Below, piece after piece: positions 1 to 64,000 of a stretch of 64,000 nt of DNA; the stretch's first letter is position 1; every line of letters begins with the position of its first letter. The DNA is from Hypholoma sublateritium FD-334 SS-4. Its lineage: Eukaryota > Basidiomycota > Agaricomycetes > Agaricales > Strophariaceae. The stretch lies in the NCBI GenBank assembly GCA_000827495.1, contig KN817532.1:191388-255387 (forward strand). Reading direction: 5' to 3'. The notes below the pieces were generated by a model, which was given only the letters and a program-made list of their open reading frames with translations, ran no database searches and was not told where the DNA came from. Position numbers and translations under genes: made by a program.

Positions 1-912
1 CATGACCGCTTCACATAAAAAAAACTGAACTCGATATTCTTACCAAGTACGTGTAGTAGTAAGCGTATTGAACTATGCAGACTGGAGAAGAGCGCTCTGG
101 CCACGAACCTAGACGGTGTTGGGTGCCGTTAGTAATATCGCTGTTCGCTACTTTCGCTGAGGATAGAACGAGACGCGCTGCAAGCTACCTTCCGGAACAT
201 CAGCGTGGAAGATGAAATACAACGAGCTGAATCTCGCGGCCTAGATGGGCGGTGTGGCGGCGGTCGAGGTTGTACCCTTTTTTAAGGAGTTGCACCTATC
301 AGTAAAATGCCAGAAACATTTAATCACAACGCATTGGAACCGGCCCAATTAGTTGCAATTAAGTACCAATGCTCCAGAGTATCATAGCTGTACTAAAGGA
401 CTATCTTTATTACAACAATCTTACACGCTTTATATTCTATCCTAACGTTGTGCTATTCCTGTTTCATCGATGCCACTCGGCGGAGTACACAAGGCGTTTT
501 TGAATAACTTATCAAACTAAAAGCCCCAAAGTACCGTATTGCCAGCATTCTCAGCTGCGCAAATTCCTAATACGCGAAAGCACGCTTTTACAAAGGATAG
601 TGGATAGAGAGGCGAATATTTGACATCGGAGGAAGGGTAACAAATTGATACTGTATACGAGCGCCTGTGCGTTATGACTTGTGGACTTCCGTCAGCGGAC
701 GTGGGCCGATGATTTTGACCACCGAAATACTGGAATTGCAATCACCATCATTCGGCGGCATCGACGTCGACGGAGCGCTCTCCTTCCCCCGATGTGGAGT
801 CGCCCCTCGTGAAGCAGAAGCACAATAGATTGCTCTGCGCGAAGCATTTCCGCAAGATGATAATCCGTTCAATGACTCACTTAGATACACATTAGTGCAG
901 ATTGTTTGAACC

Positions 913-934
913 ATCACAGAAGGATCACAGAAGG
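913..934. repeat. Two exact 11-bp tandem units
   Basis: Two copies of ATCACAGAAGG overlap the stop codon region of the Tda3-like gene (minus strand), adding a few codons to its C terminus. Confidence 0.85.
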
Positions 935-2232
935 ATCAAGTTTCTTCAAGTTAGCGCTTGTGACCTTCCCGTCCATTATCAATTCCGTCAGAGCTTTCGC
1001 GCTTCCAGGCGCGTTTGATATTCCCTGGACTTCAATCAGCAATGGGGAGGGCGGAGACGCCGAGTAGATGAGGCGCGCACCCAGCATGTATGCCCTGTGC
1101 CAATATACAGGCCCTTTGCTATTTTTCGCGCCTCACCTACAATAGGACCGGCACCGGTGCTGACACTGGGGAGGTAGCACGCCTGGTGTTTCTCTACAGT
1201 GCCCGCACGCAGCTGGCGCGAAATACTCGCGACTTGCGCGTAGATCACGTCGCACGCCGCTGGGTCAACCACGACGTCGTCTACTGTCCGCGGCAGCGGC
1301 TCATCGTCGCCTGTGCCACAAGCATAGACTTCATTGTCGGGCCGGGCGTAGATCTCAGGAGAGGACGCAGAAGCAGGTCCCCTAATCTCGGTAAATAGAA
1401 CGTAGGGTGCGATTGCAATGTCATCCTTGGGGCGGATTGTGATACTGTGCGCACGTGTGGCGGCAATTGGGAGAGAGGGGACGATTGTGGGCGACCAGGC
1501 GCCCGCGGCGAGCACGACGTGCGTGGCGGATATGGTCGCTGTAACGCCAGTCGTCCCGTCCACATATTCTACCCCGGTAACGCGACCTTTATTCTGCAAT
1601 ATTGTCGTCGCGCGCCCGTGGATGTGTGTCACGCCACGCGCCTGAGCCAATTCGAACATACTCGTGGTGAACAGGTACGGGTGAACCTGCGCCGTGTCTC
1701 CAGAGCGCGCCATTGGCGTGTATGAGTCCGTGAGAGCCTCGCCAACCCAGTCCAGATCATGAGGGAGCCCGCTGGCACGCCGCTTCGTCGGCGACGCAGC
1801 GGGTTTCTGTCCGCCAGGCAGACCTAGTGTCTTCTCCAGACTCTTCCCCGTCGCAGCACCGTCCTGGGCTTCGGTGTCGAGCTCGATGAGATCCAAGGCT
1901 TCGCCACGGCCCTCCCAGCTCCCGCAGTTTACATAACGCCAGCCCCACCGCTCCGCGCCGCCGTGCTTTTCCGCAAGCTGGACGTGCTCGTCGAAAGAGA
2001 GGTTCACGATCTCCTTTGGGTAAGCCCAGCGCGCAACAAGCCCACCTGCCTTCCCAGATGCCCCCTGAGCAGGTCCATGAGCGGATGCTTCCAGGAGCGT
2101 AATCTTCAGGCCTGCAGCGGGTGGTCCAAGCTCGTCGGCCGTCCGAGGCCCCTGAATGTGCTGTGAGAGATAGTAAGCCGTTGTGCAGCCGATAATCCCT
2201 CCTCCAATTATTATGATTTCTTTCGTTTCCAT
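914..2232 (-). CDS. Tda3-like FAD-dependent oxidoreductase (DAO family)
   Basis: Exons 2232-1081 and 1024-914 join over a 56-bp GT-AG intron in phase 0; 420 aa. The N terminus has the Rossmann motif GGGIIG (residues 10-15), then GASGKAGGL (57-65), both typical of D-amino-acid-oxidase-type flavoproteins. The C-terminal FAD-contact motif GTGHTCWG is cut by the intron just after its Trp codon, so the unspliced frame runs into an unrelated tail. By family it should bind FAD and oxidise an amine or amino acid; yeast Tda3 is the nearest type I recognise, and the substrate is not known from sequence. The last codons are made from an 11-bp direct repeat (913-934). Divergently placed from the F-box gene at 2495, with 262 bp between the starts. 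Confidence 0.88.
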
Positions 2233-2494
2233 AAGATGTTGAGAAGCAGCAAGCGGGGAGTGGTGAAGAGGCGGGCGATAAGAAGAGCAAATAAAAGAAA
2301 AACAGGAAGGACTATTGAGAAATCGAACAAATCAAATAAACGGCCCGTCAACTGTTCACGCGTTCACGTGCCCTTTGATTTCGCTCAAGTCAACGTTGAG
2401 TCAACGGCAATTTCAACTTGGTTTCAATTTTCTATTCTCTCTTGGCGCCCGCAGCCGAAACCACCTCTGAAAACTTCTCCGATATCTCACTACG

Positions 2495-3855
2495 ATGTCC
2501 CTTTCAGAAGGAAGAAAATCACTACGCCATGATCTTCCAGTGGAAATTTATAGCTTGATTGTAGATGAAGTCCGCCTCGATGACTCTATCCTAACATCCA
2601 TGGCCCTCGTCTGCCAACTCTTACGTTCCCTGGCTCAGCCACACCTATTCCGCTCTGTTGTCATGGATTTCGGGAAAGAAAATCCGTGTAGGTCCAAGAC
2701 GAAGCTAGAAGATTTTCTCGAATTCTCCAAGGTATCCCCCCACCTCGCGGGCTATGTGCAGTCTTTAGAGTGGACCGTGGTGAACATCAACCGACTGAAC
2801 GAAAGTCTCATGGCCCAATTCCTTTTCAAATGCGGAAACATACGTACCTTTCGCTTCAAAATGATTGTTGGGCGCCATATGTGTGCAATAGATTGGCACG
2901 AACTAGATCCTCAACTGGCCGAAGCGATAAGCTGTGTCCTTAAATGTCCGAGCCTCCACCTTCTCGAACTCTGCATGTGGAAAAACTTCCCATTACAGAA
3001 TCTACGCTCGGCCAGAAACCTCAAGCATCTTGTCATTGACGGTGTCAATGAACATCCGGCAGATCCCCATCTACTTCTCCAGCCCACCACCCGTCGCAAA
3101 ACAGCTTCATTGCGACTGAAGAACCTCCACTTGGGTCGGTACTCGAAGTACGTTGTAGATGCGCTTGTCGATTCCCATCCTCCATTCACCAGACCCACTG
3201 TAAACCTTTCCCGCCTCCGCATGCTCTCGTTGACATGGCACGAAATGTCGGATATCCATGCCACTTACAAACTCATGAGCGAAGCTACGCGTGTGCGGGT
3301 CTTGGAAATGAGAGGTAAAATTAAATCATATGTTCAGCAATTATGATTATACGCTGAACAACGCCTCAATCAGTCGCTTCAGATGCAGATATCAGAATTT
3401 TTGGTCTTTCACGCGCAATCTTACGAGGATCTTGCCGAACCCTTCGCAAGTTGACTGTATACTTACCGCGGCCAGGCGATTTCGATCCTACTGAAACCTT
3501 ACTCGACATCCTTGAAGAACTACGCTGTCTTGGTAACAAAACAAACAAGTTGCACACCCTTGAGATCAAGCACAGAAATTACCACGCATTGCTCTTTGAC
3601 TCCAGTTTTCTCCCCTTGTACCATGAACTTGACACTCTGCTGGCCTCGGCATTCCCATCCTTACGCACTTTCCGGATACGAACTATATCGCTGGTGGACA
3701 ACCGTAAGGAACAAGAGATATGTCTAACCCCATCCTTTCAAGAACAATTGAGAAGTATGATGGAGTCCTGTTTTCCGAAATACATTGCAGTGGACGAATC
3801 AAACATCGAATTTTCGCTGAAGACCGAAAATCGTCGGTATAGATACGAAGAGTAA
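2495..3855 (+). CDS. F-box protein
   Basis: Exons 2495-3314 and 3374-3855 (59-bp intron, phase 1) give 433 aa. Residues about 13-55 form a degenerate F-box: LPVEIYSLIVDEV, then a hydrophobic helix and LRSLAQPHLFRSV, the usual basidiomycete pattern. The rest is Leu-rich without clear repeats, as in many fungal F-box proteins. By family it would be an SCF ubiquitin-ligase adaptor binding Skp1 through the N terminus; the target is unknown. The second exon continues the Leu-rich pattern (LRTLRKLTVY region), supporting the join. These genes form large, fast-evolving families in agaricomycetes. A second F-box gene lies at 9294. Confidence 0.75.
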
Positions 3856-4305
3856 TGATAATTCAGTGCTTCGTTCTGTATCAAATATGTATATATGTAT
3901 TCGTACATCTGAAATGATACATATGAGAGATTCAAATAGAAGTATAATGAGCATCCCTAGTGATCAGTAGTAGTATAAGATACTACGTTTGAATGCAACT
4001 TGAATGAACCAAAATTTTGGCTTGCAAACCTTACAGCTTACAGTTCCGTACTGTATCCACTGATAATGAGAATGTGCCGCTCAGGGCCGTGTCACTTTCT
4101 TCAGGGGAGCTTCCTCGGCTTTCCTAATAATTGGCGTCGAGTCCCAAGTAAAATATGTCGTTCGGAGTCGGGAGACGAGTTCACGGCGACGTCACGAGAG
4201 TGTGCGGCGGAAAATGCCGTCGAAAACGTTTGCCGAGGGCAGTCCCAACTTGACCACCACATTCTGGCTTACGCAGCACGCTCCAAAGTGACAACACTCC
4301 TTAAC

Positions 4306-7112
4306 ATGAGAACAGAATCGGTTCTCCCTTTGGCTGGGCCTTCGAGGCATCAGAACGCGAAAAAAGGAAAGAAGGAGGCCAAGCCCGTCGCTCGCACATC
4401 CAAAATCAAAAAGTTAACCGAAAAACAGAAAATTGAAGCGCTAGAGCGAAATGCATTGGAATATGTCTGTTGAAACTACAAGATAATATCGTACTGTCCT
4501 CTGATACTAGTCTTTAGGCTGCTCCAGAGGATCTCAAGCACTTTGCCGATCTCCCAATATCTGAGCCCACCAAAAGAGGTCAGGAAAACTTTCGAACATA
4601 GGAACGATGATTAAAGGTGTTATTTCTAGGGATGAAGAAGGCGTTTTTCGTGGATATGACAGAAATTCAACGAACAAGTATCCCGGTCTCGCTGAAGGGA
4701 AAAGATGTCTTGGGCGCGGCGCGGACGGGCAGCGGAAAAACTCTTGCATTCCTCGTTCCTGTTCTCGAAATCCTATACAGACGACGGTGGAGTGCTGCAG
4801 ATGGATTGGCTGCTCTGATTGTTTCGCCAACACGAGAACTGGTGCGTTCCTTGGCTGAAACTCAAAGGAAATGATTGACTTGAATACAGGCCGTTCAAAT
4901 TTTTGACGTGCTGCGCTCAATAGGTGGATACCACTCATTCTCGGCGGGACTTGTCATTGGCGGAAAAAGCCTGAAGGATGAGAGCGACAGACTTTCGCGT
5001 ATGAATATCCTTGTCGCAACGCCGGGACGGCTTTTGCAGCATATGGACCAAACCTTTGGGTTCGACGCTGGAAATCTCCAAATTCTGGGTGCGTTCATCT
5101 TTCAATCCTGGTATGTTTGCTAATAATTTCTTCACAGTCCTCGACGAAGCTGATCGAATCCTCGACATGGGCTTCCAGAAGACACTCACCGCACTCCTTG
5201 GCCACCTGCCTAAGTCACGCCAGACCCTCCTTTTCTCTGCCACCCAAACCGATTCCGTCTCCGATCTTGCCCGCCTCTCTCTGAAAACCCCCGTCCAGAT
5301 CGGCACCAAAGGCAGCGAGAGCACAGTCTCGCGTATGCCGGCCAACCTGGAACAGCATTATCTCGTAGTCGAGCTTGACAAAAAGCTCGACGTGCTATGG
5401 AGTTTCATCAAAACGCATTTGCAGACGAAGATCATCGTGTTCATGTCGAGCTGCAAGCAGGTGCGGTTCGTGTTCGAGACGTTCTGCAAAATGCACCCGG
5501 GTATGCCGCTGCTCAATCTGCACGGGAAGCAGAAGCAATCAGCGCGGCTGACGATGTACCAGAAGTTCACGTCGATGTCGCATGCTGTGCTGTTTGCGAC
5601 AGATATCGCTGCTCGCGGACTGGACTTTCCATCCATCGACTGGGTCATCCAGTTAGATGCACCTGAGGATGCCGATACCTATATCCACCGCGTTGGCCGG
5701 ACGGCGCGGTATGAGAGCAAGGGGAAAAGTCTACTCTTCCTACTGCCCAGTGAAGAGGAGGGCATGGTCGCCGCGTTGAAGAAGAAGGATATCGAGGTTG
5801 CCAAGATAAAAAATCGCGCGAGCAAAACGCAGAATATCCAGAACCAGCTGCAGAATCTCGCATTTCAGGAGCCGGAGATCAAATACCTGGGTCAGCGGGT
5901 AAGTGCATATCGCTGCGAGCTTTCCCTACAACACACTTAAAAGTGACATCATTCTAGGCATTCGTGTCATACGTCCGCTCTATCTACCTCCACAAGGACA
6001 AGTCAATATTCAATGTGGATGAGCTGCCTGTCGACCGGTTCGCTGAATCGCTTGGTCTTCCTGGAACGCCGAAAATCAAGTTCCTCAGCAAGGCCGCTGT
6101 CAAACAACGGAAAAATGCATCCCGGGCAGTGGAAGCTGCGCAGGCAGATGCCGAGAACCACGATGACGACGAAGGCTCGAGTGGAGCGTCCGACGATGAA
6201 GACGACGAGACATCAACTTCTTCAGATGAGGAGGAACAAAAAGATACCGTCACAGAGCCGTCAAAACCGGCCAAGGTTAGTCTTACAGCTCTGTACTGGG
6301 CAAGTAATTGTTGACCGTTCTTATCAGGGCGAAGTTGTGCGCACAAAATACGATCGCATGTTCGAACGCAAAAACCAAAATGTTCTCTCTGAGCACTATT
6401 CTAAGCTCATCGAACACGACCCCGCGACGCTTGCAGATGATGATGACGACTTCATCGTGCTCAAGCGTGCAGACCACGACCTCCCTGGGGACCTCGCCCC
6501 TCTCGATGACAGTGACTTATCCCGACGCAAGCTCAAGCTCAGCCGCGTAAAGCAGATGATCATCAAAAACGGCGTCGCCACCAAGACAATATTTGACGAC
6601 GAGGGTAACGCGCACAATGTATACGAGATGGCCGACCCAGATGCGTGGTATGAGGCCAAGGGCGGACTGGCGGGCGCTAAGCAGGAGGGGCAGATGTTCG
6701 CCGCGCAGGAGGGGACGAAGATGCGCGTAGCGGACGTGGTGGATAGGGAGGAAGCCAAGGCCAAGAAGCAGGAGAAGAAGAGGAAGAGGAAGGAGAAGGA
6801 GAAAGCTGTACGTCTTCTTCATCTAGATCCTGCTTCTGCTTCTGTCAAAGAGATCGTGTTACTCAAATATTGTGTGCTTTTCAGCGTGACGAGCAGCCCG
6901 CGGGGGCGGTCTTTGAGGCTGCCTCTGACGACGATGGCTATGTCTCGCCTGAGTTCGACCTACCCGAGCAGGCATCCGACGAAGACGAATTTGACGCACC
7001 ACCGCCTTCCAAGCGTGGCAAATTCAGCCCTAAGGATGCTTCATCGCAACCTTCGAATACGGGCCTGGACGACGAAGAGGAATTGGCGCTGCGACTGCTG
7101 GGCAGACGATGA
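4306..7112 (+). CDS. DBP4: ATP-dependent RNA helicase DBP4 (DEAD-box, DDX10/HCA4 type)
   Basis: Eight exons: 4306-4464, 4518-4578, 4630-4841, 4890-5088, 5138-5898, 5958-6275, 6328-6807, 6885-7112; 805 aa. Helicase core motifs are all present: Q-motif region near residues 75-90, ARTGSGKT (about 104-111), PTREL, TPGR, DEAD (213-216), SAT, and HRVGRTAR. A long charged C-terminal tail with acidic Ser/Asp/Glu runs and a KK(R/K)-rich stretch matches Dbp4. The FVSYVRS segment after the core is also typical. Dbp4 unwinds U14 snoRNA from pre-rRNA during 18S processing in the nucleolus. The start is the first Met in frame before a basic stretch; an in-frame extension upstream exists but lacks another convincing start. 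Together with RPF2 it gives the region two ribosome-assembly genes. Confidence 0.95.
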
Positions 7113-8043
7113 GTTAGAACAGGGGCAATAGTGTATTTGCTGCTATCTAAGCTTCTCTCTGCGTGAGCGTTCTCTTGCATCTTTTAGATTTCTTCTGTTC
7201 GAAATTACCTGAAGGTTAAGCGGTGCCAGCACTGTTATTTCGCCCTTGGCGTCAAGCGCTCGTTAATGGTACGCGGTGGGGTTTAGCACCAATTCACAAG
7301 GAGTCTGTTTTTAGATCGGAGATAACCACAAGCCGACAGCGTCTGAGCGGACTTGCGCCACCTTGATCTCATCTCTCGACGAGGTGCACGAGTTTCCGGT
7401 GGAATCTACTCATGAAATTCGTTTTCGTGCACGGAAGAGATTGAAAGGTATTTTCAAGTAGTCGAGACGGGCTAAACTACTCTTTGGAAGCGGTCTAAAG
7501 AAGGTCGCCCCGAGCATGCAACATTACACAATCAAGGCAGACTATTCATGCACGAATATGCCATTGAATGCCATTCCAAAGTTTATCCAAGGATTTGATA
7601 AATTCCAATATGCACAAATGTGGACAGCTGGCCTTGAATGTAATGGGCGTGGACATGCATGCTGTGTTGGAGGACTATGTATATTTGCAGTCATCCTGTC
7701 CAACCTCCAAGCTTGCCCTCGTTTCGTGTTCGGCTCCCTTTAATCTATATGCTCCCCTTCGAATAGCGACGTCTTTTCGGAATCTTGACTTTTTCATCGG
7801 GCTGCTTGCGTTACTACTTTAACGTTCTTTGATCAAGACCGCGCGACCTCTGGCATCCGGAACTGGGTGGTCCATCTATAAGAACATCGGTCGTTCGGTG
7901 AGTGTGAATCATTCAACCGATGTTGTTCTGCTCCGACGTGCTCATTCTCTCAACTGAAACAGTGCACTCCGCATCCACAAAGCTATAAATCGAAGGAGTC
8001 GTTGGCACGGCAATCCTTTCACTGCACACTCGCAAACACTCCC
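7113..8043. other. Intergenic region
   Basis: No coding region recognised. Short open frames are present but none has a signal, domain or splice logic. A TATA-like element (TATAAAT, 7984-7990) sits about 55 bp before the start of the small spliced gene at 8044 and is probably its core promoter. Confidence 0.5.
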
Positions 8044-8416
8044 ATGTCACATTATCCATTTCGACATTCGACCTACTGGACGGGAGGCGATCCCGTGTAC
8101 ACCTCCGAGCTTCCGGTGAGCAGTGAATGAGATCTGATAAACCGTAATGCATTCTCATATCCGCACCTTAGCCTATGAATAGTGCGGAGGACATTCTGCA
8201 GGACGTCTTCATGCGAGATAGGAATACAATACACGCAGCCAGACCAGGAAAACTCCAAGGGCTGAAAAATCTGATGAGGGCAGTCGGCGTAAGTTTTTGC
8301 CTCGACTTTAGCACGATGAGTTGCTGACTATGGAGACTGATAATCAGAATTGGAGGAGAGACCGTGTCCACTCCAGCTTGCTTATGCTTTCGCGTACCAT
8401 GCGGAAAGGGTTTTGA
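8044..8416 (+). CDS. Small spliced gene, 85-aa unknown protein
   Basis: Exons 8044-8115, 8172-8288 and 8348-8416 join through two introns of 56 and 59 bp, both phase 0 with GT(G/A)AG-type donors and TAG/CAG acceptors. The spliced frame has no stop over 85 codons, whereas each intron contains stops. A TATA box lies about 55 bp upstream of the ATG. The product has no signal peptide or membrane segment. It is mixed charged with a basic C-terminal third (RRDRVHSSLLMLSRTMRKGF). I do not recognise the family. The agreement of TATA, start, two in-phase introns of typical length and stop makes a real gene likely, but chance cannot be excluded for so short a frame. Confidence 0.5.
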
Positions 8417-9293
8417 TACGATGGTCGAGTTGCTTTCTGGATGCATGATCTTGGCTAAGCACCGCAGAGTGCTCACACATTCGCTTGTAATTTCCACTCA
8501 CTGTACATCCTCATAAAGAACGGACTTCATCCGTAAACGTAACATTATAATGTGTACTGGTGCTATTCGCTCATTGATATCTTGGACACTCCTTCAATTA
8601 GAATTACTTCTTCGCTTGAAATCAATGTAAATACCTTGGGCTCTCTTTTTTGCAATCATATTTGAACCTGAAATACAAGTTGTCTTTGCTCTCGAAACCG
8701 CCTAGTTGGCAATGTGTTGGTCGACATAAGTAGATGACAGATGGAGCGAGGAGGCGGATGAAATAAGCTCAGTCACAGATCATAGAGCAACTTTGTTCAA
8801 GTGGAAGACGACTACAAGATTGAATATGGAGGCTAGACTGTGATTGAGCTTAGAGGACTGTTGCTTGACTGTTGCGGTTGAAGATGAGAAAACACCTTCC
8901 CAGTCAGTCCGGCCCGAGGTTCTGCCGTAAGCGGCAGAGGACTGCATCAGCCGTACGCGTAAACCTTCGCTTTGCCTTCGCTGGCCCACTGGCACGTCAC
9001 TTTCAACCACTAAGTACTAGTCCGGGTGCTTTGATGCTCATACACATGGGCTTTCCTGCAGATCCGCATGGCTACAGAATGTGACTGAGCACGGTACCAG
9101 AGGGTACCAGCCTGCATCTACGCCTAAATCCCCCTAGGCTTCGCCGACGCCAAACCAAGAAATCGGCTTATCCTTCTCTATAAATGTGCTACTTCAATTT
9201 CCATAATGGCGCACCTCCATTACATCCCTCCGCATCGTGGTTGATTTATACACCCAATCAACTCCTGTGCCCCAGACTGTTGTCTTTCCGACC
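8417..9293. other. Intergenic region
   Basis: No gene or RNA recognised. The last 100 bp before 9294 presumably hold the promoter of the large F-box gene; a TATA-like run is seen near 9178-9184. Confidence 0.45.
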
Positions 9294-11667
9294 ATGTCCT
9301 TTCCCCCGGCGTGTTTTGGAGATGCCACAGACAGCACAAACACACAAGGCCACAAGGATTCGAGACAGCTCGTAAAGGCAAAGTACTGCTATCCAGGCGA
9401 GGATACTACGTCGTCGAACAAGATTTTCTTGTCGCTCTATGAAGAAGAACAGGCTTTCGAGGAGCCTGGATGGCCAGAGGACCATGAACTGAGTGGAGTC
9501 GACGCTATGGAGTTTTGCACCGAAACGAGGTGTGAGACGACCTATCGCCCTACAATCTACTTTGTTTCAAGGATATTCGACTCTATCAAGGGTTTTCACA
9601 AGGTCGTTACATTTGCTGTTGCAGACGTGTGGTACTAAATACTTCTCGATTCAGGGATATCTTGATCTTTCAGGCCGCCATCCTGAAGTGAGTGCCGATC
9701 TCGTATTTCTTGGCATTTTGAGGTGATATATCCGCAAATATAGAGATATTATCAACTACAGAGCCAGTGGAATCGATTCCTCTGGGGCCTACTGAGACTA
9801 GACTCGGCGGTTGAACCCCCTGAATACTTAGACCTTTTGGGTAACGTACTTCGTTCGCCTCGGATGATGCAATCTAAAACCATATTATCGCCGACAGGTG
9901 TCGTCCATGCTCGACAAGAACGGTGGCGTCGTTTCCTGACCAAGTGGCGACTCCCCGAGTCTACGTCCTACAACCAGCTTATACAATGCGCCCGTACGTA
10001 GCTAAACAGTTTCGTCCCCAACACATCTAATATCCTTTGTGCAGAAAGCGTACTTCGAGAACTTAAACAGTACCCCATGCCTCTGTTCCAAATGACGCGC
10101 CTCACCGGCCTTCCTTCAGAGATATTGGATAACATCATGGGTTTGGCGAACCCAGATCAGGCGCAGGCACTTTCAAACACTTGTCACCGCTTGAACAACA
10201 TCGGGCAGAGGCACATCTTTGCGGTACTTCCTAAAATTTGTATACTGGGCGTACTTGTGAACCTAATTGCTCTTACAGACCTGGCCCATGAAATTTCGTG
10301 TCCCGCCTTATGTTAGCCCTTTCAACGTGGAATACTCTTCCTTCGATCTCCCAACCTTGGCCAATTTCTCACGGAAAGACTTCGAACGAAACGCCCAGTA
10401 TATTCTGCGGTCACCGCACATCGCCCACCATGTCAAGAGGTTGATCCTCTCCGACGAGTGGTGCGTGAACCGCCGAGCGCACCCCCACGAAAACAATCCT
10501 TTCGCCTTGGGAGTGAATTTTTATGCCTCCATCACTCGAATCTTTGCCACTGTGTTGCGGGCTGCAACGAATGTGACAGAACTTGTCCTCTACAATTTGG
10601 AAGTCAACGTCGATTTAATTCGAAAGATAGGCGATAATCACAGCCTCCACACCGTCGAGTTTCACTCATGCCACATACCACGAATGGTGCGCAGACGGCT
10701 GACGTCGGACCCCAACCTCATTTGCCCACGTATCGCCAATCTGCGAATTTATGTGGACTCGAGCTTCGCAGAAACGCATACTCAGTGGTACACCATTCTC
10801 CTCTGCCCGCACGCCCGCACACTCTCAGTTATCCAATCTGGCGTGGGTCCCTTCCCCGCCCCCGACGCTTTGTTTTGGTTACACAGCCGTTTCAATAGCC
10901 TTGAGCGGCTGGTGCTTGACAATATCGACGCGCCCGATCTCGCGGAGTTGGTCAAGCTGTTCAGGCGCAGTGCATCGGCGAGCGCACATATGACGCATCT
11001 CAAATTACACATGGACTGGGGCATCTCCGATGCGGAAGCGCTCTCTCTCCTGTTGGTCTTGAACGCAGCCCCGCTAGAGGTGCTCGTGCTTGAGGGCCTC
11101 GCAGAGGCCGAATCCGCCCTCTTTGAGCAGATTGCGTACCAGTACCCCGCCCTGCTCTCGTTGACGGTCGTCCGCCGGCAGAACAGCAGCCAGCACCATA
11201 ACAAGTTCGCGACGTGGCCGCACGCGTCGTGGGAGTACGCTCCATGCTTCCGGCGCTTCCGTGCGCTGCGTCACTTCTGCTGGAACTTCCGCACGGAGTA
11301 CTGGGACGCGACGCCCAGCGCGCTGCTCGCGTTCGAGGCCAACTTTGCATTGCCTGCGGTGGCAGTGCCATACAGACCTGGGCCTGTCGAGATTGACCTG
11401 ACGGACGGGGCGCCGCCGTACTTCCTCGACACGCATTGGATGGCGCTCCCGTTCGCGGCGCACTGCCCGACTTTGCAGTCCTTCTCGCTGATGGACCGCA
11501 CAGTAGATATGATGTGCAAGATCGCGCGCCACCCGACGACGGGCGAGACCAACCTGGCACCGAAGTATCACCCAACGCATTCGTTCGTTTCCTGGAATAC
11601 GCAACAGTGGAATACCGCAGGAGCGCATTGGCCACCGCTGTTACCGAAGATTAGGGTTGGCCATTGA
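9294..11667 (+). CDS. Large F-box protein with extended N terminus
   Basis: Five exons: 9294-9529, 9625-9687, 9764-9993, 10045-10223, 10279-11667; 698 aa. The F-box is internal (about residues 190-235): LTGLPSEILDNIMG then LSNTCHRLNNIGQRHIFA. The long last exon encodes a Leu-rich region of about 460 aa without regular repeats. The N-terminal 180 residues contain a Trp-rich segment (QWNRFLWGLLR and RWRRFLTKWRLPE). Exon 2 needs an acceptor at 9623-9624 and exon 3 the second of two overlapping AGs (9762-9763) to keep frame; these two junctions are the least certain. By family it is an SCF adaptor; the partner is unknown. The last exon becomes GC-rich from about 11.2 kb. Confidence 0.72.
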
Positions 11668-11940
11668 CTTTGGTGTTGCGACAGTTGACTTTCTGGAGTC
11701 GCTGATTGTACGCGCGATTGATGATATGTTACGGACTGACGAACTCACCGAAATCAGCTACTAGCGCACATATCAGAGCCCACAAAACTGACTGATCACT
11801 GCTAGTATGATTGATGGATATCTAATGACTAATGGGAATATTTGAAAGTTTAATAAGAGTCGACGAAGATTCAATCAAGCTGTCAGAGCTGGCCTCTCCC
11901 CATTCACAGCCTCTGCGCCGGCCCACGCTAGAGACTGAAA

Positions 11941-12586
11941 ATGAAGATTGCACTTCCCCTCTCGCTGATACCCCTTCTTGTAACATGTCTTGCGTCATTC
12001 ACGTTGGCTTATCCAGTCGTCCTTCCTGACTTCAGAGCGATTCTTACGGTAAAAGTCGTTCTAACTTCTATACCATGATGCCGGTGCACACCAATCATTT
12101 TACTCTTCACATATTCAGTCTCAGGGACCCATCGAGTCGAGTAATGCACGCTCAGTCTTTCACCCCCAATCCGATAGCATTCCCGTTCTTGAGGCACGCG
12201 GCCCCGTTAAAGAGTGGTTCCGAAAGCCCGGAGCGTAAGTGCCAATGAGGCCCATCGCATAGGTGCTGAGTATTCTGTTTCCCAGTAAGATACTCAAGAA
12301 ATTTAATCCTGCCAACCTTTTCAAATCAAAACCGAAGCATCACTCAGAGGCTGATTTTGACAGGGAGGCGTTTGGTGGACGACCAGCACGGCCGAAAGCA
12401 GAAGAAAAACAGCAGGCGGTGGCCCACAACTATGTAAAACCTCTTCCTCCGTTGCCCCCGCATTCTCCTCCTCCTTCTCTTTACCCTGAATATATTCAGC
12501 CTCTCCTCAAACCACCCGCAGAGAAAAAGGGTCCGAGGCCGTTACCAGGTCCACCAGTGGCTCGGGAGTCGGTAGATAGATTCTAG
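11941..12586 (+). CDS. Small secreted proline-rich protein
   Basis: Exons 11941-12048, 12119-12234 and 12286-12586 give 174 aa. The first 23 residues form a clear signal peptide (MKIALPLSLIPLLVTCLASF start, cleavage near TLA-YPV). The mature protein has a Ser/Pro region, a basic Lys-rich stretch (KILKKFNPANLFKSKPKHH) and a C-terminal proline-rich part with PLPPLPPHSPPP and PRPLPGPP. No cysteines occur in the mature part apart from none that I can pair. No enzyme domain is visible. Secreted cell-wall-associated or effector-like role is inference only. Introns are 70 and 51 bp. Confidence 0.7.
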
Positions 12587-12922
12587 CCATGGACCAGAAA
12601 TTGCAAAGAAATTAGCCAGAAAAAGTTGTAGGCTGTTGGAGCACGGTGAAATGGGACAATAAAATCGATCTAGCTTTCCTTGTTTCTTCCGATTCGACGA
12701 GTTGATGTAAAACTGGCGGCGTGGGGGCATGATCAAGTTGAAAAGCGCCTGGCATGCGCTCAGCCTGCCAGACTCCAGTGAGTGACCTGCGATCGAAGGC
12801 TGTTTGCCACTGTTAGAAGCAAACGCTGTTGACATCAGTTCATTACAACTGAAGCTTTTTCGTTACTTACAACTAAATTTAAACGCGTAGTCTGATATTT
12901 TTCCCTCATACTTACATTTCCC

Positions 12923-14121
12923 ATGTTACGGACAATGTAAGCCCATTTGTTGACTCTCGGGCAAGAAGTAAATCAACCTCTCGTCAGAAAACCAAAAAAT
13001 GCGCGATCGAAGCGAGTGCTGGACGCCCGGCAGCCTAAAGAAATAGAAGACGCCAGGACCGCCATTTTTGTGAAGGGGACACACACTGGCGAGGTGGTGA
13101 AAAATGTTATGAAGGAGCTGGTGGGCACTGTTTCTTCATAGCTCACTTTCGTTTAAATAACCTGATTTCTTCTCAGATGGCTCTGAAACGCCCACACGCA
13201 ATTGCTTTCAACAAAAAAAACCCGATCCTTCCTTTCGACACCGCGTCGAAGTCCGAGGCGTCGCTGGAGTTCTTTTCCGGAAAAAACGACGCATCGATGT
13301 TCGTGGTCGGGCAGACGACGAAAAAGAGGCCGAACGGCCTGACGTTCGTTCGCATGTTCGATAACAAGGTTCTGGACATGACGGAGGTGGGTGTTGTGAG
13401 TTGGAAAGGCATGTCTGAATTCAAGGTATGCGGACCCCCGTTTTCTCTCCGTGACATGCCCATTGAATGCCGCTGCTAGACCCCCAAAGCTACCCCGGGC
13501 CATAAGCCACTGATGCACTTCGCCTCGGAGCTGTTCGATACGCACCCGCGTTTCGCGCAGCTGAAGTCAATGCTTGTTGACTTCTTCAACGGCGAGGAGA
13601 TCGACTCGATTTGCCTCCCCGGGCTCGAGCACGTTATTAGTGTCTCCTGCGGACCGACGCCAGACGCCCTCAACAACGCCACCGCCATCGCGTACGCCAG
13701 CCGCCCGACGACGGCACTGGAAGACACCTCGAACCTACCTATGGTGCATATCCGGACGTACACCGTAAAACTGCTTGCATCGGGGACGCGAGTGCCGCGC
13801 GTTGAGCTGACGCCGATGGGCCCGTCGCTCGACCTCTCGCTGCGCCGGCACCAGGCGGCGGACTCGGAGCTGCTCAAGCAGGCGATGAAGCGCCCGAAAC
13901 TCAAGAAGACGGACGTGGAGAAGGGACTCGGGCAACGGAAGAAGAACATGGAGGTGGACGAGATGGGCGATCTCCGTGGGAAGGTGCATGTGGGCAAGCA
14001 GGATCTGGCGAAGCTGCAGACGCGGAAGATGAAGGGGCTGAAGGCGGCTCCTGGAGAGCAGGAGGACGAGGAGATGGGCGACGACACAGAGTCGCCCCGG
14101 AAACGGAGAAAACAGGCTTGA
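12923..14121 (+). CDS. RPF2: Ribosome biogenesis factor RPF2 (Brix domain)
   Basis: Exons 12923-12936, 12988-13120, 13177-13425 and 13480-14121; 345 aa. The first exon holds only 14 nt (Met-Leu-Arg-Thr and part of Ile), and the join restores the strongly conserved Rpf2 start IKPKNARSKRVLD. Brix-domain hallmarks follow: GQTTKKRPNGLTFVRMFDN, HFASELFDTHPRF, and VELTPMGPSLDLSLRRHQ. The C terminus is Lys-rich. Rpf2 works with Rrs1 to bring 5S RNP (5S rRNA, L5, L11) into pre-60S particles in the nucleolus. Length matches the family. Confidence 0.95.
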
Positions 14122-14286
14122 TGTTTTTGCCTACTGGTTGTACGTTCCCCTGTGTACTTGCTCCTGCATTCTCTTTCCATGACTCTCAAGGAATCGATCT
14201 CGTACAAATGCTGTATATGATTTCTACTCTGCATATCTGGATGTGTATTTAACGTCCCGACTGCTGTACAAAGAACGGGACCTTCA

Positions 14287-15740
14287 TTATCCCTGGAAGG
14301 CGATTCCTGATTTAGATGTCTCCGCCAGACCTCCACCCGCAAAGCCGGTTCCTACATTTCCTGGGTTAGTAGAAACCAGTTAAAGAAGACATAGCGGCAT
14401 ACCTTCGCGCTTCAGCTCGATGATATCTTTCGCTTTCACATCACACACTATACACTGTTTCGAAGGCCGGACGAGGGTATCTGCGCACGTTTTGCAAGTT
14501 ACATGACCACATGGCTTGCATACTATTTGCAAATGTGCTTCAGAATTTTGTTAATCGTCAGCGGAAGGGGTGGTCACGCACGGAAAAGCAAACTACTATT
14601 TGACAGATGTTTCTTGCATGAGGGACATATCGGCTCTGATTCCTCTTTCTTTGACTCTTCTAATACCGCAGAAGTGGATGAGGGGGTGTAAAATGTAAAA
14701 TGGACGGGAATGAGATTCTTCATGCTATAAACGGCAGAAATGAGCGTGTATCGTCGATGAAGGGTGCAGGAACCCACGCTAAGTGATGTGGAGTATGGGA
14801 GGCACCTCCTCGACACACGGTCTTGGCAACTTCCATTTGGGCTTCTGCCTGTTCCAGGGTTTCCGGCTGGCTGGCCTTTCCACCGGCGCTGGCAGTGTGT
14901 CTAAGCATGGGCGTGAGTGACAACATATAATTAAAAGTTGTAAACAACACGCACGTTGGCGTCAGAGAGGGCAGCCAAAAATCAGGGAGCTTCGCTTTCA
15001 TTCGCTCGGCTTGCTCGATCTCTATCTTCTTCAACGCTGCTTGTTCAGCTTCTTCTGCCAGAGTGGAAACCGTTGACGAAGAAAATATGAAAGGTGTTGA
15101 CTCTGTCGGCATTTTGCGCTTTGTGCCAGTTTCTATGGTTGTTAACTTGAAGGACGCTTTGCAAAGGTGACCAGACGGCTTACTTTCATCAGGATCCGTG
15201 CTATCCTTGTCGTCGTTTTGCGGGCCTTTTGCTTTGCCGCCAACACCTGAGCCCGCGGCAGACGAGCTCCCTAGGCCCAGCTGGCCTCTCTCAAAGTCGA
15301 GAAGTACGCGCTCACGGGCTGCTTCCCGCGCACGGGTCCGCTCTTCCTCTGCCTCCTTCTTCAGAGCTTCCAGTTTTGCTTTTTGGCGCTTGATGTTGGT
15401 CTTCTGCGTTACTTGATGGGCGAGACAGATGATTTAAGCACAGAGCCCAATATATTCCCGATAGGGAGACCCACAAAGATCGGTGTATACGCATTCTTTG
15501 CAGAAAAGGTGGCCTTCATGACACACGAGCGGCTCCCTAGCGCGATTCAAGCAAAGCGCACATGCATCGAAGCGCCGCATGGATTCATTGCCTAGACGTT
15601 GCTGTGGAAAGCAATCAAAAATAAATATTTTGAAATTGGCGAGGAGAATGGCATACACGCTTGGTTCCATAGTCTAGCTTCTTGTATTCTGCATAGGTGA
15701 ATGTAGACGACGCGGTGTTGTTTTTGCTGTGCTTCGTCAT
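14287..15740 (-). CDS. NOSIP-type RING/U-box protein
   Basis: Eight exons, 15740-15657, 15601-15475, 15411-15184, 15132-14955, 14900-14778, 14724-14582, 14522-14403, 14360-14287; 358 aa. The N terminus MTKHSKNNTA then the split first RING half (CALCLNRAREPLVCHEGHLFC) is the zf-NOSIP signature. A central charged coiled-coil region of about 60 residues follows, then LPDFWLPSLTPT. The C-terminal RING half reads CPSCKK, CGHVTCKTC, CIVCD. NOSIP proteins are ubiquitin ligases; in fungi and plants they are also linked to the spliceosome. All eight exon joins keep a family-like sequence, so the model is firm. Head-to-head with ORC3, 340 bp apart. Confidence 0.92.
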
Positions 15741-16080
15741 GTTGGGATAGGATACTGCTATCCGTATATGTGGCGACGGCTTGTATCGCAGATACGTTTT
15801 AGCTGGAAGTTGGGCAGATGGTGGTTCAACTGGTTGCCTGATGTTCGTGGCAAGCCCTTGGACTCGCTGGGCTTCCAACGCTAAGCCCTACACGTGACCT
15901 GCATGGACGTTTCATTCTTCGGTGTCTTGATTCTTGACTCTTCCTGCAACCTGGTCGATACTTTATCGCCATCTACGGTGACGACGCGACATTGCCCCCG
16001 GAGAAACTTGATCTCGGGCCAGAAAAGCTCCCTCTATTCCATACGTTATACCGTTCCATGTTGAATCACTTTCCAGCAGG

Positions 16081-18778
16081 ATGCAAGATTCACATATCCC
16101 GAACCTCGACGACGTCTCAAAGGTCAGCTTGGCGGATCGTTCTACTCATTGTCGCGAATTAAGCTTTCTGGAATCAGACTTCATACTATATCCCATTCAA
16201 TCCATCTTGTATGATTTCGTCTATCCAGGATCGTCTCAACGCCAGCTGACATCAACAATAGCCACAAAGCGCGAAGAACACAAACCAAAGACATCGATTC
16301 CCAAATCACACTTTGAAGATAGAGACCTCAACAATGGGCGGGAGTTGAGGCTCTCTGCTTATAAGGACGCATGGACGAAATGTTTGGGCAGGATGCAGGT
16401 ATGTCCCCCCAGATCAAATGCACTACCCCAGTGTCAACCTTGCCCTAGGAAATCGTTCGTGACCTACAAGCCGCATCGGTCAAGGACGTGATAAACGAAG
16501 TTCAACATTCGTACTCAAATATTCTCCCGGGATTGCCCTTCCCAGAGCTCCCTGTAATCTCTCTCACCAGTACGTCGCGCTTTTATAGGCCGTGTTCTCA
16601 ACCAATGATTTTTAGATTCGGGTCTTGGGTCTGCGGTATTGGACAGCATAACGTCTGAACTCGAAGGAAAGACCGCGATCTATGGGGGGGAGAATAGCAA
16701 TTGCGTCCTTGCCCATATATATCCGGGGGATATCCCAAACATCACAACTGGAATGCGGTCGATTATCACTGGTCTGATAGAAAAACAGGAAGTCGATTCT
16801 GGTGAGCGAAATGGGATAATATCATCTCAGTCGTTCAAACTTGCTGTAGTCAAGCGTAAATCGACGACCTCGTTGGCTACTTACGACATAAAATACCTCA
16901 TTGCATGGTACAAAATTTGGGCAGAAGACTCGGAAGGTGATTATTGCTGATGTTTTTTGGAGCGTTCACCTCTCACCGCTCTCCTATGCAGGTTCAAGTC
17001 CACATATCATTGTATTACTCCACGAATTTGAGCAAATCGATCCTCTAGTCATGCGAGATATCTTTGATATATGCAGGTGTGCCCTGCCTTTTGCTGAAAT
17101 CCGGTTTCAAACTCACTCTTCCCCCGAACAGTCGATACGTCTCTGAATTGCCACTTATTTTCTTACTTTCCATGACGTCCCCTGTGTCAAACTACTTAAA
17201 TGTAACGTATCCGCGAAGTACCCTCTCCCTGCTTCGCGTACGGCAATTCTCAGCTCCTACAGGCAACGAAATCCTAGACGCGTTAATCTTCAATGTACGC
17301 CACTACAAGTTCACCAGGCCAACAGCGCTAACTATCCCATAGACTTTCTTTGACCTAGAGTTTCAACCCGACATCATGATCGGACCTGCCGTTTTTCAAT
17401 ATATCCAAGACTACTTTGCACGATATAACCCTTCGGTGGACACTATTTTCACCGTCTTGCAGGTACGCGGAGCTCATCTGAAACAAAACGACCTTCTCAC
17501 CCTATATATTCAGTTAGCTCATTTAAAGCATTTCAGTACTGATCCACTTGCAGTCTTTGTCAAAGATACACCTTCTGTCGAGACTCTGGCGAGTCCAGAT
17601 TCGTCTCCCTTCATAGACGCATTGAGGAATCGCATCAATACTATCAATGCTGACGAAGAAATCCCTGCCGACCAATATTCAGCTCTGGTCGATTTTGTCG
17701 ATGACGCTCGCTACAAGTTCTACCGTGGATTGCATAGCATGAAACTGGGATTACACGTCATGCTTTCATTACTGCTATTTCTTGAAGAACAAGGATATAC
17801 TGGTCTAAAGGGGTCACCCGATTCCGGGAGATCCTCAAAGCTCTGGGACGCGATGGACGTAGTACTGGGCGGTGACCCGGAAAGGGCTATCAAGGGCCTT
17901 GCATTCGTTGCTAGGTCCGTCTTTTCACCTCTATGTATACAGCGAAAAGACTGACTTGATCGGGAACGTAGGAAACTGAAGCAACGCGAGCTCGGCGATA
18001 TTCTAGGTCGTATGTACAAGCTAATTAATGGGCTGGCTGTTGCTCTTTCTTCAGCAGAAGAGGAACAACATGCGAAGTCAGAAATTGTTGCAATGCGGAC
18101 TCACCTGACGCAATGCGGAGAAGATGACAACTCGTTCGTGGATGTAGTCAGCGCGTTTAGCACATGGATTACTGGATATCTGACGTGCGTTTTTCTGTGT
18201 TGTGGCCTCACCTCCCGTCACATATTCCCTCCTCTAGTACAAAGCTGCGTCCACTTGAAAATTGTCCTCTTTGGGACATCTGGTACACTGGCCTATCCCC
18301 GTTTCCTTCCGATATTATCAACCCATCCATCCGCGCGTCTTTAGTGGCAGGACTACTGCAGCCCCACGCGTTTGCTGAAAACTTGGATCCCCATGTTCCC
18401 CACCCGATCAGCGGGTCTCTCCGCGATCTCCCGGACATCAGCATTCTCTTCAAGAGATATCTAGATAGCAGCAAGATGATCAACGTCTACGACTGGTTCG
18501 AATCCTTCAAAACCGTTCTTGAAGATCAGCGTCAGCACTACAAAGAGCTCTCGACGACGCAAGCATCGGCCTCCCCTCGTAAACGTGGTAAAGGCAAGCA
18601 GAAGGCTTCCCCTCAAGTGGACGCAAACGAGGAGGACGATTCCAAGTGGGACATCCACGTCCAGGCGCGGTTTGTCAGAGCGCTGCACGAGTTGGACTAT
18701 CTGGGCCTCATCAAGCATACAGGGCGAAAAGCGGACCATTTAGTAAGGACACTGTTTGACGTCGATGATGCGCAATGA
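16081..18778 (+). CDS. ORC3: Origin recognition complex subunit 3
   Basis: Exons 16081-16398, 16449-16569, 16616-16936, 16992-17076, 17132-17294, 17343-17914, 17972-18184 and 18238-18778; 777 aa. The central part fits the degenerate AAA+ domain of Orc3: HIIVLLHEFEQIDPLVMRDIFDICR resembles the inactive Walker B strand region, and the following LPLIFLLSMTSP segment is the next core strand. The C-terminal half (LWDIWYTGLSPF, then QARFVRALHELDYLGLIKHTGRKADH) is the Orc3 winged-helix/insertion region. Orc3 is part of the six-subunit complex that marks replication origins. A basic SPRKRGKGKQKAS linker precedes the last domain. Start choice is the first Met after the divergent NOSIP promoter. Confidence 0.88.
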
Positions 18779-19844
18779 AGGGGAAGGGTCGCTGCGTACG
18801 AATTCTGCGCTCACCCTGCTGCTATCGGTATGATCTGGTTTCCGTTGAAAGGTCCGACAATAAAAAACCCGGTGACCCAACGTCCTCGCCCTCACAATTG
18901 TTTCCTTACATGGAATTCGTCCAGAAATGTCCGTCTCTACGATCAACTCGGAGCTCTGTTTTGTTGACAACTAAGCGGGCGCCTCTTTGCTGATATCAGT
19001 CTCCAATATATTGTACCTCTCAAGTGTCAATCTCTGGCCACTTGCGACTGTTATTTTCCGAACCCTGCGGCTCCTCATGTCGCTGGCCAAAATACCCGTC
19101 CCTTTTCTTATCTTGGTCGCTCAAAAAATGTGGTACAACTCGCCATCTCCCGCCTCCCGGATCTAAACCAACTCAAACAAATTCGATGGTCGCTGAATGG
19201 GCGACCCAAACTCTGCCAACCAACCTTCGCCGTGTTTTTAAAAAAAGAAATATGTCAATTTAGGTACCTGCGCCGTGGTATAATTCTTCGGACCAGTCCC
19301 CACGAATAGCGCACTAACTCGCTGCCCCATATTTCCCCTTTCGTCAGCCATTCAATGGGCTTCAGTTCCCTCGGAGATCGAGACAACTTGAGTGTAGGCT
19401 CACCCGGCCTCGCACCCCCCGTGATTTATCTCGTCAGAGTCCTTTCCGCGAGCGGCTCGGACACTTTCTGGCTACAGGCTGCGCGCGACGGCCTGATTAC
19501 GATCGCAGGTCCAGCCTTCAGAGTGGCCCTGCCCCCTCACTCTTCTCAGCCGCTTTTTTCGCTCCGAGGCGAGCATCCGGTGTGACCAGCACGTTTTGTA
19601 GAGGCCTGCTCATTGCCCTCCTACTATACTACTACTGTGGCAGCTGAGTCGCAGCGGGTGGTGTGGCGCATGACCGTGCTGCGCAAGATGCGCGGGGCTC
19701 GACGGAATGCATACGGAGGATACAGTTTATCTCCGAGTGGGTTCGCTATCTTTCGTGATGTACGACCGGTCTGACCGTCCATCGGCCCAAATGGAATGAC
19801 AGTTACGATGTTGCCTATTTACGCAGATAAGCTCTGTACAAGCA
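18779..19844. other. Intergenic region
   Basis: About 1.07 kb between ORC3 and the P450, which converge on it. GC content is uneven and two open frames (19024-19263, 19355-19585) are seen, but neither has a domain, a signal or a sensible promoter. I see nothing further. Confidence 0.4.
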
Positions 19845-21870
19845 TCACATGGTAATCTCTGTTGCGCTGTCTAGTATCTCTCCAACCCTTTCGAACCGTG
19901 GAGCAAGTTCCAACCTGAACGGAAGGGGAGTGCGACCGGATAGCCCATCATATTCTTCAAGAGATATCGGTTCGTCTGGAAGGGCCGTGAAATCAAAAGA
20001 CCACAGCAGACGTGAGATTGCCAGCCACAGTTCCCGCTCGGCAGCAGGGAGGCCTGGGCATATTCTTCTCCTGCAATGACAATATGTATGAAGCACGGCG
20101 CCTGTGATTTATTTATGATATCAAGCTTACCCTGCTCCGAACGTCCAATGGTCACGATCCATGACATTTGGGAGCTTCGCCGACTCACTGCAGTTCAATT
20201 TGTCGTCCATGTATCTATCAGGATTGAATTTGAACCTTAACGTCGGTCGCATAATTGAATATGCGTGTCAAACGGAGTAGTAGGAGAGTTACGTACGAAT
20301 CCGGATAACGTGTTTCGTTATGATGCAAAGTATAGCAGTTCAATAGAACCACAGTCTCTTTGGGGATAAACATTCCGTTGTACGTGAAGTCCTCGGATGT
20401 GCAATGAGGAGTAGCAAACCAGAACGGTGCATGAACGCGTTGTACCTGCCAGTGATAAAAATGCGTTTGAAAACGAATTAAAAGATGAATATGGTAAGGA
20501 ACAAATTACCCACTTCCTTGATGATAGCTCGAATATATGGGAGATTAAATTCGTCCTCAAGGGTTGGCCAACGCTCGGAGCCAATTACCCTGTCCAACTC
20601 CTCTCGAGCACGGGCAGCCACGTCGGGATAGGACGGAATAAGAGCAAGGAACCACTGGATAATACCTGAAGTCTGATACGGGGAAACGGATCAGACATCA
20701 TTTCATGGCAAATGCCAATTACTTACTGAGTGAACACCCCCAAGAGTAAATACAGCGGAAAGCATGCAGAGATCTTCCCAGTCAAGTTTCTCGATCTCTT
20801 GATTCTCGAGAAGTGTTTTTACTAGACAGTCTGAGACTTCTTCTCCCGAGCGCATTCTAGACTGAAAATCTAAAATCATGCTTCCGTAGACATCGATAAG
20901 AGCGTCATGAAGTCGGCGTCCGCGTGTGCGTTTCGGGGTCGGGATATATTGAAGGACCTCGAAGAAATCTACGCAGTTTGACCATGGCCCTTTGAACGTT
21001 AAACGTTAAACGTTAACGTCAAATATTAATAGAACTTCGAATTCCAAAGTGAATATTATTGCCACTGACCAGTGAGATCCATAAATTCCATGGCTAAATC
21101 CAGCGCCTTCGCGACCAGTGGATCAGATGCGGATGTGGTACGGATCCCAAAGGACATAATCAGCATGTTACTGATGAAACAATATTAAATAAAATGTTTG
21201 TAAAGCACTACTTTTTGAACGACACTTTTAACTCACTTCAGCGCAAACCGCCCGGCGAAGTGGGCAGGATTTATTGGGAGTTTTCCACGAAGACTTTCCT
21301 CGAAGAGGGACTTGATGAAGATATGGGATTCGTAGTCCATCACGGCCGCATAGCTCTGCATGGCTTTCGGATTGAGCGCTAAACCGGCAAGTCTGCGGTG
21401 CTGTCTCCTGTGTGTACTAGTCAGAAAAAGTCACTCAAATATGAATATAAATGAGATTCATACCATTTGCTTCCATATTCAGAGGCAGTAATAGCGCGAC
21501 CTCGAAGAATAACCTGGTTCTTCATGAAGTACCTCTTCCGAGTTGAAAATATTGCTCCGTTTGTAACCAGAAGGTCTCTCGCGACGTGAGGATCGGAGAC
21601 AACTACAAAAAGTTGGCTGCCCATCCAGATCGAAAATAACTCTCCGTATTCTTTCGCCCATGCGTGGAGAACTTTCTCTGCATATTTTCTGAGGAACGCG
21701 TAGCGTATAGCTGGGCCAGGAGGTATGTGATTCCCTGCCTTGTCGACAATCCGGCGACGAAGGATAATAGGGCTAATAAAATAAGACAACAGAAGGCAGA
21801 TACCAATCGCTGAAATCTTGACAGATACTGAAGGTGAGCGTTCAAGTGGCGATTGTAAGCGTAGCAACAT
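19845..21870 (-). CDS. Cytochrome P450 monooxygenase
   Basis: Eight exons: 21870-21464, 21407-21237, 21170-21070, 20989-20727, 20672-20514, 20445-20297, 20235-20131, 20070-19845; 526 aa, full length. An N-terminal membrane anchor lies at about residues 18-36. Motifs present: WRQHRR (C helix), the ExxR motif in KE-VQR across an exon junction, the PERF-like FKFNPDRY, and the heme-binding FGAGRRICPG with Cys at about 456. The I-helix reads LGGVHSTSG: the usual acidic residue before Thr is replaced by His. By family it is an ER-bound haem monooxygenase with reductase partner; the substrate is unknown. Third intron holds three 7-bp repeats. Nearest accessory neighbours are the membrane gene at 23270 and the peptide genes from 25520. 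Confidence 0.93.
20995..21015. repeat. Tandem 7-bp repeat in P450 intron
   Basis: Three exact copies of AACGTTA, followed by ACGT, lie just upstream (in gene sense) of the acceptor of the third P450 intron. The unit is nearly palindromic. Confidence 0.85.
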
Positions 21871-23269
21871 ACTTTGAAGAATAGAGCGCTCGTGGACATT
21901 GGAAAATCGAAGGAAGAGAAATCTTGTAAGCTGGTTCTAGATGCTAGTCAATCTTATATGCAGATTTTATGAGGCGAACCGCCAATCAATTTACCAATCA
22001 AGAAATACTCTTACAGGGCGCAAAACGGAATGGAGAGAATAGAGACGAAATGGGATAAGTGACTAGGATCATATCTGGTACGGTGTGGCAAAGTGTGGCA
22101 AGCGTTAGACATTGAGCATAACCTTCTCAAACACAAGAATGGTTAGTACTAACCAAACACAGCGTCTTTACACGGAGTACCATGATATATTTGCTAGTCT
22201 TCTTTCGAATTCCAGCCATTTGAAGATGTGTTTGTACACGGATGCAAGACTGGGTCCTGACTCCTTGCAGGGACTGCCGGCGAGTCGAGCGGCGAGCGCA
22301 ACTCAAGTCAAACATATTCTGCAAGCGACCGCATGCACATACGCATTACCTACCATATTAAGGATGGTAAATACAAGGGAGATGTGGTAGGTATTATGAG
22401 AGGAGAGCAAAGTCAGTGAAACCGCGATTTCAAGATCGAAGTTTTGCGAAGACCTTCCAAAGGCAAGTTGGTGCCTTAATTTCTGCGGAGTTTTAACTGT
22501 GAGAGAAAATGGAGCTTTTGGAACGAGAACATAAAACATAGATGGGTTTGAGATGGGCCTAGCGAGAGCATCCATAAACTTTAAAGAAAGTAACAGGCGG
22601 AGTAGGTAATATTGATCCAGTATGAGGGAATATACGCGGTAGGAATGACTGCATCAGGCGCCACACTAAGTACTTGTCAAAGCACACTGAGTTGCCGACG
22701 GGTATACCCGATATCAATCACGGAAAGCCGGGCCTGATTGCGCACTGAATATATGAATGCTGCGAGATGCTGCGTCAATTTCGAAGGAACTGCGTAGGAC
22801 AGGAGCAAATTCCAATGTGCTTTAAGAGTATGTTTCAAAGAGTTTGAATCGCCTTTCCCAATAATTTCAGTTCTGTGGACGAAGATCGTGGCGAAGTCTC
22901 CCTGGATCCCCGGATTCTCCGCGGAAATTTTGAAACATCAGCTGTGAAGATGTTGTACAACTATAGCCCGGCGCTAGAGCCGCTAGGGTAATGGGTGCTC
23001 AATTAGTACTTAGGCCAACTTTCAGTGAAAATAATCAGCGATAGACAGGTAAAAATCCTGTAAAAACCATCATGGGGATCCAGTTGTTAGTGCTCGCCCT
23101 AATAAATGAGCACATTCAGCGTTGGCCATGTCGTAGTTGACATAGTTGGCAATGGATTTCGCTTGAAACACATCTAATTGTCTCTTCCAGAGGGCCTAGA
23201 TTTTTCCAAAAATGGCGCATAGCTCCCGTTGAGTCCCACAACCCATTACATTCACATACACATTAAATG
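21871..23269. other. Intergenic region between P450 and membrane-protein gene
   Basis: About 1.4 kb with no gene I can support. Open frames up to 92 codons (22112-22390, 22303-22575) lack signals or splice logic. It contains the P450 promoter side and the 3-prime flank of the membrane-protein gene. Confidence 0.4.
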
Positions 23270-24479
23270 TCACCCCCATGTCTCGTCCTCGACTTCTCTT
23301 GGACCCCTCTCGAGCTCCGCAGCACGAGCACCATTTATGGTGCCCGTTCCCCCACCAGCTTGGGTTGAACCATATAGCGCTGGATGTCCAGCCTCGTCTC
23401 CAGGGAGGACGATGGCTCTGTTTTGCCGCGACGGGCTACAAAAGCGTCTCCAAACGAGGGACGTTATGAATGCAAGGGGGTGCAATACGGTGAACGTCAG
23501 CGCGGTGATCTATTCTACATGTTAGTATAAATTTAATGTGTCTGTGGGAGAGCACAAACGTACATAGACGGGGGCGGGTTTGGGTTGAGCGGTCCAGATG
23601 CTGACGGCTACCCATGTCGCGGCAGCGCACCATACAAGGTCTGTGCGCGTGACGATGACCAGTAGACTGGCGAGATTCGTGCCGAGGAGGACACCGAATC
23701 CAGCGAGCGCGTGCCATGACCCGTAACTGCGCGGTGGTTCACCCGGGCCAATGGGGGTGTAGGTGAGGCCGATCGCGATGCTGCGATGTATTAGATGCGT
23801 CGCGTGAAATGAAAAGCGTACGCACAACAAGGATAACTCAAACAATATGCTGAAGGGTAAAACGAGGAAAAACCGGAGTGGAGCATGCATAAACGCGATG
23901 CCTAGCGGCTGAGAGTGTACAGGAGGGTGGTAAATGAGCAGGGCAATATTTGAAAAAAGAAGCAAAAGAAGTGTGAGGCCCTGTAAGATGGTGCAGAGAA
24001 GGAACCAGCGCATAACCTGAATTTATTTTTTAGGTTTTTTGTATCAATCAACGGAAAAAAGAAGACTGACCCAGGAGATGGCCCATAGCGCCATGAATAT
24101 ATTGGCCAGGGGGAGGAACAGACCTATCGCGTTGACGTATGCTCTCTGCCAAATTTCAGTGATAAATCCTTTGTGGTTTGTTCTATATTTATATAAGCAC
24201 CTTCGTTTCTGGTCTTTTTGTGAAGACTAGCAGGGTACAATATCCGATTTGTCCAAGATATATGGCCGCAACGTACGCCCCTAGTACTTTAATATTGGGG
24301 GTAATAGAAGTCGGGTAGAGCTTTGACACTTTGGATATAGATGGATTGGCGACGAATGCGCAAGTAGCGACACATGCGATGTTGATAAGAAGGGAAAGCG
24401 GGGTGAGAACCTGCAGGCGAACAAGGGCGATGTACTCGCGGACTGCAGGGAGCGATGTGTCAATTGGTAGCTGGTCCAT
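23270..24479 (-). CDS. Fungal multi-pass membrane protein (about eight TM)
   Basis: Exons 24479-24201, 24145-24071, 24016-23826, 23780-23564 and 23509-23270; 333 aa. The spliced protein is almost wholly hydrophobic with about eight membrane segments: near residues 22-45, 68-92, 98-112, 120-141, 155-172, 190-208, 215-232 and 255-270. A short acidic and Gly-rich cytoplasmic tail follows. No enzyme motif is visible. The general layout resembles fungal membrane proteins of unknown function (DUF1774-type), but that recognition is weak. All four introns are 54-65 bp and keep frame, and intron 4 needs the second of two close AGs (acceptor before ATC at 23509). Confidence 0.75.
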
Positions 24480-25519
24480 CCTAGAGATATTCGGCGGCCT
24501 TGGGTACTATGTGGTGGTAGTGAGTAGAGCAGACGGCGCCCCAACCTAAGCTGGTGACGAAATGGCTCCTACATCATGATGACATCATTTGTCGATCTGC
24601 GTATGCACCGTGGGAACAATGCACAGAGGCATTTTGGGCGCTTAAATGCAACTCAAAAAATGTAAGAAACTCTTGATGAACTCCAAAGTTGAAGAAACGT
24701 CAATATTACGCCTACTCACCCCCTGCGTAGGCAAATAGTTTCTCTTCAGGGTTGTTTATTGCCCTTGGGTGTGTACTCTGTATTACAGGCTGCTCTATCA
24801 CTTCTTCATCCCTCAACAAACAAAAGACCATGCGTTGCAGCAGCTCCTTGCCCGAAAATAAATTATCGAGAGCATAGACACTAAGGATATTCCAGGGCTT
24901 TAAATTTAGGGAAAGAAGATGTAAAAATGGACGAAAGGGACGTTCACCAGCAGGATGTGTGAAAGCCCTTCCACGAGGGAAACATGTGGGACGCGCAAAT
25001 ATAAGCTTTGATATCTGCCCCGGTCAAGGCTTCACGCGCTGTGAGATGTCCTAAAATATCACCCTACATAGATACTCCGACTTCTTAGTCAATACATAGC
25101 CTGAGCATGCGAAGCCACTGGAGGCTCTCCGTAATTAGACGGTTAATAAGATATAAGATTTTAGGTTTACTAGATGCATTTGACAGCAGTAACTTAAATC
25201 ACGAAGTCTATCTTTAGTACTATTAGTAAGTACACTCTAGTAGCTAGCATGGCACACTGCTGCATGATAAAAGCGTTCGTATACGATGTGTACATTCATG
25301 GACGTAATCTCAAGTGTGGAAGGTTCCGATTCGAGAGGAAGGCTCTGGAGAGCCGCACTTGAACGATCTCTTTATAAATATACTTGAAGCACTCGCAAAA
25401 CTAACAATCAATCGGTTTTTTGAAAAGGTGACTACCCGTTAGCCAATAGTCTTGTGCGATATTCGCTTCGAGGACTCACTATTTATGAGACCTCTAACAA
25501 ACTTATTTCCTGAGTCTTC
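24480..25519. other. Gene-free AT-rich stretch
   Basis: About 1 kb with no supportable gene. It marks the start of a gene-poor, AT-rich block (24.5-29.5 kb) whose only genes are three tiny secreted-peptide genes. Confidence 0.4.
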
Positions 25520-25753
25520 TCAATCGTTTTGGGTGGCGTAGCGAAATAGGGACTCTTCAGGGGATACCATGGCCTTCGCCTGGGGGCTTTTCACCGCGGG
25601 CTGCAATATCAGCAATACGACGACAAAAACGGAATCCAATCCGAGTCAATATTATAAGCTGGATAAACGAGTTGTCCTACTTACCATTGCCGTAACACCG
25701 TGCCCAAGGATAAATAACATCGAACACATAGCAGCGACGGAGAAGAGATTCAT
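25520..25753 (-). CDS. Short secreted peptide, FRY family member 1
   Basis: Exons 25753-25685 and 25600-25520 join over an 84-bp intron (donor GTAAGT, acceptor TTGCAG, phase 0); 49 aa. Exon 1 is a textbook signal peptide (MNLFSVAAMCSMLFILGHG, cleavage near TA-M-PA). Exon 2 encodes 26 residues with SPEESLFRY seven residues from the natural family tail, ending ATQND. A TATA-like ATAAAAAGG lies at 25837-25845, about 85 bp before the ATG. Four other loci in the window share this architecture and the S-x(4,5)-[LM]-F-[RKQ]-Y pattern. No cysteine is in the mature part. Function unknown: a secreted signal, effector or modified peptide precursor are all possible. Confidence 0.7.
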
Positions 25754-26658
25754 TGAGATTCCTGTATAAGGGTTATTTCAGAGCGGTCGTTTGCTTGGAC
25801 AGCAGATAGATTTAGAGGCGTCGCACGTCCGCTCACCCTTTTTATGCGAGAATGGGCCGGTGAGAATCCGTATTTTTTTAAACGCGACGTAGCTAGTATG
25901 ACCCATATACTACGATGTGACTTATCCGTGGTAAACCCTACCAGAATACCATGCCAAGTCTTGAAGTATCGGGTGGATATCAAGTATTCGTGATTTGCAA
26001 TCAAGAGAAGCCTTCCATCTCTTGACACGAGCTCGTGGAGACATGTAACTTTCAATTGTAAAACGCCCGAGCTGAGTGGGCTATGTAATCCTAATTTCCT
26101 ATTTAATCTGACATATTTCACTTACACACAGATACCGGCATGACTGGAGCTCGGCCAGAATTAAGCCCCGCCTCATGTGCATTCCCATGCGTGTGCTCTA
26201 CCTGCTATACATGCCATGAATGATCTAATATATCTATTATAATCAAATCAGCTTGATCCAGAGCTCTTGGTGCGTCTGAAATGACCGACGCCGCTGCCAC
26301 CAGGGGATACAGATTTATGATGGAAATAGTATTCGCATTCTGGAACTGGTCTACGTTGGGTCTACGAGGTGTCCAATCTGATACTCTTTAAGTTAATGAC
26401 ACCGAGAGATTTCATTGTTCCCGGTTTAACTCCGCTTAGACGAGATTCTATCTTCACTACAAATGGCTCACGGCATGTGTGGCTTCAGTCAGCAACTTGA
26501 AGCACAGTTTCTACAAGATATCCTCGGCGCCTGCCACGGATTCTAAACTGTTCAGCTGACTGAAGCAGCTGATAGGTGCCCTGGAGCCACGGTTTATTGT
26601 AATAAAATACTCACCGTCACGGTCTCACTATTACGGCTTTGTGTATCCAAGCAAAATT
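25754..26658. other. Intergenic region between peptide genes
   Basis: AT-rich. One open frame of 123 codons on the minus strand (26121-25750) has an ATG but no signal peptide, domain or family resemblance, and overlaps the promoter and start of the peptide gene at 25753; I leave it uncalled. Confidence 0.35.
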
Positions 26659-26868
26659 TCACGAGTCAGATGACGAATATCTAAACATCTGTTCCTCTGC
26701 TGACGAAGATAGCTTCGGCGAGCCACTGGATAGCTGTAGCATTGTATGAGTAGAGATAACCCCTTTGCCCTGTGAACTTATTGACATGCTGTTCACTCAC
26801 TGTGGGTACCGCGGCGTGGCGAAGGCAGAAATAAGCGAGCGCACGACGGCAACAAAGAGGGTGTTCAT
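26659..26868 (-). CDS. Short secreted peptide, FRY family member 2
   Basis: Exons 26868-26801 and 26725-26659 join over a 75-bp intron with a perfect GTGAGT donor; 44 aa. Exon 1 encodes MNTLFVAVVRSLISAFA, a signal peptide with cleavage near Ala17. Exon 2 encodes GSPKLSSSAEEQMFRY followed by SSSDS and stop. The intron is phase 2, unlike the phase-0 introns of the other four members, and the acceptor chosen is the second of two close AGs (26726-26727) because only it keeps the family tail in frame. A strong TATA box (TATATAAAAA, 26899-26908) lies about 31 bp before the ATG, so the leader would be very short. Confidence 0.62.
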
Positions 26869-27553
26869 GGCGAAAGCTTCGAAGATCCTGAGCCAATGTT
26901 TTTATATAAATTAAATACGAGTGCGTGAGCTTGTAAATTCTCTATATACATGTGTGGAACACAGGCCGAGTCGAGCTGTGCAACAAAAAGTTGCACAATG
27001 GAGTGATTTCAGAGCCTGCAGCTGGAGCTCCACTGGTAGCTACACCTTCACGACTATTATTGCTATCGTTTCTATTAGGAAAACGACAGCGAAATGGCGA
27101 CTGCCGATTTGTCAATATGTCTTTGCTTTTATTATCTCTGGCATTTGGGGGGTCTCATGCACCTCGCCTGAGGGGAATACATCACTCAAAGCCTCAGTCG
27201 TTCTGCCACTTGATAATTTTGACAGAAATAATGTACCTCAGGTGACTGATACAATACCCTGATTTTCAAGCTTTTCTATCAGCTCAAAATCGTATACGCT
27301 AGCATTCGCTTGTGTTCAACTCGTGCTTTTGTGCGGCTGTTCGGGAGGAACGCCAATCTCGGGCTAGTATTTGATTCAGAAATTTGATTTGATAACAAGC
27401 GGCTCATATTGCTACATGATTTGGTCTAGAAATACAAAGTTCTATGCAATCTTCGCGTATATTAGCTCAAAATCAAATAATTCACCATCGCAATGATAAT
27501 TTAATAGGCAGGACTTACCATTTTGCGTGTCTTGTAGTATGTGAGATATCCTC

Positions 27554-27754
27554 CTAGTGTTTGTATTTAAATAACAAGTCTTCAGTCACTGAGATTCTGT
27601 TCCCTGTTGCCAGTGGCTACAATAAATAATAGGTAGTCTATTGTTCAGCTGAATTATCATCGGTAAGTGCTTGCGGCACACGCACCAGCGCCACTATAGT
27701 CTTTGACAGAGAAGATAGGAATGCACAAAGAACAACGACGACGTAGAACTTCAT
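27554..27754 (-). CDS. Short secreted peptide, FRY family member 3
   Basis: Exons 27754-27686 and 27616-27554 join over a 69-bp intron (donor GTGCGT, acceptor TTGTAG, phase 0); 43 aa. Exon 1 encodes MKFYVVVVLCAFLSSLSKT and IVAL, a signal peptide. The spliced tail begins LPLATGNR, like the LPLASPTE start of the member at 46858, and ends SVTEDLLFKYKH, with Lys in place of Arg in the F-[RKQ]-Y triplet. Unspliced, the frame would end after 38 codons without the motif. A TATA box (CTATAAAAT) lies at 27841-27849, 87 bp before the ATG. The shortest and most divergent member. Confidence 0.62.
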
Positions 27755-29544
27755 GTTTGGAGGTTTGGAAGTCGACAAGTTTCAATGTGTGTATGAAAGT
27801 AGGAGAAATTGAGTTGCTGCACAGTAGCAGTCAGAGTATCATTTTATAGTGCACATTCAGTGGATGCTCAATTGATAATCGCTACCAAAATACACCAACT
27901 ATGGCCGAAGCAATGAAGCTTTGAAGACTCAGTGCGACTGCTGCGCTCCCATCTTAGTCGGAATCACTTGGGAATCACAGCATTTTTAATTATGACTCAT
28001 CCGTAGATCCTCTTTTTATTCTTGAGGACAAGCGCAAGGCCATTAGCGAGCTTAAGCGAGGAATTGCGATATCGCAGTGACTTGAGCTATGCTGTTGGCA
28101 TTCATTCATCCAAGTATTCCAGTTGGCATTAACCGGATTCAAGTCAGAGTTGATCACAATGAATTGTCGTTGCATCGTTGTGACTCGTGAGACGTACTTG
28201 CACCGCCAATTTTTGTGGGGACTTTGTGTTTATGTTCGTCGAAATCCCATAGGCTATAGTTTGAAATGCAGGACTCGAAAGAAGGTTTTTTGCAAGTCTT
28301 TTGCAACTTTTTTTCCCTGTAGGGGAGTCCGGACGCCGGAGGCCCGCTTGAAAATTAGTCGCGCCGACCACGTGATCGTGCTCTGCGTAAGCTGAACGCG
28401 CTCGTCAAATCCAAGTTCGAAGTTCGAACCTTCATACCACCACAGCAAGCTCTGGCTCCGCATGCGGTGTGCTGCTTCCTCAGATCTCTTCCTCGCCTAC
28501 ATTTATTCCGTATATCCGTTTCACCCCTCGCGTTCGCAACGCGAGTTGCTATCAGCTCTACTCAGGCTCTACTAACGCGAACCGGATAACTCTGCTGTGG
28601 TCCGCTGCTCAGACCTGCTCTGCCTGGTGCTCGAAATTAGTCTTCCTATGAGTCTATTTCCCTCCCGACGCTCCCTCAACCATTCCAGCCCGCCTGCGAC
28701 ACATGTTCTGACTCTCATGTCTATCCACCACCGTTCACCATTTCATATGCTGCAATCATGGGCTGCGAGGACCCCGCGCATCCGGATGCAGATCTCGTAT
28801 CCCAGTACCTATCGCAATGTCCCTTGAAAACCGCTAAGCTGCGGGTTTGTAACACGCACACTCGTATGCGGTATGCTACCTCCTTTCGTACCAATTGACC
28901 ACTTCAGCACGGCAACTGTCACAAACGAACGAACGAACCGCAGGGTTGATCTCGGCGCTCGACTCGCTCGCGCATGTCTCAATTTCCACTGGTATATAAA
29001 AGGAAATGCCTCATGGATATGGTACGCCGCCCACCCCTGTCCAATGTCGCCACCAACAGCAGATGTCTCTGTGTGCCCATGATTGTCAAAAAGACGTAGC
29101 CGACTCTTTTTCGACCCAACTAATAAACTTAAACTAGCGTCAACCTGCCCTCCCACGACAACACCTGTCTTGGTCAATCCGAGTCAGTTTTCCTAAACAA
29201 TAGCCGCAACGATTGTATCATACTCAGCGGTCACTCTTCAGCGCCAGCAATCCCACTAATATGTCAGACTTTTCTGTATTTTTAGATGGTCGCTTTTCAC
29301 ATTGTCAGGAGTTTGTGAATGGGCTAGCTTCGTCTGGGGATGCCGTCTGATTTTCAGGGCCCAACCTGGAACTCCGGTGGCAATTGGTACCCGCCATCAT
29401 CCAGCTGCTCTCTTGTCATTGTCAAGGACGACATAAATGATATCCACCGCCGACGAAGTTGACTAATAAAGCCGTCTTTTTCAAGCGAATGGTACTTAAG
29501 TTCAAATCTCGTGTGATTTTATCTTTCAGCGGTATACCACAATC
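27755..29544. other. Intergenic region
   Basis: About 1.8 kb. No gene, RNA or repeat that I can support; open frames stay below 125 codons and have no domain. The minus-strand frame 28809-29177 is the longest and is not convincing. The right end holds the promoter of the seven-TM gene. Confidence 0.4.
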
Positions 29545-30813
29545 ATGTCGGACCCTCAATTCCCCGTCAACGTTGAACAAGCCTTGATTGATTCATCGGT
29601 CGAGACTACAATTTTGCAGGCATTTCTCACCGGTCAGTAGTGGCATTCCGCTGGAAAATTTACTGTGAATGGAAGCACTGAACATGAAATAAATTCCTCG
29701 CGTAGGGCTGTATACGCTGTTATTTGTTCAAGCAATCGGTGAGAAGTTAACATATGCACTACCCGAATAGAATTGAGTGCTAACATCATGTTTTTGAAAG
29801 TGCCTTTGGTTCGAGAAGGAAGGTACAAGATATATGCCCTGGCATTGACGCTCCTCTATGCCATGATTGTGATCAACCTAGCTTCAGCATGGGATATTCT
29901 GCGATCTGTTGTTGTCTTGAGCGACGCAACAAGGGATACGATGGCTTTACAGATTCTCGGAGGCCCCCTCAAAGTCCCTAGACTGGCAAATGCCAGCGGC
30001 TCTATTGCCATCCTTATTGCGGACTCGATACTCGTCAGCCGATTACTTGATAGAAAGACTTCGTCTTCGCTGATTGAGTATGGCAGGCGTGGCGATGCTA
30101 TGTATATTGGCAGCGAAACATTTTTGTCCTTGGAGGATTCTCTCTTTTGATACTGGGAGAAGTCGGTAAGGTCTCCCTATCGCTATGGTACAATTGTCGG
30201 AAGTATTGATATAAATATTGTCAGCGCTCATCCCAACCTACTTGGTCCTCAACGCCACCTTGGGGCCACACCAGATCTCCATCATCTGCCTCTATTTCCT
30301 GATATCTGTGGGAATTACCACCATCGCGACGTCCATGATTGCTTACAAGATTATCACCCTATCAAGGCGCAGAAAGGAACATATCAGAAGATACGAATAT
30401 ACTGCACAAATCATCGTGGAGTCTGGACTGCTGTACTCTGTTACCCTCTTCATCACGGCAGTGCTGCTGGCTGTTCAAGGCTCGAGCTTGGATGATTTGA
30501 ACGTGGTTCAGGCTGCGTCGTATTTTGGGGCGATCTTGACTCCCGTAACGGTACGAGACGCGTGTTCTCTGTTCAACACATACTGACATAAGGACCGTGA
30601 TCGCAGGGAATTGCGCCAACGCTCACGTCTTATCGAATTCTATCAACGACCGCCGCAGACGATGAACAAAACTCACACTTGGCAGTTCAATCACGCATTC
30701 CCTTTGCCCGGGGCGCACAAACTACGAACGGACACGAGCTCAGTACGATTAAAGCAGCTGATGACAAACGTACGCCTTCGCCGGAGCCCCGAGCGGGGGG
30801 ATACCATGTTTAA
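29545..30813 (+). CDS. Seven-TM protein, tandem paralog A
   Basis: Exons 29545-29632, 29706-29738, 29801-30033, 30087-30165, 30225-30550 and 30607-30813; 321 aa. The protein has an outside N terminus of about 28 residues (DPQFPVNVEQALIDSSVE), then about seven hydrophobic helices, a short loop LVLNATLGPHQIS, the conserved junction GIAPTL, and a charged cytoplasmic tail of about 60 residues. Exon lengths 88, 33, 79 and 326 nt are identical to those of the copy at 33700, and exon 3 differs by one codon. Large families of such receptor-like proteins occur in agaricomycetes; ligand and partner are unknown. The paralogs flank the UstYa gene. Confidence 0.82.
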
Positions 30814-31644
30814 AATTGCACATGTCGAGAAATATCTTCGGGAAAAGAATTATGCTCCTCGTTCCAATAATCCCTTACTTCATGTATTTTTCATAGTTCT
30901 AGTGAATGCTATGCGGACGGCGTCCTTGTCATCATCTTTCAATAAGTGTACAGACCCCTACTTGTATGAACACCCTACATTTACTAGAGCCTATTGAGTT
31001 GAGTCTGGAATCACTACAGACTCTGAGCCTCAAGATAGAGTTGAAGAATTTTATGCCGTCAAGCCACCGGACAATTCGTGAAACTGATCCCTGTCCAAAT
31101 TCTATCTCGTTATGCGAAGCTATAAATAACATACACGTCTGATTTCCTCGGTAACGGTGGATTCTTCGGCAAGATTAGATCGACTGGAAAATAAAAGCAC
31201 GCGTATCTACTACACTACTGTTATGTGCGCGTCAGCTAGTCCTTGAAAACAGATGTTGAGGCTCAAGCATAATTACTGCAGCTTGGGCCTCGTTTGAGCC
31301 TGACAAAGAAGAGCGTAGCGTCGCAGTGAACATAATGCATATAGGACATGCAATGACCCTGATCTCGGCGGACGTAAGTCAACCGCAACGTCATCAATCT
31401 TCTGACATTTATCCTAACTTCAAGTGTTATGCGACCAACATCTAGAGCGCTACGTACTCAAACGCTCCTCCGAAACTGATAGACGGCTTCTTGGGGCTCC
31501 ACTGTTCGAAAATTCCGTCGGATGATCTGCGGCTCAGGGTAAATACAGTCTTTTTTGTACCATTGTCGATGCAGGGGTTTGTAGAGCTGTCAGTCATTCA
31601 TCTCGTATTAAAACATTGCCAGTGCGGCAGACGGGGGAATCTAT
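30814..31644. other. Intergenic region
   Basis: Separates the convergent seven-TM gene A and UstYa gene. No supportable feature. Confidence 0.4.
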
Positions 31645-32609
31645 TTATATCTGTTTGCCGTGCACAGGGTTCCCTTCCACCCATATAGTTCCGTCGTATG
31701 TCTCCAGAGCGCGCGACGCCGCCCATTCGTGAATTTTATCGTAGTTCAAACATGTGTGCGTAACGTCCCAGGTGATCATGGCTTGCTTTGATCCCTTATC
31801 CCATTGCCAGACTCCCGGAGTCGTATCGGGCATGCACATGTGCGTCTGTCTAAGCATGTCAATGCAGTGTTCCGAATGTTCGTGAACTGTCTTATTTCGG
31901 AGATCGTACTCCACTCCATAGTAGTCGGGATACAGGTTTTTTCTCAGGTAGTTCTGGTAGAAGCGATTAGTACATGTGGCTCCAAGAAGGTGACAAGGTT
32001 TCCCAGAAACGCACTAAGCAATGGAGATTGTGAAATACTGAGAGCGTCGTGATATACCCGGTTGGATCTTCAGCAATCCGCGACGTTTTATTTGGGAGTA
32101 GGTGCAGCTCGTTGTTCGTTACTCTGAATACCGCTCCTGGAATGGATAATTAGAAGACAAATTTGAGCTCAAGGACGAGCCCATATGTACCCTGGTATAG
32201 AGCGTCCCATAAAGCGTCTATTCCAGGTGTAGGAGGGCCTTCATACGGTGACAAATGAGTTGGGATACTGTTATGAAAAACGCGTGTCTCGTGAAAAATA
32301 TGCGTATCGGGTATGAGAGCTTGCAAATTATGCCATGTCGTAAGTTTGGTACTACTGAAGCTTGTAGGCCTTGCGCTTACGATGAATGAGCCCCGAGGTA
32401 GAAGCGGGCTTGAAGAAAAATGTCAAGCCGACGATGATCACTAGGAACTCAAAGACAGCAATGATTTTCCATAAGCTCCAAGAAGATCTAAGGCCTAGAT
32501 GGTATCCTTGGTGAGCGAAATCATGGTCGGAAGATGCCTTCAGAGGTAAGGGATCATATTGTGAAGAACGCGATCCTGTAAAGCGGAATAATCGAGAGAC
32601 GGATTCCAT
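31645..32609 (-). CDS. UstYa-family (DUF3328) oxidase-like protein
   Basis: Exons 32609-32381, 32319-32191, 32136-32015 and 31953-31645; 262 aa. A cytoplasmic N terminus of about 45 residues is followed by one membrane helix (about 47-66), then the lumenal UstYa domain. Both hallmark HxxHC motifs are present: HNLHC at 155-159 within SVFHNLHCL, and HSEHC at 186-190. The flanking YPDYYG, DTTPGVW and WDVTHTCLNYDKI are also standard. UstYa proteins catalyse oxidative cyclisation or halogenation of ribosomal peptides and other metabolites in fungal secretory compartments (ustiloxin, asperipin, cyclochlorotine pathways). The start is the only Met before the membrane segment. Nearest genes are seven-TM copies on both sides and, 3.9 kb away, the peptide gene at 27754. 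Confidence 0.92.
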
Positions 32610-33699
32610 GGCAGGACAACAGTTGCGACACCAAGATTAACAGCGAGAATTTATAAGGGGAATCTCTGAGTCAAAAGAAGCACAGATGCATAATACGTTC
32701 CGATCAAGATACAGCATTGAAAGTTCGAGGATGCGGGTATGCAGATATGTGTTTTAAGCAGCGCATCCTTTGGAATCAAATTAGTGCTCAAAATAATCCC
32801 TGTTGCACGCCGAATGGCCCAGATAAAGAGGGTCGCATCAGATCCCAGCGGCAGCCTGTGTACCGTACAAGTACAAGTACTCCACACGAGACAGAAATAG
32901 GTATGGTGTTGCTGGGAACAGCTCTGCATTACTGGTTCAATATGTGGCACACCCGTACATATTATCCCTTGCATTTGATAGCTATATAACATCAAAGGTC
33001 TGCGTCGAGTCAGTATATACGTTCCACATCAATGATGTCAATGAATGTGCTGTGCGCAGTGCTTTCCCGAGTCAGCGTTGGAAAGCGCGAGCCACCAGCC
33101 TGATCTTAACAACGCCTGTGCCTTCAGTACTTGTTTCCAAATATGATACGATTCAACTGCAAGTAGAAGGTGCTTTAGTCGATAGTCGAATATAAAAAAC
33201 TTTTATGAAATCAAAAGGATGGGAAGTATTAGTATTGCACTATGAAGTAGCAGTAACCCATTTTGTGGGTGACAACTTTATGAGCAAGCGATAATCCTGA
33301 CAAAATGACTAAAAGTACATGGTACAAATCCCATATTTTATTTACCGAATAAGAAGCCTCACTTGGCCCCAGAGCCTGACGGTTCCTTATGATAATGTAT
33401 CGACCTCTTTATTTCTATTTTGTGGAAAGCAAGGAAATTACCCATGGCCGCGGATATTGGGCGGCACCCTTAGATCGTACGGTCCCAGGTCAAACAAATG
33501 GAGAAATATCTTTCCCAATAAATGCCATCACAGGCTGTCGTGGAAGCAGAGTGCCGTTACAGATTGCTTGACGCGACCACAATGCAGCTGCTTCTGTGTC
33601 ATGATGTGAATAGCGTGGCTGTGGCTGCGTAGAAGTTGATTTAAAAGTACACGCGCATGGGACGCTCTTCTTACCTTCTCAGCTCTCACCAGGTGCACT
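32610..33699. other. Intergenic region
   Basis: About 1.1 kb, divergent promoter region of the UstYa gene (minus) and seven-TM gene B (plus). A minus-strand frame of 114 codons (32995-32651) is hydrophobic in places but lacks a family match; it could be a gene remnant. Confidence 0.4.
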
Positions 33700-34978
33700 A
33701 TGTCAGACTTGCCGTTCCCTCTTGAAGTTATTCAGGTGGAAATCGACGCATTGGTAGAGTCGACGATCTTACAGGCGTTCGTTACGGGTACGTGACTCAG
33801 TATTGCCATGGTTCGTGAATTATATACTTGAATCTTTTCCAGGGCTTTACACGTTACTGTTTTTCCAGGCAATCGGTCAGAGTCCTGTTAAATAAATCTG
33901 TACTCATCCTCAATTCCGTTCTTTCTAGTACCACTAATCCGTCAAAAGAAACCATTTTTCGTGGTCGTGCTCAGCGCTCTTTACATCGCCATCATCCTGA
34001 ACTTGGCTGCAACATGGCAGATTCTGCGCTCTGTAGTCGTTACGAATAACGCGACAAGGGTCACCATGATTTTGGAATATCTCGAAGGTCCGATTGTCAT
34101 TCCCAGGATGGCCAACGCGACGGGATCTATAGCCATTCTTCTTGCGGACAGTTTGTTGGTGAGTAGAGGCTTGATAATATTCCGCGATCCCAACCCCACT
34201 GAGCGGTATACTTTGTTTAAAGGTTTGGAGATGTTACGTTCTTTGGCATAAGAACAAGTGGATATTGGCCATGTTCTCTGTGTTCATTCTTGGGGAATTC
34301 AGTAAGTTGATTATCAGTTGTGGTGTATAACATGTTACGACGACATTTGTCTATTTAGCTGTGCTCCCGATCTACTTGACCCTCAACACTACCCTTGGGC
34401 CCCATAAAATCTCAATCATTATTGTTTACTTCCTCATTTCTGCTGGAGTCACTACCCTCGCAACGAGCTTGATCATATACCGCATTTTCGACGTTTCAAG
34501 GCGAAGCAGCAATGAAATGAACTCATATCAATACACAATCGAGATCTTGGTCGAATCTGGTGTCATGTATACTGCCACAATTGTTGTGACAGCCATCCTC
34601 CTTGCCATCCAGGGTTCCAGCTTTGATGATTTGAAGGTTGTCCAGGCCGCCTCGTACTTCGGGGCGCTATTAACTCCCATGACCGTCAGTCGGTTTGGTT
34701 CTACTTTCCTCCGGTCGTCGCGCTAACTGCATCATCTGCAGGGAATCGCACCAACACTTATCACGGCGAGAATTGTGTCTGGAAGCGCCAGACCTGACGT
34801 AGAGTGGTCGAAACCATTCTCTGGTATGGCATTCAAGACGCAGGATATGTCGCGACTCGGATATGCTGGGGAGTCTCACACGGAAGTCGACAATATCGCC
34901 AGCAAGCGTATCGGCCTATCTATTGGCGGCATAGGGGAAAGCAAGACGGTTTTGAACGAAGAAAAGAGTAGCGTGTAG
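33700..34978 (+). CDS. Seven-TM protein, tandem paralog B
   Basis: Exons 33700-33787, 33843-33875, 33929-34158, 34223-34301, 34359-34684 and 34742-34978; 330 aa. Same layout as gene A: short outside N terminus, about seven helices, GLYTLLFFQAI, LVWRCYVLWHKNKW, LNTTLGPHKIS, GIAPTL and a longer Ser/Gly-rich cytoplasmic tail of about 70 residues. Sequence identity to gene A is obvious over the helices and low in the tail, so the tail may differ in partner. Intron positions and phases are the same in both copies (1, 1, 0, 1, 0). Role unknown; receptor-like topology is inference. Confidence 0.83.
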
Positions 34979-35522
34979 TGTTTGCACTACATCTTTGAAG
35001 TTACACTGGTTTACTTGTTTAACTATGTATGACATATGTTACAGAACACCGCAGTCCGAAATTCTGTGTAATACTATTACTGCCTAATAATTGTCGTGAC
35101 TTTGCTCACTGATGATAGAAACTTTGAGTTTGGATCTCAAAAGATATTCATGTACAGCACCAAACAGCATTGACACCGACCATCCTAAAGTAGCCTAAAG
35201 CACATTCTTCGGAGCCCAGTCCAGTCCCGATGACTCTTATGGCGTTGCTGTGTACGAAATCAGAATTAGCAGGTCAACGTGACGGGCATTCGAGCCATCG
35301 TTGAAGTAGCCATCATGGTAATCAAATCTCGATTAACTTGTATCTCGCACTGCAGTGGCCATCATGATGCATGAAACTGGGTAAATATTAGGATAATCAA
35401 TATATTACTATATGTACTTAAAGTTTTGGGTGAGATACTTGTCGATACGGTTTGTTTCAAGGCCAAGGAGACAATGCGTAAGTACTACCCGCCCATCACT
35501 GCCTGCCCCGGCCCGGGATAAC
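34979..35522. other. Intergenic region, convergent gene ends
   Basis: Holds the 3-prime ends of seven-TM gene B and the DUF6697 gene. An open frame (35779-35408, minus) overlaps the DUF6697 last exon in another frame and could contribute an alternative last exon, but this is not needed. Confidence 0.4.
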
Positions 35523-37439
35523 CTACCATAGGCAGATAGGCGACGCACACGTCCCGCCACTGAGCTTGTAAGACTCGGAAACCAATTTTTGTTCCTCATC
35601 CGAGATGTCGAGAATTTCATCTGAGCGTGAAGCCACAGGCGGGTCCACATACTCCAATTCATCATTATCTGACTCACTCCCCATGTCCGGGACGGCGTAG
35701 GGAGTAGGGTTGAACTTTCTCGGAGACAGATATACCGGTGGGTCGGCGTATTCGAGATCGTCGTCAGATTCCTGATCAATATTCATTTCACCATCATCGG
35801 GTGTGCGCTTCCGAAAGCGGGAGATAGGCGGGTCAACATACTCCAGGCTACCATCGCACTCGCTATCATTGTTGGGGTCGGCTTCAGGAGTGGCTTCGCG
35901 CTTGCGCTTTCGAGAGCGCGTTACAGGCAGGTCAACATACTCCAATTCGTCGCTTGAATCGCTTTTGAGAGTCTTGCCTTCAGGACCACTCTCAGTAGTG
36001 GTTTCGCGCTTGCGTTTCTTCGAGTGTGGTTTTTGACTCCCGGTCTTCATCTTGCCAGCAGCTCTGTTCCTATTTCCAGGCACCTTCTTTGGTTTTGGTG
36101 GTGGAGGCACCCATACAGGGAATTTCTCGCTCAGGTCGCGCTGGAAGTCATTGTCATAGCCCACACACTTCATAGTGTAGATGGACATTTTCTGATATAG
36201 AAAGGTAAAGGGATTGATTATGAGCAATGAAGAAGGGTGTGTATAGAAAATAGCGGCTGGTGCTCACTTCTATGCCTTGCATAAACGCAGCTTTTATTTC
36301 TGCTGTAGGAACCTCTTTGCACTGTTGCTTTCTATTAATTTGTGCTTGTTCAACTTCCTCCCAGGTGGGTTCCCGACCTAGCTCTCTTCGAAGCAGAATG
36401 CGTGCGCAAATCTGGAGACCCCACCCCTTCTTGGGCAACGCTTTGGCCCATGTCTCGCGAAACTAGACCGTGACTAAAGTATTAGCGCGAGATATCCCAA
36501 ATAAATTATTCTCTATACTTTTGCTGATTGTGTCGCATATTCCCCCACCGTCAGATGCAGCGGGCTAGCTGGTGCAACTTTATACATCCCCATGTACTGG
36601 TATACGCTTGCTTTCGGGCCCACTTCTGGAACCGCCTTTACAAAGACGCGCTTAGTCTGCTGGATATGGTGGTCGGGATTTATGCAAAACCACAGCCCGG
36701 GAGCACCAGCGAGCAGCGGTGCCTCGGGCTGGTACTCAGTGGGAAGGAACATCCAGTCGTCCATTCCGTGAACGTCAAGGAATTTGCGCGCGGGACTTGG
36801 GAATGTCTCCTCCATGTTCCCTCCATAGGTCGCTGATATGAAATGCCGGGTTACCACCACCTCGCGTGTTGCCTGATCCAGTGCGAAGTATTGATCCTGA
36901 ATATCAAGGCCGATGGGTTTGAGACGGTCCCTGAGCGTTTGTGGGAGGAGAGCCATTCCCACATTCTTCTTGACTTTCGTCTGTGATATTCATCCAACAT
37001 CCATCAACATTTAGTGCCGTAGCTCGCAGCAGCGGGGCATATAGATAGCGACGTACATTCTTTAGCAGAGCCAGCTTCTCAAAGTCGCGCTTCTCTTCCT
37101 CCGCCCAACGCAGTCGCACTTCGGCTAGTGTCGGAAGATGGACACCGTCAAAGACGAGGCGCTGCCGTTTTGGCAGAGGCGGGTGGATCTCCGGGTCTGG
37201 CTTTGCACAAGGTTTACAGTTGGATTCATCGTAGTCGTTCTGTTGATGCGTGAGTGCTAGTAGGACGGTGTTAGGAACGTCAGGAAAACACGTACGAATT
37301 CCAGACGGGTCTCTACAATCTCTCGTTTCACGTCGAAAATAACACCGCATACATTTTCCTGGGCGTAGAAGTTAGGAGGGCAAGGGTGGCGGATTTTCGA
37401 ACGTACCTGAGGAGACTCGACCTTGGCGGGTGCCAACAT
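35523..37439 (-). CDS. DUF6697 protein with repetitive LEYVDPPV tail
   Basis: Exons 37439-37407, 37358-37296, 37239-37057, 36980-36519, 36462-36268 and 36191-35523; 534 aa. The core (about residues 115-335) matches the basidiomycete DUF6697 domain as I know it: TYGGNMEETFPSP, HGMDDWMFLPTEY, APGLWF, KRVFVKAV, YQYMGMYKV, KKGWGLQICARILLRRELGREPTW and MKCVGYDNDFQRDL. Two basic stretches (PHSKKRKRE, SRKRKRE) look like nuclear localisation signals. The C-terminal third has four copies of LEY[VA]D[PL]P at 395, 428, 458 and 491, each after an acidic Ser/Asp run. Function of the domain is not known; nuclear role is inference. Confidence 0.85.
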
Positions 37440-38048
37440 TCGTTGCTGGTTCCTTGGATTGACTGAATACAGAGGAAATCCGCAGGGAATCGATACAGGT
37501 ACGTTGAGCGAATCAACCTAGGCAAGTGAAATTGAGCGAAAAAAGAAGTCTTCAGGGTTGTGGATATAAATACGAATTGGTTAATGGACGGTGCGCGGCA
37601 ATGTGCTTCGAGCGTTCCCTACTTGTTATCAATCGCAACGTCGAATGTCGCGACCTCAACGCGCGAAGTCCAACAACTTGGCCGCGCCTGAAGCCTGCCT
37701 GCCGCGTCCCACGTATCATTAGCATCCATCCCCAAAACACGAGTTTATATGCGACCACGGGCGACCACTAGTGGAGTCGAGCAGCAAGGCACCTCGGGGT
37801 CCGAGCGCCCCGTCCGCGCTGCACACGGTCGTGTTCACTACGGGGAAGGACTCCAGCAGCTTTTCGTGGGTAGTTTGGACAAAATCGACAGAAGCAGTGA
37901 GCAAACCGTGTTCGATAACGCAGACCCGCGCTCTCGGAAGTTGCCGAGCAGATGATACCCGGACCTAGCAAAATGGTCCACACGAAGTCCACACAAAAGC
38001 TTCATACATACATACTTTCTCAAACACTACGGATTAACTAGAAATTAG
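37440..38048. other. Intergenic region
   Basis: Promoter side of the DUF6697 gene and 3-prime flank of the S28 peptidase. Several short frames, none convincing. Confidence 0.4.
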
Positions 38049-40476
38049 CTAGAAACCAGCGGTCCCAAAGCTCTTGAACCACGCATTAATGGGCTTGACA
38101 TGCGTTATTGGCGATGCATTCTGAGGAGGCGCCGGAACGCTCCGCGGAGAAGTCACTGGAGCTCCATTGTTGGTGGGCTTCCACGCCGCGAGCCATGTCT
38201 TGATAGAAGAAAGACCCTTGGCCTGGACTGAGGCAATAGTCGCATCCACATTGTTTTCAGTAAGCAAGTCTGAGCAATGGAAACCATCGCTTTCGCCGAT
38301 GGGTTGTGAGGGTGTACTTATTTTATTCAGTCCGTCGGCAGATAAAGTTGCTTCGCGCCACGGGTCACCTATTAGACAGCCGTAAGTCTATTTGAAGGGG
38401 GGAACTTTGCTGAAAGTCGCTTACGAGTTGCGGTAGCGAAGAAAAGATTTTTGATTTGAACGTTCCATCCGTCGTAATTTTTGTTTGTCGCAAGCACGTT
38501 GGGAGAAGTCGGTACAGGGAAGGCAGCGGGGAACATTTGCTGGCATTGCCTCTAACATATCACAATATAAGTACGGGAGATTGATATGACTGGTTGATCC
38601 GAACGCTTACCAGGTCGTAAATTGGTTGAACGAGTCTTGTAACAAGAGTAGGACTTGTTACCGGGGCTCCATCCTGGAAGAGATTTTTGTCAGAGTCCGT
38701 GACCAATTGTATGCCGCGTCTATGCTCACCTGAAGGAAGCCGACTTGATTGCAGCTGGATAAATAAAAGTTTGAGCATAGATAGTTCATTAGAAGATATT
38801 CAATGAACTCACACAAACCACATCCAGGACCTGTCTGCGTTGTCAATTGTGGTGTCCAGCCAGAACGACTGTGAAGTGTTGTACGTTCCAAGGCAGTCCC
38901 TAAACGTCTTTGGAGTAAGAATAACAAATATGAAGGGAGAGTTCGAACGCACTGGGCGTTGTCCGTGCCACAAACTATCAAGAAAAAAATGAGATAAGCC
39001 CGGAAGTGCAGTAAAAGGAAACACACTTAGGTTGAGGTAGGTTGAGCGCCAATATTCGCCCCACGCGGCAAGGGCATGGTCAACACCCCAGCCAGAGGCA
39101 GGAGCGCTCACGCCATCCTTCACCTCAAGAGCATCACAGAATTCGGTGAACTGTGTACCCGGCCCAGAGACGGGTTGGAGATCTTGCCAGTCCCAGAGAT
39201 TGTTGCGCACTATTTCGAGAAATCAACCTAACTAGGTAGCAAAATAATATGGAGTTCGACTTACGAGCACCAGCAGCATCGTCTAGATGTGTCACATCTC
39301 CTATGCCAAAGTTATCCTTGATAGCTTGAATCGCAGTCTCGTTCTTCCCCAAGAACGTCTCGTCCACACGAGCAATGACTGCTTGAACATCTGCGGAGCA
39401 ATTTGCCGGCATATTCTGGCGAATAGGCTCGAAATATCCCCAGAAATCGCTATCGTGCAGGATTAGATCGCGTTCTGACGTTCAAAGATATATGCTGCTC
39501 ACACAATTGCCTCAACGACGGCCGACGATGCGTATCCAGCGGCAAAAAGATTGGGTTTGCTAAGAAATTTCAAAAACAGGTAAGAATTCCTACTAAACGT
39601 GACGGTAAGGAAAGCTTACTTGACCATCGTCCAGCTGGTAAGGGCACCTTGATTGGAAGCGGGCATGAGTAGTACCTAGGAGAGAGGTAGAAGAACTTGC
39701 GTACCGGCATAACTTCCTCCAACCAAGATCCACGGCGCTTTATCAGGAGTAACCGAGTCACCACCTGGCATAGGGAGGTTCACATTTTTGGCAAAATATT
39801 CCAGGTCGTCGATTGCTTGCTGGATGTTAAGGACCTTGAAACTTTCCACGCTGAGGTCGGGATGCGGGTTGCTGAGTCCAAAGAATCTGTGTTCAATGAC
39901 TATAGTGCTTCCATTCTGTTGCTGAGCTGGAGTGTATTGTGAGCATTAAGATTCGGGAAAGTGACTTTCGAGAGACCCACCAATCTGCCCATTGATAGTT
40001 AAATTAGTGAGATATCCATCGAATCCTAATAGACTTGTAGGGTGAATGACTGTCCAGAAACAGACCACAACGAAAAAACTTTTACCTTCTGCGTTTGCTT
40101 CGCCTGGAGTATTCAAAATTATGGGTCCGCCTAGAAGTAGATGTGAATGAGTTTACGCAAGTTGAACTATGAGTGGATTTTAAATCTTGCCTTTTTCATA
40201 AAACTCCCAGGTGTGCCAAAACCTCTGCTTAAACGTGCCAAGGGATGGATTGTTGTGGTCGATGAGCTGGTCGAAAAAGAATGTGGTGTTGTATGGTGGC
40301 AAAATAGTCCCGTTTCGACTGGTGACAGGGGAACTTGATTGCGGCGCGCTCACCAATGGCGCAGTGGCCGGTCGCATAATGTTTGCATGTAGACGTCCAT
40401 CGCGGAGCCGTGCGGAGGCCACAGCCAAGGAGGAAAGAAGGATCGAGAGGCCGAAAAAGCGTCGTAAATGTGCCAT
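38049..40476 (-). CDS. Secreted serine peptidase, family S28
   Basis: Fourteen exons: 40476-40191, 40130-40086, 40025-39981, 39926-39705, 39647-39620, 39559-39503, 39449-39265, 39209-39027, 38974-38953, 38899-38813, 38754-38730, 38673-38611, 38551-38425, 38368-38049; 564 aa. The start at 40476 gives a clean signal peptide (MAHLRRFFGLSILLSSLAVA); a Met seven codons upstream is less apt. Catalytic Ser is at about 197 in GGSYAG, Asp in the RDPW motif near 460, His in DGFHCSD near 489. EHRFFG and several N-glycosylation sites fit the family. S28 enzymes cleave after proline outside the cell or in the vacuole. Intron 1 has a GC donor (AAG-GCAAG). Confidence 0.93.
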
Positions 40477-41398
40477 AGCGAGCCGGAGTTTCAGCACATT
40501 GGGGGGTTACTGGGCTTTATACCTCGTGCAAATGGATTGGTGATCACTGGAACCCTGCTTCTGCTGGCAGAGACCGCACATGCCCCTCGGCTGGGCCACC
40601 ATGTTTTCTTCCGCTCGATGTGGCGGCTGACGGCAGTCTAACAGCTTGATGACCAGGATGAGTGCATATCAGAAGATGAGCACATGGGCGTCGCTATTTT
40701 GCAGTATCTCTTGCAGCAATTTTGGATGCGAGCTCCCATGGATGTCGCTTATTGCACAGCGGTCTACAGCGGTCCGTTGTCAACATGGTGTTATTTTTAG
40801 ACTTTGAGCATTCTTTCCGATAGGCGGCCCGTGTGAATCGAGTATAAGACCGTGCAGTGAAGAGAGATGCAAGTTGACGAAAAGTAGAGAACAGCTCTCT
40901 GCATGCGCCATGCGCTTTCGTACACCCTATAATAATACTTGCGCATCGGCGGCACGCCTGGTGTACCATGTGCCAGCAGTCCTCGATAGAACTGCGATAA
41001 GAAATATTAATATCCTGACACTGCTATACTATTGCAGATTCTGTCTGGATTCTGTCCATCCTAAATACTTTTATATACGTATTCAATAGCTTGAATAAAT
41101 CTGCGCCAATTGCATTCTAGATCAATACGTTTCCTTTTCCTTTTTCCTTTTTTTTTTGTTGGTTTACCGTGATAACAGTCGCAGATGAAAATGCATATAT
41201 TTAGAACGTAATTTCCAGATAACAGGGTGGAGATCCCATCTTGTATGTATGCAGACATTCAAAGGTAGTTACCAAGGCTTTAGCAAACAGTTGGGTTTCA
41301 ATTCAATAAATCGTTCTGGCTCAAGACTTAATACAAAAATGTGTTCATCCAAAGCCCAAGCTTGAATTTTCTCCTAAAAACTACACAGAAATTACGAC
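40477..41398. other. Intergenic region
   Basis: Promoter of the S28 peptidase gene plus the 3-prime flank of the hydrolase gene. A pyrimidine/T-rich run (about 41129-41158) is the only notable feature. No gene seen. Confidence 0.45.
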
Positions 41399-42685
41399 CT
41401 ACTCCTTATGTGAAGCTGCGGATTTCAGGGCGCTTATAAAATCAGTTGAGTTGGCCCGCCAACCATTAAGCCCAGCGTTAAAGTCGACCATTTGTGTCGC
41501 TCCAATGGGTGAGGTTGTGGCGGAAACGTCATCGACAAGAATCACATCGTACCCTTTATAATACGAGCTAAAAATAGACTTCCGTAAATTTCGTTGAACG
41601 CGAGCAACGAAAGACAAAGTAGACTGACTCTAGAAGGGTTCCCCACACGCATTGGTCAATGTTTACGCCTCCGAAGAAAAGAGTCGTCATGCTGTTGTCC
41701 TGAAGCCAGGTTTGCATTGGGGTTCCCGGGCCCCACATCCCGGAGAGACGGTCTACAGTCGACAGCCGTGAGCAACAAAACACAATACTGACTATGGACG
41801 TTCGCCTACTTTTGTTGAAGTAAAAATCGGTTCCTTTTGCGACGCCGGAGACCTGCTCCTCAAAGAGTGCGCCCCACCTGAGATATAGAATCACGTAAGA
41901 AAGTGGGTAAGTTTGATGCAGTATAATGACGTACGGCTGAGCGTTCCAGGTTCCTCTGACCAATTTCCTTCCAACGGCGATCGTGACGTTGGGGCCATGG
42001 GTTGTTGATGTGGCAGGAATTGAATTATCTGAGGCAGGTACTACTATAGACCCCATGTCGCTGCCGAACGACGACTGGGAGCTAGAGGTGCTGGTAAAAC
42101 CGTTGATGAAGGCGGGCGGCATGTTGATCACTATTTAGATAATTAGTGAGCTCCTTCAGATAAGCAGAAGAGTGATAGTACCCACAATCAAACTCAGTCA
42201 ATCCCCAGTTTGTCCAGACGACGGGCATCTTAGCAGCTCTGAACGCATTGATAAGGTTGACGGTCGCGGCTAAGTGGTGCATTTCCGTAAAAAAAAACGA
42301 GCAAGTTACCACAACAATGCAGATTTTACTCACGAACAATAGCACGACCCTTTGGGTCACCGTTGAGACTTTCGTGTAAGAAGAAATTTTGCATGTCGAT
42401 GATGACCAGCGCAGTTTTGTTCGGCTGAATGATAATCGGCCCGTTCTCTGGCATAGGGAGCGTTATCGCCCCAGAACTGTCGCCACGAGTGAGCTGGAAT
42501 CGAGACGACCATAGTCAACATATGACCTGATAAAAGATGAAAGGCCAACGTACATCCCACCCGGAGCTGAGTTTCTCCCAGAAATTGAAAGCGTTGCCAA
42601 AGATTGTAGGGTCGGTCGAAATCCCGTTGACAGACAATGCCCCGGGAATGAAGCAAGCCAAGGAGAGCGCAAGGGATGACTTCAT
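41399..42685 (-). CDS. Secreted isochorismatase-fold cysteine hydrolase
   Basis: Exons 42685-42554, 42493-42334, 42269-42186, 42130-41935, 41877-41810, 41752-41629 and 41567-41399; 310 aa. A signal peptide covers about residues 1-18 (MKSSLALSLACFIPGALS). The isochorismatase fold shows ALVIIDMQNFF with the catalytic Asp, VVWTNWG, DFYFNKNRLSGMW with the catalytic Lys, and TLFFGGVNIDQCVWGTLLD with the nucleophile Cys. Family members hydrolyse amides or vinyl ethers; a secreted form is common in agaricomycetes and its substrate is unknown. The Asp, Lys and Cys triad is intact. The final junction uses donor GA-GTCAGT because the other nearby donor gives an immediate stop. Confidence 0.88.
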
Positions 42686-44567
42686 CTCACTACAAATTTC
42701 GATTAGAATTTGGAAGCAACGCAAGACATCTTGACCACCGAAACACTGTAACTTTTATAGTACATGTGCTGCGGACCGACCAAGGCATCATATGATAGAT
42801 ATAATGAACTATTAGAGCATAAATCACCTTTCTTTCTCATAAATTTGCCGAGAGCATCGATTTCGAATGTTCAATCTGCGTCGCTTTAGCTGAATCGAGA
42901 CCATCCATGAGGAGATCGTGGGAGGATATACTGCAAATATTTCTCCAGCGAGGCGATGAGCAGAGTGTGGGCTCCATGGAAGGAATCGAAGCGATAAGGC
43001 TAAGTTATTTCAGTCGAGATGCCCAGATAACAGCTACAGTTTGTTACAAGAATCAGACCAAGAAGATCCCACAACGTCGTCGCGGACCGTGAAAGCCATT
43101 CATTCAGTCGGAGCACCATCGCTAGATATCCTGCAGATGACTGAGGATGCGAAAGATATCGGAGAAGGAGCCGAGCAATATATTCTGATTTATAGAGGGA
43201 AGTTCGAAGCTGGGGAAACAAGAAAATCAGTATCCGTCAGATAGGCAGCAAACAGGACATACTGTAGTATACCAGTAGGATATTCGCCGTCAACGAGTTG
43301 CCAACAAGGCCGGCAAACGTGAAGTTCTTGAAGAGCCAGAAGAAACAGCATGGCCAATACTCAAAAGTTTACGTTTAAGCACAAGTAAGTCCAGGATTCT
43401 GGCATCAGGTGGCATCGCAGTGACAGAGTGGAGCAGAGACTATTCGAGCGCGATCACGAGCGGGGGTCCGTGCGCTGATGGACTGAAGCTTGAGGCTGCG
43501 CACAATTTAATCACAAACCAACTTACTCTCTTCGTGCTTGTGCAAAGCTGCTCTGGGACCCAAACTTCAGAAGCTTCCAATCCTATCACTCTATTTCGTC
43601 TCATCTGAAAGTGTGAAACTGTTTATTGCTCTGCCAACTTACAACTAAGCATCTCCGCTAAGACAGAACTTCGCTTCGCAATTACAATAGCAACCTCTGA
43701 AGAAACGGCTCGCGGACTCGACACACTAGTGAACCAATTTCCGTGCCCTTTGTCTCATTTGAAAGTAACGGGTCTGTTGTTGAATAGGCATATGAGCAAT
43801 GTTCGGCATTACGTGCAAGTCTACTCATTTGAATCGAAGGGCTATTGTCTGTTCCGCCATCTGACTAGCTGCTCATTACCTTCGGCCCATTTCCGGATCG
43901 CGGCCTTGTACTATACTCGCATCATGTCTTCACGTCCTCCGATTTGTGACCCCCCGCAAAATTCTGGCATTATGAATCATACTGCGCCTCTTCCCGCTGT
44001 CCTCGTCAACCTGTCTTCTCCCCGGAGTACACTTGAGTATGATGACTGCTGCTACTTCTCGGTCTGGATCTAGACAGTGGATCTACAAGAGAAAACCCAT
44101 GGCAGCATCAACAAAGATGCTGGCAGTCTCGACGGAGGACCGAACCTAGCCCGGTGGCCGCCCTCTATATGAGCAATGCTGAATAGCGACGGATGCAAAC
44201 CCTTCCAGGTCGGCTTCCGCCCTAAACCGAGCCGCCGGCAAATATCTCAGTCTTGTTGTCTCGTGACGCATGATTCGGACCCATTCCAATCAAGCACGAT
44301 GCTTTGTGTTGGGCCACAGTGACACTAAGGCCACACCAACAATGGACTTCGCATGTCATTGGACTTACGATGAGTGAAGGGGTGGCTCACTCACTCTCCG
44401 AATGTGGGGGACGCCACCCGGGATCTTTAGTATGCATTGTTCATTCGAATCTCGAGGGGGCGGAGGGTACGGAACCCTGAGGGCTGCGTGCTGGACAAAG
44501 CTGGGACCGCTTGCTGCCCGCTTTCAACTTTCCCCTTGAACATTATCATACTCTTCTCTAACATAAC
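42686..44567. other. Intergenic region
   Basis: About 1.9 kb without a gene I can support. The longest open frame (43729-44073, plus) is 114 codons with no domain or signal. The right end holds the promoter of the kinase gene. Confidence 0.4.
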
Positions 44568-46609
44568 ATGCCATCTTCCCCACCTTCGTCGTTCGACGCC
44601 AGCGGCACCCGAGGTAGTCTGCCCTCTGAGCAACAAACCATGCGCATCCTGGGCGCCATGGATCGTTTCATTGCGAGGATGCGCGCCGCGAGCAACAATT
44701 CCCAGTCATCTGGTAGCTCGGTGCTTAGCGAATTTGGACAAGACCAAGGTTCCTCGGACTGCGAATACATGGAGGACTCGGAAGAAGAGGAGCTAACCGA
44801 CGACGACCGTGGTAACGACGGCGATGACGAGGACGAGGACTCCTGCGGGGACACTGATCAGCTCAGCACGGATTTGGAAGAGGACGCATCAGAAGAGGAT
44901 TTCGAAGCCAGCGACACAGATGACCAGCTCATGGATACAGACGAAGACGAGAAAGGCCCGGAGAGCGGATGGCACGAAAGTGGATCGGAATATAATGATA
45001 TTAGATTCACAGCTACAGAGCGTGCTCTTGCATCTTCCTTTCATGGTCAGCTTGTTCCGTCCCTCGAAGACCGCGCAGACGGCGTTCCGACTGCGGATGA
45101 TTTTGGCCCGCCTCGTCTTTTTCGCCAAGCTGTGCTCGAGGAAGTCCAAGGCGAGGGGAGCGGGTACTCTAATCAACCATCCCTGAAGGTCATCCGTGAC
45201 AGACTTATAGGTCTGGGCGGCGAATATAGCGCTGCGTGTCTCGCATTTAAGGTGGCCCACACCTTTCAAGTTCCAGCAGAGCACAACCGTTATATATCGG
45301 TCAGGGCCGTAGTCATCGAGGACCAATCTTACCCTCAAGGCATTCGGGTGCTGAAAAGCTCTTCAAATGAGCGTTCGGTTGGGTGTGAGATTAGCGCATA
45401 CTTGCGCATATCACAGGAACGTGCGAAACTTGATAAACTGGGGTACGCATTCCTGATGGAATGCGAAGCAACATATGTTGCCGACGATCGATGGTGTTTG
45501 TTGATGGTATGTTTTTCTTCTGTATATTACCAGTCTTTTTAAGAAGTCCTCTGTTCTAGCCTCTCGCAATGTGCGACTTACGGGATTTTCTCCCGCGCCT
45601 CGAGGGCAAGGGTGAAGCCCGCGCACTATTGGCTCAAATTGTACGTTAGACGATTCGTTGTCAACTCTCGGCGGCAACACGATTCTTACATATTTGCAGG
45701 TGCTGGCATTGGCCACTATCCACGCTATCGGAATGACTCATGGCGATATCAAGCCTGAAAACGTTATGGTGGACCGAAGCGGGAACATCAAACTGATGGA
45801 CTTTGGGTCAAGCTACGTCCGGCCTACTGCGGCCCCTCTGGAGCGCAGCACTGTACACCCCTCCGTGGTATTCACGCTTGCGTATGCGGCGCCTGAACGC
45901 TACGCAGGGACAAGTCCCGCAACAGACTACTGGTCCTTGGGGTGTTTGTTCTATGAGTTGGCAATGCGTACCGAGTCCGAAAGACCCAAAGCTCTTGGAG
46001 ACAACGTAAGAATCTTATGCTGCTCAGTCGTTTATTTATGCTTACCACCTCTTCTTAAACAGGTTCTTTTTGAATTGATAGACCTCAGACGTTGGGTTGA
46101 AGGGTATCGTAATGGCGATAATCTGAGGTCGCATCTTCCACAAGACGGCGAGGTCCTCGACTCGGATTCGTTGTCTCTGCTTTCCGGCGTAGGTATACTT
46201 GTCGCCGTTGAGCTGAGATGCTTATTGTGAATTACAGCTCCTGTGTCCGAACCCTGGCTGTCGTTTTACCATCGATGATATGCTGAATCACGCGTATTTC
46301 GCGAATATAAACCGGAGGTATGTCTATCTCCACGTCTACCTTTTTGCACAGCCCCTAATTGTACTTCCACGATAGAGACCGGACAATGTCAGAGTTCCAG
46401 CGCCTCCGTCAAGGTGTGTAATCTATTTTCTATGCAAAAATGGATGATGCTTGAACTGACCATGCGACATCATCATAGATTTGTATAAAGGGGACGTAAA
46501 CAGTTTCAGTGACCGGCAGGCAAAGTATCTGGACACCGCGGCTCAGAATGTGGTAGCACGGCAGAAAATACTGATACAAACTGACAGGTATAACCTTTGG
46601 CTGAGATAA
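44568..46609 (+). CDS. Protein kinase with long acidic N-terminal region
   Basis: Exons 44568-45506, 45560-45640, 45700-46005, 46063-46188, 46238-46317, 46376-46413 and 46479-46609; 566 aa. Residues 1-45 are Ser-rich, 60-140 are extremely acidic (SEEEELTDDD, DEDEKGPE), and the kinase domain spans about 215-500. Kinase motifs: candidate ATP-anchoring Lys in RVLKSS, helix-C Glu in GCEISAYL, THGDIKPENVM (HGD replacing HRD but catalytic Asp and Lys kept), MDFGSS, and AAPERYAG. Thus probably active. The glycine loop is not obvious. Substrate unknown; I do not recognise a named family. The last exon ends with a coiled, basic tail. Confidence 0.85.
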
Positions 46610-46857
46610 TATTGTGCTGTACGCAAGCTGCACGTAGTTTACAAACATTTGATATTTTAATTTCCATGATGCTGCTCCGAGACACCCCATCCATACCTTG
46701 TTTTCCCATGTACTTTAATTTTCGAAAGAAACCGAGGGATACGAAGGGCTATCTCCTCTCTCTTCTATGTACTTATATGACAATGCTGATGCATTGCGGT
46801 GAGCTTCGCATGCTTATACAAATACTATGCCACACCTACGGGATGTACGCGGGACTT

Positions 46858-47075
46858 CTACTTTGTAGTGTCCGGGTCAGCGAACGGGTAACGAAACATA
46901 GCGGCGTCCGGAGATCCGCCCTGTATGAATAGTACGTATGTTAACCCGGATATTGAATGAGATACGGAGATACCGACCTTTCCCTCAGTGGGGCTTGCCA
47001 GTGGCAGGGACTGGGCAGAAGAGACCCATATGGCCACATAAATCAAAGAAAGGATCAAGAAATCTTCGTCTGCAT
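46858..47075 (-). pseudogene. Short secreted peptide, FRY family member 4 (frameshifted)
   Basis: The ATG at 47075 opens MQTKIS in frame but reaches a stop after the sixth codon. One base short of that point, the next frame (from 47058) continues a signal peptide (LILSLIYVAIWVSSAQS) and LPLASPTEGK, then a 57-bp intron (46977-46921, phase 0), then exon 2 46920-46858 with GGSPDAAMFRY and the tail PFADPDTTK. The intron is a multiple of three without stops, so retention would also stay open. There is no in-frame ATG for the second frame before an upstream stop. A TATA box (TTATAAAGG) is at 47137-47145. So either a 1-bp loss in a T run inactivated the gene, or the base is missing from the assembly. 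Confidence 0.6.
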
Positions 47076-48529
47076 TGCTGGGGTGAGTGTATTTAGTTTA
47101 TGATATTCCACTTACTACTAGGATACAACTTCGCTCCTTTATAACGTTTTGAGACGAGCTCATTTACGGACCTTTACATAATTTTACCGTAGCGATGTCA
47201 GTCAGCTCAGCGATCATCTGTCGATGTTCGCCGCTCGAGGCTTGTTTTCCTGTCTTTCACAAGCTGGGTCGAAGGCAAAGGTGAATTTGGTTTCCCTCCA
47301 GATACCAAACCTTATCCAATTCCTTGCTATCGTTTCCTTATCATACTGGAGTTCAATGGAGACGCCAACACCTCCGGCATCTTCGCTTTTACCATAAATC
47401 TGCTAATCAATCTGGTGGGAAGCACGTATTTATATCTCAGGATTCTGATATGCTGGGCGCTGAGTGTTTACTATGCCTTGGATGAGATTGGGCTCCACGC
47501 TTCAGCTATGTTAATTATAAGAGGTGCCAAACCGATCAACATGGGACTTCTAAGAAAACGTTCCAACTTTCGACTTGCTTTCGACATCGATAGAGGATTC
47601 AAGGAGGTAGTTGTCCAAATTTGCACTATAATTGGGGATCTGAAAGACGAAGTGAGAAGATCACCACCCATGAGATCTATGTAGATTGAGTTTAATTCAA
47701 CCACGTTATTTTATTTTTCGATCCGAATATGCCAATTATCGAATCAGAGCAAAGACAGAGAAACATTGGGTGAGAGCAGGTTTAGGTCAGTTGACTAATA
47801 CCATGCTTGTTTGGTAGGCAAATTATTCGCCTCGAGGTCTCTCAATCCCGTCCTATCCGCAGAAGTTCTTTCCCTGTCAGATTATGCAAATATATTCAGA
47901 TCTCTCGAACACCGCCAGCACGCTTCGGGGATCTCGCTTGCGCCCTCCCAGAATATCCCCGTTCTGCAAATTTCATTGCTGCATATAGTTTTCAATGAGT
48001 GACGGTCAAAGCTCAGTGTGATAGCTTCGATATGTGGCTTGAGGTGGCTTGCCGTACACAATTCGCCTTGCCTGCCTCCATTAGTCTTTCCGCCGAATCC
48101 GGGCAGAGGATCTACAAAGTCACATAAAGGCAAACAAACAACCTACGGGATAGCGTACTAGGGGTGTACTCGTGCTACGGGGACGATACCGCTCGTAAAT
48201 ATGCTACGGACACTCCCTAGAAGGCTCGAGAAAAAGCGCGACGACGCATGAGAGGACTCGGATGCGCTTCGTTAGGCGTCGTACAAGCGACGTGGCCTCG
48301 CAGCTCTTAGCAGATGGATAGTGGCTTGGTGGCCGGCGGGGTCGGCTCGCGTCAAGTTGCCACAGCTATGCCACCAGGAGGCCACACCCAAGGAATGGTC
48401 CAAGGGCCATTCGACGCAGTATAAAACTAGTCGCGCATTTAGGATGTGTCCCCATCGCCTTTTCCACTACCTTTTGCATCGCTCGTCTGCCACCCCGTCT
48501 AGTTCTAAGTAAATTCGTCACGATACACC
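47076..48529. other. Intergenic region
   Basis: About 1.45 kb. Frames of up to 90 codons exist on both strands (47415-47684 plus, 47704-47471 minus) but overlap one another and show no family features. A TATA box (TATAAAAC) at 48420-48427 belongs to the acidic-protein gene at 48530. Confidence 0.4.
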
Positions 48530-49018
48530 ATGTCCTCCAAACAATCTGCAGTAATCGACATCGATCAGACCCTAACCAGTGGCCCTGCTGCCGAGCGGCA
48601 TGAAATATGGACGCGTCAGGAGGTGGACAGCTTCATCTCGCCAAAGTACGAGGTATCGCGCGAGGCGGAGGACGCGCTCCTCGACAGGTCCCCGTCTCCC
48701 AACAGCTACTACACGCCTGATGAATTCGAGGGCGAGGACGGCGATTATTCTGAGTCCTCACAGTACGACTCAGATGGTGAGAGCTCGGTGGAGCTGAATG
48801 ATGATAAAGAGGAGGAAGAAGAAGAGGACGTCAACGAGAACAAAGCCGCAATACAGTTGCACCAATTGCTCGACCTCCAATGGTTTATCGACGTGAATGT
48901 TGATAAGGAAACCAGTGACTCAGAGGAAGAGGTCTACTATGACGCCGATGATCAGAGTTCCGATGTCGGTGACCGCGATCCGGAGAGTGACGAACAGGAG
49001 GAGCGGTCAGAGGCTTGA
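48530..49018 (+). CDS. Small acidic protein, intronless
   Basis: One exon, 162 aa. TATA box about 103 bp upstream of the ATG. The protein is very acidic: a Ser/Asp/Glu run around residues 70-105 (EEEEEEDVNENK) and another at 125-160. A short hydrophobic stretch, LHQLLDLQWFIDVNV, lies between the two. No signal peptide or known domain. Acid-rich composition is like the N-terminal region of the kinase gene at 44568, 2 kb to the left, but similarity of composition does not prove homology. Possibly a histone- or RNA-protein-binding factor; this is a guess. Confidence 0.6.
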   Translation: MSSKQSAVIDIDQTLTSGPAAERHEIWTRQEVDSFISPKYEVSREAEDALLDRSPSPNSYYTPDEFEGEDGDYSESSQYDSDGESSVELNDDKEEEEEEDVNENKAAIQLHQLLDLQWFIDVNVDKETSDSEEEVYYDADDQSSDVGDRDPESDEQEERSEA

Positions 49019-49159
49019 AACAGCGGAGCGAAATCTGCTGGAAGCCGCAAAGAATTCGTTCTACTTACCATGATAATTATCCCCGATGCAGTTAAATAGT
49101 GCACATATAGTGTATGATACAGTACGGTCTCTATACTCAGTATATATTTATAACGCACG

Positions 49160-50592
49160 TCAAAACTCTACGTCTTTGTCCTTCTTTCGTGATTTATTCT
49201 TATTTTCCCCCTCGTCGTCCTCCTCGTCGAAGAAGTTTTCTGATCCCTCTGGACTGTCGTCAGAGTGTTTCGTACGGGCTGCTGCTTTGTCCGGGCCGTC
49301 CCCCGGCGCGGCGTCGCTTGCATTATCCTCACGCGCGTGGAATTCCGCAGGGATATCATCTTCATCGTCGTCCTCGTAATCCCTTGCAATGCGCGCTATC
49401 TCAGATCGCAGCGCCTTGCGTTCGCTAATCAGCTCCAGCCAGCGCTCGATGTCAAGCCCGCGCGTCTTGTAAAGCGCTTCGCGCCGTGCAGTGATGCTGC
49501 GTGCGAGCACGGAGCTGTATGACACCTCGCGCCCTTGGTATAGGAACCAAAGGTATCCCACGACGACGGTAGACAGCCCGGAGAGATATGTGATAGGTTC
49601 CATGACATCCCTAACTTACAATGAGTAAATAAAGTATACCTGGTAATCAAGAGCGACGCACCAGCCGTAGTCCCAGAATGTCAGGCGCGCGACAGCGCCC
49701 CAGTATACGACGAGCATTCCAAAGCCGCCGAGGGCCATGTGGCGCGCGCCGCGCCGTGCCTCTGCGTCGCAGCGCTCCTTGAGGCCTTCCATATCGTGCA
49801 GGAGGCTCCCCACGAGCCGCAGGCGCCGCTGCATGAAGCGCGTACGGTCGGCGAACGTCGGAACTGCGACCGTCAGCAGCGTCTCCTTCGTACCCGCTAC
49901 CTCACCGTCCACAGCCTCCTCTCGTACGTGCGGCTGTCCACGTCCGTGTCGGTGGTTGTGTTCGTGCGTTATAGCTATCGTAAACTCAGCCGAGCGCGCG
50001 GCGGCGCGGATGAAGTCGCCGAGGTCGGTAGAGTCAGACCACTGCACGGCCTTCCCATCCGCAGGTGCACTGCGGAAAGAGATATGTGATGCAGCGTGTC
50101 CAAGTTCGGCGTGAATGAGTCTGCCAATGTGTGAAAGGGGTTGCGAGGGGTGTAAAAGGAAGACCATCGGTGGAGGTGGGTCGGCGCTGGTGCCATTAAG
50201 GTGGCTTTGTTCATTGTTGGATGGGTATGGGAGGCTCCCGAGGGGTAATATTAGTTTGAAGAGGTGCGAAGACGTCGGCGAGAGCTTTCCTAGTCCCGGA
50301 CAGGGGGGTAAATACGATTGGCGAAAGCCTGAGATTTCAGAAGATGCCCACCTCGTCCTTCCGCAACACCGGCCACATCATCCCACGAGGCTTTTAGTTT
50401 GCTCTTCTCTGGGGTATCGTCTTCGTTCCATCTGGCCTTCGGCGATGCCTCCGCTATGAAGTGTGCGTGGTTTACATCTAGATTCTTGTCGTGTGTGGTG
50501 AACCAGCGCGCCCCACAAAGCGTCGACGCTCGAATTCTTGGAGTCAATCCATGGGTATTGCATATTTGGAAAGCACTTCTGAGTGTAAACAT
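49160..50592 (-). CDS. MCU: Mitochondrial calcium uniporter pore protein (MCU)
   Basis: Exons 50592-50352, 50289-49662 and 49610-49160; 439 aa. The N terminus is Arg/Ser-rich and lacks acidic residues for 25 residues (MFTLRSAFQICNTHG start), as in mitochondrial presequences. Then GKLSPTSSHLFKLILPLG, a beta-grasp-like domain, a coiled coil (about residues 225-255), TM1 (GGFGMLVVYWGAVARLTFW), the selectivity-filter sequence WDVMEP at 290-295 with the conserved Glu at 294, and TM2 (SGLSTVVVGYLWFLY). The tail is a coiled, acidic and basic matrix region. MCU forms the Ca2+ channel of the inner mitochondrial membrane. The exon 2-3 junction lies in the Trp codon of the filter. Confidence 0.93.
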
Positions 50593-51415
50593 ACCCTACG
50601 GATCCTTGGACTGTATAGGGAGGAGAAACGTGGTGACTTCAAGGTGTATCGGACGCCACATGGGAGCAAATGTCAAAGCGCCTAAAAGTAACGACGTCAT
50701 GTCCTTTTATGATCCCCACGGACATAAGTACATCACGTGAATTCGGTCTACTACACTGTACTGAGCATCTTGAATTTGTCCAGAATTGCGAGGAAAATTG
50801 AATTGCTCATGTGAAATTTCACGGATGAAGCACAGATCTGAAAAGCGCTGAAAAGCCGTATCCACTGGATTTTCAGAAAGCCAAGGGAACAAAACTTCGA
50901 GGAAATCGGCGAATGCTATTTATAGAACTCATACTTAGTACCAAGGTGAAATAATAGATACATCCAGCACACGAAAAGGATAAGTGATCTGTTGAGTAGC
51001 TTATCCCAAGACAATTGATTTATCAGACTCCGAGCTCGGAGGTGTTTAAAATTTCAGGAGATAAGTATGCTATCGTTCTGAAGCGACAGGAGGGAGTCAG
51101 TATATTGTGTGAATCTCTAGTCTAAAGTTGGAGGAAACAACGATATATATTAGGTTCACTATAGATCTGCTGAGAATTCATATCGGAGATTTCCTGCGAC
51201 TTTCTAGCTCTCTGGATCCAGGAAAAGAACTACGAGCGGCGAACATTGACGTGGATAGATGATCATTCAAAATTCGGCGCCAATGGCTACTCTAGTAGTC
51301 TCGGATATAGATGCTAGATGCTACTACAAACTAGTAGGAATAGTTTTATGGTTCCCTCTCAGGGTATTTAATAGGGCTTCCTACTCCAACCTTTGAGTAT
51401 ACAGACACCCCCACA
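50593..51415. other. Intergenic region
   Basis: Divergent region between MCU (minus) and peptide gene 5 (plus). No further gene. A weak TATA-like TATTTAATAG lies at 51365-51374. Confidence 0.4.
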
Positions 51416-51641
51416 ATGCAGCCAAACTTTTCTTTCTATTTGTCTCTTATTTTCGTAGTTGCAGGGTTCAACGCCATTGCCCAGCCTATTACGGCACCCA
51501 CGGCGGGTAAGGTCAGTAGCTCCGTATCTCGTTAAATGGCCAATTCGAGGCTTATAGTTACATATGTAGCGAGGGTCACCGGATTCGGAAATGTTTCAGT
51601 ACGCTGGTCAACCGGTCCCCACTGCATATAACATCATCTAG
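51416..51641 (+). CDS. Short secreted peptide, FRY family member 5
   Basis: Exons 51416-51511 and 51570-51641 join over a 58-bp phase-0 intron (GTCAGT donor, TGTAG acceptor); 55 aa. Exon 1: signal peptide (MQPNFSFYLSLIFVVAGFNA, cleavage near IAQ) then ITAPTAGK. Exon 2: RGSPDSEMFQY then AGQPVPTAYNII. The exon junction GK-RGSPD lines up with GK-GGSPD of the copy at 46858, residue for residue. Gln replaces Arg in the triplet. The KR at the junction is a possible Kex2 site, which would release a 22-residue peptide starting GSPD. The only intact copy on the plus strand. Confidence 0.68.
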
Positions 51642-52151
51642 AAGTGGTGTTGCGGCCCTTTTTCGTACGTATGGGATTATGCTCTGAAGGTATTGACTGT
51701 CACTCACATTTATATACCTCAAAGGACCTCGCCACTATGCATTGGGAATTGTCAGATAGAATGAGAGAAATACATACCTATGTCCCTGCCGGAAATTTTG
51801 TAGTTCTAATTCGGAACAGAGCGCTGTACTAGCAACTCAATATAGCTCGATGTATCGGTCACGGTAATTGGTAGCACCGCAATATACCTGTTATTTACGG
51901 GCCATTAACCGATAAATCAAATAAACAACACACCCAAAAGATTCATATCCCATCCAATACCCTATCCATCTCATAAGAATACACCCGTAAAATTAGACAC
52001 GTTGTTAATTATTGTCCATCCATCCATCCATCCATCCGTAATGTATCCAACAACTAATGTATTCAAACCATTCATATTCCATCTTGCCGCGCTCCATCCA
52101 TGAGGTCTTTACGGTATCCATTGGACTAATCGATTTGGGTATGAAAAATAT
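51642..52151. other. Intergenic region with CCAT microsatellite
   Basis: Beyond the peptide gene a frame to 51832 stays open and could be joined by splicing, but this is not needed. From 51.9 kb the sequence is rich in CCAT/CCATCC words on one strand. No gene seen. Confidence 0.4.
52015..52037. repeat. (TCCA)n microsatellite
   Basis: Five exact TCCA units and a partial sixth. Degenerate copies of the same word extend to either side between about 51950 and 52125. Confidence 0.9.
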
Positions 52152-52592
52152 ATGAATCGCGATCATCAAACAATTTCTTTCTTCCCTTCCACCGTGGGCC
52201 GCAGCCGTATCTACCACACTCCAGAGGCCAAACTTGCTGCAAATCGTGCGAAAAGCAAGAGATACTACGACAAGTATGAATCTCTTCAAAGTGTGGCAGA
52301 GATACACTCATAAATTATAAATCTACCAGAGAAAAGGACAAAATAAACGCGAAACGGCGTATGCAGTACGAAAAAAAAGTTGCTGAAGAGATTCAGAAGG
52401 TGTCTATTGTATTCGTTATCTGAGTCGGGCATTTTTCACTCACCTTGGGTTTGTAATATACTTATCTAGAAAAAGGAGCTCTGTAGTGCATCTGCCGTCG
52501 AAAATTCGATCCCAATGAATTGTGTGATGAATTCTCTACGACATGGATTGAATGGCACACCGAACCTTTGCATCCACTATCATTTTCGATAA
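52152..52592 (+). CDS. Small basic protein of RYYxK/AKRR type
   Basis: Exons 52152-52273, 52330-52399 and 52470-52592; 104 aa. The join restores a basic helical stretch, AANRAKSKRYYDK then EKDKINAKRRMQYEKKVAEE, of a kind often repeated in short agaricomycete proteins of unknown function. Introns are 56 and 70 bp with canonical ends (donors GTATGA, GTGTCT). The N-terminal 20 residues and C-terminal 40 are not recognisable. It may be a truncated or decaying member. No transposase residue pattern is visible. Nuclear, DNA-binding role is only a guess from the basic composition. Confidence 0.42.
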
Positions 52593-52890
52593 GCTCTGGT
52601 GCCAATTCTTGCTCAACTTCAAAAGTACGCGATCGAATGTTTGGTGACTGTACTCAAGTAGGTTAACCCGTGCCAAAAATAAGCCCTTCAATCGTCTAGT
52701 GGACTAAGCGAGTCACCAAATTGGATATATCGATGACAAATGGATAGTATTTTGTGAGAATAAGCAACAGCGTGAAAGACGGCGATTCAGATGGAAGAGA
52801 GCACACAGGGAAAGAGCCTTAGACAAGACGATAAGAATATAGACTGGGGTGGGGACGCGGATAGGAGGCGCGGGGATCATGTAGATGGGT

Positions 52891-53427
52891 TCAGAACAGA
52901 AGGCTGCGTACGACCACGCGGCCACGGAGTGGCGGATGGTCGAAATGTTGGCGGAAGGCTCTCGTTAAATGTTCCAGAACTGAGCTTAGTCCGTTATTGT
53001 AGCCATAGAATGAGGAAATCACGGTCGAGAGGAGAGTGTCGACTCGTCCATGGCTTGCCACGATACCGAATCCGACATGGGTTGGTACAGAGAATAGTCC
53101 CCTCGCTTGTCGCAGCCACTTCCAGAGACTCCTCTGTGTCAAGAGCACAAGCGAATCAGATATTGTGCAATTGGGGTTGATGGCGGGGGACGGGAAGTCG
53201 ATGATATTGAAGTTCGTCGGACAATCCAAAATTGCACGCTTACAACGTAAGATCAGTCCAGAAGATATAGAGGGAGGTGGTAGGATGTAGATTATACAAA
53301 CAGTGCGATCCAGCTCGAATACATTGGATATCTTCTGTGCTGTTCTCAAGGAGTCCGGACGACTCGGCCCATCTCCAAAGTCTACAACGCGACGGACCTC
53401 GACTCTTGTCGAGAACCAAGGACACAC
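52891..53427 (-). CDS. Uncharacterised 178-codon ORF downstream of URM1
   Basis: One uninterrupted frame of 178 codons on the same strand as URM1, starting 55 bp after its stop. It is clearly longer than other frames in non-coding parts of the window (mostly under 125 codons). The protein is basic with some hydrophobic patches; no domain recognised. It may be a real gene, part of a spliced gene running further left (an overlapping frame 52925-52713 is also open), or chance. No TATA or clear leader is visible. Confidence 0.3.
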   Translation of the reverse strand: MCPWFSTRVEVRRVVDFGDGPSRPDSLRTAQKISNVFELDRTVCIIYILPPPSISSGLILRCKRAILDCPTNFNIIDFPSPAINPNCTISDSLVLLTQRSLWKWLRQARGLFSVPTHVGFGIVASHGRVDTLLSTVISSFYGYNNGLSSVLEHLTRAFRQHFDHPPLRGRVVVRSLLF

Positions 53428-53481
53428 AGTATCGGAATGCTCCAGGTAAAGTTTTGGGGTGAATGGTGGTCCCCTGTTCGA

Positions 53482-53926
53482 TCAGCCCCCGTGCAATGTC
53501 GAGATAAACACAACCTCGTCGCCGTTCTTCAACTGGTACTCGCCCTCGCCCTCCAACTCCCAGTCTGTGTCATTGATTAGGACAAGAATCCCAGGTCGAC
53601 TATGGTCCACATGCGCCAAAAAAAGCAAATTAGCACAGCCCACGCTAGCCGGCGGAATTTTTCATGGCACTGCGAGATAATTTGTCTACTCACACTGTAC
53701 CATTCTCCATAAACAGCTCCGCACGCTCCTTCAGCATATGGTCCCGCATGTGATGCACTAGATAGCTGACATCGACTGCCTTTGCTTCCTTTTCGTTGAG
53801 CTCCTTGACGGTGGTATCGTTATCGGTTGACACTCTACATGGGATGTCGATACGATGGGAGCGCTGGTTGGCAAAAAGGAGCTCGAGCCCGCCTCCAAAT
53901 TCGATTTTGAGAGAAATCGTCGACAT
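53482..53926 (-). CDS. URM1: Ubiquitin-related modifier URM1
   Basis: Exons 53926-53694 and 53599-53482 join over a 94-bp intron (phase 2); 116 aa. The protein has the beta-grasp start [17 protein letters not shown], then a helix region, the strand [21 protein letters not shown], and ends LHGG. The C-terminal Gly-Gly is the residue pair activated by Uba4 as thiocarboxylate. Urm1 is both a sulfur carrier for tRNA wobble-uridine thiolation and a protein modifier. A slightly long loop ([19 protein letters not shown]) makes it about 15 residues longer than the yeast protein. Cytosolic. Confidence 0.93.
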
Positions 53927-54816
53927 TCTGCTGTTTTGTGGGTATAGAGGTATCCTGAACAGTAAGATGGCCCGGCAAGAGTGCTGGCGATGCGCGTGGA
54001 GGGATAGTCTGGGATAGTTGGCTGTGGCCAAAGTTGTCCACGGGATCAGCCGCGCTGAGTTGAAAATCACCCGATCATGACATATCAGTGTCATCGAGAG
54101 GTTAATTCATACCCAACCAAAAAAACACAACTGCGATGGAGCACCGAGCTCTTCGCAGCTCTCAGAAATCTCAGCAATACCAAAGCAATACTACAATAGC
54201 TCAGGTCGGCACCTTTCGGCCCGATTGTCGCAGCTCAAGTACTCCGAGTCATCCCCGATTGAAGGATGGCGGTATTTTGTTCCAATGACCCATTAAAAAA
54301 CCAACGCCCTAACCACACAAAATGCTTCGGAACAACCGATATGCCTGGCCGGTAGAGGCTATTAAGGGGTCGAAATCGCGAGCGGTAGTTTATATCCGGT
54401 TCTCTCGCGTATTTTATTTTTAGACCAGTTGTTGGTAAAAAGATAAGTAACTGTTTTCTTTGCTTTGAAGGTGAAGAAGATAGATACTTAGGAGCAAAGC
54501 TTGGGCCCGTTTGAAATAGCTTTGATAACTTTGACTAAATCTCAAGCTTCAAGCTCAAGTCTTCAATGTTGCCAGTGCTTCATGCAATGTTTGTAAAATT
54601 GTACCGGCCAAATCTCTCCGTCCCGTCGACGATTTGTTGACGATGATCTGCGTGCCGATATGGCTGGTGGGCACAGGTGATCTTTAGCACGTCTGGCGGA
54701 GCATCATAAAGCATATGAGCTTACCATATTTCTTTAAAACTGCAGCGGCTTCAAACATATAAAATTGACGCTCTTGACGCGTTGTCTATCCAGAATACCC
54801 TTTCCCAACATCCGAC
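53927..54816. other. Intergenic region
   Basis: About 0.9 kb between URM1 (minus) and the secreted protein gene (plus). No gene seen. A TATA-like CATATAAAAT near 54758-54767 lies about 52 bp before the next start. Confidence 0.4.
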
Positions 54817-55652
54817 ATGTTCTTCTCCAACAAATTCTGCAGCCTTGCTTCCATTACTACTGGTGTATTGCACACATATGCTGCTCCTGTAAGTGCACCT
54901 TAGGCTTTACAAGCATGACATTCATGGGTGTGTCTGATGAGTATGAATTCTATACAGACATCCCGCACCCAGTCCTGTGCCATTCTCGCGCCAGGAAACT
55001 ACTCGATTCAAAGCGTCGCACTTCCTGGAGAGCTGGTTGGTGTGGGTCAGCCCTTCTCTGAAGGCTTTACTCTTGCCTTAGAAAAGGCCCCTCCTCCGGG
55101 AAACCTCGGAGTGGTAGGTGTCTCTACTCTGACAAGTTTATCATCATACACTGAATACAAATACATTGTAGTGGACATTGACAAATGCTGATCAAGGCGG
55201 TTATACTATCTTAAACGTCGAGCTTGGGCGTAACGTCACTACAGGCGCGTTGCCCGAATCTGTTAGTACTTTCTTCACGTAGCTCCAACGTCTACTCAGT
55301 ATAAATCTTCAGCAACTTCCCCTTCCCGTTCTTCCTGTCCCCGTGACACACGGCATCACCTACGCAATTCAATGCGCAGGTAACGGCGAATACGTTGTAA
55401 GCTCCACCTCCAATGTAGAAGCCGTCTGACGAACTGAGAAATTCCTGTATCTAGATCAAAGCTGTCGACGCAGATTTGCTTTGGACCACTCTCCCCGGTA
55501 CAGGTATCGCCGATATGGAAGAGGGTGTGGCTTCAGTAAGCGAGGTCCAACTTGTAAAATTGAATTTTATACTGATAAACACGCCTGTATAGATGGTTAT
55601 GGAGCCCGCTTCTGGATCTGAAGAGCAGCACTTCATTTTCAATGCCCTTTGA
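54817..55652 (+). CDS. Secreted beta-trefoil-like protein (possible I66-type protease inhibitor)
   Basis: Exons 54817-54888, 54958-55113, 55172-55261, 55313-55396, 55455-55535 and 55593-55652; 180 aa. All five introns are phase 0. Exon 1 ends near a signal-peptide cleavage (VLHTYA-AP). The mature part has three similar beta-rich units, each with a G-x-Y-x-I/V pattern and a W or hydrophobic core: PGNYSIQSVA, WTLTNADQGGYTILNV, and GEYVIKAVDADLLWTT. That is the pattern of fungal beta-trefoil proteins such as mycospins and I66 inhibitors, or lectins. No catalytic residues are visible. The fold assignment is inference by pattern, and activity is unknown. Confidence 0.7.
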
Positions 55653-56082
55653 AGGACGATATTTTCTTCTTTTTCGTCAGGGGTCCAATTGAATACTAGT
55701 AGTACAATGTTTTAGTATATCAAAGTAGTTCGGACTCAAATACGATATTTCATACAAAAGAAGGTACATATACCTCTTCAAGCTTCAAGCTTCAAGTATG
55801 GCCCCATAAACTTTCTTTTAATGGAAATCATTTGTTGCGGAGGTGGAGGAAGTCCGATATGTTAAGAATACATATATTATACACAAGATTTAATGCAGAG
55901 ATGATGTACGGGAATGCGCGATGGATAATAGTTAACAAATACGAAACGTCGAACGAGCCAGAAATTAATAATAGATTATATCAGATGTGCGTAATTGTCC
56001 ATCGTTCTGGAGCGGTATGCAGCGGCAATCCTCTGGTCAGAACACGATCAATCTCGGACGACGAGAAGATACCTCCTAGACA
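55653..56082. other. Intergenic region, convergent gene ends
   Basis: 3-prime flanks of the secreted protein gene and the acidic protein gene. A CTTCAAG word is repeated three times near 55778-55797. Nothing else. Confidence 0.4.
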
Positions 56083-56493
56083 TCAGCGAGCCTGAGCATG
56101 ACAGGGGCTATCTTTCCTGGCTTCTCCTTCTCCACAGGGCGCCGCGGCGACTGCCACAGGGTTTTCGGGGCCTTCTTGACTAACATCTTCTACTGCCTCC
56201 TCGTCTTCTTCGTTCTCTCGATCGTCGTTTTGATCACCGTCATCATCGCCCTCTTCACTGCCTTCCAAATTGTCCTCGTTTTCGTCGCCATCGTCAGATA
56301 TTACTTGATCACCCTTGTTTTCTGTCAAAGAGCTGCTGGAAGAGCTAGCACCGATGTCGCCAGACGGATTGGAATCATAAACTTGGAGAGCACGTTGTAT
56401 GTCTATCATGATTTTGCGGAGTGTTTCTCCGCTAATTGGTATGAAGAGAGGTCGAGCAGTAGTAGTTGAAGAGCTTGAGTGAGCCGAAGGCAT
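56083..56493 (-). CDS. Small acidic protein, intronless
   Basis: One exon, 136 aa. A TATA box (TATAAAAC, 56588-56595) lies 95 bp before the ATG. The N-terminal part is Ser/Thr-rich with FIPISGETLRKIMIDIQRAL, a likely amphipathic helix, and the middle is almost entirely Asp/Glu/Ser/Asn (residues 65-105). No signal peptide. Resembles the acidic protein at 48530 in composition, exon count and TATA spacing. Function unknown. Confidence 0.55.
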   Translation of the reverse strand: MPSAHSSSSTTTARPLFIPISGETLRKIMIDIQRALQVYDSNPSGDIGASSSSSSLTENKGDQVISDDGDENEDNLEGSEEGDDDGDQNDDRENEEDEEAVEDVSQEGPENPVAVAAAPCGEGEARKDSPCHAQAR

Positions 56494-58158
56494 GACAGTC
56501 GATATCTAGAAGCGACGGTGGCAAAAGCTACAGGCAGAGCGGAGGAGGACAGGAAGGCTGGGAGAGGTTGACGACATGGCAGTTCTGGTTTTATACCACA
56601 GCCAGAGGTCAAGGTAATTTCTGCCACAAGACGTTGTTAAGGCAATGTAGATGCTGTTCGAGATCGCGTGCACCGTGGGCCACAATCTGGCCACAAGCTG
56701 TAGTAAGACAATGGAAATTGGATTTGCGTGGCCACCAAAGCATTCAGAGTCCGAAAGATCGCGAATGGGACAGTTCGTGGACTCCCCCTCTACATGGCTA
56801 CCAGTCATATTCCTATAGATACTTCTGAGAGGGTGTATGAGAACATGATTGTAGCATATGCAATTTGCGGCAGACCGGTCGGTTTTTCAAGTCCATTCCA
56901 CGGGAGCTTGGAAACGGCAACCAGCCGTCCGTAGTGAAGTGCGCACCTCCAAGAAGTTTTAAGATTGTTTGCGAGTCCAGTTTAAGTTGTACATGTACTT
57001 GTTGGCACTGAGGCCACCGAATCTCAGGTTTCCAGCGGTGTAGTAGCATCCAGGGATTTGGAGCAGCTGAACCTGTGCTAACTGAGTCACTAAGTTCTGT
57101 TCTGGCAAAGACGCAAGCAGTTCCCATGGAGGTTTCAGGAGAGGAATTGAGCTAAGCTCACACATAAGCTGCTCAAACACATCTGTTAATCCACATCTTG
57201 AGTCGACGGAGCAGAAAAGTTCTACTTACCATGACCGGATGCCTAAAATGTGACAAGAACTTCGACCAGGGAATTGTGCCGTGCTGAACCCATTGTCAAC
57301 ATCAAGGAAGCGATGCGCCGTTCCGGCATGTAAGATGGAGATCGATTGTCATCTGTTATAAGGGTGTGAAGGAGCCTCAAAAGAGTCTGGTTGCAGCTAC
57401 TTAGTTGCTCTTGCATTGGCGGTAGCGCCTGCGCTATGTACTAGTAGTGACCGTTGAAACGTTGAAACTTGACGCGGACGATACCATCGTGATTTCGTGG
57501 CTGTGCTTTCAGATCAATTTGTCCCGGGCCGGGATGGCTGGAAACTGCGCAGCTCACGTACTTACTGCCACTTGACTACCACTGGGATCAGGGCTTCCCA
57601 ACACATTTGCGCATACGAACCACAACCTCCAAGACGAACAGAGGTGCTAAGAGACTACTGAAACCATAAAAAGGTACGACACGATGCCTTTGATAGTATG
57701 CCATACACACGCTCTAATTTTTCGTAGGCAAGCGCTTGGGAACTCCTCCCGTGCACAACTGGCGCTTTATGGGCGCTTAATGTTTAATACTTAAATGCCT
57801 GACACACGCCGACGCGCTGATAGATGACGGTGGAAATAACAAGAATATAAGTGCAGCTTCGCCTTTATCCTGACGTCCCCAGTAAAAATAGGCCGAATCG
57901 ACGTGACCGTGCCACTAGCCACCAGTCGAATTATATATTTCAGCAGCAGGAGACCTCTGAAATCCTTTGTATCTATTGTGATCGTCGAAAGTGCCGGAAG
58001 CAAAAGACCTGCTTAAAAAATTCATCAAGTCATCCTGCCGAACTTCAAATCAATTTCGCACCGAATAGGCATTGTACGTAATTTACCCTGTAGCTCCTTT
58101 GGCGGCGCACCGCCCCTGGTTGCCAGCATGCGCATAAACTTTGACCTCGTTCTCCACC
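56494..58158. other. Intergenic region
   Basis: About 1.7 kb. Open frames up to 104 codons on the minus strand (57127-56813) are not convincing. No RNA gene or repeat recognised. Confidence 0.4.
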
Positions 58159-58788
58159 ATGATCGTGGTCGACCCAACGGACGCCGAAGCCAATGCAGAC
58201 GCCGCGTCCGTCCGCACGCTCGTATCCTCGCCAAAATTCCACCATTACTTTCCTGCGCTGGCCATCTCCTCACTACCCATATCAACAGTCGCCCTGATAT
58301 GCGCGATCCTGAACCGCAGCGGCTCACCCTTCGGAAACGGAAATCTGAATGGCCTGCTGACAATCCTCGCCTTCACACTCAGCCTTCCATACCAAGTCGT
58401 CGCCATCCTGCTCGTGTGGCTGAACAAGCACCAGATAGCATCTATCCTCTCATTCAACCCATCCTCGCTGCGAAGCATTGCGTACAGCGCTTTCCTCGCC
58501 CTCATGTGGGTGGGCTCGGTCATCCTCGCGGCGTGGTTGATAGCTACTGGGGGGAATATCGACGACTGCATCCGGGATACACTATGCTATCCAGATTGGA
58601 AAGACATAGACCAAAGCAATGCAAATATTGTGGTGACGCTTGTCTTGTCCGCGGTGGAGGTGTTAGTGTTCGGTGGAATGACAGTGATCTGCTATATGCA
58701 TAAGCAGTCCTTGACATCCAGCGCTGCGCCCATGCCCGAAACACGACAATCTGGCCCTTCGCTGGGTACCAAAGCTATTTCCGCGTGA
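58159..58788 (+). CDS. Four-TM protein, tandem paralog 1 (intronless)
   Basis: One exon, 209 aa. Begins MIVVDPTDAEANADAASVRT and, after about 30 residues, has four hydrophobic helices (about 32-52, 62-82, 108-128, 160-180), then a short Ser/Pro tail. The paralog at 60043 starts with almost the same 20 residues and has the same spacing of helices; matching pairs include LPYQ, VWL, HQIAS and a Lys/His-rich end of the last helix. Four-helix layout with short loops is like MARVEL or related proteins, but no signature residue was found. Unknown function. Confidence 0.72.
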   Translation: MIVVDPTDAEANADAASVRTLVSSPKFHHYFPALAISSLPISTVALICAILNRSGSPFGNGNLNGLLTILAFTLSLPYQVVAILLVWLNKHQIASILSFNPSSLRSIAYSAFLALMWVGSVILAAWLIATGGNIDDCIRDTLCYPDWKDIDQSNANIVVTLVLSAVEVLVFGGMTVICYMHKQSLTSSAAPMPETRQSGPSLGTKAISA

Positions 58789-60042
58789 GCGGTTCTGTCC
58801 GGCCGGAGATACAGTGGTGCGTAGTTTATGGTCTGATAACAGTCCCCGACACTGACCGTAATTATAATGCAAACAAGATTTTCTATAGGTTGAGTAGAAG
58901 TATTGGTTTGCAATGCCAACTACTGTGCACAACTCTTCAAACATCAACCAACCCTCCCGTTCGTCATCACCCTGCGGGTTTGTTCATTTCTTGTCGCACA
59001 AGCTCCGGCGGCGATAGAGCCACCGGTAGAGCTCTCATCCCAATTGTCGGAGTTTATTTTCTAAGTTCAGTGTTACACAGTATTCGACTGGAATGCCGTT
59101 TGACTTCTTCACCTTCCAACTTGTCGTTTTTGCTTACATTCAACTGTTAGAACACCTACCCAGCCTGCACTATGTACTTCTGCTCTATTTAAAAATATGT
59201 CATACAACAATAGTATATTAAAAGCACGGACATGTAGCCTAGCGGCTTTGTATTTTCATACCCCATCCTTTTTGGTGCATTCGACTTCCATGCCCATTCC
59301 ACCGAAGGGGCATTACGAGGCTTAGGTACATACGAGCTCGGCGTGCTAGTCAATCCCGGTTGTTATTAATATGCTGCCGTATTCTACCGCATTGGTACCG
59401 CGGTCTCTGGATTTCCAGGACCCTCATGTGCAGCGTATTGTAATAGATCGCCATGCGAAGGCTGGGCGCTTATTCTGGGCGCTACAGTTGGACCACCCGC
59501 CGACGCAGCCACCCGTCGCAGCTAACACAACTATTGAAGGACACTATTACACTTCGTATTATTATTATCTAGGAGCAATACTTCTTCGCATATTTGCTGA
59601 CAGTAATAGCCATTATCGGACTAGACCGTCGTATTTCTGTCTCGCTTGAAGTGTCCCCGCCCTCCCTAATTTCACACCACCTCCGGTGATTGAGCGGAGT
59701 CTACGACTAAAGTGCTCTAGCATTGGAGTATGTTATCCACTGCAGGAAACCATTTTCATATATTCAAATTGCAGTGTGGAAAGCTGCATTATGCTCTGTC
59801 GCATAAATGAGCTCGTTTAAGCAGTGCCTTCATCAAAGCGTGTCTGACGGGAAATGCCAAGTACTGGGATTTTCCGTGTGTTGCCAGTCCGCCACATAAG
59901 CTTTCAATTCATTAGCTAGTAAGGATGTAGATGTGAAGGAGGAATCTCACACTGGTCTGATCCTATGACATCCCTTCCGTTCCCAAACTTTGGGTATGAA
60001 TTACGGTGACTATTCACAGATTGACCATTGATCCTCCCAACC
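58789..60042. other. Intergenic region between tandem paralogs
   Basis: About 1.25 kb. An open frame 59371-59649 (92 codons, ATG) is not supported by domain or signal. A tRNA-like word at about 59234-59300 was tested and rejected. Confidence 0.4.
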
Positions 60043-60705
60043 ATGATCGTCGTCGACCCAGACCTACCAGACACCGAGACCCACACTGATGCCGCCTCGA
60101 TCAACACCCTCGTCACCGCGCCCAAGTTCCCGCGCTACTTCCCGACGCTCGCGTACCTCTCGCTTGCCATCTCCGTCTCCGCGCTCGCCTGCACCGTCGC
60201 CACCTCGCGGCACTTCCTCGCGCGGCGGCACGCGAACAGCCTCGTCATCATCCTCGCATTCGCGCTCGCGCTCCCGTACCAGCTTGGCGCGGTGCTCCTC
60301 GTGTGGCTCGAGCACCACCAGATCGCCTCGCTCCTGGCCTTCGCACCCGCATCGCGCAGAAGCCTCGCGTACGGCGCGCTCCTCGCGCTCCTCTGGGCGG
60401 GCGCCGCGGCCGCGAGCGGCTGGGCAGTCGACGCTAAGCTGCACTGGTACGGGCACAAAGGGTGTGCGGGTACTGGTAGCTGCGCGGAGCCGGCGCATGA
60501 GGACCGCGGCGTGCGTCCGCGCGAGCTCACGGCGACGGCGCTGGAGCTGGCGCTGTCGATCATTGAAATGGGGATCTTCGGGGCGACAACGCTGCTGTGC
60601 TATCTGCATCGGCGAGCGAAGCACGGCGCTACGGCGTCGCCTCGCAGCCTCGAGCTGGGCCCTCTGCGGCGGGCAGGGGTAAAGACGCCGCATCTGTCTT
60701 CGTGA
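60043..60705 (+). CDS. Four-TM protein, tandem paralog 2 (intronless, GC-rich)
   Basis: One exon, 220 aa. Same start (MIVVDPDLPDTETHTDAASI) and helix order as the gene at 58159. Its third codon positions are almost all G or C, and its second loop is longer (about 20 extra residues containing CAGTGSC). The bias is far from that of the sister gene, so the two copies have been under different mutational or selective regimes. Because of the high GC, long open frames also appear on other strands; they are shadows. Function unknown. Confidence 0.75.
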   Translation: MIVVDPDLPDTETHTDAASINTLVTAPKFPRYFPTLAYLSLAISVSALACTVATSRHFLARRHANSLVIILAFALALPYQLGAVLLVWLEHHQIASLLAFAPASRRSLAYGALLALLWAGAAAASGWAVDAKLHWYGHKGCAGTGSCAEPAHEDRGVRPRELTATALELALSIIEMGIFGATTLLCYLHRRAKHGATASPRSLELGPLRRAGVKTPHLSS

Positions 60706-61527
60706 GGCGCTGCTTCACAGGCTAAGAGACGGACATCCGTGAGTAAGCGCATAACTTCGTCGTTTATGTATGCTCAACTGGAACAACGCATGCCTTCAGC
60801 GTCCGGTTATCGAAGTCCTATACCAACTGTCGACTTCGATAGAGATCCTGCAGAAATGTGGTATTTTGCAGGTGTAGACAAAGCCATTAAGTACATATGG
60901 CACTGGAAATCAGCGTGTAAAATAGTCTTTCTGGTATTCATCTACATAGATTACAATCCTTGACCACATTTCTTCGATGAAGTTGTAAAATACGGACATT
61001 CTGCTTTGCTTTGCTTTCATTGCTCTGTACTAGTATGTGTGCAGTCTGTTAACAATAACAAACTGTGAACTAAATACGGTCGGATTCTTTCTCTTCTGGG
61101 TTTTTATCTTGCGAAAAAATTTGGTGGAATATATCGGACAATCTAAACAGATCTCAACTAAGTATTGGCAGAGCGTTTGTCAAACGACGTGCCACATAAC
61201 GCCCCGTTCTAAGACCCACTGAGAGAAATGAGTTATCCCGAAAAGGAAATATCTCACCCCCATTGCAGTGGACCAATCTGAATCTTCTCCTCGTTCCGTC
61301 ACTGCAGCTCACGTCGAGCTCACCTCCATCCTCTCAGGCCCCACACCGTCCGGAATCCTCCGCACCGCCTCCGTAAGCGCTCTGCTGTACCCGTGTTCAT
61401 CCGAGCGCGCTGATGGGACGCTGATGCCATGCATATATCGTCCACAGGAAGGGACGTCATTAGCCTCGAAATCTCGGCCTACAAGCACTCACCTGTGCTT
61501 ATACGCAACCCGGAAGCACTTCAGATC
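60706..61527. other. Intergenic region and probable leader of the RCF1 gene
   Basis: Short frames before 61528 could splice onto the downstream gene only out of frame, so they are more likely part of a leader. No gene supported. Confidence 0.4.
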
Positions 61528-62187
61528 ATGGCTGAGCCCGCCCCCGTCCCCACTGCTCCCCCCGTGCGCTTCTACCAGGACCCGTACGAGACGTGGACGG
61601 AGAAGTTCAAGCGCAAGTTCAACGAGAATCCGTGGGTGCCCCTCGGCTGCCTCGCGACGTGCGGCGCGCTCGTCATGTCCGCGGTGAAGATGCGCCAGGG
61701 CCAGTCGCAGAGCATGAACTACTGGATGCGCGCGCGCGTCGCGCTGCAGGGCCTCACGCTTGGCGCGCTTGTCATAGGATCAATGGCACTGCAGAAGCAA
61801 CGCGCTGCTGCCGCTGCTCTAGCGGAGGGGGGTGTTGTGGCACTGCCGACGGAAGAAGAGGCGAAGAAGCGCGCGAGGGAGAAGGCTGAGTTCGAGGGTC
61901 GGCTGCGCGCAGCTGAGCGGGTGGTGGAGATGGAGGCCGGCGCGGGGCTCGCTGGGCAGCGCGCGGTGAAAGGCCCCACGGTGAACCGCGATGAGGAACA
62001 CCGGCGCGTTGAGGAGCAGCAGAAGGCCGCCGCCGCTGCATCGCCAGTGGCGCCCGGGGCGACGAGCGCGGCCGTGAAAAAAACTAGCAGCTGGAAGTGG
62101 TGGTCATCGAAGAGCAATGCGGCGGACGACGATACGAGTGCTCCGAAAAGCAGCGCGCCAGACGAGAAGAGCGGTACGAAGAGCTAG
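61528..62187 (+). CDS. RCF1: Respiratory supercomplex factor 1 (HIG1 domain)
   Basis: One exon, 219 aa. The start at 61528 (MAEPAPVPTAPPV) was chosen because the HIG1 domain follows at once; an upstream in-frame Met at 61429 would add 33 unlike residues. FYQDPYETWTEKFKRKFNENPWVPLGCLATCGALV is the HIG1 hallmark, with two membrane helices (about 38-60 and 75-93) and the RQGQSQSMNYWMRARV loop between them. The C-terminal half is charged and Ala-rich and typical only of some fungi. Rcf1 binds complexes III and IV in the inner mitochondrial membrane. Convergent with ISD11, 318 bp between stops. Confidence 0.9.
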   Translation: MAEPAPVPTAPPVRFYQDPYETWTEKFKRKFNENPWVPLGCLATCGALVMSAVKMRQGQSQSMNYWMRARVALQGLTLGALVIGSMALQKQRAAAAALAEGGVVALPTEEEAKKRAREKAEFEGRLRAAERVVEMEAGAGLAGQRAVKGPTVNRDEEHRRVEEQQKAAAAASPVAPGATSAAVKKTSSWKWWSSKSNAADDDTSAPKSSAPDEKSGTKS

Positions 62188-62505
62188 GTCGATAACTGGA
62201 TGAAGTTCAGCATAATGTGCTGTCTGCGTATAATTAAATATCTATCCAATCTCTATATATCTGCGCAGGATAGCCTGCATCGGGATTGTCATAGCTTGAT
62301 ACAAAGAGCAAAGGTAACATACACCACCACCGCCACCATCCCGTACGTGTCGCTGATGTTCCGTGGAATCCACGCATTTTGTGTCCTCGCAGGACTAGTT
62401 AGTGGTGCCATAAACCAATCCACCACAGCGAGCCTCGCCGACCCCACCCATTTATGTCCAAGTCTGCGTCTACGTCGTCTCCTGTTGCATGGTGCGCTTG
62501 TGGGC
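62188..62505. other. Intergenic region, convergent gene ends
   Basis: 3-prime flanks of RCF1 and ISD11. An AT-rich run at 62222-62262 may be a terminator/polyadenylation region. No gene. Confidence 0.4.
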
Positions 62506-62900
62506 TCAGTTGTTCCCGCGCTCGAGGGCGGTCGCGGGGTCGGTACTAGCGTCCTGCACCTCGACGGCGACCTTCCATCCGCCGTACAGCTGGTTGACGA
62601 TCGCGCTGCGCTGCAGGACGGTCTGCTCCTTCACCGCGTCGGCGTACAGCGACCGCAGCCTTTCAGGGTCGCTCTCCTTCTGCAAAACAAAAGCCAAAAC
62701 TTAGCACAACGAGTCCCATGCGGGGCAAGGCAGGCCTGGACTCGGGTCTAAGTGCTTACCTGGATCGCGCGGAAGGAGTCCTTGGTGCGGCGCACGAAGT
62801 ACTCGCGGAAGTTGTACGAGCTGAAGGACTGCGACGTGCGCAAGCTTGTGTGGTAGAGGTTCAGGATGGCCTGGCGGGTGGGGGTGGCAACGGCGGACAT
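62506..62900 (-). CDS. ISD11: Iron-sulfur cluster biogenesis factor ISD11 (LYRM4)
   Basis: Exons 62900-62760 and 62679-62506 join over an 80-bp phase-0 intron; 104 aa. The sequence ILNLYHTSLRTSQSFSSYNFREYFVRRTKDSF is the Isd11 helix 1-2 region, with the LYR tripeptide as LYH. The tail RSAIVNQLYGGWKVAVE is also typical of fungal Isd11. Isd11 stabilises cysteine desulfurase Nfs1 and binds the acyl carrier protein in the mitochondrial matrix. Together with MCU and RCF1 it is the third mitochondrial gene in 14 kb; no functional link is implied. Shares a 219-bp divergent promoter with the gene at 63120. Confidence 0.92.
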
Positions 62901-63119
62901 GGCGGAGGCGAGTGAGGAGAGACTCCGGCACCGGCGACGAACGCCTCGGCTTTGTCAGCATTACTATTTGTTCATGTTGAGTCAGGTCACGTCGACGCGT
63001 CGCCGCTCGGCGCTGGCAGTGGTAACTGGTTGCTCTTCGACGTCGACGTCGACCAGGTGGCATATTTATCCCTTCAAGATCCCGTCTACCCATTCTCGTG
63101 AAGATATGAAGATTCAGAT

Positions 63120-63965
63120 ATGAAAACTTCAGACGCTTCAGCCGCCAGCGTGCCTCCGCGCCAGGTCCCCTGGTCTGCCTTCCTCGCTGATCTCGACACT
63201 GCCTCGTCTGCACCGTATTTTCCTGTCACGTCCGTGGGGATGAGCGTACCGCAGCGGACGCTCTCAGTCGCTGTAGAACGACGCGCCCGGATACTCGCCC
63301 CGCTTGATCCAAGGGCTTTTTATATCTTCATGTTTTCAAGCCTCCTGAGCTCAGTCTGGAGTCGGTCGCGGGTACACGTAAGTTCACAAGCTCCTAAAGT
63401 TCGTTCACCTTCTAGGAACTTGTTCTCTTCAATCTGTGGTGCCGATTTTCTTCTGTCAAGCGCGTCTGGAAGATCCGTTCCGAGCTCGGTAGACTTCTCG
63501 CTGCCGACCCATCTCAAACGTGCGGCTGAGGACCAGGTAGAAACTGCTAGACAGTTCGAATCATACGACTCGGGCTTCTCGCGCTGGGGAATTCGTTTCT
63601 CGTTTCTCCTCACTGAATTGGGGCCGACATCCCAACTCACCATCTGGCCGGCTATCTCAGTGGATATATGCGTATCTCAGTGGATATATGCGTCCTTAAC
63701 AGGGTCTCCAGGGGTGTTACGCGACGTGCAACAGCGTGCAACGACATTCGGCGAGTCTGTCCACCGGTTGGAGGAACCTGTGTATGTGCCTTGGTTTCGC
63801 TTCGCTTCAAATGATATCTGACTCTATCTACATACGGAATAGTCATGACTCGCTTCTAACCGATGCTTACTCTTCAGCGTCGATGTTGACGGCGGCGGAC
63901 AGCAGACCTACGCATCCATTTTGTCCGCGACGCCCTCTATTCCAATGTTTTCCACGGAAATGTGA
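63120..63965 (+). CDS. Unrecognised protein at the window edge
   Basis: A long frame opens at 63120 and stays free of stops to 63818. A donor at 63782 and an acceptor at 63876-63877 (95-bp intron, phase 2) join it to 63878-63965, giving 249 aa ending QQTYASILSATPSIPMFSTEM. The middle (63375-63700) may contain one or more in-frame introns: a strong GTAAGT lies at 63375, and a 20-bp tandem duplication that includes an acceptor-like TCTCAG lies at 63653-63692. The N terminus is Ser/Ala-rich; no domain recognised. The model is tentative. Confidence 0.4.
63653..63692. repeat. Two exact 20-bp tandem units
   Basis: Two copies of TATCTCAGTGGATATATGCG in a row. Twenty base pairs is not a multiple of three, so within a coding exon the second copy is read in another frame. 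It includes a candidate splice acceptor, which is thus doubled. Confidence 0.9.
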
Positions 63966-64000
63966 AGACTTCAGGCGCTTTAATATGCTCTACGCCAGGT

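What the first reader, a model, noticed from the sequence alone, without database searches (positions are those of the whole stretch)
25520..51641. A family of five short secreted-peptide genes with a shared F-[RKQ]-Y tail
Five separate loci each encode, after removing one intron, a signal peptide plus a 20-30 residue tail with the pattern S-x(4,5)-[LM]-F-[RKQ]-Y: SPEESLFRY (25.6 kb), SAEEQMFRY (26.7 kb), SVTEDLLFKY (27.6 kb), SPDAAMFRY (46.9 kb), SPDSEMFQY (51.5 kb). In four of them the intron is phase 0 at the same place, between the signal-peptide exon and the motif exon; four have a clear TATA box at 30-90 bp and the fifth a weak TATA-like run. The similarity is in the translated, spliced product and crosses the exon junction, which is hard to explain by chance. 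I know of no description of this family; that is a statement about my knowledge, not a search result.
Basis: partly seen in the sequence, partly recalled or inferred. Interest (0 to 1): 0.88.

Follow-up and report, generated by a model that had tools for sequence, protein, structure and literature searches.

The report
Mini-peptide genes beside UstYa cyclase
A mushroom genome carries five related genes for short, likely secreted peptides ending in a Phe-x-Tyr motif (one of the five has a broken first exon), in the same stretch as a gene for a UstYa-type enzyme that would likely cross-link that motif into a ring, which may explain what the many unexplained UstYa genes of mushrooms act on.

Summary
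The five loci are there. Four read through one intron into 43-55 aa peptides with a hydrophobic N-terminus and the tail S-x(4,5)-[LM]-F-[RKQ]-Y. The fifth (46.9 kb) keeps the tail exon, but its first exon stops after six codons. The window has four such genes; 200 shuffles of it have none. The genome matches Hypholoma sublateritium FD-334 SS-4, where one of the five is a 'hypothetical protein'. No relative was found in another species.

The genome has about 30 UstYa genes. At six of 17 other UstYa regions that I read, small signal-peptide genes with other tails lie near UstYa. One paralogous pair of them sits within about 1 kb of two sister UstYa genes (83% identical), so peptide gene and enzyme stayed together through a duplication. 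A plain count of candidates is not significant.

Best reading: single-core RiPP precursors of a dikaritin-like pathway without Kex2-separated repeats, the F-x-Y likely joined by a Tyr-O/Phe-Cβ ether as in asperipin-2a. Secretion, splicing, modification and release are untested.

The parts
25520..25753 (-). g1, 49 aa: exon 1 25753..25685, intron 25684..25601, exon 2 25600..25520; tail SPEESLFRY
   Evidence: public model P0001 shares the intron
26659..26868 (-). g2, 44 aa: exon 1 26868..26801, intron 26800..26726 (phase 2), exon 2 26725..26659; tail SAEEQMFRY; weakest signal sequence
27554..27754 (-). g3, 43 aa: exon 1 27754..27686, intron 27685..27617, exon 2 27616..27554; tail SVTEDLLFKY
46858..47075 (-). 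g4: intact tail exon 46920..46858 (SPDAAMFRY); first exon 47075..46978 stops after six codons (likely pseudogene, or an error in the sequence)
51416..51641 (+). g5, 55 aa: exon 1 51416..51511, intron 51512..51569, exon 2 51570..51641; tail KR-G-SPDSEMFQY
31645..32609 (-). UstYa-family gene, 262 aa, exons 32609..32381, 32319..32191, 32136..32015, 31953..31645; N-terminal hydrophobic anchor, HNLHC and HSEHC
   Evidence: model; PF11807 E 7.2e-44, residues 48-240
19848..21870 (-). cytochrome P450 gene with FGAG / RRICPG segments on neighbouring exons (approximate ends); possible tailoring enzyme, by position only
   Evidence: PF00067 E 4e-9 and 7e-6; frames

Best explanation
The five loci are paralogous genes (four readable, one with a broken first exon) for 43-55 aa peptides with a signal-like N-terminus, lying in one stretch with an intact UstYa-family gene, and they are predicted to be single-core RiPP precursors whose F-x-Y tail the UstYa enzyme would cross-link in the secretory pathway. 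Shown: the open frames and splice signals, the shared tail, the UstYa gene with both HxxHC motifs, and small signal-peptide genes near UstYa, with tails that differ from locus to locus, at six of 17 other UstYa regions read in this genome. Inferred: exon 1 sends the peptide to the ER; the membrane-anchored, copper-dependent UstYa oxidase joins Tyr-O to the beta-carbon of the Phe two residues before it (a 14-membered ring by my atom count; the Tyr-O/Phe-Cβ bond is published for asperipin-2a), with [RKQ] as the ring's variable middle residue; proteases then free the core. Only g5 has a Kex2-type KR before the core, so release from the other copies would need another protease. The P450 may decorate the product. 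Several precursors would share one enzyme and give a small set of related products, perhaps for defence or competition.
For: Four spliced genes with the tail against 0 in 200 shuffles. Tail pairs g1/g2, g1/g5, g4/g5: 0 of 2000 residue shuffles reach the score; g1/g3 15 and g2/g3 13 of 2000. UstYa gene E 7.2e-44 with both HxxHC. Other UstYa regions: C56, two genes sharing IF..AEPNR (1 of 2000 shuffles reaches the tail score), C136, two sharing LG[VL]CLSxxxCLxLT (0 of 2000). C65 25.8 kb and C31 340.7 kb: paralogous peptide genes (0 of 2000) within about 1 kb of sister UstYa genes (tree support 1.000; 83% over 170 aa), divergent in one place and in tandem in the other. Single genes: C31 240.9 kb (..KRGLALCF) and C27 48.4 kb (..APHWF). 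F and Y are the only residues invariant in all five tails, and UstY chemistry makes a Tyr-O/Phe-Cβ ether in asperipin-2a (PMC12186524 passage).
Against: No transcript or mass-spectrum evidence. No relative in another species and no F[RKQ]Y gene found near any other UstYa gene, so in the window the pairing rests on distance alone; g4 and g5 lie 14.5 and 18.8 kb from UstYa with ordinary genes between. Plain count of TATA-bearing candidates: 8 in 160.0 kb of UstYa regions against 1 in 75.7 kb of other loci, about 0.16 by a hand binomial, not significant; paralogy was noticed after looking. Eleven of 17 other UstYa regions gave nothing I accept, C81 and C135 among them despite wide flanks. Three of the eight candidates have no support. 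No Kex2 site before the core in g1-g4. No tyrosinase, methyltransferase, S41 peptidase or transporter match among 50 of 82 ORFs scanned. g4 is broken and g2 has a poor signal sequence.
Confidence: 0.6

Rival explanations
1. Unmodified short secreted peptides (signals, antimicrobials or host/competitor effectors); the UstYa gene is a chance neighbour.
For: About 30 UstYa genes in 46 Mb make a chance neighbour within some kilobases possible; the count of candidates near UstYa is not significant against control loci; no Kex2 site in four of the five.
Against: Paralogous small genes at two further UstYa clusters and the C65/C31 pair that duplicated with its UstYa gene.
Confidence: 0.27
2. Genes that are no longer or not yet functional: fast-turnover open frames kept by chance, with no peptide made.
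For: g4 is broken, g2 is weak, no homologue found elsewhere.
Against: Tail conserved while the rest diverges; g1, g3 and g5 intact with promoter-like runs; g1 was called as a gene independently.
Confidence: 0.1
3. Sex pheromone precursors of a basidiomycete B mating-type locus.
For: Several short peptide genes clustered in an agaric (general knowledge, recalled).
Against: No Cys near any C-terminus, so no CaaX box; no pheromone receptor among the Pfam matches of 50 of 82 ORFs of at least 120 aa.
Confidence: 0.02

Closest known systems
Asperipin-2a (AprA/AprY), a dikaritin
   Same: Core with Phe and Tyr; one UstYa-type enzyme; Tyr-O to beta-carbon ether links (passages of PMC6514808, and PMC12186524).
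   Different: Ascomycete; multicore, Kex2-separated precursor (PMC9769878 passages, for dikaritins in general). Here one core per gene, several genes, no dibasic site in four of five; product unknown.
Ustiloxins and phomopsins (dikaritins)
   Same: Signal-peptide precursor, UstYa gene nearby, Tyr in the presumed core.
   Different: No repeats; no tyrosinase, methyltransferase or S41 peptidase match among the ORFs scanned (50 of 82).
KEX2-processed repeat proteins (KEPs) of Agaricomycetes
   Same: Short secreted peptides of mushrooms; only some near DUF3328 genes (103 of 1680 basidiomycete KEPs, PMC7329392 passage).
   Different: KEPs are defined by repeats between Kex2 sites; these have one core and no repeat.
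Lichen UstY clusters without a found precursor (Parmeliaceae clans R1/R2)
   Same: UstYa genes with signal-peptide genes that lack repeats; the authors name a single core peptide as one possibility (PMC12048977 passages).
   Different: Those are ascomycetes and the precursor was not identified; here candidates are named, multicopy and share a core motif.

Membership tests
UstYa (DUF3328, PF11807), gene at 31645-32609 | Family profile match over the domain | tested here: met
   E 7.2e-44, profile positions 17-219 of 220
UstYa (DUF3328, PF11807), gene at 31645-32609 | Two HxxHC motifs | tested here: met
   HNLHC and HSEHC in the model
Dikaritin | Precursor with N-terminal signal peptide | tested here: met
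   Hydrophobicity and cleavage-residue rules only, no SignalP: g1, g2, g3, g5 pass, g2 weakly; g4 does not read
Dikaritin | Repeated core peptides separated by Kex2 sites | tested here: not met
   One core per gene; KR before the core only in g5
Dikaritin | UstYa/DUF3328 gene near the precursor | tested here: met
   3.9 kb from g3
Dikaritin | Tyrosinase, methyltransferase, S41 peptidase or transporter in the cluster (not in all members, PMC12048977) | tested here: inconclusive
   None matched among 50 of 82 ORFs of at least 120 aa; exons shorter than that were mostly not scanned
Dikaritin | Side-chain cross-link at Tyr | not testable with these tools
   Needs mass spectra; Tyr is present in all five tails
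KEP | Repeats flanked by Kex2 sites | tested here: not met
   No repeat in any product
Basidiomycete pheromone precursor | C-terminal CaaX box (recalled) | tested here: not met
   Products end ATQND, SSSDS, KYKH, YNII; g4 tail ends PDTTK

The most novel reading that the evidence does not exclude
Mushrooms make a separate class of UstYa peptides. Each UstYa gene or cluster is paired with its own tiny split genes, in which one exon carries the secretion address and the next a single, freely varying core (F-x-Y, IF..AEPNR, GLCLS..C, RLCP, PHWF), and the pairs duplicate as units. These would be the missing substrates of basidiomycete UstYa enzymes, invisible to repeat-based mining.
Probability: 0.4. 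Interest if true: 0.88.

Novelty: new variant of a known kind. Interest (0 to 1): 0.7.

Why it matters
UstYa genes are common in mushrooms (about 30 here; 16 in Pleurotus ostreatus, six of them developmentally expressed, PMC8893723 passage). Yet repeat-based mining found DUF3328 neighbours for only 103 of 1680 basidiomycete precursor candidates, and its author wondered whether cyclisation hardly occurs in that phylum (PMC7329392 passage). Single-core split mini-genes would resolve this, give named candidate substrates for a copper oxidase family, and make 'what do mushroom UstYa enzymes modify?' testable gene by gene. F-[RKQ]-Y, with fixed F and Y and a variable middle residue, is also a simple substrate to try.

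Tried and rejected
Genome-wide DNA pattern for the tail: no excess over the reversed control (76 against 68). Searches of the own genome with g1 and g5: only themselves. Protein searches: three-row and five-row alignments gave only the own gene; the UstYa protein gave one fragment of 151 aa from an ENA set (76% identity over 19%, 1 of 68 candidates at E 1e-5); by eye it shares 38 of 41 residues of exon 3, so a close relative of this UstYa gene exists elsewhere, but its contig could not be reached. F[RKQ]Y genes near other UstYa genes: none. A C56 frame with AMVKY looked like the motif but is another splice reading of the AEPNR gene; dropped. Candidates at C31 228.4 kb, C63 184.9 kb and C136 19.1 kb passed the filter but have no paralogue or plausible core; not counted. 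The C136 pair and the C31 340.7-kb gene did not pass that strict filter; they came from paralogy and looser rules. Many apparent paralogous signal exons are UstYa membrane anchors and were dropped. One UstYa match (C65 33.3 kb) was not read. Control loci are places that the tail pattern brought in, not random ones. Solved structure for UstYa: one weak match, E 0.04. The whole output was cut by length. Borosin and cycloamanide readings were set aside from recall only.
Full report
What is there. The window (C15 of a 46.1-Mb, 281-contig genome) holds five loci with the tail S-x(4,5)-[LM]-F-[RKQ]-Y. Spliced products: g1 49 aa, g2 44 aa, g3 43 aa, g5 55 aa; g4 has a clean tail exon, but its ATG frame stops after six codons. 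g1, g3, g5 and the tail of g4 sit behind a phase-0 intron of 57-84 nt; g2 reads only with a phase-2 junction. TATA-like runs precede all five ATGs, weak in g1. g4 and g5 also share the first part of their intron sequence, so they are close relatives. The protein search names the organism: g1 matches HYPSUDRAFT_421771 of Hypholoma sublateritium FD-334 SS-4 at 100% over 90% of the query. That model has the same intron but another end after FRY, at a junction where I see no GT-AG in this sequence; I do not rely on its end.

Chance. With one rule set (signal-like exon, GTNNG donor, intron of up to about 110 nt, short tail with the motif) the window has four genes; 200 dinucleotide shuffles have none, and 159,981 bases of other UstYa regions have none. 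Tail pairs g1/g2, g1/g5 and g4/g5 score above all 2000 residue shuffles each; g1/g3 and g2/g3 are reached by 15 and 13 of 2000. The motif alone is not rare in the genome (76 hits, 68 in the reversed control). Clustering and gene structure make the case.

Context. At 31645-32609 (-) lies a four-exon gene for a 262-aa UstYa-family protein with an N-terminal hydrophobic anchor, HNLHC and HSEHC, PF11807 E 7.2e-44. A P450 lies at about 21.87-19.85 kb (-). Of the 82 ORFs of at least 120 aa I scanned 50 against Pfam; the other matches above cut-off are ordinary: FAD oxidoreductase, helicase, Brix, ORC, DUF6697, protein kinase, mitochondrial calcium uniporter, Urm1. Several of these lie between UstYa and g4/g5, which are 14.5 and 18.8 kb from it; the compact part of the cluster is g1-g3, UstYa and perhaps the P450.

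Is the UstYa neighbour meaningful? The genome has 39 exon-level UstYa matches, about 30 genes. I read 17 other UstYa regions: six with wider flanks (13.8-23 kb in all) and eleven with about 1.5 kb on each side. Six of the 17 hold small signal-peptide split genes that I accept (four of the six wide, two of the eleven narrow): C56 (two, sharing IF..AEPNR), C136 (two, sharing LG[VL]CLSxxxCLxLT), C65 25.8 kb and C31 340.7 kb (one each, paralogous, ending RLCP), C31 240.9 kb (KRGLALCF) and C27 48.4 kb (APHWF). Their splice sites are my predictions; the C65 model has three exons and the C31 340.7-kb model a 120-nt intron. The C65/C31 case is the strongest: the UstYa genes beside them are sisters (support 1.000; 83% identical over 170 aa), the peptides are paralogous (0 of 2000 shuffles reach the score), and both peptide genes lie within about 1 kb of UstYa, divergent in one and in tandem in the other. 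The C56 tails are reached by 1 and the C136 tails by 0 of 2000 shuffles.

Results against. A plain count of TATA-bearing candidates is not significant: 8 in 160.0 kb against 1 in 75.7 kb of other loci, about 0.16 by a hand binomial; those control loci were brought in by the tail pattern and are not a random sample. The paralogy was found after looking. Eleven of 17 regions gave nothing I accept, C81 and C135 included although their flanks are wide. Searches of the own genome with g1 and g5 found only themselves, so the F-x-Y family is confined to this locus as far as these searches see. No relative turned up in other species.

How it most likely works. Exon 1 addresses the peptide to the ER (inferred). 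[quoted passage not shown] The two residues invariant in all five tails are F and Y, two places apart; such an ether would close a 14-membered ring (my atom count; a 14-membered Tyr-O-Leu-Cβ ring is described for the plant peptide selanine A, whose macrocycle is said to resemble asperipin-2a, PMC11253845 passages). [RKQ] would be the ring's middle residue. Release: g5 has KR before its core; g1-g4 have no such site, so another protease is needed. That is the weakest link. Tailoring by the P450 is a guess from position.

Known and new. It works like a dikaritin but fails a defining feature, repeated cores between Kex2 sites. KEP mining requires those repeats (PMC7329392 passages) and found DUF3328 neighbours for 103 of 1680 basidiomycete candidates, leaving the many mushroom UstYa genes unexplained. 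A 2025 lichen study found UstY clusters without repeats and named a single core peptide as a possibility (PMC12048977 passages). I saw passages of eight papers (PMC6339444, PMC9769878, PMC7329392, PMC8893723, PMC12048977, PMC12186524, PMC6514808, PMC11253845) and only listings of the rest. The listings of ten paper searches showed no report of such precursors in Basidiomycota; the library lacks most subscription journals, and a 2025 paper on DUF3328 chemistry cited was not held.

Verdict. A real small gene family beside a UstYa gene, in a genome where some other UstYa genes also have small split peptide genes beside them. Single-core RiPP precursors is the best reading (0.6); proof needs reads and mass spectra.

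Noticed in passing
G000 C136 5466 (+) and 16460 (+) (loci L074, L075): Two paralogous two-exon signal-peptide genes around three UstYa genes, tails sharing LG[VL]CLSxxxCLxLT.
   Followed up: partly
G000 C56 139599 (-) and 138035 (-) (locus L064): Two two-exon signal-peptide genes 3.5-5 kb from two UstYa genes, tails sharing IF and AEPNR.
   Followed up: partly
G000 C65 25815 (-) (L030) and C31 340688 (-) (L028): Paralogous small signal-peptide genes ending RLCP, each within about 1 kb of one of two sister UstYa genes.
   Followed up: partly
G000 C31 240936 (-) (L008) and C27 48377 (+) (L072): Single small signal-peptide genes near UstYa genes, ending KRGLALCF and APHWF; the first has a dibasic site right before a six-residue end.
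   Followed up: partly
G000 C81 37.6-39.4 kb, C135 72.5-76.4 kb, C136 11.8-13.2 kb: The same two UstYa subfamilies occur side by side at three contigs, as if a two-enzyme unit had been copied (tree).
   Followed up: no
window 30215-30586 (+) and 34331-34726 (+): Two paralogous hydrophobic frames (53% identical over 38 aa) on either side of the UstYa gene; neither has a Pfam match.
   Followed up: no
public protein P0001 (HYPSUDRAFT_421771): The public model of g1 ends LPHLRLRP after FRY, at a junction with no GT-AG in this sequence; unexplained.
   Followed up: partly
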